The translations under genes and the position numbers were made by a program. The notes under the pieces were generated by a model. The model ran no database searches and was not told where the DNA came from. It was given only the letters and a program-made list of their open reading frames with translations. Shown piece after piece: positions 1-64,000 of a stretch of DNA of 64,000 bases. Every line of letters begins with the position of its first letter. Within the stretch, counting starts at the first letter, position 1. Source of the DNA: Halichondria panicea (lineage: Eukaryota; Porifera; Demospongiae; Suberitida; Halichondriidae); NCBI RefSeq assembly GCF_963675165.1, contig NC_087386.1, positions 1,600,931 to 1,664,930 on the forward strand, in the 5' to 3' direction.

Positions 1-3000
1 AAAACAAACGATGAAGTTTCAAACGGTTTTGTTGTGCCAAGTAGCGAAGAATTTGTGTTGACTAGTACACCTCCTGTGTTGCATCAATCGTCAGAGCCAG
101 TCAACATCACAGCCTCTCAAGACACTTTGAACCATTCGACCAGCTCTTTATTGAACAACAGTCAAGAAGATTTCACGAGTGCCTCTCCCGTTAGGCTTCT
201 CCCACCCACCCCCAGTTTAATGTCCGCTGTTGTCATGCCGATTAGTGATGCACAATCTCAACCACAATCAGTAGGTGATGAAGGAAATGGTTCGTTAAAA
301 GACTGGGAAATTATCAACAATGCTCCTACAGATATTCAGCCTGTTCTCGAATCCAAGGCTGTTGATCATACCTCTCTCACCAGCCAGGCTAGCAGGGAGA
401 CTATTACTACTGGACCACCCCCACTAGGCCCACCACCCTCACAAGGTCCACCATCCTCACAAGGTCCACCATCCTCACAAGGTCCACCGCCCTCACATGG
501 TCTACCACCGTCATATGGTCCACCATCCTCACAAGGTCCACCATCCTCACAAGGTCCACCGCCCTCACATGGTCTACCACCGTCATATGGTCCACCACCC
601 TCACAAGATCCACCACCCTCACAAGGTCCACCGCCCCCACAAGGCCCACTACCACCACAACAAATTATCATGGCTCCACGATCTTCTCTAGAAAGTAAGT
701 GCATTTTCAATGTATTTTTCAGGGCACAGTGAAATCTGTAGGCAAACCAATAGTTACCTGTAGTACTGTCTGCTTGCTTAATATGCTGTATACATGTCCT
801 TGTCTACCTGTTGAATCTCTGCATTGATATCTGCTCTTTATATTTTCCTTTTCCCAGGTGCCCTCCCACAGGGACTTCCCCCTACGACTGTCTACGAGAA
901 CACTGTAATGTACACACAACCGATGTCTGTCCGTCCCACCATTATGAACACTACTGATGTCAACTATCATCCGGTTTATGTTCAACCCTTGACTACTAAT
1001 ACTCAGCCAATGCCCCCCAGTGGTGGACCCCCTGCAAACATTACTCAACCAATGCCCCCCAGTGGAGGACCCCCTGCAAATATTACTCAGCAAATGCCCC
1101 CCAGTGGACCGCCTGCAAATATTACTCAGCAAATGCCTCCCAGTGGACCTCCTGCAAACTTTACACAGCCAATGCCCCCCAGTGGTGGACCCCCTGCAAA
1201 CATTACACAGCCAATGCCCCCCAGTGGTGGACCCCCTGCAAACATTACACAGCCAATGCCTCCCAGTGGTGGACCCCCTGCAAACTTTACACAGCCAATG
1301 CCTCCCAGTGGTGGACCCCCTGCAAACATTACACAGCCAATGCCCCCCAGTGGTGGACCCCCTGCAAACATCACACAGCCAATGCCTCCCAGTGGTGGAC
1401 CCCCTGCAAACATTACTCAACCAATGCCCCCCAGTGGACCACCCCCTGCACAGGCGCTACCGCCCCCCAGTGGAGTCGTAAATGAGAACATTGTTCAGCC
1501 AAATAGTACGCTATTTCAACCAACAGTTCAAACCCGACCTGCTGTTCCATCTCAACCATCTCAACCTGCCACCCTTCAACCACCACTAGCTGCTGCACAA
1601 TCTTACTCAGATCCTGCCTTTCCTAGGACAGCTGGAGAGGTTATTGCACCTGTTCAATATTCTACTGTTGGTGTTACTCAAAGTGTGCCGCACATGTCAC
1701 TACCTCCACCACCCTCACAACAAGCACAGGCTCCACCGCCCACACATCAAGAACCACCCTCACACTACTCACACCCCCCACACAGGGACGACTATCGACC
1801 TCCACACGAACCCAGCCGAGATCAATATGCCTATCCTGAAGAAGACTATAATCGCCGTTACTATGACAATTATGACAGAGGAGGAGGGCGTTATCCTGAC
1901 GATCGCTATCGGCAACCCTCGGACTATTATCCTCCTCAGTCACATGACTCGAGGTACTATCGACCACGCCCACCTAGCAGGAACCCATATCCCGATCACC
2001 ATGGCGATCCGTATCGACGTCCGTATGACCATCATGACAGATACTACAGACCACAACCCCAAGATAGCAGATACCCGCAGTACCAACAAACTGAACCCTA
2101 TGACCCCTATTATGGTAGCGGGTACGAAGATGGTTACTATAACAACGACCCCTATTACCGGAGCGAATATGCAGAATCTGATTACAACCAATCAGTTCAC
2201 CATGGCGACCAATATGAGTCCTACAATGATGGCTACCCACAAACACAGGACGCCACAAACCAGAGTGAATTTAACCCCGTTGAAACCACTCAGAGCGAAT
2301 TAAACCCTGCAGAAACTTCGGTTATTCCAGGACAAATGAGCTATTTTGAAGAAGGGCAAACATTTATCAACTCTCCGCAAGCTAGACCTCCAGCAGGGGG
2401 CAGAGAGGCGTACACTGAGGGATACAACCCGCAGTACGAGGGGTATGCTGAAAGATATGACCCCCAGTACGCCAGTTATCTGGAAGGATACGACAACACT
2501 GATCAGGGTACTGAGCAACCGTGGGAAGCTGTACAAACCACACCCCCTCCCACCCCTCGTCAAACACCAGAGGTTTTTGTTCATCCGCATGTACGAGCCT
2601 CGTTTGGATTTGGAGGTCAACTTGTCACGATACTGCCAAAGAAACACTCACACTTAATCGAAATTTCCCTTGTGAAGGATTTGATGCAGGATGATGATAC
2701 AGAGAGTAAAACACTTGACGAATGTGTGAAAGCTTTCCCTGGGCCTTTCCTACCAGGCAGTACATCCAAGAGCACAGTGGTGCAGTACGCATGTAAGGAA
2801 ATGAAGAAAGTGCAAGAAAAAGTGACTAATTTTGTTGGTGATAGTCTGGGTTTGAAGAAACTTGAAGATGAAGCTCTTTTATGGGAATTTCTATTATTGC
2901 TTTGCCGACAAAATGGAGTCATTCTACCCACGGATATTTCTGACTTGCTGGTTAGGGACTCCCCCCTTTCGGTCAACTCCTCCCTCCATCTCGGCACAGG

Positions 3001-5081
3001 TGACAGAGAAGAAGCGTTGTCATCTTTGAGAGATCTCCTCTTAGCCGGTCAAAGAAAGGATGCCCTGGAATTGGCGTGCTCGAGATGTCTATGGGGTCAT
3101 GCATTAATGCTGGCGGACGAACAAAGTCGGAATTATGTCGTGAATCGGTTCACAGCCAGTCTCTCGTCACTGGACCCGCTCGGGACATTCTATACTCTGT
3201 TGCTAGGCCGAATGCCATCAGCTGTCAAAGTGGATGGCTTACAACGAGCTGGAGACTGGAGGCAACACCTTGCTATGATACTAGCCAATCGACAGTCTCA
3301 ACTCGATACCAATGCCATTGTCAGTATGGGCGATACTCTGTTGAATAGAGATAGATTACACGCTGCTCATTTGTGCTATTTTCTCGGTGACGTACGTTTT
3401 GGATGCTATGGCGACCAGAGTTCAAAGTACACTCTCCTCGGCGTGGATGCGTCTAACACACATGCTACAGTGTACCCTAATCCACAAAATCTCAGAAAAA
3501 TGGAAGTTTTTGAATACGCAATGAGTTTGAGCAAAAAAGATTTCTCTCTTCCTGGATTCCAAATGTACAAATTTCTATTCGCGTTGAAACTGTTGGAAGT
3601 CGGCTACACCGCTCAGGCGTTGAGATATTGTGAGCAGATTGGCACTTCCGTTGCCAAGGGGCCCAAACAGTACACACCTGTATTTCTCAACTCTTTAGTC
3701 GACGTCTCTGTAAAACTGCATCACCTGACAAGCCCGTACAGCGTTGTGGAAAACGAGCTTCCATCGTGGCTAGCTAATCTCGATGTGTGTGTGAGAGAGA
3801 TTGCTTCATCTGATTACACACCGCACGTTTTCAGTCCGAGCCCCGCCTTTAGTTCGGTGAGTCAAACATACGGTCAGCAAAACTCGGGGCAAGTGTTTTT
3901 CGGGAACCAGAACCAATTTCTCACCCTGCCGACGATGGGTGGAGGTGCTAAAGAAAGTGAAGAAGTTCCAACGTCAGAAGTTGGCCATATACAACCACCC
4001 CCTCCCACTCAGGAAGTAGAGATGGTCAACACTGAGGTAGCACAGGTAGTGCAGGAAGATCTGCAGCCAGCTGGTGTGGTACAGAGTGAGCACGGTGTAC
4101 TGGCCACGCCCACCTCGTGGGAGGGTGTGGCCTACAACAATGGGATGCAGCAAGAGGATACTTTGGCAGGTGAGTGCATGGATTATCTTGACTGTTTAGT
4201 TACTATAGATAGTGAAGCTCCCCCTACCTGTGTGCATGTGTGCCTCTAGTATACATATGTACAATCTTGGCTTTAGCAGTAAGGGTAGTAATTTTTAGTG
4301 AAGTTTCTCGTTCATGTGTACCTTGTATTGGTAGATTCTTGTCCTTGCCCCACCATACTGGATGATAGCTATGTATACCATGCACTCCTGATACTTTTTA
4401 ATAAAATCAATGTGCAATCTCTGTGCCTGCATTTATTTTTCATTTGACTGTACAACATACATGTGGTTATCATGTGACACTACCTCTCTACCCTCTACAC
4501 ACACATCTCTTCAGCTTATTCCCAGACCTCGCTGCCTCAACAAGAGATCCCACAAACCTCACAGATGCCCTTTGACCCTACTGTTGCCCCTCAGTCAATG
4601 TACTTTGCACCCAATAGCAACCAACCGTTGGCTTACATCCCCTCCGAAGCTCCAACCTTTGACCCTAACAACTATGTGCCTACCACTTCTACACAGATGA
4701 CGTACGAATCAACGGGTACAGAGCAAATGACCTTTGAGCCATCGCAGACAACCTCTGAACCCAATAACTATCCTCCGATGACCTTTAACCCCACCGAAGC
4801 CCCACCCCCTGCTCAGCCGCACTGGGCTAATCAACCTGTGGAAGGTGGGGGACTGACCCTTGGACAAGGACACCAAGAGCCTGTCGAATCACATGACAGC
4901 CAGGGAACCAAGGAGGTAAACAAAGAGGAAAAGAAAAAAAAAGAGACGAAAGGTAGTAAAGTAGATTTGTAATACACGTAGTCCTTGCATAGAAATTGAA
5001 TATGGAAATTTCCTAGTACTGTACTTGGGTATCTACTCCAAATTTGCTTTTTATGATTTATGGCTTCCTGCTACCCTCCAA

Positions 5082-5163
<82 letters not shown>

Positions 5164-7847
5164 CCGCCCAAGAAGTCTGGTGGCGGTGGTGGTAGTGGTT
5201 GGGGCTTCTGGAAGTATATCCTACCCCAGATGAAGAACCAGGCTCACCTCCCTGACGACAAGGACAAGAGTGTGAGTATTTCTAGTGGCTTGGCAGCTAA
5301 CTAGTGTGCATAATTTCGAGTGAAAAAAGTGGCAAGGAAATTAGGAATACAAAATTATTAGTAGTTTTCAAAATGGTCCTTGCAATCATAACTTTAGTCA
5401 ATAATTATGTTGTCTCTGTACAGATCATGTGGGACGATAAACTCAAGAAATGGGTGGACTCTACCGGAGATGCTGAGGTCAGCAAATACAAAAATAAAAA
5501 TAATGTATAAATACAGATTGTCTTCGTTGAGAGGTTTTTGTCTAGTATGATTGTCTACATTCCTGTTTAGTATATAATTATATGTCTACTGTTTACGTTC
5601 TCTCCCTCCCCCCTCACAGGAGGAAGCCCCGCCCCCTCCTCCACCGTCTGACTCTCAACTGATGGGCTCCACATCCATCACACCATCACAGCCCGAGAGC
5701 ATGAGTGGGAGTGTGGGCGTGGCCACTGAGGGGGGAGCCCCTACCTCCAACCAGTCCAACCAGTACTCTAGACTAGTAAGCAACCTTCTGTCAATGTGTG
5801 AACTTAAGTATTGCCACGTTTGCCGTACAGCTGCTAGTACAACTGTGTGATGTGTGCAATAATTATGTGTCCCCCCGTGTACTGCTACAATGTACATACG
5901 TGTACATGTGATCTGGACAGTACAATTAGGCAGCATACACTGTACTTCCCATGTGTATTGTGTAATCTACATACATATGTAAGCTATGTTGCTCCGTCTG
6001 GTTTATTGCTAGGGTTTTAAACGTGGTCGTCTTGGAGCACGCTCGAAGTACGTGGATGTCCTTAACCCTGATGGCACTGCTAAGAGTGGCTCCCTACCTC
6101 CCCCCGGCCCACTGGGTGCCCCCTTAATGTTAGGGGGGCAGTTCCCGGGAACCTTCTTCGTTCCACAGCAACCCACTGAAGGTGTGAAATTGTTGCAGTA
6201 CAAATATTTTTATTGGCAGTAGTTTGTGTATTAAAAATATTGTTTTTTTTCTCTCAGACTCTACCAGTTCGGATCAGCCGTCGTCCAGGGAGACACCACA
6301 GCAACCAAATACAGAGCAGCCGCCCACCAGTCACCATGACAACCATCCAATGCCGACAAGTCACCATGGCAACCAGGCAATGGAGCACAGAGAGGTCATT
6401 CAACAGCCAACCTCCGAGGCACCGCACAACAGTCATCAGTACACTACTACACAGACAGGGCCGACGCCATCAACCCAACATTATGAAGAACAAGTATACT
6501 CAATAGGGGCGCAGCAGTTAGGTAGCGACCACCCCCCACAGCCACCGATGGGGGCACAGCAACTGCATAGTGACCACCCCCCACAGTTGGCAATGGGGGC
6601 ACATAGTGATAACCCCCCACAGCCACCAATGGGGTCACAGCAGCTCCATAGCGACCACCCCCCACAGCCACAAGATAGAGCTCAACAGCAGTACTACCAG
6701 CAAGGCTTTCAGGACCAGCAGTACCAGCACCAGCAGCTACAACAACCTGTGAGGTGAGTATCATGGAGGGGTACCTTCTTAGATAAGCATCTCAGTTACA
6801 GGCAGCATACATAATTATATTTCTCCTCAAAAATGATGTGCTGTATTTTAATTTGAGAGCAGTGATGTCCCCAGAATTTGCAAAGTGATGGCTTCAATCT
6901 CAATTCAACACACACACTTAATTTGCTCTTTTATCTGGTGAACTAATTAAGCCTAAGATATATTATGTTTATTTTTGTCTAGAGGTGGTTAATACCAGCC
7001 ACCACTGACCAGTGTGTGTACAATGTATCTTATCTCTTGTGCCTAATAATTATCATTGCAGAGCCCCTTCTTCCAACGAGCCACTCCCACAGCAGCAGCA
7101 GGGCACAGGTGACTCCACTCCACAAGTAAGTTACTGTGAAGAATGGCCATTGCTACATGTATGTAACCATTACCCACTCTCTGTAGTTTTTCAATCCGAG
7201 TGCTTTTGCTCCGGTCGGTGGGTTTCCAGTGGGACCGGCTGGGTCAAAGGTCGAACAGCAGGACGATTCAGTGAGTTTCTACAATTGCAATTATCTGCAT
7301 TTGAAGTATATGTAGTTTAGTTCAATCTTTGTGTTTTACTGACACCCCCCCACACACACACACACCCCACACACACACACTCACCCCCACCCCCCCCCCC
7401 ACACACACACACTAGATGTCCACAGTGAGCATGATGAGTGAGACGTCTCAGGAGGTCAGCAGATACATGGGCAAACAGGTGAATCAATGAGCAGCTGCAC
7501 TTTGCATGGGAGTACCATTAATCACATGTACGTAGCTCCCGTTCTTTGATGGCAAAAAGTGGAGGAAAACGTTCAGTTATGCAGCTGAGCAGTATTAGTT
7601 CTAGATGTTATGATTATTGTTTGCCTATTACGTAATTTAAATTATACTAAATTGTGATGTACCATGTTTATTGGCTCCATTTTATCCTCCTCTCCCCTTG
7701 TAGACTACCACTTCGTCTGCCGGCTACAACCGACTAAGACAAGGGATCCGTGGTCCGAGGGGATACCCCTCTGTCAAACAAGCCCCACCCACTTCCAGGC
7801 AGCCGCCAGGACAAGCCCCACCCCAAATGGGTGGACAATGGCAATAG
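1..7847 (+). CDS. SEC16: SEC16, COPII coat scaffold of ER exit sites (5' partial)
   Basis: Scaffold that organises ER exit sites and binds Sec13/Sec23/Sec24 on the ER membrane. Exons read: 1-694, 858-4169, 4515-4952, 5162-5271, 5424-5477, 5620-5775, 6013-6181, 6258-6753, 7062-7125, 7187-7270, 7416-7478, 7704-7847. All junctions are GT-AG and phases agree, giving 1927 residues. The N-terminal half is low-complexity and rich in P, Q, Y and R. The central conserved and ancestral coatomer element (ACE1) region lies in exon 2 at about 2570-3790 (ASFGFGGQLVT, then an alpha-solenoid with LLLAGQRKDALELA and WGHALMLAD). The C-terminal conserved motif crosses exons 4-6 (GWGFWKYILP, AHLPDDKDKS, MWDDKLKKWVD, then a proline run), followed by KYVDVLNP. 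The 5' end lies off the window; frame 1 is open from base 1. Family assignment is firm. Confidence 0.95.
424..660 (+). repeat. 18-bp coding tandem repeat in SEC16
   Basis: Imperfect 18-bp units encode G-P-P-[SP]-[SQ]-[QH] repeats, about 13 copies, with a larger duplicated block (the 'HGLPPSYGPP' segment occurs twice). This is a disordered Pro/Ser/Gln linker just before the exon 1 donor at 694/695. Confidence 0.9.
1009..1452 (+). repeat. 39/42-bp coding tandem repeat in SEC16
   Basis: Eleven copies of a 13-14 residue unit with consensus TQPMPPSGGPPANI. The variants are the shorter SGPP form in units 3 and 4, and F for I at three or so unit ends. Synonymous differences are few, so the array is recent or homogenised. 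All other frames also stay open here, which explains long antisense reading frames over the same bases. Confidence 0.92.
5082..5160. repeat. (CA)n microsatellite in SEC16 intron 3
   Basis: Almost pure CA dinucleotides, with one CG interruption, running directly into the AG acceptor of exon 4 at 5160-5161. It takes the place of a normal polypyrimidine tract. Confidence 0.95.
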
Positions 7848-8235
7848 ATTGATTTTATTAGAGACAATTATTACTTCTATTTCATATTTCACTGTTTTGT
7901 GGTATAATCATTATTGTGTTGGAAATTATTGTACTTCATTTTTGTTGCGAAATTCTTTAGTTGCATGGATTGCATGACGTTACTGTCATGCAAAATGACG
8001 GTATAATTGAATAAGGGGAACATTTATAGGAATCAGTGGTTGTGTACAGTAACTATAGATTACTAACTTATTATTGCTTCGATCTGCGTTTTACTTATTA
8101 AATGGTAAAGTCATTCGCTATAATTATAGCTGTTAATTTAAAATTATACACATGCATAATTAAGCTTATCATGGTAAAAAAAACTTCTATATAGATCTAC
8201 ACACAGTATTAAACAGTCAGTTGGTGGATGCATGT
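7848..8235. other. Intergenic space between convergent SEC16 and sulfatase
   Basis: AT-rich sequence that should hold both 3' UTRs. AATAAG at about 8009 and ATTAAA at about 8097 are possible weak poly(A) signals for SEC16. I see no further gene or repeat. Confidence 0.6.
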
Positions 8236-9765
8236 TCACCCAGGATAGTTAGGTGAGTAGACTTGTGTCTTCTCTCTCCTCTGCAGTACTCCATCTTTCA
8301 CCCACTCCTCTCCCCTGCCTTCTTTCTCAAACTGTGCAACCATTCTTCCTCTCCATTTCAACAGAGTGGACTTCCATTGTGGATCAGAGCCAAGGTTAGT
8401 TAGCTCCATGTGGTCCTTGGACAAATCAAACAACTGCTCGTCTGGATAATACGCTCGAAATATGTATTTTATTTGTCCGTCAGTAAGCGCATTCCAATGA
8501 ATAGTCTCGTTATAAACGACAGCATGTTCTAGATCGATAAATTCTCGCCAATTCGGAGTAGATTTCTCGAGAGTTAAAAGTAAAGAGCTTCCATTAATTG
8601 TCTCGGGTATGTTCACGCCTGCAACGTCTAGAAAAGTTGGTAGAATGTCTCGAAGCTCAGTCACCACGTCGAGTGCAGTGCCTCGTTTGATAGACACTTT
8701 AGTATCCATGGAGGGTGGCCAACTTAGCAACATTGGCACATGAGCCGATCCATAATAGGGGTACCCTTTGCGCCAGAGGTAATGGTCTCCCATCATATCA
8801 CCATGATCGGCTGTGAAGAAGACAAAAGTGTTGTTTCTTAGTCCCTTTCTGTCCAAAGTTTGTAAAATTTTTCCAATCCATTCGTCGACGAAACCAGCGC
8901 TGGCGTAGTAGGCTTGTCGTGATCGCTTGACCTCATCCAATCCGATGTCTCCATTCCACATTGGAGGGGGTGGTTCATCGTATGTTTGAGCATATTCCTT
9001 GTCCCAAGTATTTCCGACATACGGTGGAGGCATGTCATCTCTGTTGAATTTTTCCATCCATCTTTCCGGAGGATCGTAGGGGCTATGAGGTCGATGGAAG
9101 GACACTTTCAGGAAGAACGGATCTGTACGATTGTATGACTCAATAAAAGATGTGGCTCCTCTACCAACCCAGGCCGTTGGGTGGTAGTACTCAGGTAGTG
9201 CATAAGCAGCCCCTCTGTAGTCGTTAAATCCCAGTCCAGTTGCCATGGGGTTCACACCCGGCTGCTCCGTTGTAAGCCATCGATCGTAATTGTCCAGTTC
9301 ATTCTCAAGACCATCGTAGAGATCTGTTTGATGATAGCCGTGGTCGATTCCATCGTTAGCGGTACTATTCCAACCAAAATGATCCTTGCCAATAGAGCAA
9401 GTGTAGTAACCACCATCACACAAAGCTCTTGGCATTTCAAAATTGTATCGATTGGCTACTTGTCCATAGCCCAGCATTCCATGATACCATGGAGACAGAC
9501 CTGTGAGGATGGCTGCTCTAGCTGGAGTGCAAGTTGGGGTAGTGCTGAAGGCGTTTGTGTAACGTACACCCTCTGTAGCAAGCTGGTCGAGGTTAGGAGT
9601 CTTGGAGAGTTTGTTTCCAGTACATGACAATAGATCTGCTCTCATTTGGTCTGCCATTAGAAATAGAATGTTGGGTGGTTGAGAGCTTGTCCTTTGTCCC
9701 GTAGAAGTAGCAACACAGCTAAAGATCAGCACCAGAAGAAAGAGTTTGCCGTTCATTTTGACCAT
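8236..9765 (-). CDS. Secreted formylglycine-dependent sulfatase, intronless
   Basis: Hydrolyses sulfate esters, probably outside the cell or in the endomembrane system; the substrate cannot be told. I chose the ATG at 9765 (509 residues): the reading frame extends to a GTG at 9807, but a TATA box at 9825-9831 puts transcription start near there, and the ATG begins a clean signal peptide (MNGKLFLLVLIFSCVATSTG). Family hallmarks are NILFLMADQ near the N-terminus (metal ligands), C-T-P-A-R at residues 79-83 (the C-x-P-x-R site converted to formylglycine), GKDHFGW, FHRPHSPYDPP, and TADHGDMMGDH with metal-binding Asp/His. Length fits the family. It has no introns, unlike every other long gene here. 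Confidence 0.93.
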   Translation of the reverse strand: MVKMNGKLFLLVLIFSCVATSTGQRTSSQPPNILFLMADQMRADLLSCTGNKLSKTPNLDQLATEGVRYTNAFSTTPTCTPARAAILTGLSPWYHGMLGYGQVANRYNFEMPRALCDGGYYTCSIGKDHFGWNSTANDGIDHGYHQTDLYDGLENELDNYDRWLTTEQPGVNPMATGLGFNDYRGAAYALPEYYHPTAWVGRGATSFIESYNRTDPFFLKVSFHRPHSPYDPPERWMEKFNRDDMPPPYVGNTWDKEYAQTYDEPPPPMWNGDIGLDEVKRSRQAYYASAGFVDEWIGKILQTLDRKGLRNNTFVFFTADHGDMMGDHYLWRKGYPYYGSAHVPMLLSWPPSMDTKVSIKRGTALDVVTELRDILPTFLDVAGVNIPETINGSSLLLTLEKSTPNWREFIDLEHAVVYNETIHWNALTDGQIKYIFRAYYPDEQLFDLSKDHMELTNLGSDPQWKSTLLKWRGRMVAQFEKEGRGEEWVKDGVLQRREKTQVYSPNYPG

Positions 9766-9824
9766 CTTGTTTGGTGTTGAGCAGCCACTCCCACGCGTTT
9801 TTTGCACAAGGCAGCCCCTCCCAC

Positions 9825-9831
9825 CTTTATA
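9825..9831 (-). promoter_or_regulatory. TATA box of the sulfatase gene
   Basis: TATAAAG on the minus strand, 60 bp upstream of the chosen ATG. Placing transcription start about 30 bp downstream leaves the upstream GTG at the transcript edge, which supports the ATG at 9765. Confidence 0.6.
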
Positions 9832-9847
9832 CTTTACTATTTCACAC

Positions 9848-10314
9848 TAACTTTTTAACTAGAGATATTTAATCCCTAAAGGCTTTCCGTCTGCAGTCTA
9901 GTCACGGTAAGTCTGCTATTATTTGTCTAGACACCCTCTGACTATTGTTAATGCTACTACAGGCTCTGACAAGCATTGTGTTGAGGTGCAGAGTACTGAC
10001 AACCAGTGCATGCAGACTCAATGCATGAAGTACCAAACTATTGTCGGCTACAAAAGCACCAGTACACTGGCATCACTGCTCTTCTTCCTCCATAGTTCAT
10101 CTCCAGGGATAGCCGTAGGAAGGTGCTCAATATTACATGCTAATACTGATGGTGTTACGGCACTTTGTAAGAGCTCATTACACAAGAATTTGTGTTGTTT
10201 TATTGCTCCCAGTTGTGGTTACAAGAATCCTTAGCTAACAATAGTGGAGGGGGGGCTTGTATAAACTGAACATCTGGCAGTAGGCTCAATTGATACGTGT
10301 CGTACATAGCCAAG
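9848..10314. other. Gene-poor stretch; upstream region of the 13710 receptor before the LTR insertion
   Basis: No convincing exon. Before the LTR element arrived, this stretch lay directly upstream of the receptor start codon now at 13710, so it probably holds that gene's original promoter and 5' leader. The ending AGATG (10315-10319) is one copy of the target duplication. Confidence 0.55.
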
Positions 10315-10319
10315 AGATG

Positions 10320-10499
10320 TGTCGTGTATTGACTTAGTTAGTTCAAGCACGATAAGTAATAACAATCATTCAGAATTACTTGCACAAAGAGACTGATATT
10401 AATGACAAAACTCAAGTATAAATACAGCAACACAGGAAGTAAATGATGACGTCACAATACATAAATTATACAATAAGAACAAATACTCAGTACACTACA
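10320..10499 (-). repeat. Left LTR (3' LTR of the element)
   Basis: 180 bp, reads the same as 13528-13707. Preceded by AGATG (10315-10319), the same five bases that follow the other LTR. Confidence 0.95.
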
Positions 10500-13400
10500 T
10501 TCCTTCCCCCTTACATTGAAGGTCTATCAACTAAATGTCACAGTTTTAACTTATAAGTCCATTATACGAACGAGGGGTCATACCGGGCTAAAACCTTCGT
10601 TCGGACAATTCCTTGGTGTCCCTCGTGTAATTGTGTGAGGACTGCTTCTTGGCACGGCTTTGGAACTATGACCCTGGATCCCCACAACAAACATCCTTCG
10701 AAGGTCGATAATTCATTCTTCTTGTCAAAATACGCTCTCAGCTGTGGTTGACCGGGGATAGTTGCTCTAGGCCAGCCCTGATTCACATATTGTGATATCA
10801 TGGAGAGCACCGGGTCCTTCCGTGTGGCTTCAGCGATTTGTTCCGCGGACACAGGAGAGTTTTCGAGATGCGTTGCCAATAATACTAATTCAGTTGGTTT
10901 GAGATGTTTCTTGGGTTGCTTGGCCCGTGGCAAGCGTGACAATGCATCAGCGTTTGCATGAGCTGTAGTGTTCCGGAAAGTGAGCATATATTCGAACATC
11001 GACAAATAGAGTGACCACCTTTTTACTCTGGCTGATGCTTGGGGTGATGTAGACTTGCACTCACTCAGTAGTCCCAACAGAGGTTTGTGGTCTGTGATCA
11101 GTGTGAAGGGGTGCCCAAACAAGTAGGAATAGAACTTCTTGACTCCAAAGACGAGGGCTAGCCCTTCCTTCTCTAGCTGAGCATAGTTCTTTTCAGCATC
11201 GTTCAAGGTCCTCGAGACGTATCCAACTGGTCGTTCGGAACCATCTGGCATCGTATGGGCGAGTACTGCCCCAATACCGTACTGAGAGGCATCACATGCC
11301 AACACAATCGGCAGTGTTGGGTCGAACCGAACTAATAGGTTTGAGGAGGTTAGCAACTGTTTGGACTTTTGGAACGCTTCTTCTTGGTCTGTAGACCAAT
11401 TCCACGTTGTGCTCTTTTTCAACAGGGTGTATAGCGGTGCTAGAGTAGTGGACAGGTTCCCCATAAATTTTCCGTAATAGGTTAGCAATCCTAAATAGGA
11501 CTTGAGCTCTGTCACGTTCTTCGGTTTTGGTGCCTCTTGGATAGCCTTCATCTTGCTCGGCATAGGGTGTAACCCTTTCTCATCCACAACATGTCCAAGG
11601 AAAACAACTTGCGGCTCCATGAAGTGGCATTTGGTCTTTTTAGCTCGCAGTCCAGCTTCGGTAAGTCTTCTCAGCACCTCTTCTAACGAGTTCAAATGCT
11701 CGACATTGGTTTGGCCTGTGATCAGAATGTCATCCATATACACGACAACACCTGGAATGCCACGGAGCATCTGCTCCATTGCCCTTTGGAAGAGGCCTGG
11801 TGCAGAGCTGACACCATAAGGCAAGCGAGTGTACCTAAATAAGCCTCTGTGAGTGTTGATCACTACGTACTTCCGAGATTGAGCGTCCAGCTTCATTTGT
11901 AGGTACGCCTGTTTAAGATCAATGGTAGAAAATGTTTTTCCTTTCACTAAACCGGCAAACAGATCTTCTACCCTCGGTATTGGGTAACGGTTCAGTTTCG
12001 ATACTGAATTCACAGTTGTTCGGAAATCGCCACAAATTCGGATAGTTTTCTTGTCGGCCTTCAATACTGCCACTATGGGTGCTGCCCAGTCGGAGTACTC
12101 AACGGGCTCCAGTGTGCCCTCAGCAACTAAGCGGTCTAGTTCATCTTCAACCCCTTTTCTTTTAGAATAAGGTATGGTCCTGGCTTTGTTGTAACGAGGC
12201 TGGGCATTTGGATTGATTTCTAAATGGGCTTCATACCCCTTGAAGGTGCCTTGGCCATCTTCAAATATCTCACTGTACTTCTCTAGTACCTTGGGCAACC
12301 CAGCAGGCTCAGTATAATAGATAGACTGCCAATCCAACCTAATAGCCTTCAACCAATTCCTACCAAGCAATGTGGGACCATTTCCCTTGACAACAATCAG
12401 TGGTAAGTCAGCGGTTTGACCTCCATATTCAACCTTAACCACAACACTACCAACAACAGAGATAGGTTCTCCCAAGTAAGTCTGTAGTCTGACCTCAGAT
12501 TGTACTAGTGGGTGTTTGGGGAACAACTTAGAGTAATCAGCTTCTCCCATGAGGCTAACAGAGGCACCTGTATCTACTTCAAAATCTAGGTCTACCCCAC
12601 TCACAGACATTGTTACTCTGATGGGTGGTGACCTTTCTCTCCTCTTGACTTGAGAGATATCAGCCACCATCTTGATGTAGTCTTCGGCATCTTCACTCTC
12701 TGAAGTAGTTTCTTCCTCTAGGTATCGAACGTTCTTTCTTGAGTGCTTGGGCCTCCATGCCTCTGCCTGCTGTAGTCGATTTCTACACACTCGAGCAATG
12801 TGGCCTTTCTTTTTGCAAAAGTTGCAATATTTGTCTTTAAACCGACATGTAGTCGGTAAATGTCCCTCAGTACCACAGCGTGAACATTGTGTCAGTTTAT
12901 TGGCTGTCTGAGTCTCTTGTCTCTCCCTGCCAATCTGAAATACTGGCTCTGTCTTGATAGGGACAGGCTTCATCTCCCTTAGGTTAGCGTCTGACGTCTC
13001 CACACTCTGGGAAATCTCTACTGCTCTCTGGTAAGTCAATGCTCGCTCTCCCAGGAGTCTTTTCTGTGTTGCCTCATTGTTGATTCCGCCGACTATTCGG
13101 TCTCTCAACGCTGCATTCAATGATGCTCCAAAGTTGCAATATTCTGTCAGCTTCCTCAACTCAGCTATGAACGCTGACACTGACTCTCCTGGTTGTCTTG
13201 ATCTGCCATAGAATCTGAACCTTTGGATCACTTCTGATGGCGGTGGACTGAAGTGACTCGTCAGTACTGCCGTCAACTCCTCGAACGTCTTAGTGGAAGG
13301 TTTGTCTGGTGAGAGAAGGCTTCGCAGGATGTTGTAGGTACGCTTTCCCACCACGGACAAAAACACAGATCGTCTCTTCTCGGCCATACCCTCTCCTACC

Positions 13401-13527
13401 ATCTCATTTGCTACGAACATCTCTTCCATTCTTTCTGCATACTGCGGCCAATCGTCTGCCTCAGGCTCGAAAGCCTCTATGTGCCCCATCAGCGTAGTTG
13501 CCATGATCCGTTAGTCCTCGTCGCCAC

Positions 13528-13707
13528 TGTCGTGTATTGACTTAGTTAGTTCAAGCACGATAAGTAATAACAATCATTCAGAATTACTTGCACAAAGAGA
13601 CTGATATTAATGACAAAACTCAAGTATAAATACAGCAACACAGGAAGTAAATGATGACGTCACAATACATAAATTATACAATAAGAACAAATACTCAGTA
13701 CACTACA
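13528..13707 (-). repeat. Right LTR (5' LTR of the element)
   Basis: 180 bp, no difference seen from the left LTR. Contains TATAAATA-like and TGACGTCA (CRE/ATF-like) sequences that could act as promoter parts. Followed by AGATG (13708-13712), which contains the host start codon. Confidence 0.95.
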
Positions 13708-13709
13708 AG

Positions 13710-16003
13710 ATGCAATTGACAATAGCTAAGATATTGGTATTTCTGGCTATTACGTCTACAGTTCATGGATTGTGTTCTCCAACAGGTAATTAACTTGATG
13801 TGTGTACATTGCTAACACCACACACACACACACAGACAGGAGATGGCCACAGTACATGATTACCCCACTCCCCAGTGACTTTGGGAGACAGAGCACACGG
13901 GGTGATTGTACATCAAATGGACAGTGTCTTGGACCATTCTTTGGTAGTGATAAACTAGGTGATGAAGTCTTGGGCTCACAAACTCTTGATGATGGTACCT
14001 TTGTTGGCCATGCTTGGGATCAGACTGTCAGTATCACATTCACTCTTCTTACTACGGCTCCGGACACTGCTTACGTGGAGGGACTCAATCTCTACTTCTA
14101 CAACATTCCCTCTCGAAGAATTGGACTACCTTACAATATCAGAATAATCTCACCATCTGGTGACCATCTATATCAACTGGAGGGTAATGATGACTTGACC
14201 CTGGATGATAATGGACGACGAAGTGTCACCCTTATCCCAGAATCACTGTCTTTTTCTTCTGCCAGTGATACCATCACAATTATATTCGAATTCTCAAACA
14301 CTGAACAGATCGACTGGCTTCTCTTAACTGAGGTGGAGATATGCACATCAGAATCAGGTACAGGCAATATACAATAACTGTTAATTAACAATGTACCTTA
14401 CTCTTATTTCCACCCCTCCAGTTGTACTCCTCCCCAACCTTCCTCCTCCCATCACCTTCACCCCGGACACTGTAGGGACCATCTCCCCACCCACCATCAA
14501 CTCCTCATTCAGCCTGTCCTGCTCTGTCACTGAGGGACGGTTTGTCTGGACCTGGACTCGGCTTACTGGTGACCCCCTCCCTCCAGCACGAGTACTCAAT
14601 GCTGGGAGGACTAGTATTCTGGAGCTATCACAACTCAGCAGTAATGATGTCGGTACCTACCAATGTCTGGCCACTCACACATTCGGTGGAACATTTGGAA
14701 CACCACCGGTGTCAAATAGTCTTGATATCACTCTCTCACTGCCAGGTAATTATGATAGAGGGCTATATCACTAAGCCTATTAAAAGTACAGCATAGAGCA
14801 ACAGCTATACTGATTGTGTGGTATTATGTGATGTACAATGTGTTTAATGTCTCCTGCAGGTACTATACAAGCTGAGAATGGAATGATTCAAGTTACAGCC
14901 AGTGATGACAGTGCAGTGTTGAGGTGCTTTCTCTCTGGCTACCTTCCTTCAATGGCTGTTCCTTCGATCATTTGGCGACTATCTAACAATGAACTATCCA
15001 ATGACTTAGTTAATTCCATCACGTCCGAGCAAGGAGACATGTTTATTCAGAATGGAGGGGCACAACCTATACCAAGTTTGACCAGCACACTGACTGTGAA
15101 TCTGACAAGAGATCCACTTACGACTGGCACACGAATTTACAATTGTATATCGAGCAGCAGCCAGATGATCACCCCCCTCGTGCAAACAATTGTCTTGAGT
15201 GAGTGCAGTATACTATATCCACATGTAGTTGTATACTGGGGTCAGAGCATTTGTCTGATGGTACCTACTTCAATGTAATAGCCCATGGGAAGCTGATATT
15301 TTTGGTGGCTAGATTTCGGCCTCCATTAGCAGTTACATGTACCGTATAGCGTGTATAATTCGATGGTATAAAGAAAATGCTTTTGGAACAGTTTTTGCGG
15401 ATTTAATTTTTGCGAAATAGCAGCATGCATGTGATAATAAATTCGTGGGTATAAAATGTTCGCAGTGCATGCTTAATCAGCGAAAACCACAAACATTAAT
15501 TTGTACCCTCGAAATATACCCACTATACTGTGTATTCTCTGCACTCAATTTTATACATGTATCAACACATAGTTTTCACTCTCATATTAATGTCCTCTCT
15601 CCCCACACATACAGCCACTGATGTTGTTATCAATCCTCCTGTTGTCAATCCTCCTGTCAATACTACTACCCCATCTCCCAACACTCCTTCCTCCATTCCT
15701 GAGACTGTAGAACTTGGAGTGATTATACTTCTTATGATTATATTTGTTATCACGCTTATCATCGTCATAATTGTCATCAAAAGAACAAAGAAAACTTTGA
15801 TAGTTACAGAACACAATGGCAACTCTGAAATAACCACTAATAGCAATGAAGCTTATGGATTCAAACCAAGCACATTCAGCATGACACAGAACACCCTCTA
15901 TGGCCCAGGCACTACTGAAGAAGGTGTGTATGAAGAGCCTGATCAAGTGCAACATGACTATGAAGAGTTGGACTCATTTGCTGTGACCTCCGTCTCAGTG
16001 TGA
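13710..16003 (+). CDS. Two-Ig transmembrane receptor with tyrosine-rich tail
   Basis: Exons 13710-13785, 13836-14357, 14422-14745, 14860-15198, 15615-16003 give 549 residues with consistent phases. Order: signal peptide (MQLTIAKILVFLAITSTVHG), an N-terminal domain of about 170 residues that I do not recognise (beta-rich, contains CTSNGQCLG and ends at CTSES), Ig domain 1 (FSLSC, VWTWTR, DVGTYQC), a more divergent Ig-like domain (AVLRC, IIWRL, YNC), a proline/threonine stalk, a membrane helix of about 25 residues, and an 80-residue tail with YGFKP, YGPG and Y-E-E-P-x6-Y-E-E-L. The last pair resembles half-ITAM or SH2-binding sites. Surface signalling or adhesion is inferred. The acceptor at 13835 was preferred over 13839 because only it stays open. 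The LTR element ends two bases before the ATG. Confidence 0.85.
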
Positions 16004-16183
16004 ATAGCAAATTATGACGATTGAAGAACATTGTTATATTATTTGACTGTATATATAGGTAGACACAGCTTGTGTGCTTTAAAATGTTGTGCGCATTTGC
16101 TCAGATCATAATTACTACATGATTAAAGTAGTGGGTGGACCTCAACCTCAACTCTTTGTTGGTGTACTCCCAACTCCTTCCAT

Positions 16184-16438
16184 TTAAACACACCATTAGA
16201 TAGACATTACAAAGGGCTACAAAATGCAATTTTAATTGTGCTGGTACACTATCGAAACTCAAGTTATGACGACTCAAAGTTAGTATAAGAAAACAGGCCA
16301 AATTCCTATGATTCGGTTGGGTAATGGCTTTTCTCAGAGAATAGAACTTTCTCTATCTCTACTGATTTAAACACACCATTAGACAGACATTACAAAGGGC
16401 TACAAAATGCATTTTTAATTGTGCTGGTACACTACGAC
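16184..16438. repeat. Direct repeat pair downstream of the Ig receptor
   Basis: About 70 bp (from AAACACACCATTAGA through GGTACACTA) occur at about 16184-16255 and again at about 16368-16437 with few changes. No coding sense seen; origin unknown. Confidence 0.8.
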
Positions 16439-16524
16439 TAAGAACATTTATTATTTGATAGACATAGCTTAAAGACTTATCTAGATTAGATTGAAGTGGT
16501 GAGTTGTAAGCACTTCCAACAGTT

Positions 16525-16625
16525 GGCTCATAAGTTGAATAGAAAGTTTGTGCAAACAGATGATGCTATGAAAGATTTTGAAGAGATTGCAACAGCTTTC
16601 ACTGTAAGTTAAACAACCATAAAAC
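16525..16625. repeat. Dispersed repeat, copy 1 (other copy near 48030)
   Basis: About 100 bp starting TTGAATAGAAAGTTTGTGC match 48030-48125 at roughly 85 percent by eye. A GCGCATGCGC-type palindrome is near both copies (16712 and 47885). Probably a fragment of an interspersed repeat family; class not determined. Confidence 0.7.
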
Positions 16626-16924
16626 TCTAGAGATTGTTTTCTGGCAAATGGCCTGTGGCTCACTTACTGTCTCACTTGTTTGTTGGCTGGCTCAGTATTA
16701 TCCCCGCCCTTGTGCGCATGCGCACCATCGATGTCCCGAGAAATAAACATGGACATAGATAGGTGAGTTATGACTTTAAGTTTTATCACCTTACACAAAC
16801 AGCTGTGCCTGAATAAAAACATAACATAGGTTACTGCAGAAAAACATATTTGCACTCAGTTCCCTTATCAGATAATTTGGTTTCTCAAGTCATAATTAAA
16901 TATATAACTGTATAAAAAATTTAA

Positions 16925-19618
16925 CTAGTGCATGCTCAGTGCATTGTCACTCAAACATTCTTCTCTGTTTCTCCTGAGGAGCTCTTCCTCAGCACAGTCC
17001 ATCACTGCCCGATCTCTCTCAATGAAAAACTTGTTGTGGAAGAAAGTTTGATGATATTTCTTAGGATCGAACGTATAGTCTAGTTGCTGTAGGTCGCCAT
17101 TTGCTATGGTACAAATATTGTGCACATTCCAGCCAGTGCATAGCTTCTTCTCTGCCGTGGAGAAAAGCCACAAATAGGAGGAAGTTATGGGTATAAGATG
17201 TACATATCTTTCATCTCTTCCACCAGGTACACCTGCATGTATATGCATCCAGTAAATCTATAGACTCACATAATAATTGAAAACACACACAACTGCACTG
17301 TCAATCTTATGTAAAACCTACTGGTTTACTAATGCAGGCTAGCTAGCTCTCACTAACAATGTGTTGCTATAAAAGCTCTGTATATGACATATACCTGTTC
17401 GATTGAAGAGGGTAGCAACAACATGCTCATCAGGTATTCTAGTATCCTCCATAAATCTCCGAAACTTAACAGCCTCTTCATTGTGCAATAAATAGTTAAC
17501 AAACGTCTCTGATAACCCGTAGTATGCCATACTTTTGGCCATTGTGAGATTAAACGGTACTGGATCCAATTTTTCCTTCAACTGCACCATTGAGCGTCCA
17601 GAAAGGGAAAATTTATATGTCCAATATTTGATTTCATGTTTTTTATTTTCCATTACATGTACTGACGATGTACCGTTTAACTTGCGTAAAGTGTGAACCA
17701 TTTCTTTATTAGTTCTCAGGGGAACTTCTTTCCCACACAGAGTGATTGCATACTTCCAAGGAAATTTGTATCGCAGCTCGTAGAGATCTTCCATACAATT
17801 CATCTGAGCATCGACTATAGTATGCCAGCCCCATATAACATCAGCAATCTTGCTGGGAACAATCATATTGGGCAGACAAGCAGCAATGGTGATCATCAGC
17901 TTCTTAAATGGTTCGCTGGACTTTTTATCATAGTGAATGCAGTACAAATTGTGAGGTCTATAGATAACTTTGAGAAACCGAAATATCTGATAAGGTGACT
18001 GATATACACTTAGAGCAAATGCTAGTGGAAATTGCCGTTCTTGCTCAGACACGTAGTAATCTCGATCCAACTCTTTCTCTATCCAGTCACAACTGTCAGC
18101 AAGTTTGTAGAACTCATCATCTGATGGAACTGGCCATTTGGATTTTTTATCGATCGATTTATCTTTTGCAATTTCTTCTGCATCACCCTTGAAGAGCAAC
18201 GAGCAGTTGAATTCATTGAATTTCAAATTGTAGATACTAGAATTACATCGCATCATGCGAGAGTCACGGGGGAAGTGATTTGTCCACAAGAGTGGAGTAC
18301 GTCCGTGCTTCAAACACTGCATGTGCATGAAAGTAGAAATTAACATGTATTAAATAAAAGGTATACACAACTATAATTATACACATAATTACATGCATCA
18401 TGCATCATATGAGCATACATTATATATAGTGCCTCCCTGTGGATCTTATGCGTACATGGAATTTCTTAGCCTCCCACAATATTGGAAATAGCTCTAGGTT
18501 ATGCATGGGGTGCCGTCTCAAAATATTCATGACAAGATTATTGTAATTGCATGCATCCATGGCCGCGATATATATATTAAGTAAAAGCATGACTTGATAT
18601 ATAATTATAGTAGACAGTATCATAACTATTACTAAAGCATGCATGAGGGTATTTATTTACAGGACTTTGCTGCAACACACCAGTATAAAAGCGTAGAAGC
18701 GCCACGCATTCCTTTATATGGAATACGTGCATGTACACACTGTGGTCTGTTTTAATGTATGAGCATTTAATATAAGGAACCCCAGTGCTCAACACTTTTA
18801 TTCATGTGTTGCAAAGATTCTGTAGTAAAGCATCAAGCCATTTATTACTAAAAGCATGAGAGTACTGGAGTTTGCAGAATCTTTGCAACACATGCACCAG
18901 TAAAAGCGTAGAGCGTTACGTGTTCCTTATATGGAATATGTGTACACGTGTTCCTTATATGGAATATGTATACACATGCACTGTGGTCTGTTTTACTACT
19001 TATGTGTATGAACATTTCCCATACATTATTGTAATGTTCAACACTATCTTTTCTTCATGTGTTGTCAAAGATTCTACAAACTCCATTATAGTAGTTATGG
19101 TAAATGCATGCATGAAGATATAAAGCTTGTGTGTATTTATATACCGATAATTACACAGTAAATTCTGTTGGCACAAATGTATATAGCCTTCAGAGCTTAG
19201 GCTTATTTAGTCTATGCCTTATACACTATAATTTGGAAATAATAGCCTCAAATCAAAGCAAGTATGCATGCAACCTGGATTGGAAGCTATAATTATATAT
19301 AAATACCCCTGAGGTTCATGCTTTTAGTAATTACCCTCACGCTTTTAGTAAATACCCTCATACATTTATAGTGCTCTTGACATGTAGTCTACTAAAATTA
19401 TTTGACACAAATGGAACCCCATATATACTAAGTAGTCTCGCGAGCAAATTTTTTTGGGGGGGAGGAATGTTCCCTCTAGGAAAATGTCGCACTCGCAAGA
19501 CATATAGATCTACTTAGTACCTTTATATATAGAATATTGAACTCACTGCTATGCAGGCAATGCATCCAAGACTGGTAAGGACAACTCCAACAAACAGCTT
19601 TCTTCTTGTAACTATCAT
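16925..19618 (-). CDS. Core-2/I-branching beta-1,6-N-acetylglucosaminyltransferase (GT14)
   Basis: Golgi type II enzyme that adds beta-1,6-GlcNAc branches to O-glycans or poly-lactosamine. Exons (minus): 19547-19618, 17395-18316, 16925-17232, giving 433 residues, close to human GCNT1 (about 428). The first exon encodes exactly a short basic N-terminus plus membrane anchor (MIVTRRKLFVGVVLTSLGCI). Family landmarks in order: FNCSLLFKGDAEEI, FPLAFALSVYQSPYQIFR, LYCIHYDKKS, WGWHTIVDAQMNCMEDL, FPWKYAITLCGKEVPLRTN, IPDEHVVATLFNRTGVPGG, then a cysteine-containing C-terminus. The 1.2-kb first intron carries two MITE-like repeats. The donor/acceptor phases agree. GCNT subtype is not decidable. Confidence 0.92.
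18660..18826. mobile_element. MITE-like repeat, copy 1
   Basis: Related to the next copy: shared internal text (ACACCAGTAAAAGCGTAGA-like, 'TCCTTATATGGAATA', 'ACTGTGGTCTGTTTTA') and ends related to TGTTGCAAAGATTCTG. Its right end forms a perfect 20-bp inverted repeat with the left end of copy 2. Non-coding, inside the glycosyltransferase intron. Confidence 0.65.
18874..19075. mobile_element. MITE-like repeat, copy 2
   Basis: About 200 bp bounded by inverted ends CAGAATCTTTGCAACACATG and CATGTGTTGTCAAAGATTCT (one extra base). An internal 'TTCCTTATATGGAATATG' motif is duplicated in this copy only. No open frame of its own. Confidence 0.7.
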
Positions 19619-19775
19619 TATAACTAGCAGCTAGACCTATAATCTTTTTCACCTCACTTGAAAAGCAGAAGCTACTCTTCTTCAAATGTTATTGTGCAGA
19701 GACTATTCATTGTACTAGATTATGGAAGGGTATTAGAGTCAAAATTCCCAGCCTTTTTGTCCCAGTAAATGTCCC

Positions 19776-19844
19776 TAGCCTCGAGACCAGCCGTTCGTTA
19801 TCTGAAAGAACGCCTGGTCAAGTTCCAATGTAGCACTCGTTCTA
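19776..19844. repeat. Left terminal inverted repeat
   Basis: 69 bp beginning TAGCCTCGAGACCAGCCGTT; exact reverse complement of 25056-25124. Confidence 0.95.
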
Positions 19845-19883
19845 GCTGAGTCAGCGAGTGGTTAGTTACGACATGATTGCGGC

Positions 19884-21333
19884 ATGCATTGCGGTAACCG
19901 CAAACACAACAATACTACGGGGGTGTGCATGTGTTTGCAGTGTGAAGAAATAGAGATGGAGAAGAGAGTAGCTGCAGCTATATCTGACAGTGCCCGACAA
20001 CTAGGAATAGAAAGTCTCAAAGATAAACAGTTGGAAGCTGTCCTCAAGTTTGTTGAAGGCCATGACATATTTGTATCACTCCCTACTGGATATGGAAAAT
20101 CTATCATATATGCCGTTCTGCCACTTGTATTTGACAAACTGAAAGGTAATAGATCTAAGTAATGAATGCAGATTAATTTTTTGCATTATAGTAAGTAATA
20201 TGAATGCCAATTATAACAGATTACATTATAACGTTCCACATGCAGATTCGTCTGGAAGTATTGTTTTGTGTATCAGCCCTTTGTCGTCTCTCATGGTTGA
20301 TCAAAGTTCTAAATTTACTCGGAGCGGTTTGAAAGCAGAATTTGTAGGAGAGGCACAACTTGACCAAGAAGCAACAAAGAGAGTGCTCGATGGAGTAGTG
20401 CAGTTAGTTTTTATAACTCCAGAGAACATTATGAACAATGCTCGATATAGAGATATGCTCCAGAGTGAAGTGTACATGAAGAAGCTTGTGGCATTAATAG
20501 TGGATGAAGCCCACTGTGTTAAAACATGGGGGGATCAATTTAGAAGAGCCTTTGCAGCACTTGGTGACTTACGCAGTATCATACCCACTGAAGTTAACGT
20601 GATGGCTCTCACAGCTACTGCCACTATAGAAACCTTTAATATTGTATCCAAACGACTAAGTATGAAGGAGCCAGTATTGGTTGCATTACCCCCTGATCGT
20701 GGTAATATCTTCTATACGTTAGAACCAAAGATTGATCTTGAAAGGTTGAGTGAGGATTTGTGTTACGGGCTGTGCCGAAAACGAACTGCGTACCCAAAAA
20801 CTGTGGTATTTGTTCGCAGATATAGGGATTGTTCGGATTTATACATTGCTTTAACACGCAAGCTTGGTGAAGATATGACAGATCCTCCTGGGTACCCAAA
20901 TCTTTCAGAATACCGGCTGTTTGATATGTTTAGCAGTGTTCAGACATCTGAAAAGAAAGAGCAAGTGATATCATCATTTTTAGGAACTGGAATGAAGCTG
21001 CGATTAATAATTGCCACATCAGCTTTTGGGCTTGGCATAGATTGTTCTGATATTCGACAAATTTTTCATTGGGGGTTACCATCAAACATGGAAGAATATG
21101 TCCAGGAGACTGGTCGTGCTGGTCGAGACGGTTTAGATGCTAAAGCAACCTTGTTTGAAGGAAAGGGTGGACAACATTCTTCTGAAAGACTAAAAGAGTA
21201 TGTGAGCAATGCTACTGTTTGTAGGCGAAAACTTCTGTTCGAAGGTTTTTTGAAGTATTACGATGGTTCAGTAAGAATGAGCCGATCTAGATGCTGTGAT
21301 TTATGTGTATTGTCTTGTGAGAAGTTTGATTAA
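19884..21333 (+). CDS. Transposon-borne RecQ-like superfamily II helicase
   Basis: ATP-dependent DNA helicase, probably aiding transposition. Exons 19884-20145 and 20246-21333, 449 residues. Motifs in order: LPTGYGKS (Walker A), VDEAHCVKTWG (DEAH), ALTATAT (motif III), IATSAFGLGIDCSDIRQIFH (motif V), and YVQETGRAGRDG (motif VI with arginine finger). The C-terminus has a short cysteine cluster (RCCDLCVLSC) like a reduced RecQ zinc-binding region. There is no RQC or HRDC domain, so it is shorter than cellular RecQ proteins. Start is uncertain: a later ATG at about 19955 (MEKRVAAAI) is also possible. Convergent with the transposase gene, 160 bp apart. Confidence 0.88.
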
Positions 21334-21494
21334 CTGAAATTATGCTAGGTATACATGCCTGATTGGCATCATGACTGAAATTAAATCAGTTACGTATGAT
21401 TCTAATTAATGCATATGTATATGTTAGTATAATGTTGACGACAAGTTTTGCATATTAATAATAACAATGATAGAGGACATAAATTGACTGTTCG

Positions 21495-24400
21495 TTACAC
21501 CAAATATATCTGGTCAATGCTAGTCTGGACTTTATTGAGAAGCTGCTTCTTAGATAGTTTTACGAGTAGTCCTTTAGAAAAACTGAAAGTATCATGTTTT
21601 CTGTTTGCTGTATACGTAAAGACTCTTTCTTGTTCGAGAACGTTCAGCACCATGTCAAAGTCCTTCCCAAATTTAGGGTAGGGGTGATTGTCAGAGCGTG
21701 AGGCCGTAGAAGAAGTTTGTTCCTCAAAAGCTTGACAGACACGTTGCACAACAGCAATACACTTCCCAGCTTTTGTAACGGTTTTGTCGTTGACATTTGC
21801 TCCCATATTCCTTAGCACTGTCTTTAGTCTTCTGTTAAGATGTTCCATGTGAAGATCACACGGAATGTTGGTTCCAGGGAGCCCTCGTGTATTTACGCAT
21901 CTACTCCAAAGAAGTTGAGACTTTTGCCTTTCAGAAAACAAGTAGTTGTATTGCAGCAACAAATTCACTGCCTCTTTAGCATAATTGGGGTGATTGGTCG
22001 ACTTAAATAGAATTAACAAAAACTTCCAATACCTCATGATTCGTTCCCCATCACCCTCTTTGATGGCATCATGGAAGCCATGCCACAACAATCCTAGGGT
22101 CAATAGTTCAACTGCGTATAAATGTACACTATCATCTACTGTCTTCTGTTTTTCAGTAGTTTGCTGAGAAAAATCTAGATGTGAAACGTATGTAAAGTTG
22201 GTTGTGATTGCTTTGGCAAGATCTGAAACTGAATCCATCGAGGTGTATGAAAGTATTTCCTTTGCAGCAGCAATGGCATGTGTATGCACCAGCAGCAAGA
22301 AGTAATCTTCAGCAGAGTTCATGTTGTCACAAGGATCAGTTGGTACAGATGTCCTATTAATCAAATTTCTCAGTTGGTACATAGTCCCTTTATCCCGTGA
22401 TGACTTCACAGAATAAAGCCGTTGCCATATGGTCTAAATTGAACAAATGCATAAATAAAACAATCCGAGTTCTACAATTACACACATGCAGTTTTTATAT
22501 CCATTTTTCTTACCTTCATGAGTGTCATTCTGGCATGCCAATCCTCGACTACTGGAACGATCCCTTCTAGTCGGTCTTTAGCCTTGTCTTGTGACATTCG
22601 AAGTGCTTGGGCACCACGTACTCTGGCCACTGTTAGTTGGTCGCCACCAAGAAGTATTTTGAAGAATCGTGTATCATCAAAGTCGAGTATACTCCCATTA
22701 GGAAGAATGTACTTTCCTTCAGCTGGTCGGGTAGGAACAAACTTCACACAGTGTTCCAGGATCTTACACATTTCATTAAGCTTATTTTCATTGTGAAGGA
22801 GTACCCCAAGTGGCACCTAAAAACGAACCAAATTATGTATAATGTGGCATAACAATTTTAAATTACCACTAGAGACTTTAGAGCCATCTCCTTGTTTTGC
22901 TTGCTTTGTATATGCCATATTATTTTCGTTGCTTGATCTTTGTATCCTTCCATGTGCTGAACAATAACCCTATAATAATTATAGTTATACATTATACGTA
23001 TATGGAACCATGCATGCATGCATGCATACAATAGTCTTATAGTACAATTATATACCACATAATTATACCTGGACAGAAGAATTTCTATTTCTTTCAATAT
23101 GCAAGATATATCGTCTGCACACGGCACAAGCATGCTTGGGTCAGGGTCACATATTTCTGGAGTAGTATCACTGAGGGAAGATAGGTCCACTCTATCCTTC
23201 ACTGCGTACGAATGAAAATAGTGGAGGGATTTTCCTTTAATTTCGTGACGCTGAAAAGATGGTTTGATATTTTTATCAATATTATCACCCACGATCTTGA
23301 AGCCATTCCATGACGAATCGGCTTGTGTGGGATCTAAATCTTCTTGTCCGGACAACGAATCGTCATCATCATCTGTTTGCTGCACTTCTGAGTCATTACT
23401 GTCAGCTTCGTTATCTTTCGCTTGAACATCGTGTGTGTCATCACATGAACTATCTTCAGAAAACAATTCAAAATTTTCAAATTCCATATCCGACAAAGGA
23501 CTGAAATCTGGGGCATAATTGTGACTATCAGAGTCAGAGTCGTCGTCATTATCCCTTAAAAAGGCTGGTGCAAGCTTTCGGTGAGTGATTGGGATTGAGC
23601 TACACCCATCAACCTGCACAATAATTATACATGCACTTGCATATATATAACTGTATAATCAATAATTGTTATAATTTGCGGCCAACCTTCTTATGATACG
23701 TATATACATGCATCACACAATGTCGCATACTTACTTGCTCAAGTGACGTTAACTTCTCTTTTAATTCATCTCCCCAATATTCAACAGCCACATCATACCC
23801 CTCACTGATTGCTTCCACAAGATTGAGTGTCCCTTGATAAGACAAACATATGTTGAGAGGCTGAAGGTTCATGTAGATCTGAAGTAGGATAGATATATAG
23901 AAGTTATATAGGAATATATGTTTGTATTATTACCTGTTTGTTAGATCCATTTCCATACAACATGATTGAAGTTGCACGCTGTACCAGCCCCATGCGCTTG
24001 TGTCGCGACTTTATTAGTAGGGATGCTAAGAAACAAATCAATGGTTTATGCTTAGCTGGTTGTGGAACTACTTGTCTCAATAAAGAAAGTAGAGTAGGAA
24101 TCATTTTTTCCATATCCAAAATCACTGTTTCCCAGCTGAAACACTTTACTGCTTCAATCCTGTCCCTTAAAATGGAGTCGTATTGGTCAGAGCTAAGGCT
24201 TTTCATCTCTTTTTTAATTTTAAGACACACTTCCGAGACAATTGGTTTCAAAGTATCCTTAGAATTGACCATAGTTGATGCCAGTGACTTATAACTTTTC
24301 CGTGCAAAACGTTTGATGCCTGTTTTCCTCGCAGGAGTGCATATCTTGAGTTCTTTTGGTCCGGATTTGTAATTGATTCTAACCTATATACCACGAGAAC

Positions 24401-24905
24401 GAACAATAATCAATACTATACGCAACTATATATATATATACGCATGATATGATAAAGTTCCATGCATCAGCAATACCTTGACATCTGGGGATTTCTGACT
24501 CTCTGCAGGAGGAATATATGAACTGCTAGGCCTAATAGGGCCTAGTGATAAACGTGGTTGTTTTGGCGTACTTGACTGAGCATCTGCGGAAATGGATCTT
24601 TTTCGAGTGCAATGTAGCTGAGAAAGAAGAGTTTCAATACATTTCTTCAGTGCAGTTGCTTTTGCAGTCCAATTACCAAAGGATATGACCTGTTGCTCAC
24701 ATTTGCGGCATAAGTATGCAGTTGGGTCACTTGTCTCTTCAAAGTTGGCCAATGGAACAACTGAGATGCCTTGTAATTGCTCTTTTACTTCCTTGCAACT
24801 TTCTCCATGCAGTTTTCTCCTTGTCCTCTTATCACTAGGAAGCGTTGATTTACACAGGCAGCAAGTGTAATGGTCCATTTTCTGATGAGCTATAGCTACA
24901 CTCAT
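21495..24905 (-). CDS. Transposase with DUF6589-like catalytic region
   Basis: Seven exons (minus): 24477-24905, 23934-24383, 23735-23878, 23069-23613, 22867-22969, 22514-22816, 21495-22433; 970 residues with all phases consistent. The N-terminus is a zinc-finger region (C-x2-C near residue 15, then HGESC and CRKCEQQ) suited to binding the terminal repeats. The middle is a long acidic, disordered stretch (exon 4). Conserved acidic residues that could form a DDE triad are D in LLGGDQLTV (about 616), D in VVEDWHA (about 649), and E in CDLHMEHLNRRLK (about 855). These motifs recall the DUF6589 family; that link is from memory. The 5' end points toward the p53 gene. Confidence 0.8.
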
Positions 24906-25033
24906 AGTGTCTCACAGTACAGGCAGCAAGTACGTTGAATGGTCCAAGCTAGCTAGCTGCCGTTGCTGTAACGTCATAATGATATTCACAGGTAAATAAT
25001 TATGGTTTTCACACCTTGTTGCGGGCAATTATC

Positions 25034-25054
25034 GGTCCAAGAAATTCCTGGACC
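25034..25054. repeat. Subterminal hairpin next to the right TIR
   Basis: GGTCCA...TGGACC inverted repeat with a short loop, just inside the right terminal repeat. Could be a transposase binding site; no match inside the left end. Confidence 0.45.
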
Positions 25055-25055
25055 A

Positions 25056-25124
25056 TAGAACGAGTGCTACATTGGAACTTGACCAGGCGTTCTTTCAGAT
25101 AACGAACGGCTGGTCTCGAGGCTA
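25056..25124. repeat. Right terminal inverted repeat
   Basis: 69 bp, exact reverse complement of the left end. It ends 370 bp before the p53-family start codon. Confidence 0.95.
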
Positions 25125-25494
25125 TGGTTCTATGGGGCGGTATGAGCTCTCTAATAAAGGCCTTCCATTATTGTGGATACACTATCTACACACATAGATA
25201 CACATCGATATACTTACCTCTACTTAAAAGATTCACAGTAGCTAGCTAGCGCCGAGTCATGCTCTGAGTCATATCATGCCAAATGGAAGTGGGCTCTATA
25301 TATATCAAGTCATTGTTGCGGTAATTAACCTTTCTTCAGAGGTCGTCTCCACCCAGCTGGCAGGGCCTAGGCAGGGGCGGGGCTGGTTACACAAAGGTGG
25401 AGTCTGTCCTTCGACACATGTACTGTACATATGCACATGCACATGTGCTCGAGACATGTGCTTGGCTTTTAGCTGCTCGACCTAACTTTCTGCA
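25125..25494 (+). promoter_or_regulatory. Upstream region of the p53-family gene
   Basis: 370 bp between the transposon end and the ATG at 25495, expected to hold promoter and 5' UTR. I see GGGCGGGGC (GC-box-like) at about 25374 but no TATA box placed well for the ATG. Upstream non-coding exons cannot be excluded. Confidence 0.45.
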
Positions 25495-28400
25495 ATGGCA
25501 ACTTCTACTCTGGATAATTGGACTAAGGAGGTATAATCTATGCACATCTTATAACACTTGGTCTACTTGTATGACACCACTGCATTCCACTGTGTCCAGG
25601 TGGAGGAGGAGCTTCCTCTTCTCCCTGGAATGAAGTACTTGTCCCCAGGCCCACTAGACATTTTTTCTTCTTCTGTTTCGTCGTGCTCTACTGGCGGTGA
25701 TTCTGTGCGAGCAATGCCTAGTTCTTATATGTTCTCAGGCTCGATGATGGATCACCTCCCAAACTCTATAGTACCTCATTTGCACACTGTAAAGCAGGCC
25801 ACGTCATCAGCAGGGTCGGTGGTGCCCAATGAAGCGTGGGAAGGTGCGGCTAGATGGACCCTTCCTGTGAGTTTAAATGTATGCATGTTTGTAATAGTGT
25901 ATCAAGGAATTGTCAACATAATTATTGCACTCCGTTCTCTTGTGTTTACAAAGGTACAAGCTGTAGCTGAGGTCTTCCTAGTGCCTATACATGTGAGATG
26001 AATATCCTTACATAGGACATTAAGTGTAGCATCTTTGAACGGCCATAACTTGTGTTGCAATTATCTGTTTCTATAAAATGTGCCAAAAATGATATTTGAT
26101 TGAACATACGTATTTTATTATAAAGACCTTTTTTCTAAGTTGTCAGAAAACACCAGAACTGAAGTTATGGCCGTTTGTAATTTGATCCTTAAACCTCACC
26201 ATAATTGTGTTCCTGCTTGCACAGGTGCCCAGAGAGCCGCTGATGGACCCAGGTGTTCTCATCAACCAGGGCGACTCGAAACCCCACATTGGTGTACCTG
26301 TCAGGTCAGATACATGTTCAGTATGTAGATGTGTACTTGTGGCTATTCTACGTGTATGTATTGTGGTCCCTCTCGAAGCTGAAGCCTGAAATTCTATACT
26401 AAAAAAATGCTCGATAGTGGGCCTGATAATGTGGATTTTCCCTCAATCTCACTAATTTTTTGTATCACTCTGTAATTATCTTGTAGTGAAGTGTACCCTG
26501 GGCCGTGTGGGTTCAAAGCGCACTTCCCTACCGACAAGTACACATATTCAACAAACTCCCTCCTGCTACAACCGGACAAAGGTTTCCCGGTCTCTTTCCA
26601 ATTCCTCTCCTCTGGTCCACCGAGGGACTCCTACGTGAGAGCCCTGGTGTGCTACAAGAATCCCAGAGATGTGCTCAAATTCGGGGCATGCACGAGATGT
26701 TTCAGACATCCTGCTGAAGGTATTCTACTGTGTAAGAGAGACTAAGAGTGTTTTTAATTACACACAAGCCTTACAAAATATGCACGAAAATTTAGTACAT
26801 AAATGTAACTGGAATCTGGTACCCTATACCTGGTTTTAAATGCATAATTATAGTTATTGATTTCCAAATGACACTGTGCAAACCTGATTGCATTTCTAAA
26901 TATTGGGAATTGTGTGCAAATGCTCTCTCCTTTGTGAGTTTTTGTTTGCGACCTAGATGCCAAAATTTACAGTCCTGTGTATATTGGTGTAATTGGTGCT
27001 TACGGTTACTGTGTGCGTATGAGGACTTATTTTCTGTAGATGGCAACCAACCGTCGTCCTACCACTTCCTGGTGTGTACCAACAGCAGAGCTTGTTATGG
27101 AGTCCACCTTGCTCACAAGATAGTCACTGTGCCTCTGGAGGGCCTCGTGGGTGAGTTCTGAGCATACTCATTGGAGTGGAAAATGGCCGCTGTATGATAG
27201 AAGTGATTTTTCCCTCCAGGGAGTGATGACGGGCCGACGTGTGTGTACAAGTGTGTGTGTCACTCATCATGTGTGGTGGGGAGGGGGAGAAGAAACAAAC
27301 CATCTCTTATTCTCATTCTGAGTCTCATTCACAAGTAAGTGTGTGTGTGTGTGTGTGTGAGTGTAGGTGTGTGTGTGTGAGTGTGTGTGTGAGTGTGTGT
27401 GTGTGTGTGAGTGGGTGGGTGTGTGAGTGGGTGTGTGTGTGTGAGTGGGTGGGTGGGTGTGTGTGTGGGGTGGGGAGGCCATTATTTGGTTGAATGCCTT
27501 CGTCATGTAGACTGTACAGTGGTAGAAGAATTGTGGAAGTGAAGGTTGTAATTTAATAAAATTATGCTTGATTGATTGATAATTTGTAATGCATGTACAT
27601 GTACATCTGTATTGTCACCTGCAGAGGTAATGAGATCGGACGTGACGTGGTCAACATTTGCTGCTGCTCTAATCCAAACAGGATCCGTAAAAAACACCCG
27701 AGACAAGGTACCAAGTCATTAGCATACTAAATAAGCCAAAGCACATTCCACATATCAAGTATGAACATAATCATGTACAAGTATTATTAAGCCTTGAAAT
27801 AACAATAACACTGTCTATTAGAGTTGGATTGTGATTGTGTTCATATGCTGTTTTCTGAGCTGTTGCTTTCTAACTTTAGCTGACTTGTAATATATTAATG
27901 TGTTGGTCTTTGTTCCCCAGCTGATGATAAGGAGGAAGCATCTCCATCCTTCCCCAAGCTTCGCCGAGGGCAGGATCTCTATGACAACGACCCTGATTTG
28001 GACCAAGAGGGATACTACAATTTCACAGTGCGTGTGTTATTGTGTGTGTTGATGTATCTTAACAATGTGTGTCCTGTTGTGATTTTTGGCTAAGCAATCT
28101 TTCACTTGTTATTTTAATAAATGTACATACAGACGCTTACTAACTGTTACCAGCCGTTAAATGTATACCGTATATCTTCTAATTTATCGGACACTTCTAA
28201 TACCCCGGACACTCTTTTGGGCAATTTTCGTTGTTCTAATACAACGGACACTCCAGTACTTTAATATTACATTTGTTCTAAATATCCGGACAATACCTTG
28301 AAAAGTTGAGTTATCATTCATAGACGGCAAGTAAGACTTACAGTACTGCAGTTAGATAGCTTTGATTAGCTAGTTTTAGATAGCTAGTGCAACTATTCAG

Positions 28401-28772
28401 TCGTACCCTGTTCTATTAAACTTAGCTAGCTCGCATGCAGCTGCTTGCTTGTTCTAATTATTCCGGACACTTCGCATGCTCTATAAAAATCTGTTCCAAT
28501 TATACCCGGACAATTTTCAAAATAATTATTTTTTGCTGTCCAATAAATTAGAAGATATACGGTACTCACTATATAGAGCACGTTTTATTTTCTGTACAAT
28601 GCAGCAATAGTATAGCGTACTGTGCCCTTTACCCTTTGACCCTACAATAGTGACATGTAGTGAGTCATTGACCTCTTGACCTCCCTTGCAGTGGCGTGGT
28701 AAGGAGAGGGACATCTTTAACTTGCTCAATGTCATCAAACAAGGCCAAAGAAACGGACCAAGCAAACAGTAG
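25495..28772 (+). CDS. p53/p63/p73-family transcription factor
   Basis: Sequence-specific stress or germline regulator in the nucleus. Exons 25495-25530, 25600-25866, 26225-26304, 26487-26719, 27040-27150, 27220-27334, 27625-27707, 27921-28027, 28692-28772; 370 residues, phases consistent. Residues 1-35 look like an acidic activation region (DNWTKEVEEELPLLPG). The DNA-binding domain begins at YPGPCGFKAHF and shows YVRALVCYK, the zinc ligands C-x2-H (RCFRH) and C-x3-C (KCVCHSSC), a basic loop (GRGRRNKPS, p53 R248 region), and RDVVNICCC...NRIRKK. The last two exons give a tetramerisation domain (YYNFTWRGKERDIFNLLNVI). No SAM domain, so it is p53-like in length. The position of human R273 appears to be N, and the L1 loop is short. 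Confidence 0.93.
27337..27470. repeat. (GT)n / GTGTGAGTGGGTGG microsatellite in p53-family intron 6
   Basis: Imperfect GT-rich run starting directly after the GTAAGT donor of the exon that ends the second zinc-ligand pair. Confidence 0.9.
28166..28564. mobile_element. MITE in the last p53-family intron
   Basis: About 400 bp with near-perfect inverted ends (TACCGTATATCTTCTAATTT ... AATTAGAAGATATACGGTA), non-coding, with repeated CCGGACA motifs inside. The outer TA on each side could be a TA target duplication as in mariner-like MITEs. It enlarges the intron that separates the two halves of the tetramerisation domain. Confidence 0.85.
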
Positions 28773-29156
28773 AACCACACCCACACAATCGACACAGCAG
28801 CTCACTTCAATCAGACTCTCAACTAACTTCACCTTTGTATACATTTCATATACAACCTTTGATTTCATCCAAGCCCTCAGGCAAACATATATGCCTTCAA
28901 TCTACTTCATGCATTTTATTTGTGTTGGGTTCATTCAATTCATGATAATTACCGTTTCATTCATTTTCTTCTATTGATGTATATGTAATTATATATCCTT
29001 CAACACTATTTTCAGTGGCCCAATTACAAAAACTTTAACAACTTACAATTACAATTAATGTTCGTATAAAATTTCGTTGTATAAATGGTATGAATGCATA
29101 TGATGTATATTATTGGTATGGGTAGAATAAGAGAGCTAGAGAATTGCTCAGTTTTC
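28773..29156. other. Intergenic space between p53-family gene and X1 (convergent)
   Basis: AT-rich, no exon-like sequence; should contain both 3' UTRs. No clear AATAAA for either gene. Confidence 0.5.
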
Positions 29157-30893
29157 TCAAACAGTCGTTGCACTAGTTGTAGAGGCCAAGTCAACCTTGA
29201 CGTCTTCGTCATTATCATCTCCATCAGTTGATACGACGACTGTAGATTTACCAGCTACGCCTTGAAACGGATTCGTTATATCTCCTTTGACATAATTCTC
29301 CAGTTCTTTCTCTTGAAGATCTGACATCCTCATAAAGGGAGCGCTGTTCGTTTTCTTGTTTCGACACACACAGAACACAATTATCAGCGTGACCACGCAC
29401 AAAGTGATTATCAGTAGTAGGGCAATGACCACAGGCACCACAATGGCTGTAATGTTGGTGGTGTTGTTGTTGGTGGTGTTGTTCGATGGTGGGAAGGCAA
29501 TGACGGTGAAGGGAATCAGTTCCTCCGTCTGTTGTCCAGTCGTCAGGAAAGAGACACGCAGCTGGAGCTGTGAGGGGGTGTGAGATGTGTACGTTACCTA
29601 GTAGTGTGTATATAACTATGTATACACAAACTCCCTATGGGATAAACAAAAACAAACAATATGCATTTGGGAGCCAATTGGGTGTGCACTATGAATATCA
29701 TTATGACAGAGACACCCTAATAATTATATACATGTACATGTATGTAGTTTTCAAATTTTGTAAAAAGCCTGCACCTGCACCTCACACAAAATTTAAACAC
29801 CGTAGAAACAAGAAATCCGGTGATTGAGAGAAAATACCCAGCTCCATCAATACACACACGTACCTTGAATCCAACTTTGTCAGTCTCCAGCAGCTGTCCA
29901 AACAGGAGGGCCGTTCCCTGAGGGGCAGGTAGGGTCACCGTGGTGTTTTTGTTCTTGCTCCCTCCATAACGTGTTTGTCCATCACTACTCAGAACGCCAA
30001 ACGCCACACTGCTTCTTGTGAGGTTTATATCCACTCGGTATTTACTCTCTCCAATATTTAAAACACAGGCAAGCCCAGAGTCGCATTCTGCTCGTAACTC
30101 ACAACGAAGTATTGATGCTTTAGCGTAAGCTTTTTGTGCCGTCTCGCTCAGTGATACACAGACTGCCGGTGCATTCGAGGCGACTGGTTGAGGGGGCGGG
30201 AGTATGGTTGGCACGGGAACGGTGGGAAACTCGGGAATGTCGCATTGTGTTCGATCGAGGATTATAGTTTGCCGTGGAGTGATGTCCAGACGACCAATCA
30301 AAAGTGCCTCAAGGAATATCTACATATGGAAAAAAGAAAAAATTAGACACTTAACATTAAGTTTTACTCCCTCTCTCTTCCCGTTTTATAATTAAGATAG
30401 CATGCAATTTTATGAGGGACCATATGATTAAATAATAGCAACCATCAACATGGAGCTGCAACTACAGTGTGTAGCTATGCTTAGGCCATTCCCTGCACTC
30501 ACCTGTGTGATCATTGAGTAGGGCTGAACAATGATGTCCACCTCAACAACGAACGGGAAACCAGCAATGACGATATTCCTCGTAGCGTTACCGGGGCCTT
30601 GAAATGCGTCAGCCTCTATGATGTTTAAATTTTCATCTTCCACTAAAAACTCGATTGTATTTGTACAAGATAGCACCACCACCTCCACAAAGTAAACCAC
30701 ACCCACATGTATAGCACAACGAACTGCAGTGCAGTTGCGAGTGGTTGTACAGTCTGACTCGATTAGAGGGTGGAGGTCGTTTGCCCTCACAGCAAGAGCT
30801 TGCAGAGATGAGCACATACAGTCGGCTGGGTTGAGGGGAATCAGCGAATCAGGGAAGAGAGTGACCGAGTCGTTAGCAGTGTGGAAGATGATT

Positions 30894-30928
<35 letters not shown>

Positions 30929-31621
30929 GGTGTCTGTGTGACAATTTATACTATAAAACAGTTAAACGAGGTATCTCGCCAGCCCTGCCTATTGCATTAT
31001 ATGCACAGTCCTGCCAGCTAACACGTGCATGGGTAAGTGGACCATTACTTTGACTAAGTTATCAATCAAGAAGCCCAATATTTTGGCTATAATTATAATA
31101 GTGGATCCGAGAAATAGTTATCTTGCATCAACAACAATAATCGTGTAACCTGAAAGTCCAGATGTGTTGCATTGCGAGACATCCCCACACTGACACTCGT
31201 GTCCACACTAAACTGTATAACTTTGTTCTGATCAAATAGGGCACTGAATGCTGCTCCACTTCCAGAGGCAATGGTTAGGTTAACCTGAACTGGATCTTCA
31301 CATCTGTTGACTACGTTAAACGAAGCGGTGAAATTCTCAAACGGGGCCATAGGTGTGCAATTGAGACCAGAACAGTCGTTCGTGGTATCCATACATTGAG
31401 AGTTGGTTGATACGACCTCCTCCAGGGGACATTGAGCAGCAGAGAGGCTGACTGTGTGTACGTGTGTGGGTGGGTGTGTACGTGTGTGTGTGGTGATGGG
31501 TGTATATCAATTTCATGTAAATGACTTTTATATAAACAAAAATTAATTAACGCTTTAATCGCTCACAAGAATGACACTCACTTGCTATTAGAAGCACCGA
31601 TACTTGAGTAAGCAGCTCCAT
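29157..31621 (-). CDS. X1: three-module type I membrane protein, family unknown
   Basis: Exons (minus): 31582-31621, 31150-31451, 30503-30895, 29864-30319, 29157-29567; 533 residues, phases consistent. Signal peptide MELLTQVSVLLIAISLSAA crosses exons 1-2. Exons 2, 3 and 4 each encode a module of roughly 100-130 residues with a similar plan: an early Cys, a central cluster (CSGLNC, CTTTRNCTAVRC, CDSGLACVL), a beta-strand-like stretch, then an N-x-T rich end. A Pro-rich linker (PVPTILPPPQP) precedes module 3. One membrane helix (VVPVVIALLLIITLCVVTLI) is followed by a 75-residue tail with an acidic DEDVKVDL motif. Introns lie between modules in phase 0, which favours module duplication. I do not recognise the family. 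Adhesion or recognition is only a guess. Confidence 0.8.
30897..30932. repeat. (TG)n microsatellite beside X1 exon 3 acceptor
   Basis: TG run that on the minus strand is the CA tract immediately before the AG acceptor of exon 3. The X2 paralogue has a shorter tract at the same place (33489-33501). Confidence 0.9.
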
Positions 31622-31841
31622 ATATAGCGTTTGCACAATCGCTTCGCAACTAGCTAGCTAGCTTCACAGTACAGAACAGTACAATACAGTACGTACGTAC
31701 GTACACAGGCTAGCTTCCACAATGCAATGTAGACCACACCTTAATAGCACACCCATTCTATAATTGAGCCCCTCCCACTAAATCTGCAAACTTCAATACT
31801 CTGACTTCAATACATGGCAATTATGCTGAAGTTAGCTCTGT

Positions 31842-34229
31842 TCACAAGTCCACCTTGATCTCTTCATCCACCTCCTGTCCATCTTTAGTGCCTTTGCCTT
31901 GAGTGGTTAGTGTACCATCAACGGCTGTCTTGAGAGACCGGCTCCCTTCCTTTGAATCAGACATTTCCCGGAAATCGAAGGCTGGTTCTCCCTGACTCAG
32001 CGATTTCTTTTGCTTGCATAGACACAACACTGCTATCAGCAGAATCACACACACAGTGATGATTATCAGTAGTATGGCAATAACCACAGTCACCACGACG
32101 ACGGTAATGTTGGTAGTGTTCATAGTTTGGGGGGGTGGGAAGGCAATGACGGTGAAGGGAATCAGTTCCTCCGTTTGTTGTCCAGTCGTCAGGAAAGAGA
32201 CACGCAGCTGGAGCTGTAAGGGGGTGTGAAGTGTGTACATTAGTAGCATGAATTATTGGAGCTGTGTGAGGGGACGTACAATACCTGGAACACAAGTAAT
32301 ACATTCATTACCATAAATCCAACTTTCTGACCATCCACATTTTGTTTGAAATCCAGGTATGCTCCACGAGGTTCTGGCAACCTAAAAGTAGTATTACCCT
32401 TAAACTCTCCATAACTAGTCTTTCCATCTATACTGAAGATTGAGAAAATCACACTATTGTCAGTAATCTTGATATCCACTTTGTACTCAGTAAACACAAC
32501 GTTTAACACGCAGGTGAATCCAGACTCACAAGCATCATTTAGCTCACATCGAAATACAGGCGAAGTTACGTAAATATCCTGAGCAAGTTTGTGCAATGAT
32601 ACACATACTGACGATGCATCTGGTGCTACCGGCTGAGGGGGTGGGAGTCTGGTTGGCATGGGAACTGTTGGGAATTCGGGAACGTTGCACTGTGTTCGAT
32701 CGAGGATGATAGTTTGTTGAGGTATGACCATGATTGTACCTATACCATCTCCATAGAGGAAGGACTGCAAAGGAGAGAACATGACAATACATGACAGTAA
32801 AGGATGTGTAGTTACACACTACATTGTGCACCAGTGCATGCAGTGCAGCGCAAGGCTTCTCAAATCACAGGAATCTTGCAAGCTAGAAAGGAAGTAACTG
32901 ATACTCATAGTACCAACTAGCTACAGCTATATATGTATAAAAATTCAGGCACATGCACAATTTACAAACAGCAGTGTTGAAACAATAACCGCACACATTC
33001 AGTGCTACAGAGTATACTTAATAACAACTGATTAAACACACGAAGCCGATGTATAGAGTAGCTATAATACATGTGACTAACGTTAGCCGTCATGGAGTAA
33101 TCTTGCACAGTTATTTTTTGCCCGGCAATAAACGGAAATCCACCAATATCTATAGTACTGTTCTCATTAATAGGCCCTTGAAATCGATCCATAATTAGTG
33201 CTTGACTTTGTAAATTTTCCACCAAAAACTCCAAAGCATTCAAACAAGGAAGAACCACCACTTCACCAAAATACATTGCAGTGAAGTCAGCAGATATATT
33301 GAGTGCACATCGAACACCAGTGCAGTTTCGAGTAGTCACGCAGTCGGACTCGACTATGGGATGAATACTCTCTAGTTTCTGAGCAAGAGCCTGCAGAGAT
33401 GAGCACATACAGTCGGCTGGGTTGAGGGGAATCAACGAATCAGGGAAGAGAGTGACTGAGTCAGTAGCAGTGTGGAAGATGGTTGCCTGTGTGTGTGTGT
33501 GATCCAGTAACAGTGGTGGTTTACGGAGAAAGATTATGATATGATAATACTATGGCTTTTGGTTTGGTACGTGTAGGGCTTATAACAGCTATGTGGTCAG
33601 TGGAAACTTGCAGCTGACAATGGCAAACAACAACGACAATGAAGACATCTTAAATATTTCAGCGTACATTCATATACATTCATTGAAGATACATGCATGC
33701 CTGAAAGTCCAAATGTGTTGCATTGCGAGACATCTGCACATTGACACTCATGTCCCCACCAAACTGAACCACTTGACTGCGATCAAACAAACTTGTGAAC
33801 ATTGCTCCACTGCTTGAGAAAATCGTAAAATTCACTTGAACTGGATCCGTGCATTCTATGACTGTAAACGAAGCAGTGAAGTGTTCAAAGGGAGCTGGTG
33901 GCGTGCAAGTGAGACCAATGCAATCAATGGCTGTGCACTGGGGGTAGTTTGCCAATACCCCCTCCAGAGAATCACAATGATCTGATGCGTGGCTGACTGT
34001 GTGTGCGCATGTGTTATACTGGTGTCAATGTAATTAGCCATTAGCCCAGTTTACAACCAGGCCTTTAATCCGGATTCGACCCGGATTAGGTGTCGTGTAA
34101 ACGGGGCTATTGACAATTAAAGTTTGCCTCTCCATGCAATATAATTATAATTCATGAACTGCCACAGATCACTACAGTACACTTACCAATTATTTGGCCC
34201 AGGAGAAACAGAATTTCAAGGAACATCAT
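31842..34229 (-). CDS. X2: paralogue of X1, head-to-head with Ig1
   Basis: Exons (minus): 34187-34229, 33701-33996, 33082-33486, 32285-32764, 31842-32213; 531 residues. Same order as X1: signal peptide (MMFLEILFLLGQII), three Cys modules, Pro linker (PMPTRLPPPQP), membrane helix (VVVVTVVIAILLIIITVCVI) and a tail ending DEEIKVDL. Exon 5 is the most conserved part between X1 and X2 (LQLRVSFLTTGQQTEELIPF). The exon 2 donor reads CAG|GC rather than GT, so this intron would have to be a GC-AG intron; if it is not spliced, translation stops soon after. X2 starts 168 bp from the Ig1 start on the other strand, so the two may share a promoter. Its first two exons are the source of the 5' part of the Z copies. 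Confidence 0.78.
34040..34112. repeat. Fold-back element in intron 1 of X2 and the Z/X copies
   Basis: About 70-bp palindrome (GTTTACA... AATCCGGATTCGACCCGGATT ...TGTAAACGGGGCTA). The same element sits in intron 1 of the minus-strand gene near 37254-37322, 40708-40773, 45245-45313, 49155-49228, 52380-52446 and 55734-55795. It therefore was present before the array expanded. It may be an old miniature transposon or a regulatory hairpin. Confidence 0.75.
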
Positions 34230-34397
34230 TTTCAACCTTTTTGTGAGTCTAAGATCTAATTATCATTTGTGTAGTTAACGATCTTTACTTACTTCAGTGA
34301 TTACGTCGAGATTCTTGTGGTCATGTGCACAAAAATATAAAAAGTGCAGGAAGCATAGCTTTATCTGCAGAACTCATTAGCACTACAGACTATAATT
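34230..34397. promoter_or_regulatory. Divergent promoter between X2 and Ig1
   Basis: 168 bp between two start codons. TATAAAAAG at 34336-34344 lies about 55 bp before the Ig1 ATG. The same box is kept before Ig3 (40984), Ig4 (45537), Ig6 (52677) and Ig7 (56000), but is changed before Ig2 and Ig5. GTAGTTAACGATCTTTAC is conserved in all units and is a candidate shared element. Confidence 0.6.
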
Positions 34398-35901
34398 ATG
34401 GCGACCAGATTATATGAACTACTACCATTCTTCTATTTTGTTCAGTTATTATTTGGTCGTAAGTGAAGCATGAATCTGAATAAATAGCTCATAATTGTAG
34501 TCTATAGCCATGATCATTATTTCAACTCCTGCAGAGATCTCATTCATCGGTCCAAGAGAAAAAGTGAAGACACTACCAACAATTCTGGGCCTACAGTCAT
34601 TAGTAATTCTTGATTTCAATTTCCTACCATTGACACTACAACGTAAGGATTATACTTTAACATGGACTCTACCTAATGGGGAAATGGTATCTGAGGAAAA
34701 TCAAAGCCCAAACTCACTGATTATGCTCTTAGAAGGATTAATTGCTCTAAATGCTACTTCAAATGCGCCAGGCACAACTCTAGTGGTTCAAGGCCTGTCC
34801 TACACTGATGCTGGTGTGTACAGATGTAGTGTACAGGACGACCGCAACCCAGGCTCTCCACCAATAGAAGGAACAATAGAGCTAAGGCTGACACGTAAGT
34901 ATGATTGAGTACTAGCAATATACACATCATTAACATACTTATCTCACAGTAACACTAACGGCTATAAACTCAAGCGTGACAATATTGGACAATGCTTCAT
35001 TTGTGGAACTAAGATGTGATATGAGTGACTACATTCAACCTGATGATCAGCTGCAATGGTTCAGAAATGGAGAAATGATAACCTCAGGACAGGCTAGACG
35101 ACAGATCACTTTCATGAATGGAACCGCCAGACTAGGACAGTTTGGAGGTTTTTCACCCCAATCATCAAGAGTTTCGATGCTCACAATTTCAAATCCGGTT
35201 TTAAATGATACTGGAACATACAATTGCCGTGTGATGGATACCACAGAATCTGTTAGTATTGAACTACTTGTTCAATTAAGCTCAGGTGAGAATAATTTAT
35301 ATGCACTATAAAGAGAACAGTGTACATGTAGTTGTTAGGCTTGCTATTCAATTCATTTTCTGTAAACAGCTATACAAACCCTACAACATCGTCAACTAAT
35401 TCAGATACCACACCTGTTACAGAATCGACGTTTCCCCTCCCTGCCCTAATCGGAGGAATAGCTGGATTATTGGCACTTGTTGTCCTCATATTCGTCATAG
35501 TGATCGTGGTGGTTAGTATAAAACATAGGTGTGTGGCAAAGAGAAAAAAGAAACAAAATAATCATACTGATGATCCTACGTACAACTACCCAGATGAGCT
35601 TCCACCTCCACTACCACAACGCAGGACCAATCAGATTCAAGTGACAACCATTTATGAGACAATAATGGACACTACCAACCCAGCATATGGTCTAACACTA
35701 TCAGCAAGTGCAGGCATCTCTGTCGATACCAATATTGCCTATGATATAATTAAAGACATTCTTATTACAGCTACAAATGGAGCTCAGCAACAAGATGAAA
35801 CACCTGCTACCAACCCAACCTTTGAAGATGCAAGAGATTTTGTTATAAATAATTGTCCACGTGTTACTCACCCAACATACAAAGAGGAAGTGCATGTATG
35901 A
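34398..35901 (+). CDS. Ig1: two-Ig receptor with ITIM-like and NPxY tail (intact)
   Basis: Exons 34398-34458, 34535-34894, 34950-35285, 35339-35901; 439 residues. Signal peptide MATRLYELLPFFYFVQLLFG. Domain 1 has W in TWTLPNGEM and an F-strand DAGVYRC, but no Cys in the B strand, so it lacks the usual disulfide. Domain 2 is canonical (VELRC, LQWFR, DTGTYNC). Membrane helix is class A (LLALVVLIFVIVIVVV). Tail: YNYPDELPPPLPQ (SH3-type), IYETIM, NPAYGLTL (NPxY), IAYDII (ITIM-like), HPTYKEEV. The exon 4 acceptor must be 35337-35338, about 35 bp upstream of the site used by Ig2 and Ig3, because the usual TAG is TGT here and the next 20 bases carry two extra bases. This adds residues GLLFNSFSVN before the stalk. 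Confidence 0.85.
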
Positions 35902-36106
35902 TCATAACGATTGAGAACTCGATGAGTGCATGTACCTTATTCAATGTGCTATCTATACTCCATTGAATACATCTACAAGTAGCATGATAATTATATTATT
36001 GAGTCAGAACAACATTGTGCTGATAAAGATTAGGTGCAAATGGTACATGTTGAAATCATAAAAGCATTTGCAGAAACCATAGTTAGAGAGCAGCAGCTGT
36101 GTTGAA

Positions 36107-37440
36107 TTATAAGTCATTAAGATGCTTGCCACAACTCCATGCATCAACTGAAAACAAACAGAGATCATATCAATTTTTATAATGGACTTGTACATCTTAC
36201 CATTGGAAAGCTTCCCTCCTTTGTAGTGGTCACAACAGAGAGACAGGCTGCAGCTGTCTAGCATGATTGCGTTAATGATGTTAGGTACAGCAATCATTAG
36301 TCTGTGAGGGTAGGTCAGATAGTCTATAGTTTGCCCTGTGTGTGTGTGCATGTGGAGGGGGCGGTTAATAAATGTGTGTGTGTGGGAGGGGGCGGTGGAT
36401 GAATGTATGTGTGTGTGGGGGAGGGGGGTGACGTACTGGGTAAGTTTTGACCACAAGTACTGGTGCTTTGTCCGAGGGATACTGGCTTGGCGCACTTTCT
36501 TATTGGATTGTTGGCACAAAGTATACAACTATTTGCATTGCCTCTTTTCACAGGGATGTCATAGTTAACAAAACAGAGATACTGTTTAGGAAGTTTCTAG
36601 AAAGGTGTTGTAGAATCCCGAACACATGCAGTGAGGGTTCTCTCGCCCTGAGGGCTTCTAAACGATCACTAAACAGTGTCAAAGCGTTTTAGGTATTAGC
36701 CAATGAGCTCTTGATTTTTCTTATCTACAATCTGTAATCTATGCGACATGATCAAAATGATCATCTAAATTGGAGAAAACACTACCTCTAGCCAATCAAA
36801 TTGCTGCTTATAGAAAAATCTATGGCATCTTGCAAGAGTGACATCTTAAATATTTCAGTGTTCATAAAACATATAATTATCACATTCATTGAAGATGCAT
36901 GCCCAAATGTGTTGCATTGCGAGTAGGCTAATTGCGAGACATCTCCACATTGACACTCGTGTTCCATGAACCAAACTGAACCATATGACTGCGATCAAAC
37001 AAACTTGTGAACATTGCTCCACTGCTTGAAATAATCATAAAATTCACTTGAACTGGATCCGTGCATTCTATGACTGTAAACTCACAGTGACGTTTTCAAA
37101 GGGGACTGGTGGCGTGCAAGTGAGACCAATGCAATCAATGGCAGTGCACTGGGGGTAGTTTGCCAAGACCCCCTCCAGAGAATCACAATGATCTGATGCG
37201 TGGCTGACTGTGTGTGTGCATGTGTTATACTGGTATCAATGTAATAGTAGCTATTAGCCCGTTTACACCAAGCCTTTAATCCGGATTCGACCCGGATTAG
37301 GTGTCGTGTAAACGGGGCTATTGACAATTAAAGTTTGCCTCTCCATGCAACATGATTATAATTTATGAGCTGCCACAGATCAGTACAGTACACTCACCCA
37401 TTATTTGGCCCAGGAGAAACAGAATTTCAAGGAACATCAT
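36107..37440 (-). pseudogene. Z1: secreted Cys-rich partner gene, damaged copy
   Basis: Exon 1 (signal peptide, start 37440) is open and 122 bp from the Ig2 start. Exon 2 ends at the PFENVT|GTGAGT donor. Downstream, the exon beginning after the CA tract (near 36330) has two extra bases giving an early TAG. In this copy and in Z5 the exons coding LTYPHRL and CSLSLCCDHYKGGKLSNG are joined without the two exon parts and introns that separate them elsewhere. Last exon is about 36107-36147. The whole segment is nearly identical to 51231-52300. Confidence 0.55.
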
Positions 37441-37562
37441 TAATTTTGTGTAGTTAACGATCTTTACATACTTTAGTGATTACTTCGTGTAGTCATGTGC
37501 ATAAAGAAGTGCAGGAAGCATAGCTTTATCTGCAGAACTCATTAGCACTACAGACTATAATT

Positions 37563-39062
37563 ATGGCGACCAGATTATATGAACTACTATCATTCTTCTA
37601 TTTTGTTCAGTTATCATTTGGTAGTAAGTGAAGGCATGAATCTCTTCTAACTGAATAAATAGCTCATAATTGTAGTCTATAGCCATGATCATTATTTCAA
37701 CTCCTGCAGAGATCTCATTCATCGGTCCAGCAGAAACATTGGAGACTCTACCAACAAGTCTGGATGGCCATGGTCTACAGACATTAACAATTCTCGATTT
37801 CAGTATGCTACCAGTGACACTACAACGTGAAAATTATACCTCAACATGGACTCTACCTAATGGGGAAATGGTATCTGAGGAAAATCAAAGCCTAAGTCCA
37901 CTGATTTTTGTCTTCGAAGGACAGATTGTAATAAATACTACAGTTGTACCAAGCAGAACTCTACTGGTTCAAGGCCCGTCCTACACTGATGCTGGTGTGT
38001 ACAGATGTAGTGTACAGGACGACCGCAACCCAGGCTCTCCACCAATAGAAGGAACAATAGAGCTAAGGCTGATATGTGAGTATACTAAGCAACAAACGTT
38101 ATTAACATACTTATCTCTACAGTAACACTAACTGCTATAAACTCAAGCGTGACAATATTGGACAATGCTTCATTTGTGGAACTAAGTTGTGATATGAGCA
38201 ACTACATTCGACCTGACGATCAACTGCAATGATTCAGAGATGGAGAAATGATAACCTCAGGGCAGGCCAGACGACAAATAACTGTCATGAATGGAAACGC
38301 CGATCAAGGACAGTTTGAAGGTCTTTTTACCCAATCATCGAAAGTTTCGGTGCTCACAATCTCAAATCCTGTTTTAAATGATACTGGAACATACAATTGC
38401 CGTGTGATGGGGACCACAGAATCTGTTAGTATTGAACTACTTGTTCAAAGATCAGGTGAGAATAATTTATAAGAGTACAGTGTGGTTGTTAGGCTTGCTA
38501 TTCAATCTATTTTCTAGAAACAGCTACAAACCCTACAACACAAGGAATAACTTCGTCTACACCTGTTACAGAATTAACGTTTCCCCTCCCTGCCCTAATC
38601 GGAGGAATAGCTGGAATATTGGCACTCATTGTCCTCATACTCGTCATAGTAATCGTGGTGGTTAGTATAAAACATAGGTGTGTGGCAAAGAGAAAAAAGA
38701 AAAATAACCATACTGATGATCCTATGTACGACTACCCAGACGAGCTTCCACCACCTCCATTACCACAGCCCAGGACCAATCAGATTCAAGTGATAACCAA
38801 CACAGCCTACAATCTGACTACGTTACATAATGATGTACCGGCCGCGGATGCCACTTATGAGACAACAATGAACACTACCAACCCAGCATATGGTCTAACA
38901 CTATCAGCAAGTGCAGGCATCTCTATTGCAGTTAATTCAGCTCAGCAACAAGATGAAACACCTCCTGCTACCAACCCAACCTTTGAAGATGAAGAGATTT
39001 TCTATTTTCCATGTGTTACTCACCCAACATACAAAGAGGAAGTGTATAATCATAACGATTGA
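37563..39062 (+). pseudogene. Ig2: receptor copy with one nonsense codon
   Basis: Exons 37563-37623, 37710-38075, 38123-38455, 38518-39062. Everything is open except TGA at 38230-38232, where all other copies encode the invariant C-strand Trp of Ig domain 2 (LQW to LQ*). Class A membrane helix (ILALIVLILVIVIVVV). Tail keeps YDYPDELPPPPLPQP, two added tyrosine motifs (AYNLTTL, ATYETTM), NPAYGL and HPTYKEEVY, but lacks the ITIM-like segment. The upstream TATA box is lost. A single base change separates it from an intact gene, so it may be polymorphic or a soluble, truncated one-domain product. Confidence 0.8.
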
Positions 39063-39265
39063 GAACTCGATGAGTGCATGTACCTTATTTAATGTGCTAT
39101 CTATACTCCTTGAATACACCTTCAAGTAGCATGATAATTATTATTGAGTCAGAACAACATTGTGCTGGTAAAGATTAGGTGCAAATGGTACATGTTGAAA
39201 TCATAAAAGCATTTGCAGAAACCATAGTTAGAGAGCAGCAGCTGTGTTGAATTATGAGTCAGTCA

Positions 39266-40887
39266 TTAAGATGTTGCTAACTTAATTTGCAGTCCATCAA
39301 CTGAAAACAAACAGAGATCATCAATTTTAATAATGCACTTGTACATCTTACCATTGAAAAGCTTCCCTCCTTTGTAGAGGTCACAACAGAGAGACAGACT
39401 GCAGCTGTCCTCTACCACACTCACCACACCTGACATCACAGCCCACTGTGTAATGGAGTCCATGTTAACAGGCATGCAAAAATGACAGCTACAACCAAAT
39501 AACATACCTGACAGTTGGTTAATTTATCAATGCTCACTCCACGAACCGAAAGTGTTGTGGCTCCCAATACAAGGGATAGTGCATGCAAACATGCAAATTC
39601 AGGGCGTCCGATTACCAGTTGAATCCTTAGCATGCATGTATACAGTCACACCATGCATGGCAAGATTCAGGGTCTTTCTTGAATTATGTAATCTCTAGCA
39701 TGACAGCGTTAATGATGTTAGGTACAATATCAGCAATCATTGGTCTGTGAGGGTAGGTCAGATAGTCTAGTTTGCCCTGTGTGTGCATGTGTGCATGTGT
39801 AGGGGGCGGTTAATGAATGTGTGTGTGTGGGAGGGGGCGGTGGATGAATGTATATGTGTATGTGTGTGTGGGGGGGGTGACGTACTGGGTAAGTTTTAAC
39901 CACAAGTGCTTGTGCTCTGTCCGAGGGATACTGGCTTGGCGCACTTTCCTATTGGATTGTTGACACAAAGTACACAACTATTTGCATTGCCTCTTTTTAC
40001 AGGTATGTCATAGTTAACAAAACAGAGATACTGTTTAGGAAGTTTCTAGAAAGGTGTTGTAGAATCGCAAACACATACAGTGAGGGTTCTCTCGCCCTGA
40101 GGGCTTCTAAACGGTCACTAAACAGTGTCAAAGCGTTTTAGGTAATAGCAGATGAGCTCTTGATTTTTCTTATCTACAATCTGTAATCTATGCGACATGA
40201 TCAAAATGATCATCTAAATTGGAGAGAACACTACCTCTAGCCAATCAAATTGCTGCTTATAGTAAAATCTATGGCATCTTGCAAGAGTGACATCTTAAAT
40301 ATTTCAGTGTTCATAAAACATATATCACATTCATTGACGATGCATGCCCAAATGTGTTGCATTGCGAGTAGGCTAATTGCGAGACATCTCCACATTGACA
40401 CTCGTGTTCCATGAACCAAACTGAACCACTTGACCGCGATCAAACAAACTTGTGAACATTGCTCCACTGCTTGAGATAATCGTAAAATCACTTGAACTGG
40501 ATCCGTGCATTCTATGACTGTAAACTCACAGTAAAGTTTTCAAAGGGGACTGGTGGTGTGCAAGTGAGACCAATGCAATCAATGGCAGTGCACTGGGGGT
40601 AGTTTGCCAAGACCCCCTCCAGAAAATCACAATGATCTGATGCGTGGCTGACTGTTGTGTGTGTGCATGTGTAATATACTAGTGTCAATGTAATATTAGC
40701 CATTAGCCTGTTTACACCAATCCTTTAATCCGGATTCGACCCGGATTAGGTGTCGTGTAAACGGGGCTATTGACAATTAAAGTTTGCCTCTCCATACAAC
40801 ATGATTATAATTCATGAACTGCCACAGATGTACAGTACACTTACCCATTATTTGGCCCAGGAGAAACAGAATTTCAAGGAACATCAT
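39266..40887 (-). pseudogene. Z2: secreted Cys-rich partner gene, damaged copy
   Basis: Read exons (minus): start 40887 (signal peptide), exon 2 ending PFENFT|GTGAGT near 40527, exon GKLDYLTYP near 39690-39778, exon with VRGVSIDKLTNCQ (39508 to about 39566), exon 39352-39445 (WAVMSG...CSLSLCCDLYKGGKLFNG), last exon 39266-39300 (VDGLQIKLATS, stop). The GKLDYLTYP exon runs into TAA after MLEIT, and the acceptor before ATTLSVRG is TGG instead of TAG. The other exons are open. Start codons of Z2 and Ig3 are 158 bp apart. Confidence 0.6.
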
Positions 40888-41045
40888 TTTCAACCTTTGT
40901 AGAGTCTAATTATCATTTGTGTAGTTAACGATCTTTACTTACTTTAGTGATCTTTGAAATTCTTGTGGTCATGTGCACAAAAATATAAAAAGTACAGGAA
41001 GCATAGCTTTATCTGCAGAACTCATTAGCACTACAGACTATAATT

Positions 41046-42489
41046 ATGGCGACCAGATTATATGAACTACTATCATTCTTCTATTTTGTTCAGTTATCAT
41101 TTGCTCGTAAGTGAAGGCATGAATCTCTTCTCATAGTCTAGCCATGATCATTATTTCAACTCCTGCAGAGATCTCATTCATTGGTCCAAGAGAAAAAGTG
41201 GAGACAATACCAACAAATCAGAATGGCATACAGGCATTAATAATTATCGATTTCAGCATGCTACCAGTGACACTACAACGTGAAAATTATACCTCAACAT
41301 GGACTCTACCTAATGGGGAAATGGTATCTGAGGAAAATCAAAGCCTAAATCCACTGATTTTTGTCTCAGAAGGACCGATTGCAGTAGATGCTACAGTTGT
41401 ACCAACCACAACACTACTGGTTCAAGGTGTGTCCTACACTGATGCTGGTGTGTACAGATGTAGTGTACAGGACGACCGCAACCCAGGCTCTCCACCAATA
41501 GAAGGAACAATAGAGCTAAGGCTGATATGTGAGTATAATTAAGTATACTAAGCAACAAACGTTATTAACATACTTATCTCTACAGTAACACTAACTGCTA
41601 TAAACTCAAGCGTGACAATATTGGACAATGCTTCATTTGTGGAACTAAGATGTGATATGAGTGACTACATTCGACCTGACGATCAACTGCAATGGTTCAG
41701 AGATGGAGAAATGATAACCTCAGGGCAGGCCAGACGACAAATAACTGTCATGAATGGAAACGCCGATCAAGGACAGTTTGGAGGTCTTTCAACCCAATCA
41801 TCGAGAGTTTCGGTGCTCACAATCTCAAATCCTGTTTTAAATGATACTGGAACTTACAATTGCCATGTGATGGGGACCACAGAATCTGTTAGTATTGAAC
41901 TACTTGTTCAAAGATCAGGTGAGAATAATTTATAAGAGTACAGTTTGGTTGTTAGGCTTGCTATTCAATCTATTTTCTAGAAACAGCTACAAACCCTATA
42001 ACACAAGGAATAACTTCGTCTACACCTGTTACAGAATTAACGCTTCCCCTCCCTGCCCTAATCGGAGGAATAGCTGGAATATTGGCACTCGTTGTCCTCA
42101 TACTCGTCATAGTAATCGTGGTGGTTAGTAGATGTGTGGCAAAGAGAAAAAAGAAAAATAAGCATACAGATGATCCTATGTACGACTACCCAGATGAGCT
42201 TCCACCTCCTTCACTACCACAACCCAGGACCAATCAGATTCAAGTGACAACCAATACAGCCTACGATCTGACTACGCTACATAATGATGCACCGGACGTC
42301 ACTTATGAGACAATAATGGACACTACCAACCCAGCATATGGTCTAAGACTATCAGCAAGTGCAGGCATCTCTGTTGATACCAATATTTCTTATGGTATAG
42401 TTAATCCTATTACAGCTAAATCAGCTCAGCAACAAGATGAAACACCTGCTACCAACCCAACCTTTGAAGATGCAAGAGATTTTCTATAA
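41046..42489 (+). CDS. Ig3: two-Ig receptor (intact, shorter tail)
   Basis: Exons 41046-41106, 41169-41528, 41586-41918, 41981-42489; 420 residues with consistent phases. Signal peptide MATRLYELLSFFYFVQLSFA. Domain 1 begins ISFIGPREKVETIPTNQNG, shared with Ig7. Domain 2 is canonical. Class A membrane helix, but the juxtamembrane KH dipeptide seen in Ig1 and Ig2 is missing. Tail: YDYPDELPPPSLPQP, AYDLTTL, VTYETIM, NPAYGLRL, ISYGIV (ITIM-like). It ends early at FEDARDFL; the HPTYKEEV segment lies just past the stop in the other frame, so this end is a recent shortening. Confidence 0.87.
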
Positions 42490-42751
42490 ATAATTGTCCA
42501 CGTGTTACTTACCCAACATACAAAGAGGAAGTGTATAGTCATAACGATTGAGAACTCGATGAGTGCATGTACCTTATTCAATGTGCTATCTATACTCCTT
42601 GAATACACCTATACAAGTAACATGATAATTATTATTGAGTCAGAACAACATTGTGCTGGTAAAGATTAGGTGTAAATACTATTACCGGTACATGTTGAAA
42701 TCATAAAAGCATTTGCAGAAACCATAGTTAGAGAGCAACAGCTGTGTTGAA

Positions 42752-44261
42752 TTATGAGTCATTAAGATGTTGCCAACTTTGCAGTCCATCAACTGAAAAC
42801 GAACAGATATAATTATATCATCAATGTTGATACTGCACTTGTACATCTTACCATGGAAAAGTTTACCTCCTTTGTAGAGGTCACAACAGAGAGACAGACT
42901 GCAGCCGTCTCCTACCACACTCACCAGACTTGACATCACAGCCCACTGTGTAATGGAGTCTGCATGTGTTAACAGGCATGCAAAAATGACAGCTACAACC
43001 ACACACCTGACAGTTGGTAAATGCTCACTCCACGAACATAAATTGTTGTGGCTCCTATACAATTAGGGATAGTGCAAACAAATTCAGGGTGTGCAATTAC
43101 CCCTTAGCATGTGCAGTCACACCTTGGCAAGCAGCATCAGGGTATTTTTTTAATGATGTAGTCTCTAATAGCATGACTGCGTTAATGATGTTAGGTACAA
43201 TATATCAGCAATCATTAGTCTGAGGGTAGGTCAGATAGTCTAGTTTGCCCTGTGTGTGTGTGTGTGTGTGTGGAGGGGGCGGTAAATAAATTTGTGTATG
43301 CGTGGGAGGAGGTGGTGGATGAATGTGTGTGTGTGTGCGTGTGTGTGAGGGGGTGATGTACTTGGTAAGTTTTGACCACAAGTACTGGTGCTCTATCCGA
43401 GGAATACTGGCTTGGCACACTTTCCTATTGGATTGTTGGCACAAAGTACACAACTGAATAGTCTGCCTCTGTTTACAAAAATGTCATAGTTAAATAAATT
43501 TCGATACTGCAATTAACTCACGACCTCCCCAGAACACGTACTGCAGGAAGCTTTAGCAAGGGTCTTGAAGTCGAATGGCAGTCAACGAGCAGGAAGCTTA
43601 CTATATATGTACATAGCTAGCTGGCCTAGTGTAGTATAATTTAATTTATATAGAGTAAGTCGCCGAACTCCGTCAGACATCAAATTGTGTCAGGTAAAAG
43701 GGCGTGTAACGCACAAACAAAACAAGACTGATTCAAACTAATTACACACACTAACAGATGGCCATGGGCCTATTGTCCAGCGAAAACTTGGATAGGCCAA
43801 GTCGCTTCCAGTCCGAGCAGTAATAACTTGAAAAAAACCACCGAATGTTTCGATTTTTGTCATAACGTACCGATCGCCGTTTTTGCCAAACTACACAGCT
43901 AGAGCTAACTGACACAAGCTGAGTACAATCTAGATAGAGTGCAGTACAGAGTGGAGCAATTCCCAGAATCAGGAGACCCTGCAAAGTGGAGCTACACTTG
44001 TTTCTTTGTGAGGGTTGTAAGTGCTGAGTCAGCAATATTCTAGCTATAAGCGCAAAATATATAGCGCTTATAACTATAGGCGCTATATACTAGTATATAC
44101 TAATTACCCCTTAGCATGTATAGTCACACCACCTTGGCAAGCAGCATCAGGGTATTTTTTGAATGATGTAGTCTCTAATAGCATGACTGCGTTAATGATG
44201 TTAGGTACAATATATCAGCAATCATTAGTCTGAGGGTATAGGTCAAATAGTCTAGTTTGCC

Positions 44262-44303
<42 letters not shown>

Positions 44304-44352
44304 AGGGGGCAGTAAATAAATTTGTGCATGTGTGGGAGGAGGCGGTGGGTGA

Positions 44353-44390
<38 letters not shown>

Positions 44391-45433
44391 GTGTGAGGAG
44401 GTGATGTACTTGGTAAGTTTTGACCACAAGTACTGGTGCTCTATCCGAGCTTGGCACACTTTCCTATTGGATTGTTGGCACAAAGTACACAACTGAAAAT
44501 TCTGCCTCTGTTTACAAAAATGTCATAGTTAAATAAATTTCGATACTTTAATTAAAACAGAAAATCTTAAGATACTGTTTAGGAAGTTTATAGAAAGGTG
44601 TTGTAGAATCGCAAACACATACAGTGAGGGTTCTCTTGCCCTGAGGGCTTCTAAACGGTCACTAAACAGTGTCAAAGCGTTTTAGGTAATAGTGAATGAG
44701 CTCTTGATTTTTCTTATCTACAATCTGTAATCTATGCGACATGATCAAAATGATTATCTAAATTGGAGAGAACACTACCTCTATATAGCCAATCAAGTTG
44801 CTGCTTATAGTAAAATCTATGGCATCTTGCAAGAGTGACATCTTAAATATTTCAGTGTTCATAAAACATATATCACATTCATTGAAGATGCATGCCCAAA
44901 TGTGTTGCATTGCGAGTAGGCTAATTGCGAGACATCCGCACATTGACACTCGTGTTCCATGAGCCAAACTGAACCACTTGACTGCGATCAAACAAACTTG
45001 TGAACATTGCTCCACTGCTTGAGATAATCGTAAAATCACTTGAACTGAATCCGTGCATTCTATGACTGTAAACTCACAGTAAAGTTTTCAAAGGGGACTG
45101 GTGGTGTGCAAGTGAGACCAATGCAATCAATGGCAGTGCACTGGGGGTAGTTTGCCAAGACCCCCTCCAGAGAATCACAATGATCTGATGCGTGGCTGAC
45201 TGTGTGTGTGCATGTGTTATACTGGTATTAATGTAATATTAGCCATTAGCCCGGTTTACACCAATCTTTTAATCCGAATTCGACCCAGATTAGGTGTCGT
45301 GTAAACGGGGCTATTGACAATTAAAGTTTGCCTCTCCATGCAATATAATTATAATTCATGAACTGCCACAGATCAGTACAGTACACTTACCCATTATTTG
45401 GCCCAGGAGAAACAGAATTTCAAGGAACATCAT
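42752..45433 (-). pseudogene. Z3: secreted Cys-rich partner gene with internal duplication
   Basis: Start 45433, 165 bp from the Ig4 start position. Exons 1-2 are open to PFENFT|GTGAGT. The GKLDYLTYP exon is present twice (about 43115-43250 and 44125-44265) because a roughly 1-kb segment is duplicated. Both have lost two bases in the CCTCACAG stretch. The VRGVS exon lacks about eight bases. The cysteine exon (42853-42946, CSLSLCCDLYKGGKLFHG) and last exon (42752-42792) are open. Confidence 0.55.
43097..44550. repeat. Tandem duplication inside Z3
   Basis: 43097-43520 and 44102-44550 are near-identical (shared 'AATTACCCCTTAGCATGT', GT-rich block, 'GGTGATGTACTTGGTAAG'). The roughly 560 bp between them has no match elsewhere in the window and no convincing gene. 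The second copy has a much longer (GT)n run (44265-44302). Confidence 0.8.
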
Positions 45434-45598
45434 TTTCAACCTTTGTAGAGTCTAAGATCTAATTATTATTTGTGTAGTTAACGATCTTTACTTACTTTAG
45501 TGATCTTCGAGATTCTTGTGGTCATGTGCACAAAAATATAAAAAGTGCAGGAAGCATAGCTTTATCTGCAGAACTCATTAGCACTACAGACTATAATT

Positions 45599-46800
45599 GT
45601 GGCGACCAGATTATATGAACTACTATCATTCTTCTATTTTGTTCAGTTATCATTTGGTCGTAAGTGAAGGCATGAATCTCTTCTAACTGAATAAATAGCT
45701 CATAATTGTAGTCTATAGCCATGATCATTATTTCAACTCCTGCAGAGATCTCATTCATGGGTCCAGCAGAAATATTGAAAACATTACCAACAAGTTTGAG
45801 TGGCCTACAGACATTAACAATTCTTGATTTCAATTTGCTACCAGTGACACTACATGAAGAGAATTATACTGCAACATGGACTCTACCTAATGGGGAAATG
45901 GTATCTATGGAAAATCAAAGTCCAAACAGGAATATATTTGTCTTGAAAGGACGAATTCCTCTAAATGCTACTACAAATGGGCCAAGCACAGCTCTACTGA
46001 TTCAAAGCCTGTCCTACACTGATGCTGGTGTGTACAGATGTAGTGTACAGGACGACCGCAACCCAGGCTCTCCACCAATAGAAGGAACAATAGAGCTAAG
46101 GCTGACATGTGAGTGCAATTGAGTACTAAGCAACAAATGTTATTAACATACTTACTTCACAGTAACACTAACTGCTATAAACTCAAGCGTGACAATATTG
46201 GACAATGCTTCATTTGTGGAACTAAGATGTGATATGAGTGACTACATTCGACCTGATGATCAACTGCAATGGTTCAGAAATGGAGAAATGATAACCCCAG
46301 GACAGGCTAGACGACAGATCACTTTCATGAATGGAACCGCCAGGCTAGGACAGTTTGGAGATCTTTCAATCCAATCATCGAGAGTTTCGGTGCTCACAAT
46401 CTCAAATCCTGTTTTAAGTGATACTGGAGTGTACAATTGCCGTGTGATGGAGACTACAGAATTCGTTGATATTGCACTAATTGTACAGAGTTCAGCCTTA
46501 CTTGGTGGGTAATGGCTACATAGCTTAGCATATTATAGTCTTATTGTTTCATTCATTGCAGGGGGGGTAACAGAGATCTCAGCTACTATTGACTCAACTA
46601 CAGTTCGTCTGCCAACCAATACATCGTCAGAAACCACACCAACTCCAATAGTGACCATTGCACTAGGTGTAACGTTTGGTGGACTAGCACTACTCTATGG
46701 TGTGATTTATATAGTGTGTGCAGCAAAGTGCAAGAATCTGAAGCAGCATCAGCAAAATCACGATCCTTATGACCACTGTCAAGAGGGCGGCCCGTTCTAA
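45599..46800 (+). pseudogene. Ig4: receptor copy without ATG and with LINE-truncated tail
   Basis: Exons 45599-45659, 45746-46108, 46163-46504, 46562-46800 stay in frame, but the expected start codon reads GTG at 45599. Both Ig domains are open. The membrane segment is class B (IVTIALGVTFGGLALLYGVI). The tail is cut after QNHDPYDHC by an inserted LINE fragment that supplies QEGGPF and a stop. The displaced rest of the tail continues at 47031-47289 (IAYGMV, QQQDETPPATNPTFED) but is out of use. A TATA box is still present upstream at 45537. Confidence 0.8.
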
Positions 46801-47030
46801 TTATTAACAGTTGCTTTCTATGGAATGAGTTACCTATAGTAAATTAGTCAATAGTATACCTCCTATAAAGTTTATACTCTTGGACGTTACCTGAACACAA
46901 CCAGTTAGTTACCCTATACCCTTTAACTATATAATGATGTTTGTGTTAGGGAGCACCTCGAGAGGCTAGTGGCCTACTGTGCTTCCCTTTTCTGTGTGTT
47001 GGATAAATCTTATTGATTTATTGATTGATT
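46777..47030 (+). mobile_element. 5'-truncated LINE/SINE 3' end
   Basis: About 250 bp with no counterpart in the other seven copies, inserted in the Ig4 tail exon. It ends in a short TTGATT-type repeat (TTATTGATTTATTGATTGATTG), as many RTE/CR1-like elements do, preceded by GGAGCACCTCGAGAGGCTAG. No coding part remains. Target duplication not clear. Confidence 0.65.
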
Positions 47031-47603
47031 GAGTTTCCACCGCCTCCACTACCACAGCCTGAAACCGATAATGATGATATATTCAAGATAATGATTCACC
47101 TGACCACAATTATGAGACAACAATGCACACTTATGACTACCAACCCAGCATAGCAGGCATCTCTGTTGATACCAATATTGCCTATGGTATGGTTAAAGAC
47201 ATTCGTACTACAGCTACTAATTCAGCTCAGCAACAAGATGAAACACCCCCTGCTACCAACCCAACCTTTGAAGATCAGTGCAATATATGAGTTAGCTTAA
47301 TTATTGTTTATCTGTTTCGCACCCAACATTACAAACGAAAAGTGTTGCATTATTTGTATAGACTATACAATTGAATACCATGCATACCTACGTTACATGG
47401 TTATGACTCAGATCAGAACAACATTACATATTAAAATCATAAACAGAAACTGTAACCGTAGTAACCATAATGAAGAGAGCAACAGTTGTTAACTAGTGTT
47501 CAAGCTGGCGCTGTGCTAATGCCTCTCGCCATGTTTTTGCTTTCGCTCAAAAGTATTAGAGTGTTATCTATAATGAATTTTATATTAAAGTTAGCTTATC
47601 TAT

Positions 47604-47840
47604 ATAAAGTCACTGAGAAGAAAAGACTTATTTATATGCATCTATTGTTGTTATTTATTGTATTATGTGGCTTACCAGGACCTCAAGAAAGAAGAAAATT
47701 GATTCTTCCAGGATCTGTAGTTCAGTGTATATAATATCTAAGAAGAAAAGACCTGTGTACATGCATATTGTTATCTATATTGTTATATGGTAGTGTTTTG
47801 TGGCTTACCAGGCCCTCAAGACAAAGATGATTCTGCCAGG
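47604..47840. repeat. Degenerate tandem duplication, about 115 bp
   Basis: Two copies share AAGAAAAGAC, GTGGCTTACCAGG and CCTCAAGA-AAGA-GATTCT. Non-coding; between the Ig4 remnant and the X3/Z4 remnant. Confidence 0.65.
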
Positions 47841-48029
47841 AGAATCTGGATCTGGATCTTGGATATCACACATGGGGAATGAGCGCGCATGCGCATTACA
47901 TCCACAGGAATAATTAAAGGGTGTGTCCAAAGAGATCAATGGCTACTGCTAGCTAGCTGTTTTAACAGATATTTTCTGAGTATTGTAGCTAACAAAAAGT
48001 TAGCGCTTTAGTGCAAGGCTAACTCATAT

Positions 48030-48125
48030 GTTGAATAGAAAGTTTGTGCGGACAGATGATGCTATGAAAGATTCTGAAGAGACTGCAACAGCCTTCAATG
48101 TGAGTCAAACTAGCCATAACTCGAG
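48030..48125. repeat. Dispersed repeat, copy 2 (other copy near 16525)
   Basis: Matches the 16525-16625 segment over about 100 bp. Confidence 0.7.
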
Positions 48126-48240
48126 AAAGAAGCTTTAGTTTGCTAATCCACGAATCAAAATCCAAGAGAACGTGGCTAGAAGCCTATAGAAGCTGTTAGT
48201 TTTCGTCGCATTGCAACCGTTGAGCAGTTATAGCTGGAAT

Positions 48241-48250
48241 ACACACACAC

Positions 48251-48285
<35 letters not shown>

Positions 48286-48295
48286 CACACACAGT
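48241..48295. repeat. (CA)n(CAGA)n microsatellite in an interspersed repeat
   Basis: CACACA then nine CAGA units then CACACA. Flanked by TTTACCGTATCCCTCGTGCGGCTACGCC-like text, which looks like the end of a repeat family. Confidence 0.85.
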
Positions 48296-48339
48296 CAGCT
48301 TTACCGTATCCCTCGTGCGGCTACGCCTCGAGGCATAAT

Positions 48340-49335
48340 TATAAGTCGCTGAGATGCTTGCCAACCTTGCATACCATCAACTGCAAAACAAAACAGAGAT
48401 CATTAATGTTGATAATGCACACTATGTATCTTACCATTTGAAAATTTTCCCTCCCGGCTTTGTAGAAGTCACAACAGAGAGACAGACTGCACATTGCTTA
48501 ATTCTCAGACCTGATGTTTGTGCTCTATTTCCTACTACCCTCTTTAGCTGACATGTGGTTATGTCTACATTCCGGAGAAGATGGAGCAATGATTCCTCCT
48601 ATTCCTGATTTCAGCAACTCAGTGTATCTATTGCTTAAAAAAGATTTCTGCAATCCCTTATATATATTAACTTCGACCTTACTGGTCAACAACTCGAATT
48701 ACAGCTACTGAGCTCAGAGTCTTGCCAACAGAATCAGTTTGTCAAACATTGAACTTTCCCAGAGTATGTATCATGCTGCATTCATTAATGCCTGAAAATC
48801 CAGATGTGTTGCATTGCGAGATGTCCCCACATTGACACTAGTGTCCCCACCAAACTGAACCGCTTGACTGCAATCAAACACACTTGTGAATATTGCTCCT
48901 CCACTGCTTGAGATAATCGTAAAATTTACTTGAATTGGATCCGTGCATCTTATGACTGTAAACGAAGCAGTGAAGTTTTCAAACGGAGCTGATGGCGTGC
49001 AAGTGAGACCTGCAAGTGAGACCAATGCAATCAATGGTAGTGCACTGGGGGTAGTTTGCCAAGACCCCCTACAGAGAATCACAATAATCTGATGCATGGC
49101 TGAATGTGTATGTGTGCATGTGTTATACTGGTATCAATGTAATAGTAGCCAATATAGCCCCGTTTACAACCAGGCCTTTAATCCAGATTTGACCCGGATT
49201 ATATAGGTGTCGTGTAAACGGGGCTATTGACAATTAAAGTTTGCACAACATAATTATTATTCATGAACTGCCACAGATCAGTACAGTACACTCACCCATT
49301 ATTCGGCCTAGGAGATACAGAATTTCAAGGAACAT
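48340..49335 (-). pseudogene. X3/Z4 remnant, partner of Ig5
   Basis: Start 49335 (MFLEILYLLGRIMG). Exon 2 is the long X type, including the part after PFENFT that the Z copies lost (FTVIRCTDPIQVNFTIISSSG ... SRNATHLDFQ). It has a 13-bp tandem duplication (TGCAAGTGAGACC) that shifts the frame, and the acceptor CAG is altered. Traces of the Z cysteine exon lie at about 48434-48490 but are eroded. It keeps the X state at the splice-site change that defines Z, so it links the two forms. Confidence 0.6.
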
Positions 49336-49524
49336 TATCTCAACCTGATCTACCTTGATTTTGCATTTGTGTAGTTAACGATCTTTACTAGATCCCAGGC
49401 CGAGTTTTTGCTTTTATAAGGGTTAGGCGAACAAGGCTATGTGCATGTGGTCATGTGTACAGAAATAAAGAAGTGCAGGAAGCATAGCTTTATCTGCAGA
49501 ACTCATTAGCACTACAGACTAATT

Positions 49525-51038
49525 ATGGCAACCAGATTATATGAACTATACTACCATTCTTCTATTTTTTTCAGTTATTATTTGGTCGTAAGTGAAGCAT
49601 GAATCTCTTCTAACAGCTCATAGTCTAGCCAGATAATTATCAACTCCTGCAGAGATCTCATTTAGCGGTCCAGGAGAAACATTGGAGACATTACCAACAA
49701 GTCTGAGTTGGCTAGTGCCAATAGTAATTCTTGATTTAAATTTGCTACCAGTGATACTACAACGTGAAAATTATACTTCAACATGGATTCTACCTAATTG
49801 GGAAATGGTATCTATGGAAAATCAAAGCCCAAGCACAAATATATTAGTTCTTAGAAGGACGAATTCCTAAAATGCTACTACAGATGGGCCAAGCACAACT
49901 CTACTGGTTCAAGGCCTGTCCTACACTGATGCTGGTTGTACAGGACGATCGCAACCCAGGCTCTCCACCAATAGAAGGAACAATAGAGCTAAGGCTGACA
50001 CGTAAGTATGATTGAGTACTAGCAATATACACATCATTAACATGCTTATCACTACAGTAACACTAACGGCTATAAACTCAAGCGTGACAATATTGGACAA
50101 TGCTTCATTTGTGGAACTAAGATGTGATATGAGTGACTACATTCGACCTGACGATCAACTGCAATGGTTCAGAGATGGAAAAGTTATAACTTTGGGAGAA
50201 AATAGAAAACAAATCACTTTAATGGATGGAGCCAGACGAGGACAATTTAGAGGTCTTACAACCTAATCATCGAGAGTTTCAATGCTCACAATTTCAAATC
50301 CGGTTTTAAGTGATACTGGAACGTACAATTGCCGTGTCATAGGGACCACAGAATCTGTTGATATTTGAACTACTTGTTCAAAGCTCAGGTGAGAATAATT
50401 TATATGCACTATAAAGAGTACAGTGTAGTTGTTAAGCTTGCTATTCAATTCATTTTCTATAAACAGCTACAAACCCTATACAACATCGTCAACTAATTCA
50501 GATACCACATGCACCTGTTACAGAATCGACATTTCCCCTCCCTACCCTAATCGGAGGAACAACCGGATTATTGGCACTTGTTGTCCTCATACTCGTCATA
50601 GTGATCGTGGTGGTTAGTATAAAACATAGGTGTGTGGTGGTAAAGAGAAAAAAGAAACAAAATAATCAAGTTAAGCTACCACCTCCACTACCACAACCCA
50701 GGACCAATGAGATTCAAGTGACAACCAACACAGCCTACGATCTGGCTAAGTTACATAATGATGCACCGGACGTCACTTATGAGACAATAATGGATACTAC
50801 CAACCCAGCATATGGTCTAACACTATCAGCAAGTGCAGGCCTCTCTGTTGATACCAATATTTCCTATGGTATAGTTAAAGACATTCGTACTACAGCTACA
50901 AATGGAGCTCAGCAACAAGATGAAACACCTCCTGCTACCAACCCAACCGTTGAAAATACAAGAGATTCTGAAGTTGTCTATTGTCCATGTGTTACTCACC
51001 CAACATACAAAGAGGAAGTGTATGATCATAATGATTGA
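49525..51038 (+). pseudogene. Ig5: heavily damaged receptor copy
   Basis: ATG at 49525 is followed by two extra bases in the signal-peptide exon. Exon 2 has frameshifts and has lost the segment with the F-strand Cys (GCTGGTTGTACAGG in place of the usual longer text). Exon 3 has TAA at 50264-50266 and a shift near its end. The membrane/tail exon has a shift near its start but its second part (50571-51038) is open: class A helix, NPAYGLTL, ISYGIV, HPTYKEEVY. The TATA box is changed. Confidence 0.85.
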
Positions 51039-51230
51039 GAACTCGATGAGTGCATGTACCTTATTCAATGTGCTATCTATACTCCATTGAATACACCTTC
51101 AAGTAAGATGATAATTATTATTGAGTCAGAACAACATTGTGCTGGTAAAGATTAGGTGCAAATGTTATACATGTTGAAATCATAAAAGCATTTCCAGAAA
51201 CCATAGTTAAAGAGCAGCAGCTGTGTTGCA

Positions 51231-52565
51231 TTATAAGTCATTAAGATGCTTGCCACAACTCCATGCATCAACTGAAAACAAACAGAGATCATATCAATTT
51301 TAATAATTCACTTGTACATCTTACCATTGGAAAGCTTCCCTCCTTTGTAGTGGTCACAACAGAGAGACAGGCTGCAGCTGTCTAGCATGATTGCGTTAAT
51401 GATGTTAGGTACAGCAATCATTAGTCTGTGAGGGTAGGTCAGATAGTCTAGTTTGCCCTGTGTGTGTGTGCATGTGGAGGGGGCGGTTAATGAATGTGTG
51501 TGTGTGGGAGGGGGCGGTGGATGAATGTATGTGTGTGTGGGGGAGGGGGGTGACGTACTGGGTAAGTTTTGACCACAAGTACTGGTGCTTTGTCCGAGGG
51601 ATACTGGCTTGGCGCACCTTCTTATTGGATTGTTGGCACAAAGTATACAACTATTTGCATTGCCTCTTTTCACAGGGATGTCATAGTTAACAAAACAGAG
51701 ATACTGTTTAGGAAGTTTCTAGAAAGGTGTTGTAGAATCCCGAACACATGCAGTGAGGGTTCTCTCGCCCTGAGGGCTTCTAAACGATCACTAAACAGTG
51801 TCAAAGCGTTTTAGGTATTAGCCAATGAGCTCTTGATTTTTCTTATCTACAATCTGTAATCTATGCGACATGATCAAAATGATCATCTAAATTGGAGAAA
51901 ACACTACCTCTAGCCAATCAAATTGCTGCTTATAGAAAAATCTATGGCATCTTGCAAGAGTGACATCTTAAATATTTCAGTGTTCATAAAACATATAATT
52001 ATCACATTCATTGAAGATGCATGCCCAAATGTGTTGCATTGCGAGTAGGCTAATTGCGAGACATCTCCACATTGACACTCGTGTTCCATGAACCAAACTG
52101 AACCACTTGACTGCGATCAAACAAACTTGTGAACATTGCTCCACTGCTTGAAATAATCGTAAAATTCACTTGAACTGGATCCGTGCATTCTATGACTGTA
52201 AACTCACAGTAAAGTTTTCAAAGGGGACTGGTGGGTGGCCTGCAAGTGAGATTAATGCAATCAATGGCAGTGCACTGGGGGTAGTTTACCAAGACCCCCT
52301 CCAGAGAATCACATTAATCTGATGCGTGGCTTACTGTGTGTGTGCATGTGTAATACTGGTGTCAATGTAGTAGTAGCCATTAGCCCAGTTTACACCAATC
52401 CTTTAATCTGGATTCGACGGATTAGGTGTCGTGTAAACGGGGCTATTGACAATTAAAGTTTGCCTCTCTATGCAATATAATTATAATTCATGAACTGCCA
52501 CAGATCACTACAGTACACTTACCCATTATTTGGCCCAGGAGAAACAGAATTTCAAGGAACATCAT
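51231..52565 (-). pseudogene. Z5: secreted Cys-rich partner gene, damaged copy
   Basis: Start 52565, 171 bp from the Ig6 start. Exon 2 has TAA where other copies read HC (ASDHC to ASD*). The fused LTYPHRL-CSLSLCCDHYKGG exon is open here (GKLDYLTYP kept), unlike Z1. The 51.2-52.2 kb part is nearly base-for-base the same as 36.1-37.1 kb. Confidence 0.55.
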
Positions 52566-52736
52566 TTTCAACCTTTGTAGAGTCTAAGATCTACTTGATT
52601 AATTATCATTTGTGTAGTTAATGATCTTTACTTACTTTAGTGATCTTCGAGATTCTTGTGGTCATGTGCACAAAAATATAAAAAGTGCAGGAAGCATAGC
52701 TTTATCTGCAGAACTCATTAGCACTACAGACTAGAT

Positions 52737-54144
52737 ATGGCGACCAGATTATATGAACTACTACCATTCTTCTATTTTGTTCAGTTATCATTTGGTCGTA
52801 AGTGAAGGCATTAATCTCTTCTATAACTGAATAAATAGCTCATAGTCTAGCCATGATCATTATTTCAACTCCTGCAGAGATCTCATTCATGGGTCCAGCA
52901 GAAACATTGGAGACTCTACCAACAAGTCTGGGTGGTCTACAGGTATTAACAATTATTGATATCAATTTGCTACCATTGACACTACATCAAGAGAATTATA
53001 CCTCAACATGGACTCTACCTAATGGGGAAATGGTATCTATGGAAAATCAAAGTCCAAACACAAATATTTTAGTCATACAAGGACGAATTTCTATAAATGC
53101 TACTACAAATGGGCCGAGCACATCTCTACTGGTTCAAGGCCTGTCCTACACTGATGCTGGTGTGTACAGATGTAGTGTACAGGACGACCGCAACCCAGGC
53201 TCTCCACCAATAGAGGCAACAATAGAGCTACGGCTGACACGTAAGTGTAATTGAGTACTAACAATACACATCATTAACATACTTATCTCACAGTAACACT
53301 AACTGCTATAAACTCAAGTGTGACAGTAATGGACAATGCTTCATTTGCGGAGCTAAGATGTGATATGAGTGACTACATTCGATCTGATGAGCAACTGCAA
53401 TGGTTCAGAGATGGAGAAATGATAACCTCAGGACAGGCTAGACGACATATCACTTTCATAAATGGAAACGCCAATCAAGGACAGTTTGGAGGTCTTTCAA
53501 CCCAATCATCGAGAGTTTCGATGCTCACAATCTCAAATCCTGTTTCAAGTGATACTGGAGTATACAATTGCCATGTGATAGGGACCACAGAAAATGTTGA
53601 TATTGAGCTACTTATTCAAAGCTCAGCTATGCCAATATTGTCCATTGCACTAGGTGGAACAATTGGTGGACTATTACTACTAATTAGTCTTCTTATAGTT
53701 GTGATCATAGTGTGTGTGGTAAAGACGAAGAGTCTGAAGCAGAAGCAACAAAATAATCATACTGATGATCCTATGTACGACTACCCAGATGAGCTTCCAC
53801 AACATCCACTACCACAACCCAGGACCAATGATCATGAGATTCAAATGACAACAGATAATGATTCACCTGACCACAACTATGAGACAACAATGAACACTAC
53901 CAACCCAGCATATGGTCTAACACTATCAGCAAGTGCAGGCATCTCTGTTTATACCAATATTGCCTATGGCATGGTTAATGACATTCCTATTACAGCTACT
54001 AATTCAGCTCAGCAACAAGATGAAACACCTCCTGCTACCAACCCAACCTTTGAAGATGGGATGCAATATGATCATGAGTTGGCTAATTGTCCATCTGTTG
54101 CTCACCCATCATACAAACAGGAAGTGTATGATCCTAGCTGTTGA
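52737..54144 (+). CDS. Ig6: two-Ig receptor, three exons (intact)
   Basis: Exons 52737-52797, 52878-53240, 53294-54144; 424 residues. Ig domain 2 runs without an intron into the membrane segment; the intron present in Ig1-Ig4 and Ig8 is absent. Signal peptide MATRLYELLPFFYFVQLSFG. Class B membrane helix (IGGLLLLISLLIVVIIVCVV) with only a 5-residue stalk. Tail: YDYPDELPQHPLPQP, HNYETTM, NPAYGLTL, IAYGMV (ITIM-like), AHPSYKQEVYDPSC. Starts 171 bp from Z5 on the other strand, with a TATA box at 52677. Confidence 0.9.
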
Positions 54145-54332
54145 GTGCACCTTACGTATTTGTATCTTTACCGTTGAATACCACAACATAATGTATACTC
54201 CTGTTATGACTCAGAACAACATTGTTGTTACAATTAGGTGCAAATACATGTTGAAATCATAAAATCATTTACAGAAATTGTAACCATAGTAAAGAAGTGT
54301 TAAGAGAGTATATAACAGTTGTGTTCAATTAT

Positions 54333-55914
54333 GAGTCACTGGGATGCTTACCAACCTCATTCCATCAATATCAGCTGCAAAACAAACAGACAATAATGAT
54401 GCACATCTCTTACCATTGAAAAGTTTCCCTCCTTTGTAGAGGTCACAACAGAGAGACAGACTGCAGCAATCCCCTACCACACTCACCAGACCTGACATCA
54501 CAGCCCGCTGTGTAATGGAGTTCGTGTTAACAGGCATGACAGCTACAACCAAATAACATACCTGACAGTTGGTAAATTTGTCAATGCTCACTCCACGAAA
54601 GAAATTGTTGTGGCTCCTAATACAAGGGATAGTGCAAACAAATTCAGGGCGTGCGATTACCAGTTGAATCCTTAGCATGCATGTATACAGTCACACCATG
54701 CATAGTAAGATTCAGGGTCTTTCTTGAATTATGTAATCTCTAGCAAGCATGATTGCGTTAATGATGCAATCATTAGTCTGTGAGGGTAGGTCAGATAGTC
54801 TATAGTTAGCCCTGTGTGTGTGTGCATGTGGAGGGAGTGGTTAATGAATGTGTGTGTGTGGAGGGGGTGTTGGATGAATGTATGTGTGTGCATGTGCGAG
54901 GGGGTGACGTACTTGGTAAGTTTTGACCACAAGTACAGGTGCTCTGTCCGAGGGATACTGGCTCGGAACACTTTCCTATTGGATTGTTGGCACAAAGTAC
55001 ACAACTGAAAAGTCTGCCTCTTTTCAAAGATGTCATAGTTAAACAAATTTCGATACTTCAGAAAATCTTGTTTAGGAAGTTTCTAGAAAGGTGTTGTAGA
55101 ATCGCGAACACATACAGTGAGGGCTTCTAAAAACGGTCATTAAACAGTGTCAAAGCGTTTTAGGTAATAGCGAATGAGCTCTTGATTTTTCTTATCTATA
55201 CAATCTGTAATCTATGCGACATGATCAAAATGATCATCTAAATTGGAGAGAACACTACTACCTCTATATAGCCAATCAAATTGCTGCTTATAGTAAAATC
55301 TATGGCATCTTGCAAGAGTGACATCTTAAATATTTCAGCGTTCATAAAACATATATCACATTCATTGAAGATGCATGCCCAAATGTGTTGCATTGCGAGT
55401 AGGCTAATTGCGAGACATCCGCACATTGACACTCGTGTTCCATGAACCAAACTGAACCACTTGACTGCAATCAAACAAACTTGTGAACATTGCTCCACTA
55501 CTTGAGATAATCGTAAAATCACTTGAACTGGATCCGTGCATTCTATGATTGTAAACTCACAGTAAAGTTTTCAAAGGGGACTGGTGGTGTGCAAGTGAGA
55601 CCAATGCAATCAATGGCAGTGCACTGGGGGTAGTTTGCCAAGACTCCCTCCAGAGAATCACAATGATCTGATGGGTGGCTGACTGTGTGTGTGCATGTGT
55701 TATACTGGTGTCAATGTAATATTAGCCATTAGCCCGTTTACACCAATCCTTTAATCCGGATTCGACCAGGATTAGGTGTCGTGTAAACGGGGCTATTGAC
55801 AATTAAAGTTTGCCTCTCCATGCAATATAATTATAATTCATGAACTGCCACAGATCAGTACAGTACACTTACCCATTATTTGGCCCAGGAGAAATAGAAT
55901 TTCAAGGAACATCA
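54333..55914 (-). pseudogene. Z6: secreted Cys-rich partner gene, damaged copy
   Basis: Exons 1-2 are fully open (start near 55914): signal peptide, then VSHPSDHCDSLEGVLANYPQ, CTAIDCIGLTCTPPVPFENFT and the GTGAGT donor. The cysteine exon 54414-54507 (RAVMSG...CCSLSLCCDLYKGGKLFNG) and the last exon are open. The GKLDYLTYP exon begins GGC TAA, and the VRGVS exon lacks one base. Best-preserved 5' half of the family. Confidence 0.62.
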
Positions 55915-56061
55915 TTTTTTTGTAGAGTCTAAGATCTAGATTTGTGTAGTTAACGATCTTTACTTACTTTAGAGATTCTTGTGGTCATGTGCACAAAAAT
56001 ATAAAAAGTGCAGGAAGCATAGCTTTATCTGCAGAACTTATTAGCACTACAGACTATAATT

Positions 56062-57372
56062 ATGGCGACCAGATTATATGAACTACTACCATTCTTCTAT
56101 TTTGTTCAGTTATCATTTGTCGTAAGTGAAGGCATGAATCTCTTCTAAATGAATAAATAGCTCATAATTGTAGTCTATAGCCATGATCATTATTTCAACT
56201 CCTGCAGAGATCTCATTCATTGGTCCAAGAGAAATAGTGGAGACAATACCAAAAAATCAGAATGGCATACAGGCATTAATAATTCTCGATTTCAGTATGC
56301 TACCAGTGACACTACAACGTGAAAATTATACCTCAACATGGACTCTACCTAATGGGGAAATGGTATCTGAGGAAAATCAAAGCCTAAATCCACTGATTTT
56401 TGTCTTTGAAGGACTGATTGAAGTAAATGCTACAGTTGTACCAAGCACAACTCTAGTGGTTTTTGGCCTGTCCTACACTGATGCTGGTGTGTACAGATGT
56501 AGTGTACAGGACGACCGCAACCCAGGCTCTCCACCAATAGAAGGAACAATAGAGCTAAGGCTGATATGTGAGTATACTAAGCAACAAACGTTATTAACAT
56601 ACTTATCACTACAGTAACACTAACTGCTATAAACTCAAGCGTGACAATATTGGACAATGCTTCATTTGTGGAACTAAGATGTGATATGAGTGACTACATT
56701 CGACCTGATGATCAACTGCAATGGTTCAGAAATGGAGAAATGATAACCTCAGGACAGGCTAGACGACAAATCACTTTCATGAATGGAACTGGACAAGGAC
56801 AGCTTGGAGGTTTTTCAACCCAATCATTGAGAATTTCGATGCTCACAATTTCAAATCCTGTTTTAAGTGATACTGGAACGTACAATTGCCGTGTGATGGG
56901 GACCACAGAATCTGTTGACATTGAACTAATTTTACAGATCTCAGCTATGCCAACCAATACATCGCCAGAAACTCCAATATTGACCATTGCACTAGGTGTA
57001 ACGATTGGTGGACTAGTACTACTACTTATTCTCAGTGTGATTAGTACAGTTTGTGTAGCAAAGAGGAAGAGTCTGAAGCAGCACCGTCAGCAAAATAACA
57101 GCACTAATGACCGAACATACGACTACCCAGATGAGCTTCCACCACCTCCACTATCACAGGCTGAAACCAACGATCATGAGATTCAAGATAATGATTCACC
57201 CGACCACAACTATGAGACAACAATGAACACTACCAACCCAGCATACGGTCTAACACTATCAACAAGTGCAGGCATCTCTGTTGATACCAATATTGCCTAT
57301 GGTATAATCACAAACTCAGCTCAGCAAGAATATGAAGTACCTCTAATGGAGCTACCAACCCAACCATTGTGA
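56062..57372 (+). pseudogene. Ig7: receptor copy with one-base loss in the signal exon
   Basis: Exons 56062-56121, 56208-56567, 56615-57372. The signal exon ends TTTGTC|GTAAGT, one base shorter than TTTGGTC in the others, so exon 2 would be read out of frame. All the rest is open: both Ig domains, an Ig6-like exon fusion into the membrane part, class B helix (IGGLVLLLILSVISTVCVA), tail with YDYPDELPPPPLSQ, HNYETTM, NPAYGLTL and IAYGII (ITIM-like), ending MELPTQPL. An in-frame ATG in the preceding intron (56183) could start an intron-retaining form without a signal peptide. TATA box present at 56000. Confidence 0.75.
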
Positions 57373-57639
57373 ACATACAATTGTCCATCTGAACTATATT
57401 GAGACATTAAATTAATCCGAGTGTGTATACCATATTTTTACTGAATACCTACATGCACTACATATGTAATATATATATACTAGTCTTGTACGGTACTACT
57501 TGTATAAGCAAAGATTAGGATATAATTATACTGGTAAAACATTTTAATTAGTGGAAGTATGCTGCATGTGGAATCATAAAATTAGTTTCCAGAAACCATA
57601 CTGAGATTAAGTGCATGGAGCAACAGCTGTGTTCAATTA

Positions 57640-60090
57640 GGAGTCACTGAGATGCTTGCCAATTAACCTTGCATTTCATCAACTGCAAAACAAACAGAGA
57701 GTGATAATGCACACTATGTATCTTACCATTGAAAAGCTTCCCTCCTTTAATTTGTAGAGGTCACAATAGAGAGACAGACTGCAGCTGTCCCCTACCACAC
57801 TCAGTTCGTACTCGTGTTAACAGGCAATGCAAACAATTACAGCTTCATCCACATAGCTACCTTACAGTATCAATGCTCACTCCATGCACATAAATTGTTG
57901 TGGCTCCTAATATAAGGGATAGTTTAAACAAATTCAGCGTGTGCAATTAATTACCAGTTGAATCTTTAGTATGTACAGTCACACCTTGGCAAGCAGCATC
58001 AGGGTATTTCTTGAACGATGTAATCTCTAATAGCATGACTGCGTTAATGATGTTAGGTGACACCGGGGGTAGGTCAGACAGTCTAGTTTGCCCTGTGTGT
58101 GTGTGTGCATGTGGAGGAGGTGGTGAATGAATGTGTGTGCGTGCGTGGGAGGGGTGGTGAATGAATGTGTGTGCGTGGGAGGGGTGGTGAATGAATGTGT
58201 GTGCGTGCGTGGGAGGGGTGGTGAATGAATGTGTGTGCGTGGGAGGGGTGGTGAATGAATGTGTGTACGTGGGAGGGATGGTGAATGAATGTGTGTGCGT
58301 GGGAGGGATGGTGAATAAATGTGTGTGCGTGGGAGGGGTGGTGAATGAATGTGTGTGCGTGGGAGGGGTGGTGAATGTGTGTGCGTGGGAGGGGTGGTGA
58401 ATGAATGTGTGTGCGTGGGAGGGGTGGTGAATGAATGTGTGTGCGTGGGAGGGGGTGGTGAATGAATGTGTGTGCATGGGAGGGGTGGTGAATGTGTGTG
58501 CGTGGGAGGGGTGGTGAATGAATGTGTGTGCGTGGGAGGGGTGGTGAATGAATGTGTGTGCGTGGGAGGGGGTGGTGAATGAATGTGTGTGCGTGGGAGG
58601 GGTGGTGAATGAATATGTGTGCGTGGGAGGGGTGGTGAATGAATGTGTGTGCGTGGGAGGGGTGGTGAATGAATGTGTGTGCGTGGGAGGGGTGGTGAAT
58701 GAATGTGTGTGCGTGGGAGGGGGTGGTGAATGAATGTGTGTGCGTGGGAGGGGGTGGTGAATGAATGTGTGTGCGTGGGAGGGGGTGGTGAATGAATGTG
58801 TGTGCGTGGGAGGGGTGGTGAATGAATGTGTGTGCGTGGGAGGGGTGGTGAATGAATGTGTGTGCGTGGGAGGGGTGGTGAATGAATGTGTGTGCGTGGG
58901 AGGGGTGGTGAATGAATGTGTGTGTGTGGGAGGGGTGGTGAATGAATGTGTGCATGTGTGTGCATGTGTGAGGGGGTGACGCACTTGGTCAGTTTTGACA
59001 ACAAGTACAGGTGCTCTGTCTGAGGGATACTGACTTGGTGTTGGAAAAAGTTGCAAATTAAATTGTGGGCATAAAGTACATAACTATAAAGTCTATTTGC
59101 ATTAATTGCCTCTTTTTACTTCTTAGGGATGTCATAGTTAAATCAATTTCGATACTTTATTGAACAGAGAATCTTAGTTTTGTAAGTTTATAGAAGCCCA
59201 AAGGTGTTGTAGAATCCCTATAGTGAGGGTTCTCTCGCCTTGAGGGCTTCTAAACGGTCACTAAACAGTGTCAAAGTGTTTTAGGTAATAGCGAATGAGC
59301 TCTAGCCAATCAGATTTGACTGTTTTTATATCTATATCTATATACAATCTGTAATCTATGCTACATGATCATCTAAGTGAAGTAATGATCTTCATGATGA
59401 TGATGAAGTTGGAGAAAACACTACCTCAAATGAGCCAATCAGATTGCTGCTTATAGCATTCCATGTAAAATATATATATGGCATATCACATGCAATGTCA
59501 TACAACATTCCTATATATATGACATCATGTATGATATTATATAATTGACACAGTAAAAGAGAATGTTGTTACACAAAAGCGTGCAACGTTGTAATATTTG
59601 ATGTGATCACATTCCAGGTTTTACTCAACGTAAATATTATGCTTCTGAGATGCTATGGATACTCATTACGTCTTTAAGGGAAAATTGATTGTGAGGATGG
59701 GACTGTAGCTCATAGGCTATACCTAGTTGTGCATGTACAATAGACAGCAATTCCCAATTCAACAAAGCTGAACTCGTGTGGCCTGTAGGGACCACTTAAC
59801 TGCAATCAAACATACTTGTATACTGCTCCCACTGCTGAGGTAATCGTAAAATTGGATCTGTGCATTTTATGAGACTGTAAACTTTCCTAGTTGCTGGCTC
59901 CACTGAACTACTCCACCCACTGCAAGTGTGTGTGCATGAGTTCAGTGGAGCCAGTATAGTATGTAGCCATTGAAAACATAAACTTTGGTTATACTGTATA
60001 TAGAGTCCTCTCCATGCATGCAACATACATGTACAGCCACAGATCAGTACAGTACACTTACCAAATACCTAAGAGAATTCTCATTAGCAT
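57640..60090 (-). pseudogene. Z7: eroded partner copy with minisatellite
   Basis: A short signal-like exon (MLMRILLGI, near 60058-60090) lies 110 bp from the Ig8 start. Exon 2 is reduced to a fragment at about 59792-59900. The cysteine exon (57726 on), VRGVS-like exon and LTYP-like exon are recognisable but altered. The intron before the LTYP exon has expanded into the 30-bp minisatellite. Between them, 59560-59790 matches the right flank of the array (63000-63240). Confidence 0.5.
58100..58970. repeat. 30-bp minisatellite, about 29 units
   Basis: Consensus unit GAATGAATGTGTGTGCGTGG plus GAGGGGTGGT, with variants of 29 and 31 bp and a few 22-26-bp units. The other Z copies have only one or two units at the same place in the intron (for example 36355-36420, 51470-51540), so the array grew from a pre-existing dimer. 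Because 30 is divisible by three, long reading frames (HTHSFTTPPT repeats) appear in several frames; they are not taken as genes. Confidence 0.95.
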
Positions 60091-60199
60091 TTGTGTAGTT
60101 AACGATCTTTACTAGTTTGTGTGATGCGCGGTGTGTCCCCTTATATTTATAGCAGGAAACATAGATTGATCTGCAGAACTCTTTTAGCACAGACTAGAG

Positions 60200-61749
60200 A
60201 TGGCAACCAAAATATATCAACTGCTACCATTCTTCTATTTTCTGCAGCTATCATTTGGTGGTAAGTGAACTTATTTATTAGCTAGTCTTATTATTTCAAC
60301 TCGTTATAATTATCTCCCTGCAGAGATCTCATTCATTGGTCCAAGACATCAATTGATAACATTACCAAGAAGTCTGAGTGACCTACATAGTTTAACAATT
60401 CTCTATTTTAATTTGGTGCCAGGGACACAACAACAAGATTATACCTCAACATGGACTCTACCTAATGGGGAAATGGTATCTGCTGGAAATTTAATTCCAA
60501 ACTCACGAGTTCTTGCCTCAGATAGACCACTTGTAATAAATGCTACAGTTGTACCAAGCACAACTCTACTGGTTCAAGGCCTGTCCTACACTGATGCTGG
60601 TGTGTACAGATGTAGTGTACAGGACGACCGCAACCCAGGCTCTCCACCAATAGAAGGAACAATAGAGCTACGGCTGACAGGTAAGTATAATTAACTAGCA
60701 AAACATATACTTATCTCTACTTACTATGTAGTAATACTAACGGCTATAAACTCAAGTGTGACAATATTGGACAATACTTCATTTGCGGAGCTAAGATGTG
60801 ATATGAGCAACTACATCCGACCTGACGATCAACTGCAATGGTTCAAAGATGGAGAAATGATAACCTCAGGACAGGCTAGACGACAAATCACTTTCACCAA
60901 TGGAACTGGACAAGGACAATTTGGAGGTATTGTACCCCAATCATCGAGAGTTTCGATGCTCACAATCTCAAATCCTGTTTTAAGTGATACTGGAACGTAC
61001 AATTGCCGTGTCATAGGGACCACAGAATCTGTTGACATTGAACTACTTGTTAACAGCTCAAGCTTAATTGGTAAGTTATGGCTACCAAAACCATTATTAT
61101 AATAAATATAATGTATGTGTTTTCGACTTCATCTCAAACCGTTTTTTTAGCTACAACAATGACTACTGAAGTTCCTATGCCAAATGCAACATCAGAAAAA
61201 ACCACACAAACTGATGCAACGTCAGAAACCACACAAACTAATGCACCACCAGAAACCACACAAACTAATGCATCACCAGAAACCACACAAACTCCAATAT
61301 TGTCCATTGCACTAGGTGGAACAATTGGTGGACTAGTACTACTAATTCTTCTTCTTATAGTTGTAATTATAGTGTGTGTGGCAAAGAGGAAGAGTCTGAA
61401 GCAGAAGCAGCAAATTGATGATCCTACGTACGACTTCCCACATGATCTTCGACCACCTCCATTGCCACAGTCCAGGACCAATCAGATTCAAGTGACAACC
61501 AACACAGCCTACGCTTCGGCTACGTCACTTAATGATGCACCGGACGCCATTTATGAGACATTAATGGACACTACCAACCCAGCATATGGTATCACACTAT
61601 CAGCAAGTGCAGACATCTCTGTTGATACCAACAGTGCATATGGTATGGTTAAAGACATTCCTATTACAGCTACTAATGCAGCTCAGCAACAAGATGAAAC
61701 ACCTCCTGCTACCAACCCAACCTTTGAACAATTAAGCAAGAGATTTTGA
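60200..61749 (+). CDS. Ig8: two-Ig receptor with Thr-rich stalk (intact)
   Basis: Exons 60200-60260, 60324-60680, 60732-61070, 61151-61749; 451 residues. Most divergent signal peptide (MATKIYQLLPFFYFLQLSFG) and domain 1. Domain 2 is canonical. The stalk has four short repeats of the type ETTQTNA.P, likely O-glycosylated. Class B helix (IGGLVLLILLLIVVIIVCVA). Tail: YDFPHDLRPPPLPQ, NTAYASA, AIYETLM (I-Y-E-T-L), NPAYGITL, SAYGMV in place of the ITIM-like IAYGMV, ending FEQLSKRF. It keeps the intron before the membrane exon that Ig6 and Ig7 lack. Confidence 0.9.
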
Positions 61750-62034
61750 AGTTGTCAATAATAATTTATTGTACATTAATTTTGATACTGAATATGACGT
61801 GTATAATCCGAACGATTAAGACTCAATGAGGGTGTACCTCCTATTTTTATTTTACGATGTGCTATATCTTTGTAATTGAATACCACACCTACACATGTGA
61901 TGTCAGTTATGACAAATAGTTCATGGCAAAACAACATTGACATTGTGCTGGTAAACATTAGGTGTTCTGTTGAAATCATAAAACATAAATCATAAAAGCA
62001 TTGCAGAAACCATATAGTGTTAGTTCTGTAGGAG

Positions 62035-62532
62035 TCACTGAGATGCTTGCCAACCTTGCATTCCCTCAACTGCATAGAGACATTGAGATCATCAATGTTG
62101 ATAATGCACTTGTTTTTACCATTGAAAAGTTTCCCTCCTTTGTAGAGGTCACAACAGAGAGACAGACTGCAGCTGTCCCCTACCACACTCACCAGACCTG
62201 ACATCACAGCCCACTGTGTAATGGAGTCTGTGTTAACAGGCATACAAAAAAGACAGCTACAACCAAATAACATACCTGACAGTTGGTTAATTTATCAATG
62301 CTCACTCCACGAACAGAAATTAATGTGGTTCCTAATAATAATTATACAAAAGATAGTATGAAGGAATTCAGGATGTGAGAAAATCACCAGTTGAATCCTT
62401 AGCATGGACAGTCACATCTTGACATGTATCTTTGAATGATGTAATCTCTAATAGCATGACTGCGTTAATGATGTTAGGTACAATATCAGCAATCATTAGT
62501 CTGTGAGGGTAGGTCAGATAGTCTAGTTTACC
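62035..62532 (-). CDS. Z8: open 3' exons of the Z gene, 5' exons not found
   Basis: Four exons (minus) stay open with matching phases: 62388-62532 (GKLDYLTYPHRLMIAD...), 62276-62331 (GTTLISVRGVSIDKLTNCQ), 62120-62213 (WAVMSG...CSLSLCCDLYKGGKLFNG), 62035-62069 (VEGMQGWQASQ, stop). This is the only copy in which this part is undamaged. I find no signal-peptide exon to the right before the OB-fold gene. It is either a remnant, or uses an unrelated upstream exon. I do not recognise the domain; the cluster C-x3-L-x-L-C-C suggests a disulfide-bonded secreted fold. Confidence 0.5.
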
Positions 62533-63229
62533 CTGCGTGTGTGTGTATGTGGAGGGGGCGGTGGATGACTGTGTGTGTGTGTGTGGGAGGGGGACGTACT
62601 TGGTCAGTTTTGACCACCAGTACTGGTGCTCTGTCCGAGGGATACTGGCTTGGCACAATTTCCTATGGAAAAAGTTGCAATTCAAATTGAGGGCACAAAA
62701 TACACATATCTATTTATATTGCCTCTTTTTACAGGGACGTTATACAATTTCAATACTTTATTAAACAGAGAATCTCTGTTAATTAAAGGAATTTTCTAGA
62801 AACTCAAAGGGCTTGTTGTAGAATCCCGAACACAGTGAGGGTTCTCTCAGCCCTAGGGCTTCTAAACGGTGAGAAACGTAAACAAGTGTCAAAGAATTTT
62901 AGAACATTCTAGCCAATCAGAGTTGACTGTTCTTACCTGACTTTGAGATAACACTACCTCTATGATTTATAGCATTTCTATGTTAAAAATCGACCTATGG
63001 CATAATTATTACATAATTATATACTATGACACCATGTATGATAATCGTATTGTCACACAGTAAAACATGAGGGAATGCTGTGACACAAAAGCGTGCAACG
63101 TTGTGACCACATTCGAGGTTTTTCTCAATGTAAATATTATGCTTCTGGCATGCTATGGATAGGAAATGAGACTGTACCAAATGCATGTACAATAAAAGCA
63201 GTAGCAATTCCCAATTCAGCAAAGCTCAC
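62533..63229. other. Right flank of the array
   Basis: Contains the GT-rich block and the 'GTAGAATCCCGAACACAGTGAGGGTTCTCTC'-type conserved stretch also found in each unit, then sequence shared only with 59560-59790. No exon seen besides those listed. Confidence 0.5.
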
Positions 63230-64000
63230 CTCTTGTGGTCTGTAGGGAGCCAAGTAGATAATTGTCCCTGGGGCATACTCCAGACAGCACTGACCAGAGG
63301 AGGAGGGTTTGGCATACGGCCTTTCAATGAACAATGTGTCTCCCTGTAGGTACAATGAAGTAGTGATAGTGAGCAGATGAGATTAAAGAATGTGAGTAAG
63401 GAAAGTAAGACACGATGGCCAGGCATATTAACGTGTTCTTTGAACTAAAGGCAACAGCAATATACGTATAGGCAAGTGATTTTACTGTGAATGAGTGTAG
63501 AACATTACAACATTTTATAGGTATATTGTCGCCAGCAACCTGACTCAGTAGTCTGGTGAGAGATGTGTAGGTATCCCATAGTACCAGCGGAGTGGAACTA
63601 GTACCTTCGTCATTGGACAGCTGGAGGGTCATCTGTTGGGGGGGGGGGGTGTATTTAGCGAATTAATATATTAGAACTTTTTTAAATGGCTATAGCTTTA
63701 GTTCCGTTGGTCCAATAACATTTATGATTTACTGAAAGCTTAGAGAGAGACATTTTCAAATGATGTGTTAAGGCCTGAACGTTGGCTAAGAACAATTGAC
63801 TGCATTAATTTATTAGTTCACTTACTCTCCTAAAGACATTTCCATCAGAAGTTGTAATCACGTCTTCTTTCCCAATATCTACAACCTAAAATGAAAAGAA
63901 ATTTATGCAGCTTAATTCTGACATACAATTCACATTACATTAGCGAACAGGTTTTCACAATATGTTTGCTCGTGAATGTCAGCTGTTGCGTCCGACAAGC
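63230..64000 (-). CDS. Partial gene with an OB-fold-like segment (both ends open)
   Basis: Exons (minus): 63939-64000 (runs off the window), 63826-63885, 63540-63632, 63230-63343; phases agree. Residues read: ADIHEQTYCENLFAN, VVDIGKEDVITTSDGNVFRR, MTLQLSNDEG...PLVLWDTYTSLTRLLSQ, GDTLFIERPYAKPSSSGQCC, LEYAPGTIIYLAPYRPQE. The alternation of strands with 'vtLqLsDe.g..plvLWd' and 'l.i.rpy....' is typical of single-strand DNA-binding OB folds (RPA1, MEIOB, SHLD2, RADX type). Which family it is cannot be told from this piece. The gene continues to the right on the chromosome and its 3' end is not seen; a donor follows 63230. Confidence 0.6.

Follow-up and report, generated by a model that had tools for sequence, protein, structure and literature searches.

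What kind of receptors does the tandem immunoglobulin (Ig) array of the sponge Halichondria panicea encode, and what might they do? The window analyzed, a stretch of 64,000 nucleotides of contig NC_087386.1, carries this array at positions 34398..61749, and a first-pass annotation had likened it to recognition loci such as vertebrate KIR/LILR and Hydractinia Alr. The available portion of PMC12065747 calls invertebrate allorecognition mechanisms a mystery and describes the candidate proteins as not conserved between models. Our analysis places the array with a receptor tyrosine kinase cluster on its own contig, a kinship better founded than that with KIR/LILR or Alr.

The eight copies and their minus-strand neighbors

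In the window sequence we could confirm eight copies, lying head to tail along the + strand and all following one plan of signal exon, Ig domain 1 (D1), Ig domain 2 (D2), membrane segment and tail. Ig models exceeded the Pfam cut-offs in all three proteins scanned (Ig3, Ig6 and Ig8), with D2 being the best Ig stretch in most rows, and an Rfam search returned no matches. Four copies had been described as intact, which holds for three. Ig3 (41046..42489, +) is open, its short-stalk form being identical to isoform X2 of RefSeq LOC135343303 (P0003). Ig6 (52737..54144, +), in which a single exon holds D2, the membrane segment and the tail, encodes 424 aa identical to RefSeq LOC135343301 isoform X1 (P0001), and Ig8 (60200..61749, +) encodes 451 aa with repeats in the stalk. 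The fourth, Ig1 (34398..35901, +; exons 34398-34458, 34535-34894, 34950-35285 and 35423 (or 35405)-35901; 411 aa, or 417), is open only with the short-stalk acceptor at 35423; acceptor 35370 causes a frameshift and an early stop before the membrane (278 aa, no membrane segment). RefSeq uses the short-stalk type of acceptor for one isoform of Ig3 and for the kinase sister described below. As it gives an open frame, Ig1 was ruled out as a secreted form only or a dead gene.

The remaining four copies carry lesions, as had been proposed. In Ig2 (37563..39062, +), which keeps the same plan, a single TGA replaces the conserved Trp codon of D2. Ig4 (45599..47290, +) has a GTG start and an interrupted tail, the frame ending at 46797 and a remnant lying at 47078-47287. 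Several frameshifts and stops mark Ig5 (49525..51038, +), whose tail exon is open and lacks the YxYPDELPPP piece. Ig7 (56062..57372, +) misses one base at the end of exon 1; in the regular model this disrupts the frame where exon 1 joins exon 2, and the later exons are open. The view of the array as a tandem family of Ig receptors, some of them pseudogenes, whose tails bear tyrosines is supported. Two proteins considered as alleles, P0002 and P0005, were rejected as such since both are encoded by the window itself: P0002 corresponds exactly to the exon of Ig6, and P0005 departs from the Ig7 sequence only in the first residue (GTG start). The array-like proteins P0004 and P0006-P0009, encoded on other contigs with a best match 62-88% identical, were kept out of any polymorphism estimate; P0009 is a relative of Ig8 (190/198 ungapped residues equal, 18 gap positions).

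Divergent signal-exon pairs were found in seven of the eight units, separated by gaps of 122-186 bp; upstream of Ig8 no ATG-bearing signal exon was found on the minus strand. At Ig1 the gap spans 168 bp (34230..34397) between the + strand Ig gene and a - strand partner gene, and such gaps are probably shared promoters. The partner gene (31845..34229, -; exon joints approximate) stands head-to-head with Ig1, belongs to a second membrane-protein family and gave no significant Pfam match. Exons of a second gene of this family are seen at 29027..31506 (-), where the signal exon was not located. The signal exon and second exon of the gene at 31845..34229 recur in the array units, mostly as broken remnants. 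A working partner gene in every unit was ruled out, as the minus-strand ORFs are the first two exons of the neighboring family, mostly with stops or shifts.

A kinase sister within a receptor cluster

A genome search with D1-D2 gave 21 matches, all on the contig of the array (C10), and these comprise the array and one further full copy at C10:1728.6-1729.4 kb, 66 kb beyond Ig8. This copy is followed by a 585-aa frame that contains a kinase with HRD and DFG (Pfam kinase, 3e-75). RefSeq annotates the gene as "class II receptor tyrosine kinase-like," its protein being identical to our short-stalk model. At the DNA level this kinase sister matches Ig3 at 86% and 92% over the D1 and D2 exons and on through the membrane segment, ending just inside, and Ig6 at 90%, ending at the end of D2. 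There is one such gene against eight array copies, and its signal exon is different, so its promoter and cell type may differ from those of the array.

The cluster contains three ectodomain classes, each occurring both with and without a kinase. In a class II receptor at C10:1675.9-1678.5 kb, the sequence up to base 1678195 shares 86% identity with the kinase gene RTKc, and from there onward it shares 87% with the tail of Ig1. Another ectodomain class is represented inside the window by a kinase-free receptor (13832..15979, +; partial model) with an unnamed N-terminal domain, two Ig domains, a membrane segment and a short tail with NEAYG; its DNA is 88% identical over 1.9 kb, to 15688, to the kinase receptor at C10:1699.1-1702.6 kb. 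In the array, a docking tail stands in place of the kinase half, and a second ectodomain class bears the same tail. The locus thus forms a single cluster in which receptors with and without a kinase have exchangeable halves. A second kinase group, with eight matches, lies at C10:1914-1940 kb. For Ig6, the class III gene and the class II gene at 1666 kb, the switch point is located outside the membrane, and this variation between genes counts against the explanation that we prefer. A frame change in the N-terminal domain of the class II gene that bears the docking tail means that this chimera may be dead.

In the PDB, the sister's kinase domain is nearest to DDR1/DDR2. DDR1 has an NPAY site before its kinase; NPxY was likewise found upstream of the kinase in four of the seven cluster kinases, and not in the sister. 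Unlike DDR1/DDR2, the array copies are without a kinase and the ectodomain is of the Ig type, with no discoidin domain detected by Pfam in three array proteins, the kinase RTKf or two ectodomain pieces from other classes; a divergent one could have escaped detection.

Ig domains and tail motifs

The D1 exon (34535..34894, +, in Ig1, for example) encodes a single cysteine in all eight sequences compared, namely seven array copies (without Ig5) and the kinase sister, so the usual disulfide would be absent. A 72-nt block in the last third of the exon is identical across the same set, and the end of D1, where strands F and G and their connecting loop are expected, is identical in the copies compared. 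The D1 of Ig6 is the array D1 closest to that of the sister. Trees of D1 and D2 reject each other (AU p 4.6e-7 and 2.9e-6), which points to exon exchange. Between array copies only, Nei-Gojobori dN/dS was 0.98 (interval 0.69-1.49) for the variable part of D1 (residues 1-90) and 0.52 (0.33-0.81) for D2; with a value of about 1 between copies, positive selection was not found in the variable part of D1. IQ-TREE was used in the D1/D2 codon work, from which Ig5 was omitted, and the Ig2 stop codon was skipped or masked in the counts.

Three tail motifs had been attributed to most copies. The exact YxYPDELPPP is present in only four of the eight (Ig1, Ig2, Ig3 and Ig7), but NPAYGL occurs in six, being absent from Ig4 and Ig8 (NPAYGI in the latter), and [IV]xYxx[IVL] also in six (in Ig4 on a remnant), being absent from Ig2 and Ig8. 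As for the proposed SH3-type motif, the class II consensus PxxPx[RK] was found in Ig1 only, among seven tails scanned (without Ig4), and was ruled out as an array-wide feature. The designation of the tails as inhibitory also proved weak, as ITIM-like hexamers number at most two per tail, are missing from Ig2 and lie, one or two each, upstream of the kinase domain in all seven neighboring receptor kinases, a comparison of presence and not density since the kinase stretches scanned ran from 283 to 802 residues with the outer part included and no shuffle control. The strict form, [SIVL]xYxx[ILV], is present in six of seven array tails (Ig4 excluded; none in Ig2) and was not found in the class II gene bearing the array-type tail; the relaxed form is present in all seven cluster kinases.

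The best-kept tail site is NPAYG, and the best-kept parts are YETxMxTTNPAYG and the proline run. For the two kept tail stretches dN/dS was 0.36 and 0.51, compared with 0.81 over the tail as a whole, all point values without intervals; Ig4 was left out of the tail alignments, and Ig5 also out of the dN/dS for the YxYPDELPPP stretch. Compared with shuffles, NPxY per tail gave P values from 0.026 to 0.084 (eight tails), and the shortness of the docking motifs counts against a docking-tail view. Possible binding partners are encoded in the genome: four matches to PTB domains, and an SHP-type phosphatase gene at C3:8404.2-8406.3 kb with two SH2 exons (the second SH2 piece matching PTPN11 at 5e-57) and phosphatase exons, one with HCSAGIGRTG.

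Kinase-free partner receptors and the alternatives

The array has its two Ig domains, in Ig3 together with the membrane segment, in common with a DDR-type kinase receptor encoded on its own contig. This favors a model, to which we give a probability of about 0.6, where the array represents the branch without kinases in a sponge family of receptor tyrosine kinases with Ig domains, and tunes a recognition or adhesion signal. Kinase and kinase-free receptors would bind the same or related ligands on neighboring cells or matrix. If a ligand clustered both, the kinase could phosphorylate the docking-tail tyrosines (in YETxMxTTNPAYG and the C-terminal [IS]xYxx[VI]), and proteins with PTB and SH2 domains would dock on the phosphorylated tail, the sponge SHP phosphatase possibly among them. 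Without co-clustering, the kinase-free receptor would compete for ligand. The array might thereby tune the signal, and repeated duplication, loss and exon exchange would have varied the outer part of D1. Points against this model are the four broken copies among the eight, the single kinase gene with its different signal exon and its lack of NPxY before the kinase, the possibly dead class II chimera, and the Pfam result for RTKf and two ectodomain pieces, which showed no discoidin domain.

The best two of all PDB chains, likewise with two Ig domains, were 8qpx ("Receptor tyrosine kinase (Fragment)," E 3e-15) and 8ovq ("Cell recognition molecule, long form," E 4e-14), in alignments spanning only the second part of D1 and D2. 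The two are nearly alike over the aligned stretch, so there, too, one ectodomain seems to come both with and without a kinase, a trait that the array and its sister share. We take them to be the RTK and SAM-L of Geodia cydonium (the Geodia RTK/SAM family). The tandem array, the exchange of tails between ectodomain classes and the docking-tail sequence were seen in H. panicea, whereas the tails of the PDB proteins lie outside the comparison. The available part of PMC12018476 refers to a Geodia RTK that has an Ig domain.

The second-best solved match, 8ovq, would also suit plain adhesion molecules of the SAM kind, in which the proline-rich, NPxY-bearing tail would link to the cytoskeleton without inhibitory or recognition function; the best-kept tail parts, YETxMxTTNPAYG and the proline run, fit such molecules as well. 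We find this doubtful, as the linkage and the halves held in common with kinases suggest signaling and eight copies are hard to account for by adhesion. Inhibitory self/non-self receptors, allorecognition or immune, with polymorphic ligands outside and ITIM-SHP signaling inside, are what the tandem, partly pseudogenised layout, the [IV]xYxx[IVL] motif of six copies and the SHP gene might suggest. Such motifs are borne by Botryllus and Hydractinia candidates in the portion of PMC12065747 available, and expression of pattern-recognition receptors varies among H. panicea individuals according to the accessible part of PMC8242945. We nevertheless hold this reading unlikely: the hexamers shared with every neighboring kinase and missing from Ig2, the identical D1 end and the dN/dS of about 1 in variable D1 all speak against it. 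Quite improbable, finally, is a decaying array of passenger copies spread by unequal crossing-over around one or two functional genes, even with half of the copies broken and the partner exons carried along as remnants, given that three or four copies are open, that RefSeq annotates isoforms for two of these, and the dN/dS of D2.

KIR/LILR are paired receptors, one ectodomain family with differing inner halves, arranged in tandem with pseudogenes. The sponge array resembles them in each of these respects, but its other form has an intrinsic kinase and not an ITAM-adaptor partner, and ITIM-like sites are not in every copy. The Botryllus fester co-receptors and Hydractinia Alr are likewise clustered receptors with tyrosine tail motifs, and variable splicing of the region that joins the Ig part to the membrane, noted for Botryllus in the available text of PMC12065747, resembles the stalk isoforms of the array. 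This likeness is one of architecture, and the alternative inner half in H. panicea is a kinase. A bolder and rather unlikely extension of our model would make the C10 cluster a sponge paired-receptor complex, in which germline recombination joins shifting Ig ectodomains to an activating DDR-type kinase or a damping docking tail and the variable complex reads self versus non-self at cell contact, as a counterpart of fuhc, Alr and KIR with intrinsic kinase activation.

The array is a testable candidate for cell recognition and at most a putative one for an immune role. The self/non-self receptors of sponges are unsettled, and the C10 locus supplies named genes and mapped junctions. A two-part hypothesis, the same ectodomain with a kinase or with a docking tail, can now be tested. 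The locus also illustrates how kinase-free partner receptors can originate, by replacement of the inner half within one kinase cluster.

Architecture of the array and its minus-strand neighbors

The window spans positions 1600931-1664930 of contig C10. The first-pass annotation had described eight tandem Ig receptors (Ig1-Ig8) at window positions 34398-61749 and taken them for recognition receptors of an inhibitory type; self-comparison of the window recovered eight units, all on the plus strand. Each follows the plan signal exon, first Ig domain (D1), second Ig domain (D2), then membrane segment and tail, with D2 and tail held by a single exon in Ig6 and Ig7. Lesions were found in the four copies held to be damaged (Ig2, Ig4, Ig5 and Ig7); of the four copies held to be intact, Ig3, Ig6 and Ig8 were indeed open, and Ig1 was open only when spliced to the acceptor at 35423 or to that at 35405, not to that at 35370. 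Our Ig6 model is 100% identical over all 424 residues to isoform X1 of LOC135343301 (P0001), an "uncharacterized protein" of Halichondria panicea, which identifies the source as the breadcrumb sponge, and the short-stalk model of Ig3 equals isoform X2 of LOC135343303 (P0003) at every residue, as does that of the kinase gene RTKf (see below) the database protein P0011. RefSeq annotation is thus in agreement with the splice sites used. The membrane segment comes in two kinds, one in Ig1, 2, 3 and 5 and the other in Ig4, 6, 7 and 8. D2 has two cysteines, and D1 has one in all eight sequences checked (seven array copies and RTKf, Ig5 being dropped). Since the D1 of a distant relative, the database protein P0010, has two, the loss may be specific to the array/RTKf branch.

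Left of Ig1, the minus strand carries two genes (window 29027-34229) for membrane proteins of one family, each made up of outer exons, a membrane segment and a short tail. No significant Pfam match was obtained for the one of the two that was scanned, and the family gave one weak genome match outside the cluster on this contig (C10). Within the array it is represented by its first two exons only, mostly broken; the duplicated unit thus took along part of the neighboring gene. In seven of the eight units, the signal exons form divergent pairs 122-186 bp apart, with the Ig gene to the right and the minus-strand gene to the left. A further repeated minus-strand sequence, containing CSLSLCCDLYKGGKLFNGK, was seen 3' of most Ig copies (window ~36.2, 39.3-39.8, 42.8-43.2, 44.1, 51.3, 54.4, 57.7 and 62.1-62.5 kb); a mixed query gave 15 matches, in the array only. 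A minisatellite of ~28 copies of a 30-bp unit separates Ig7 from Ig8 (window 58100-58952), and short arrays of a similar unit lie near 36.4, 39.8, 51.5 and 54.9 kb. Elsewhere in the window, a minus-strand frame of 982 aa (10565-13510) reads as the putative start of a retroelement gag-pol.

Kinship with the neighboring receptor kinases

Genome searches with D1-D2 (21 matches) and with the array tail (15 matches) led exclusively to C10. The single full D1-D2 copy besides the array lies at C10:1728.6-1729.4 kb, in RTKf (834 or 818 aa), whose signal exon is unlike that of the array. Its membrane exon runs on into a 585-aa frame containing a kinase with G-loop, HRD and DFG motifs, which scored highest against DDR1 and DDR2, then Trk. 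RTKf is one of seven kinase receptors at C10:1701-1734 kb, among which RTKb lacks the DFG motif. Head-to-head with RTKf, on the minus strand at C10:1724754-1726587, lies a divergent two-Ig membrane gene (L042/L043) related to the array, its D2 being 43% identical. Kinship between the array and the neighboring receptor kinases is our main reading, with a probability of about 90%. Eight further tyrosine-kinase matches stand in a row at C10:1914147-1940221 and may represent another such cluster.

Exchange of modules between receptor classes

Mapping of modules by tblastn across 174 kb uncovered three ectodomain classes. Class I comprises the eight kinase-free array genes and RTKf. Class II comprises the kinase RTKc, a gene with the array docking tail (C10:1675.9-1678.5 kb), a gene with a different short tail (C10:1666.5-1668.6 kb) and a further, damaged copy (C10:1679.7-1681.3 kb). 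Class III comprises the kinases RTKa and RTKb (the second Ig domain of the latter changes frame), a kinase-free gene at window 13832-15979 and a minus-strand fragment near C10:1586 kb. In the class II gene that bears the docking tail, the DNA matches RTKc (86% identity) as far as base 1678195 and the Ig1 tail (87% identity) beyond that point. This gene is thus a chimera at the DNA level; it may be a pseudogene, as its N-terminal domain carries a frame change. The resemblance of RTKf to Ig3 (86% and 92%) spans D1, D2 and the membrane segment and ends there, and together with the chimera this places a junction just inside the membrane in two classes. Such a junction is not universal across the cluster: RTKf resembles Ig6 only as far as the end of D2, RTKc resembles the 1666-kb class II gene through the second Ig domain, and RTKa resembles the window's class III gene up to window base 15688, which lies immediately outside the membrane. 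Neither the frame change in the chimera nor the unequal switch points affect the kinship with the kinases, and the odds given in this text are unchanged.

RTKf was placed with Ig6 in the D1 tree and with Ig8 in the D2 tree (both trees without branch support values), and each of the two data sets, D1 and D2, rejects the tree obtained from the other (AU p 4.6e-7 and 2.9e-6). The simplest reading of this conflict is exon exchange among the copies and with the kinase gene. Between copies, dN/dS gave no sign of positive selection in D1 residues 1-90 (0.98, bootstrap 0.69-1.49) or in D2 (0.52, bootstrap 0.33-0.81), the two intervals overlapping. A 72-nt block near the D1 end shows zero differences among eight sequences (seven array copies and RTKf), compared with a dS of 0.12-0.49 in windows between D1 codons 10 and 90. 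Its position predicts that the block covers strands F and G along with the loop corresponding to the third antibody loop, in which case this part does not vary; gene conversion or DNA-level constraint could account for the identity.

Tail motifs, proposed signaling and standing of the family

YETxMxTTNPAYG was present in all eight aligned tails (seven from the array, leaving out Ig4, and the class II chimera) and a YDYPDELPPPPLPQPRTN-like run in most of them, with point values of dN/dS of 0.51 and 0.36, respectively; the entire tail gave 0.81 and the portion behind NPAYG 1.20. ITIM-like hexamers, in the relaxed form, were found in six of the seven array tails scanned, with shuffle P values of 0.025 to 0.258 for the tails with a match. 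In the sequence preceding the kinase domain, the seven cluster kinases showed ITIM-like hexamers (7/7), NPxY (4/7, none in RTKf) and PxxPx[RK] (5/7); these stretches include the outer parts and, at 283-802 residues, exceed the tails in length, so that presence rather than density is compared. The motifs are therefore not special to the kinase-free genes. We propose that a receptor with a docking tail would damp the signal of the kinase sharing its ectodomain. In favor of inhibition, the genome contains an SHP gene on C3; it has phosphatase exons, one of which bears HCSAGIGRTG, and two SH2 exons, and its second SH2 piece matches PTPN11 (5e-57). Four PTB domain matches were also found. We consider this damping mechanism tentative, with the odds somewhat against it. 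A genome search gave 162 tyrosine-phosphatase matches; among the matches listed, most are on C4, many close together, an expansion in H. panicea.

In the PDB, D1-D2 matched two chains below 1e-10 and no others: 8qpx, "Receptor tyrosine kinase (Fragment)," and 8ovq, "Cell recognition molecule, long form." We take these to be the RTK and the sponge adhesion molecule of Geodia cydonium. By sequence, the array belongs to the sponge RTK/SAM-type receptor family; it is a tentative candidate for membership among the ITIM inhibitory receptors. Published work cites an Ig-like domain of the Geodia RTK (PMC12018476) and mentions an adhesion molecule of Geodia that has Ig-like domains (PMC11999971). In a further paper, Botryllus co-receptors have ITIM and hemITAM tails and are spliced between the Ig part and the membrane (PMC12065747), a pattern similar to the stalk isoforms seen in the array and RTKf. 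An allorecognition role of the array is, in our estimate, unlikely. Titles and abstract starts among the matches listed, a scope outside which most subscription journals fall, revealed no literature on the C10 cluster, which does not prove novelty. As far as could be seen, the arrangement is new: a tandem array, kinase and kinase-free forms adjoining, and tail exchange between ectodomain classes, with signs of exon exchange with a kinase gene.
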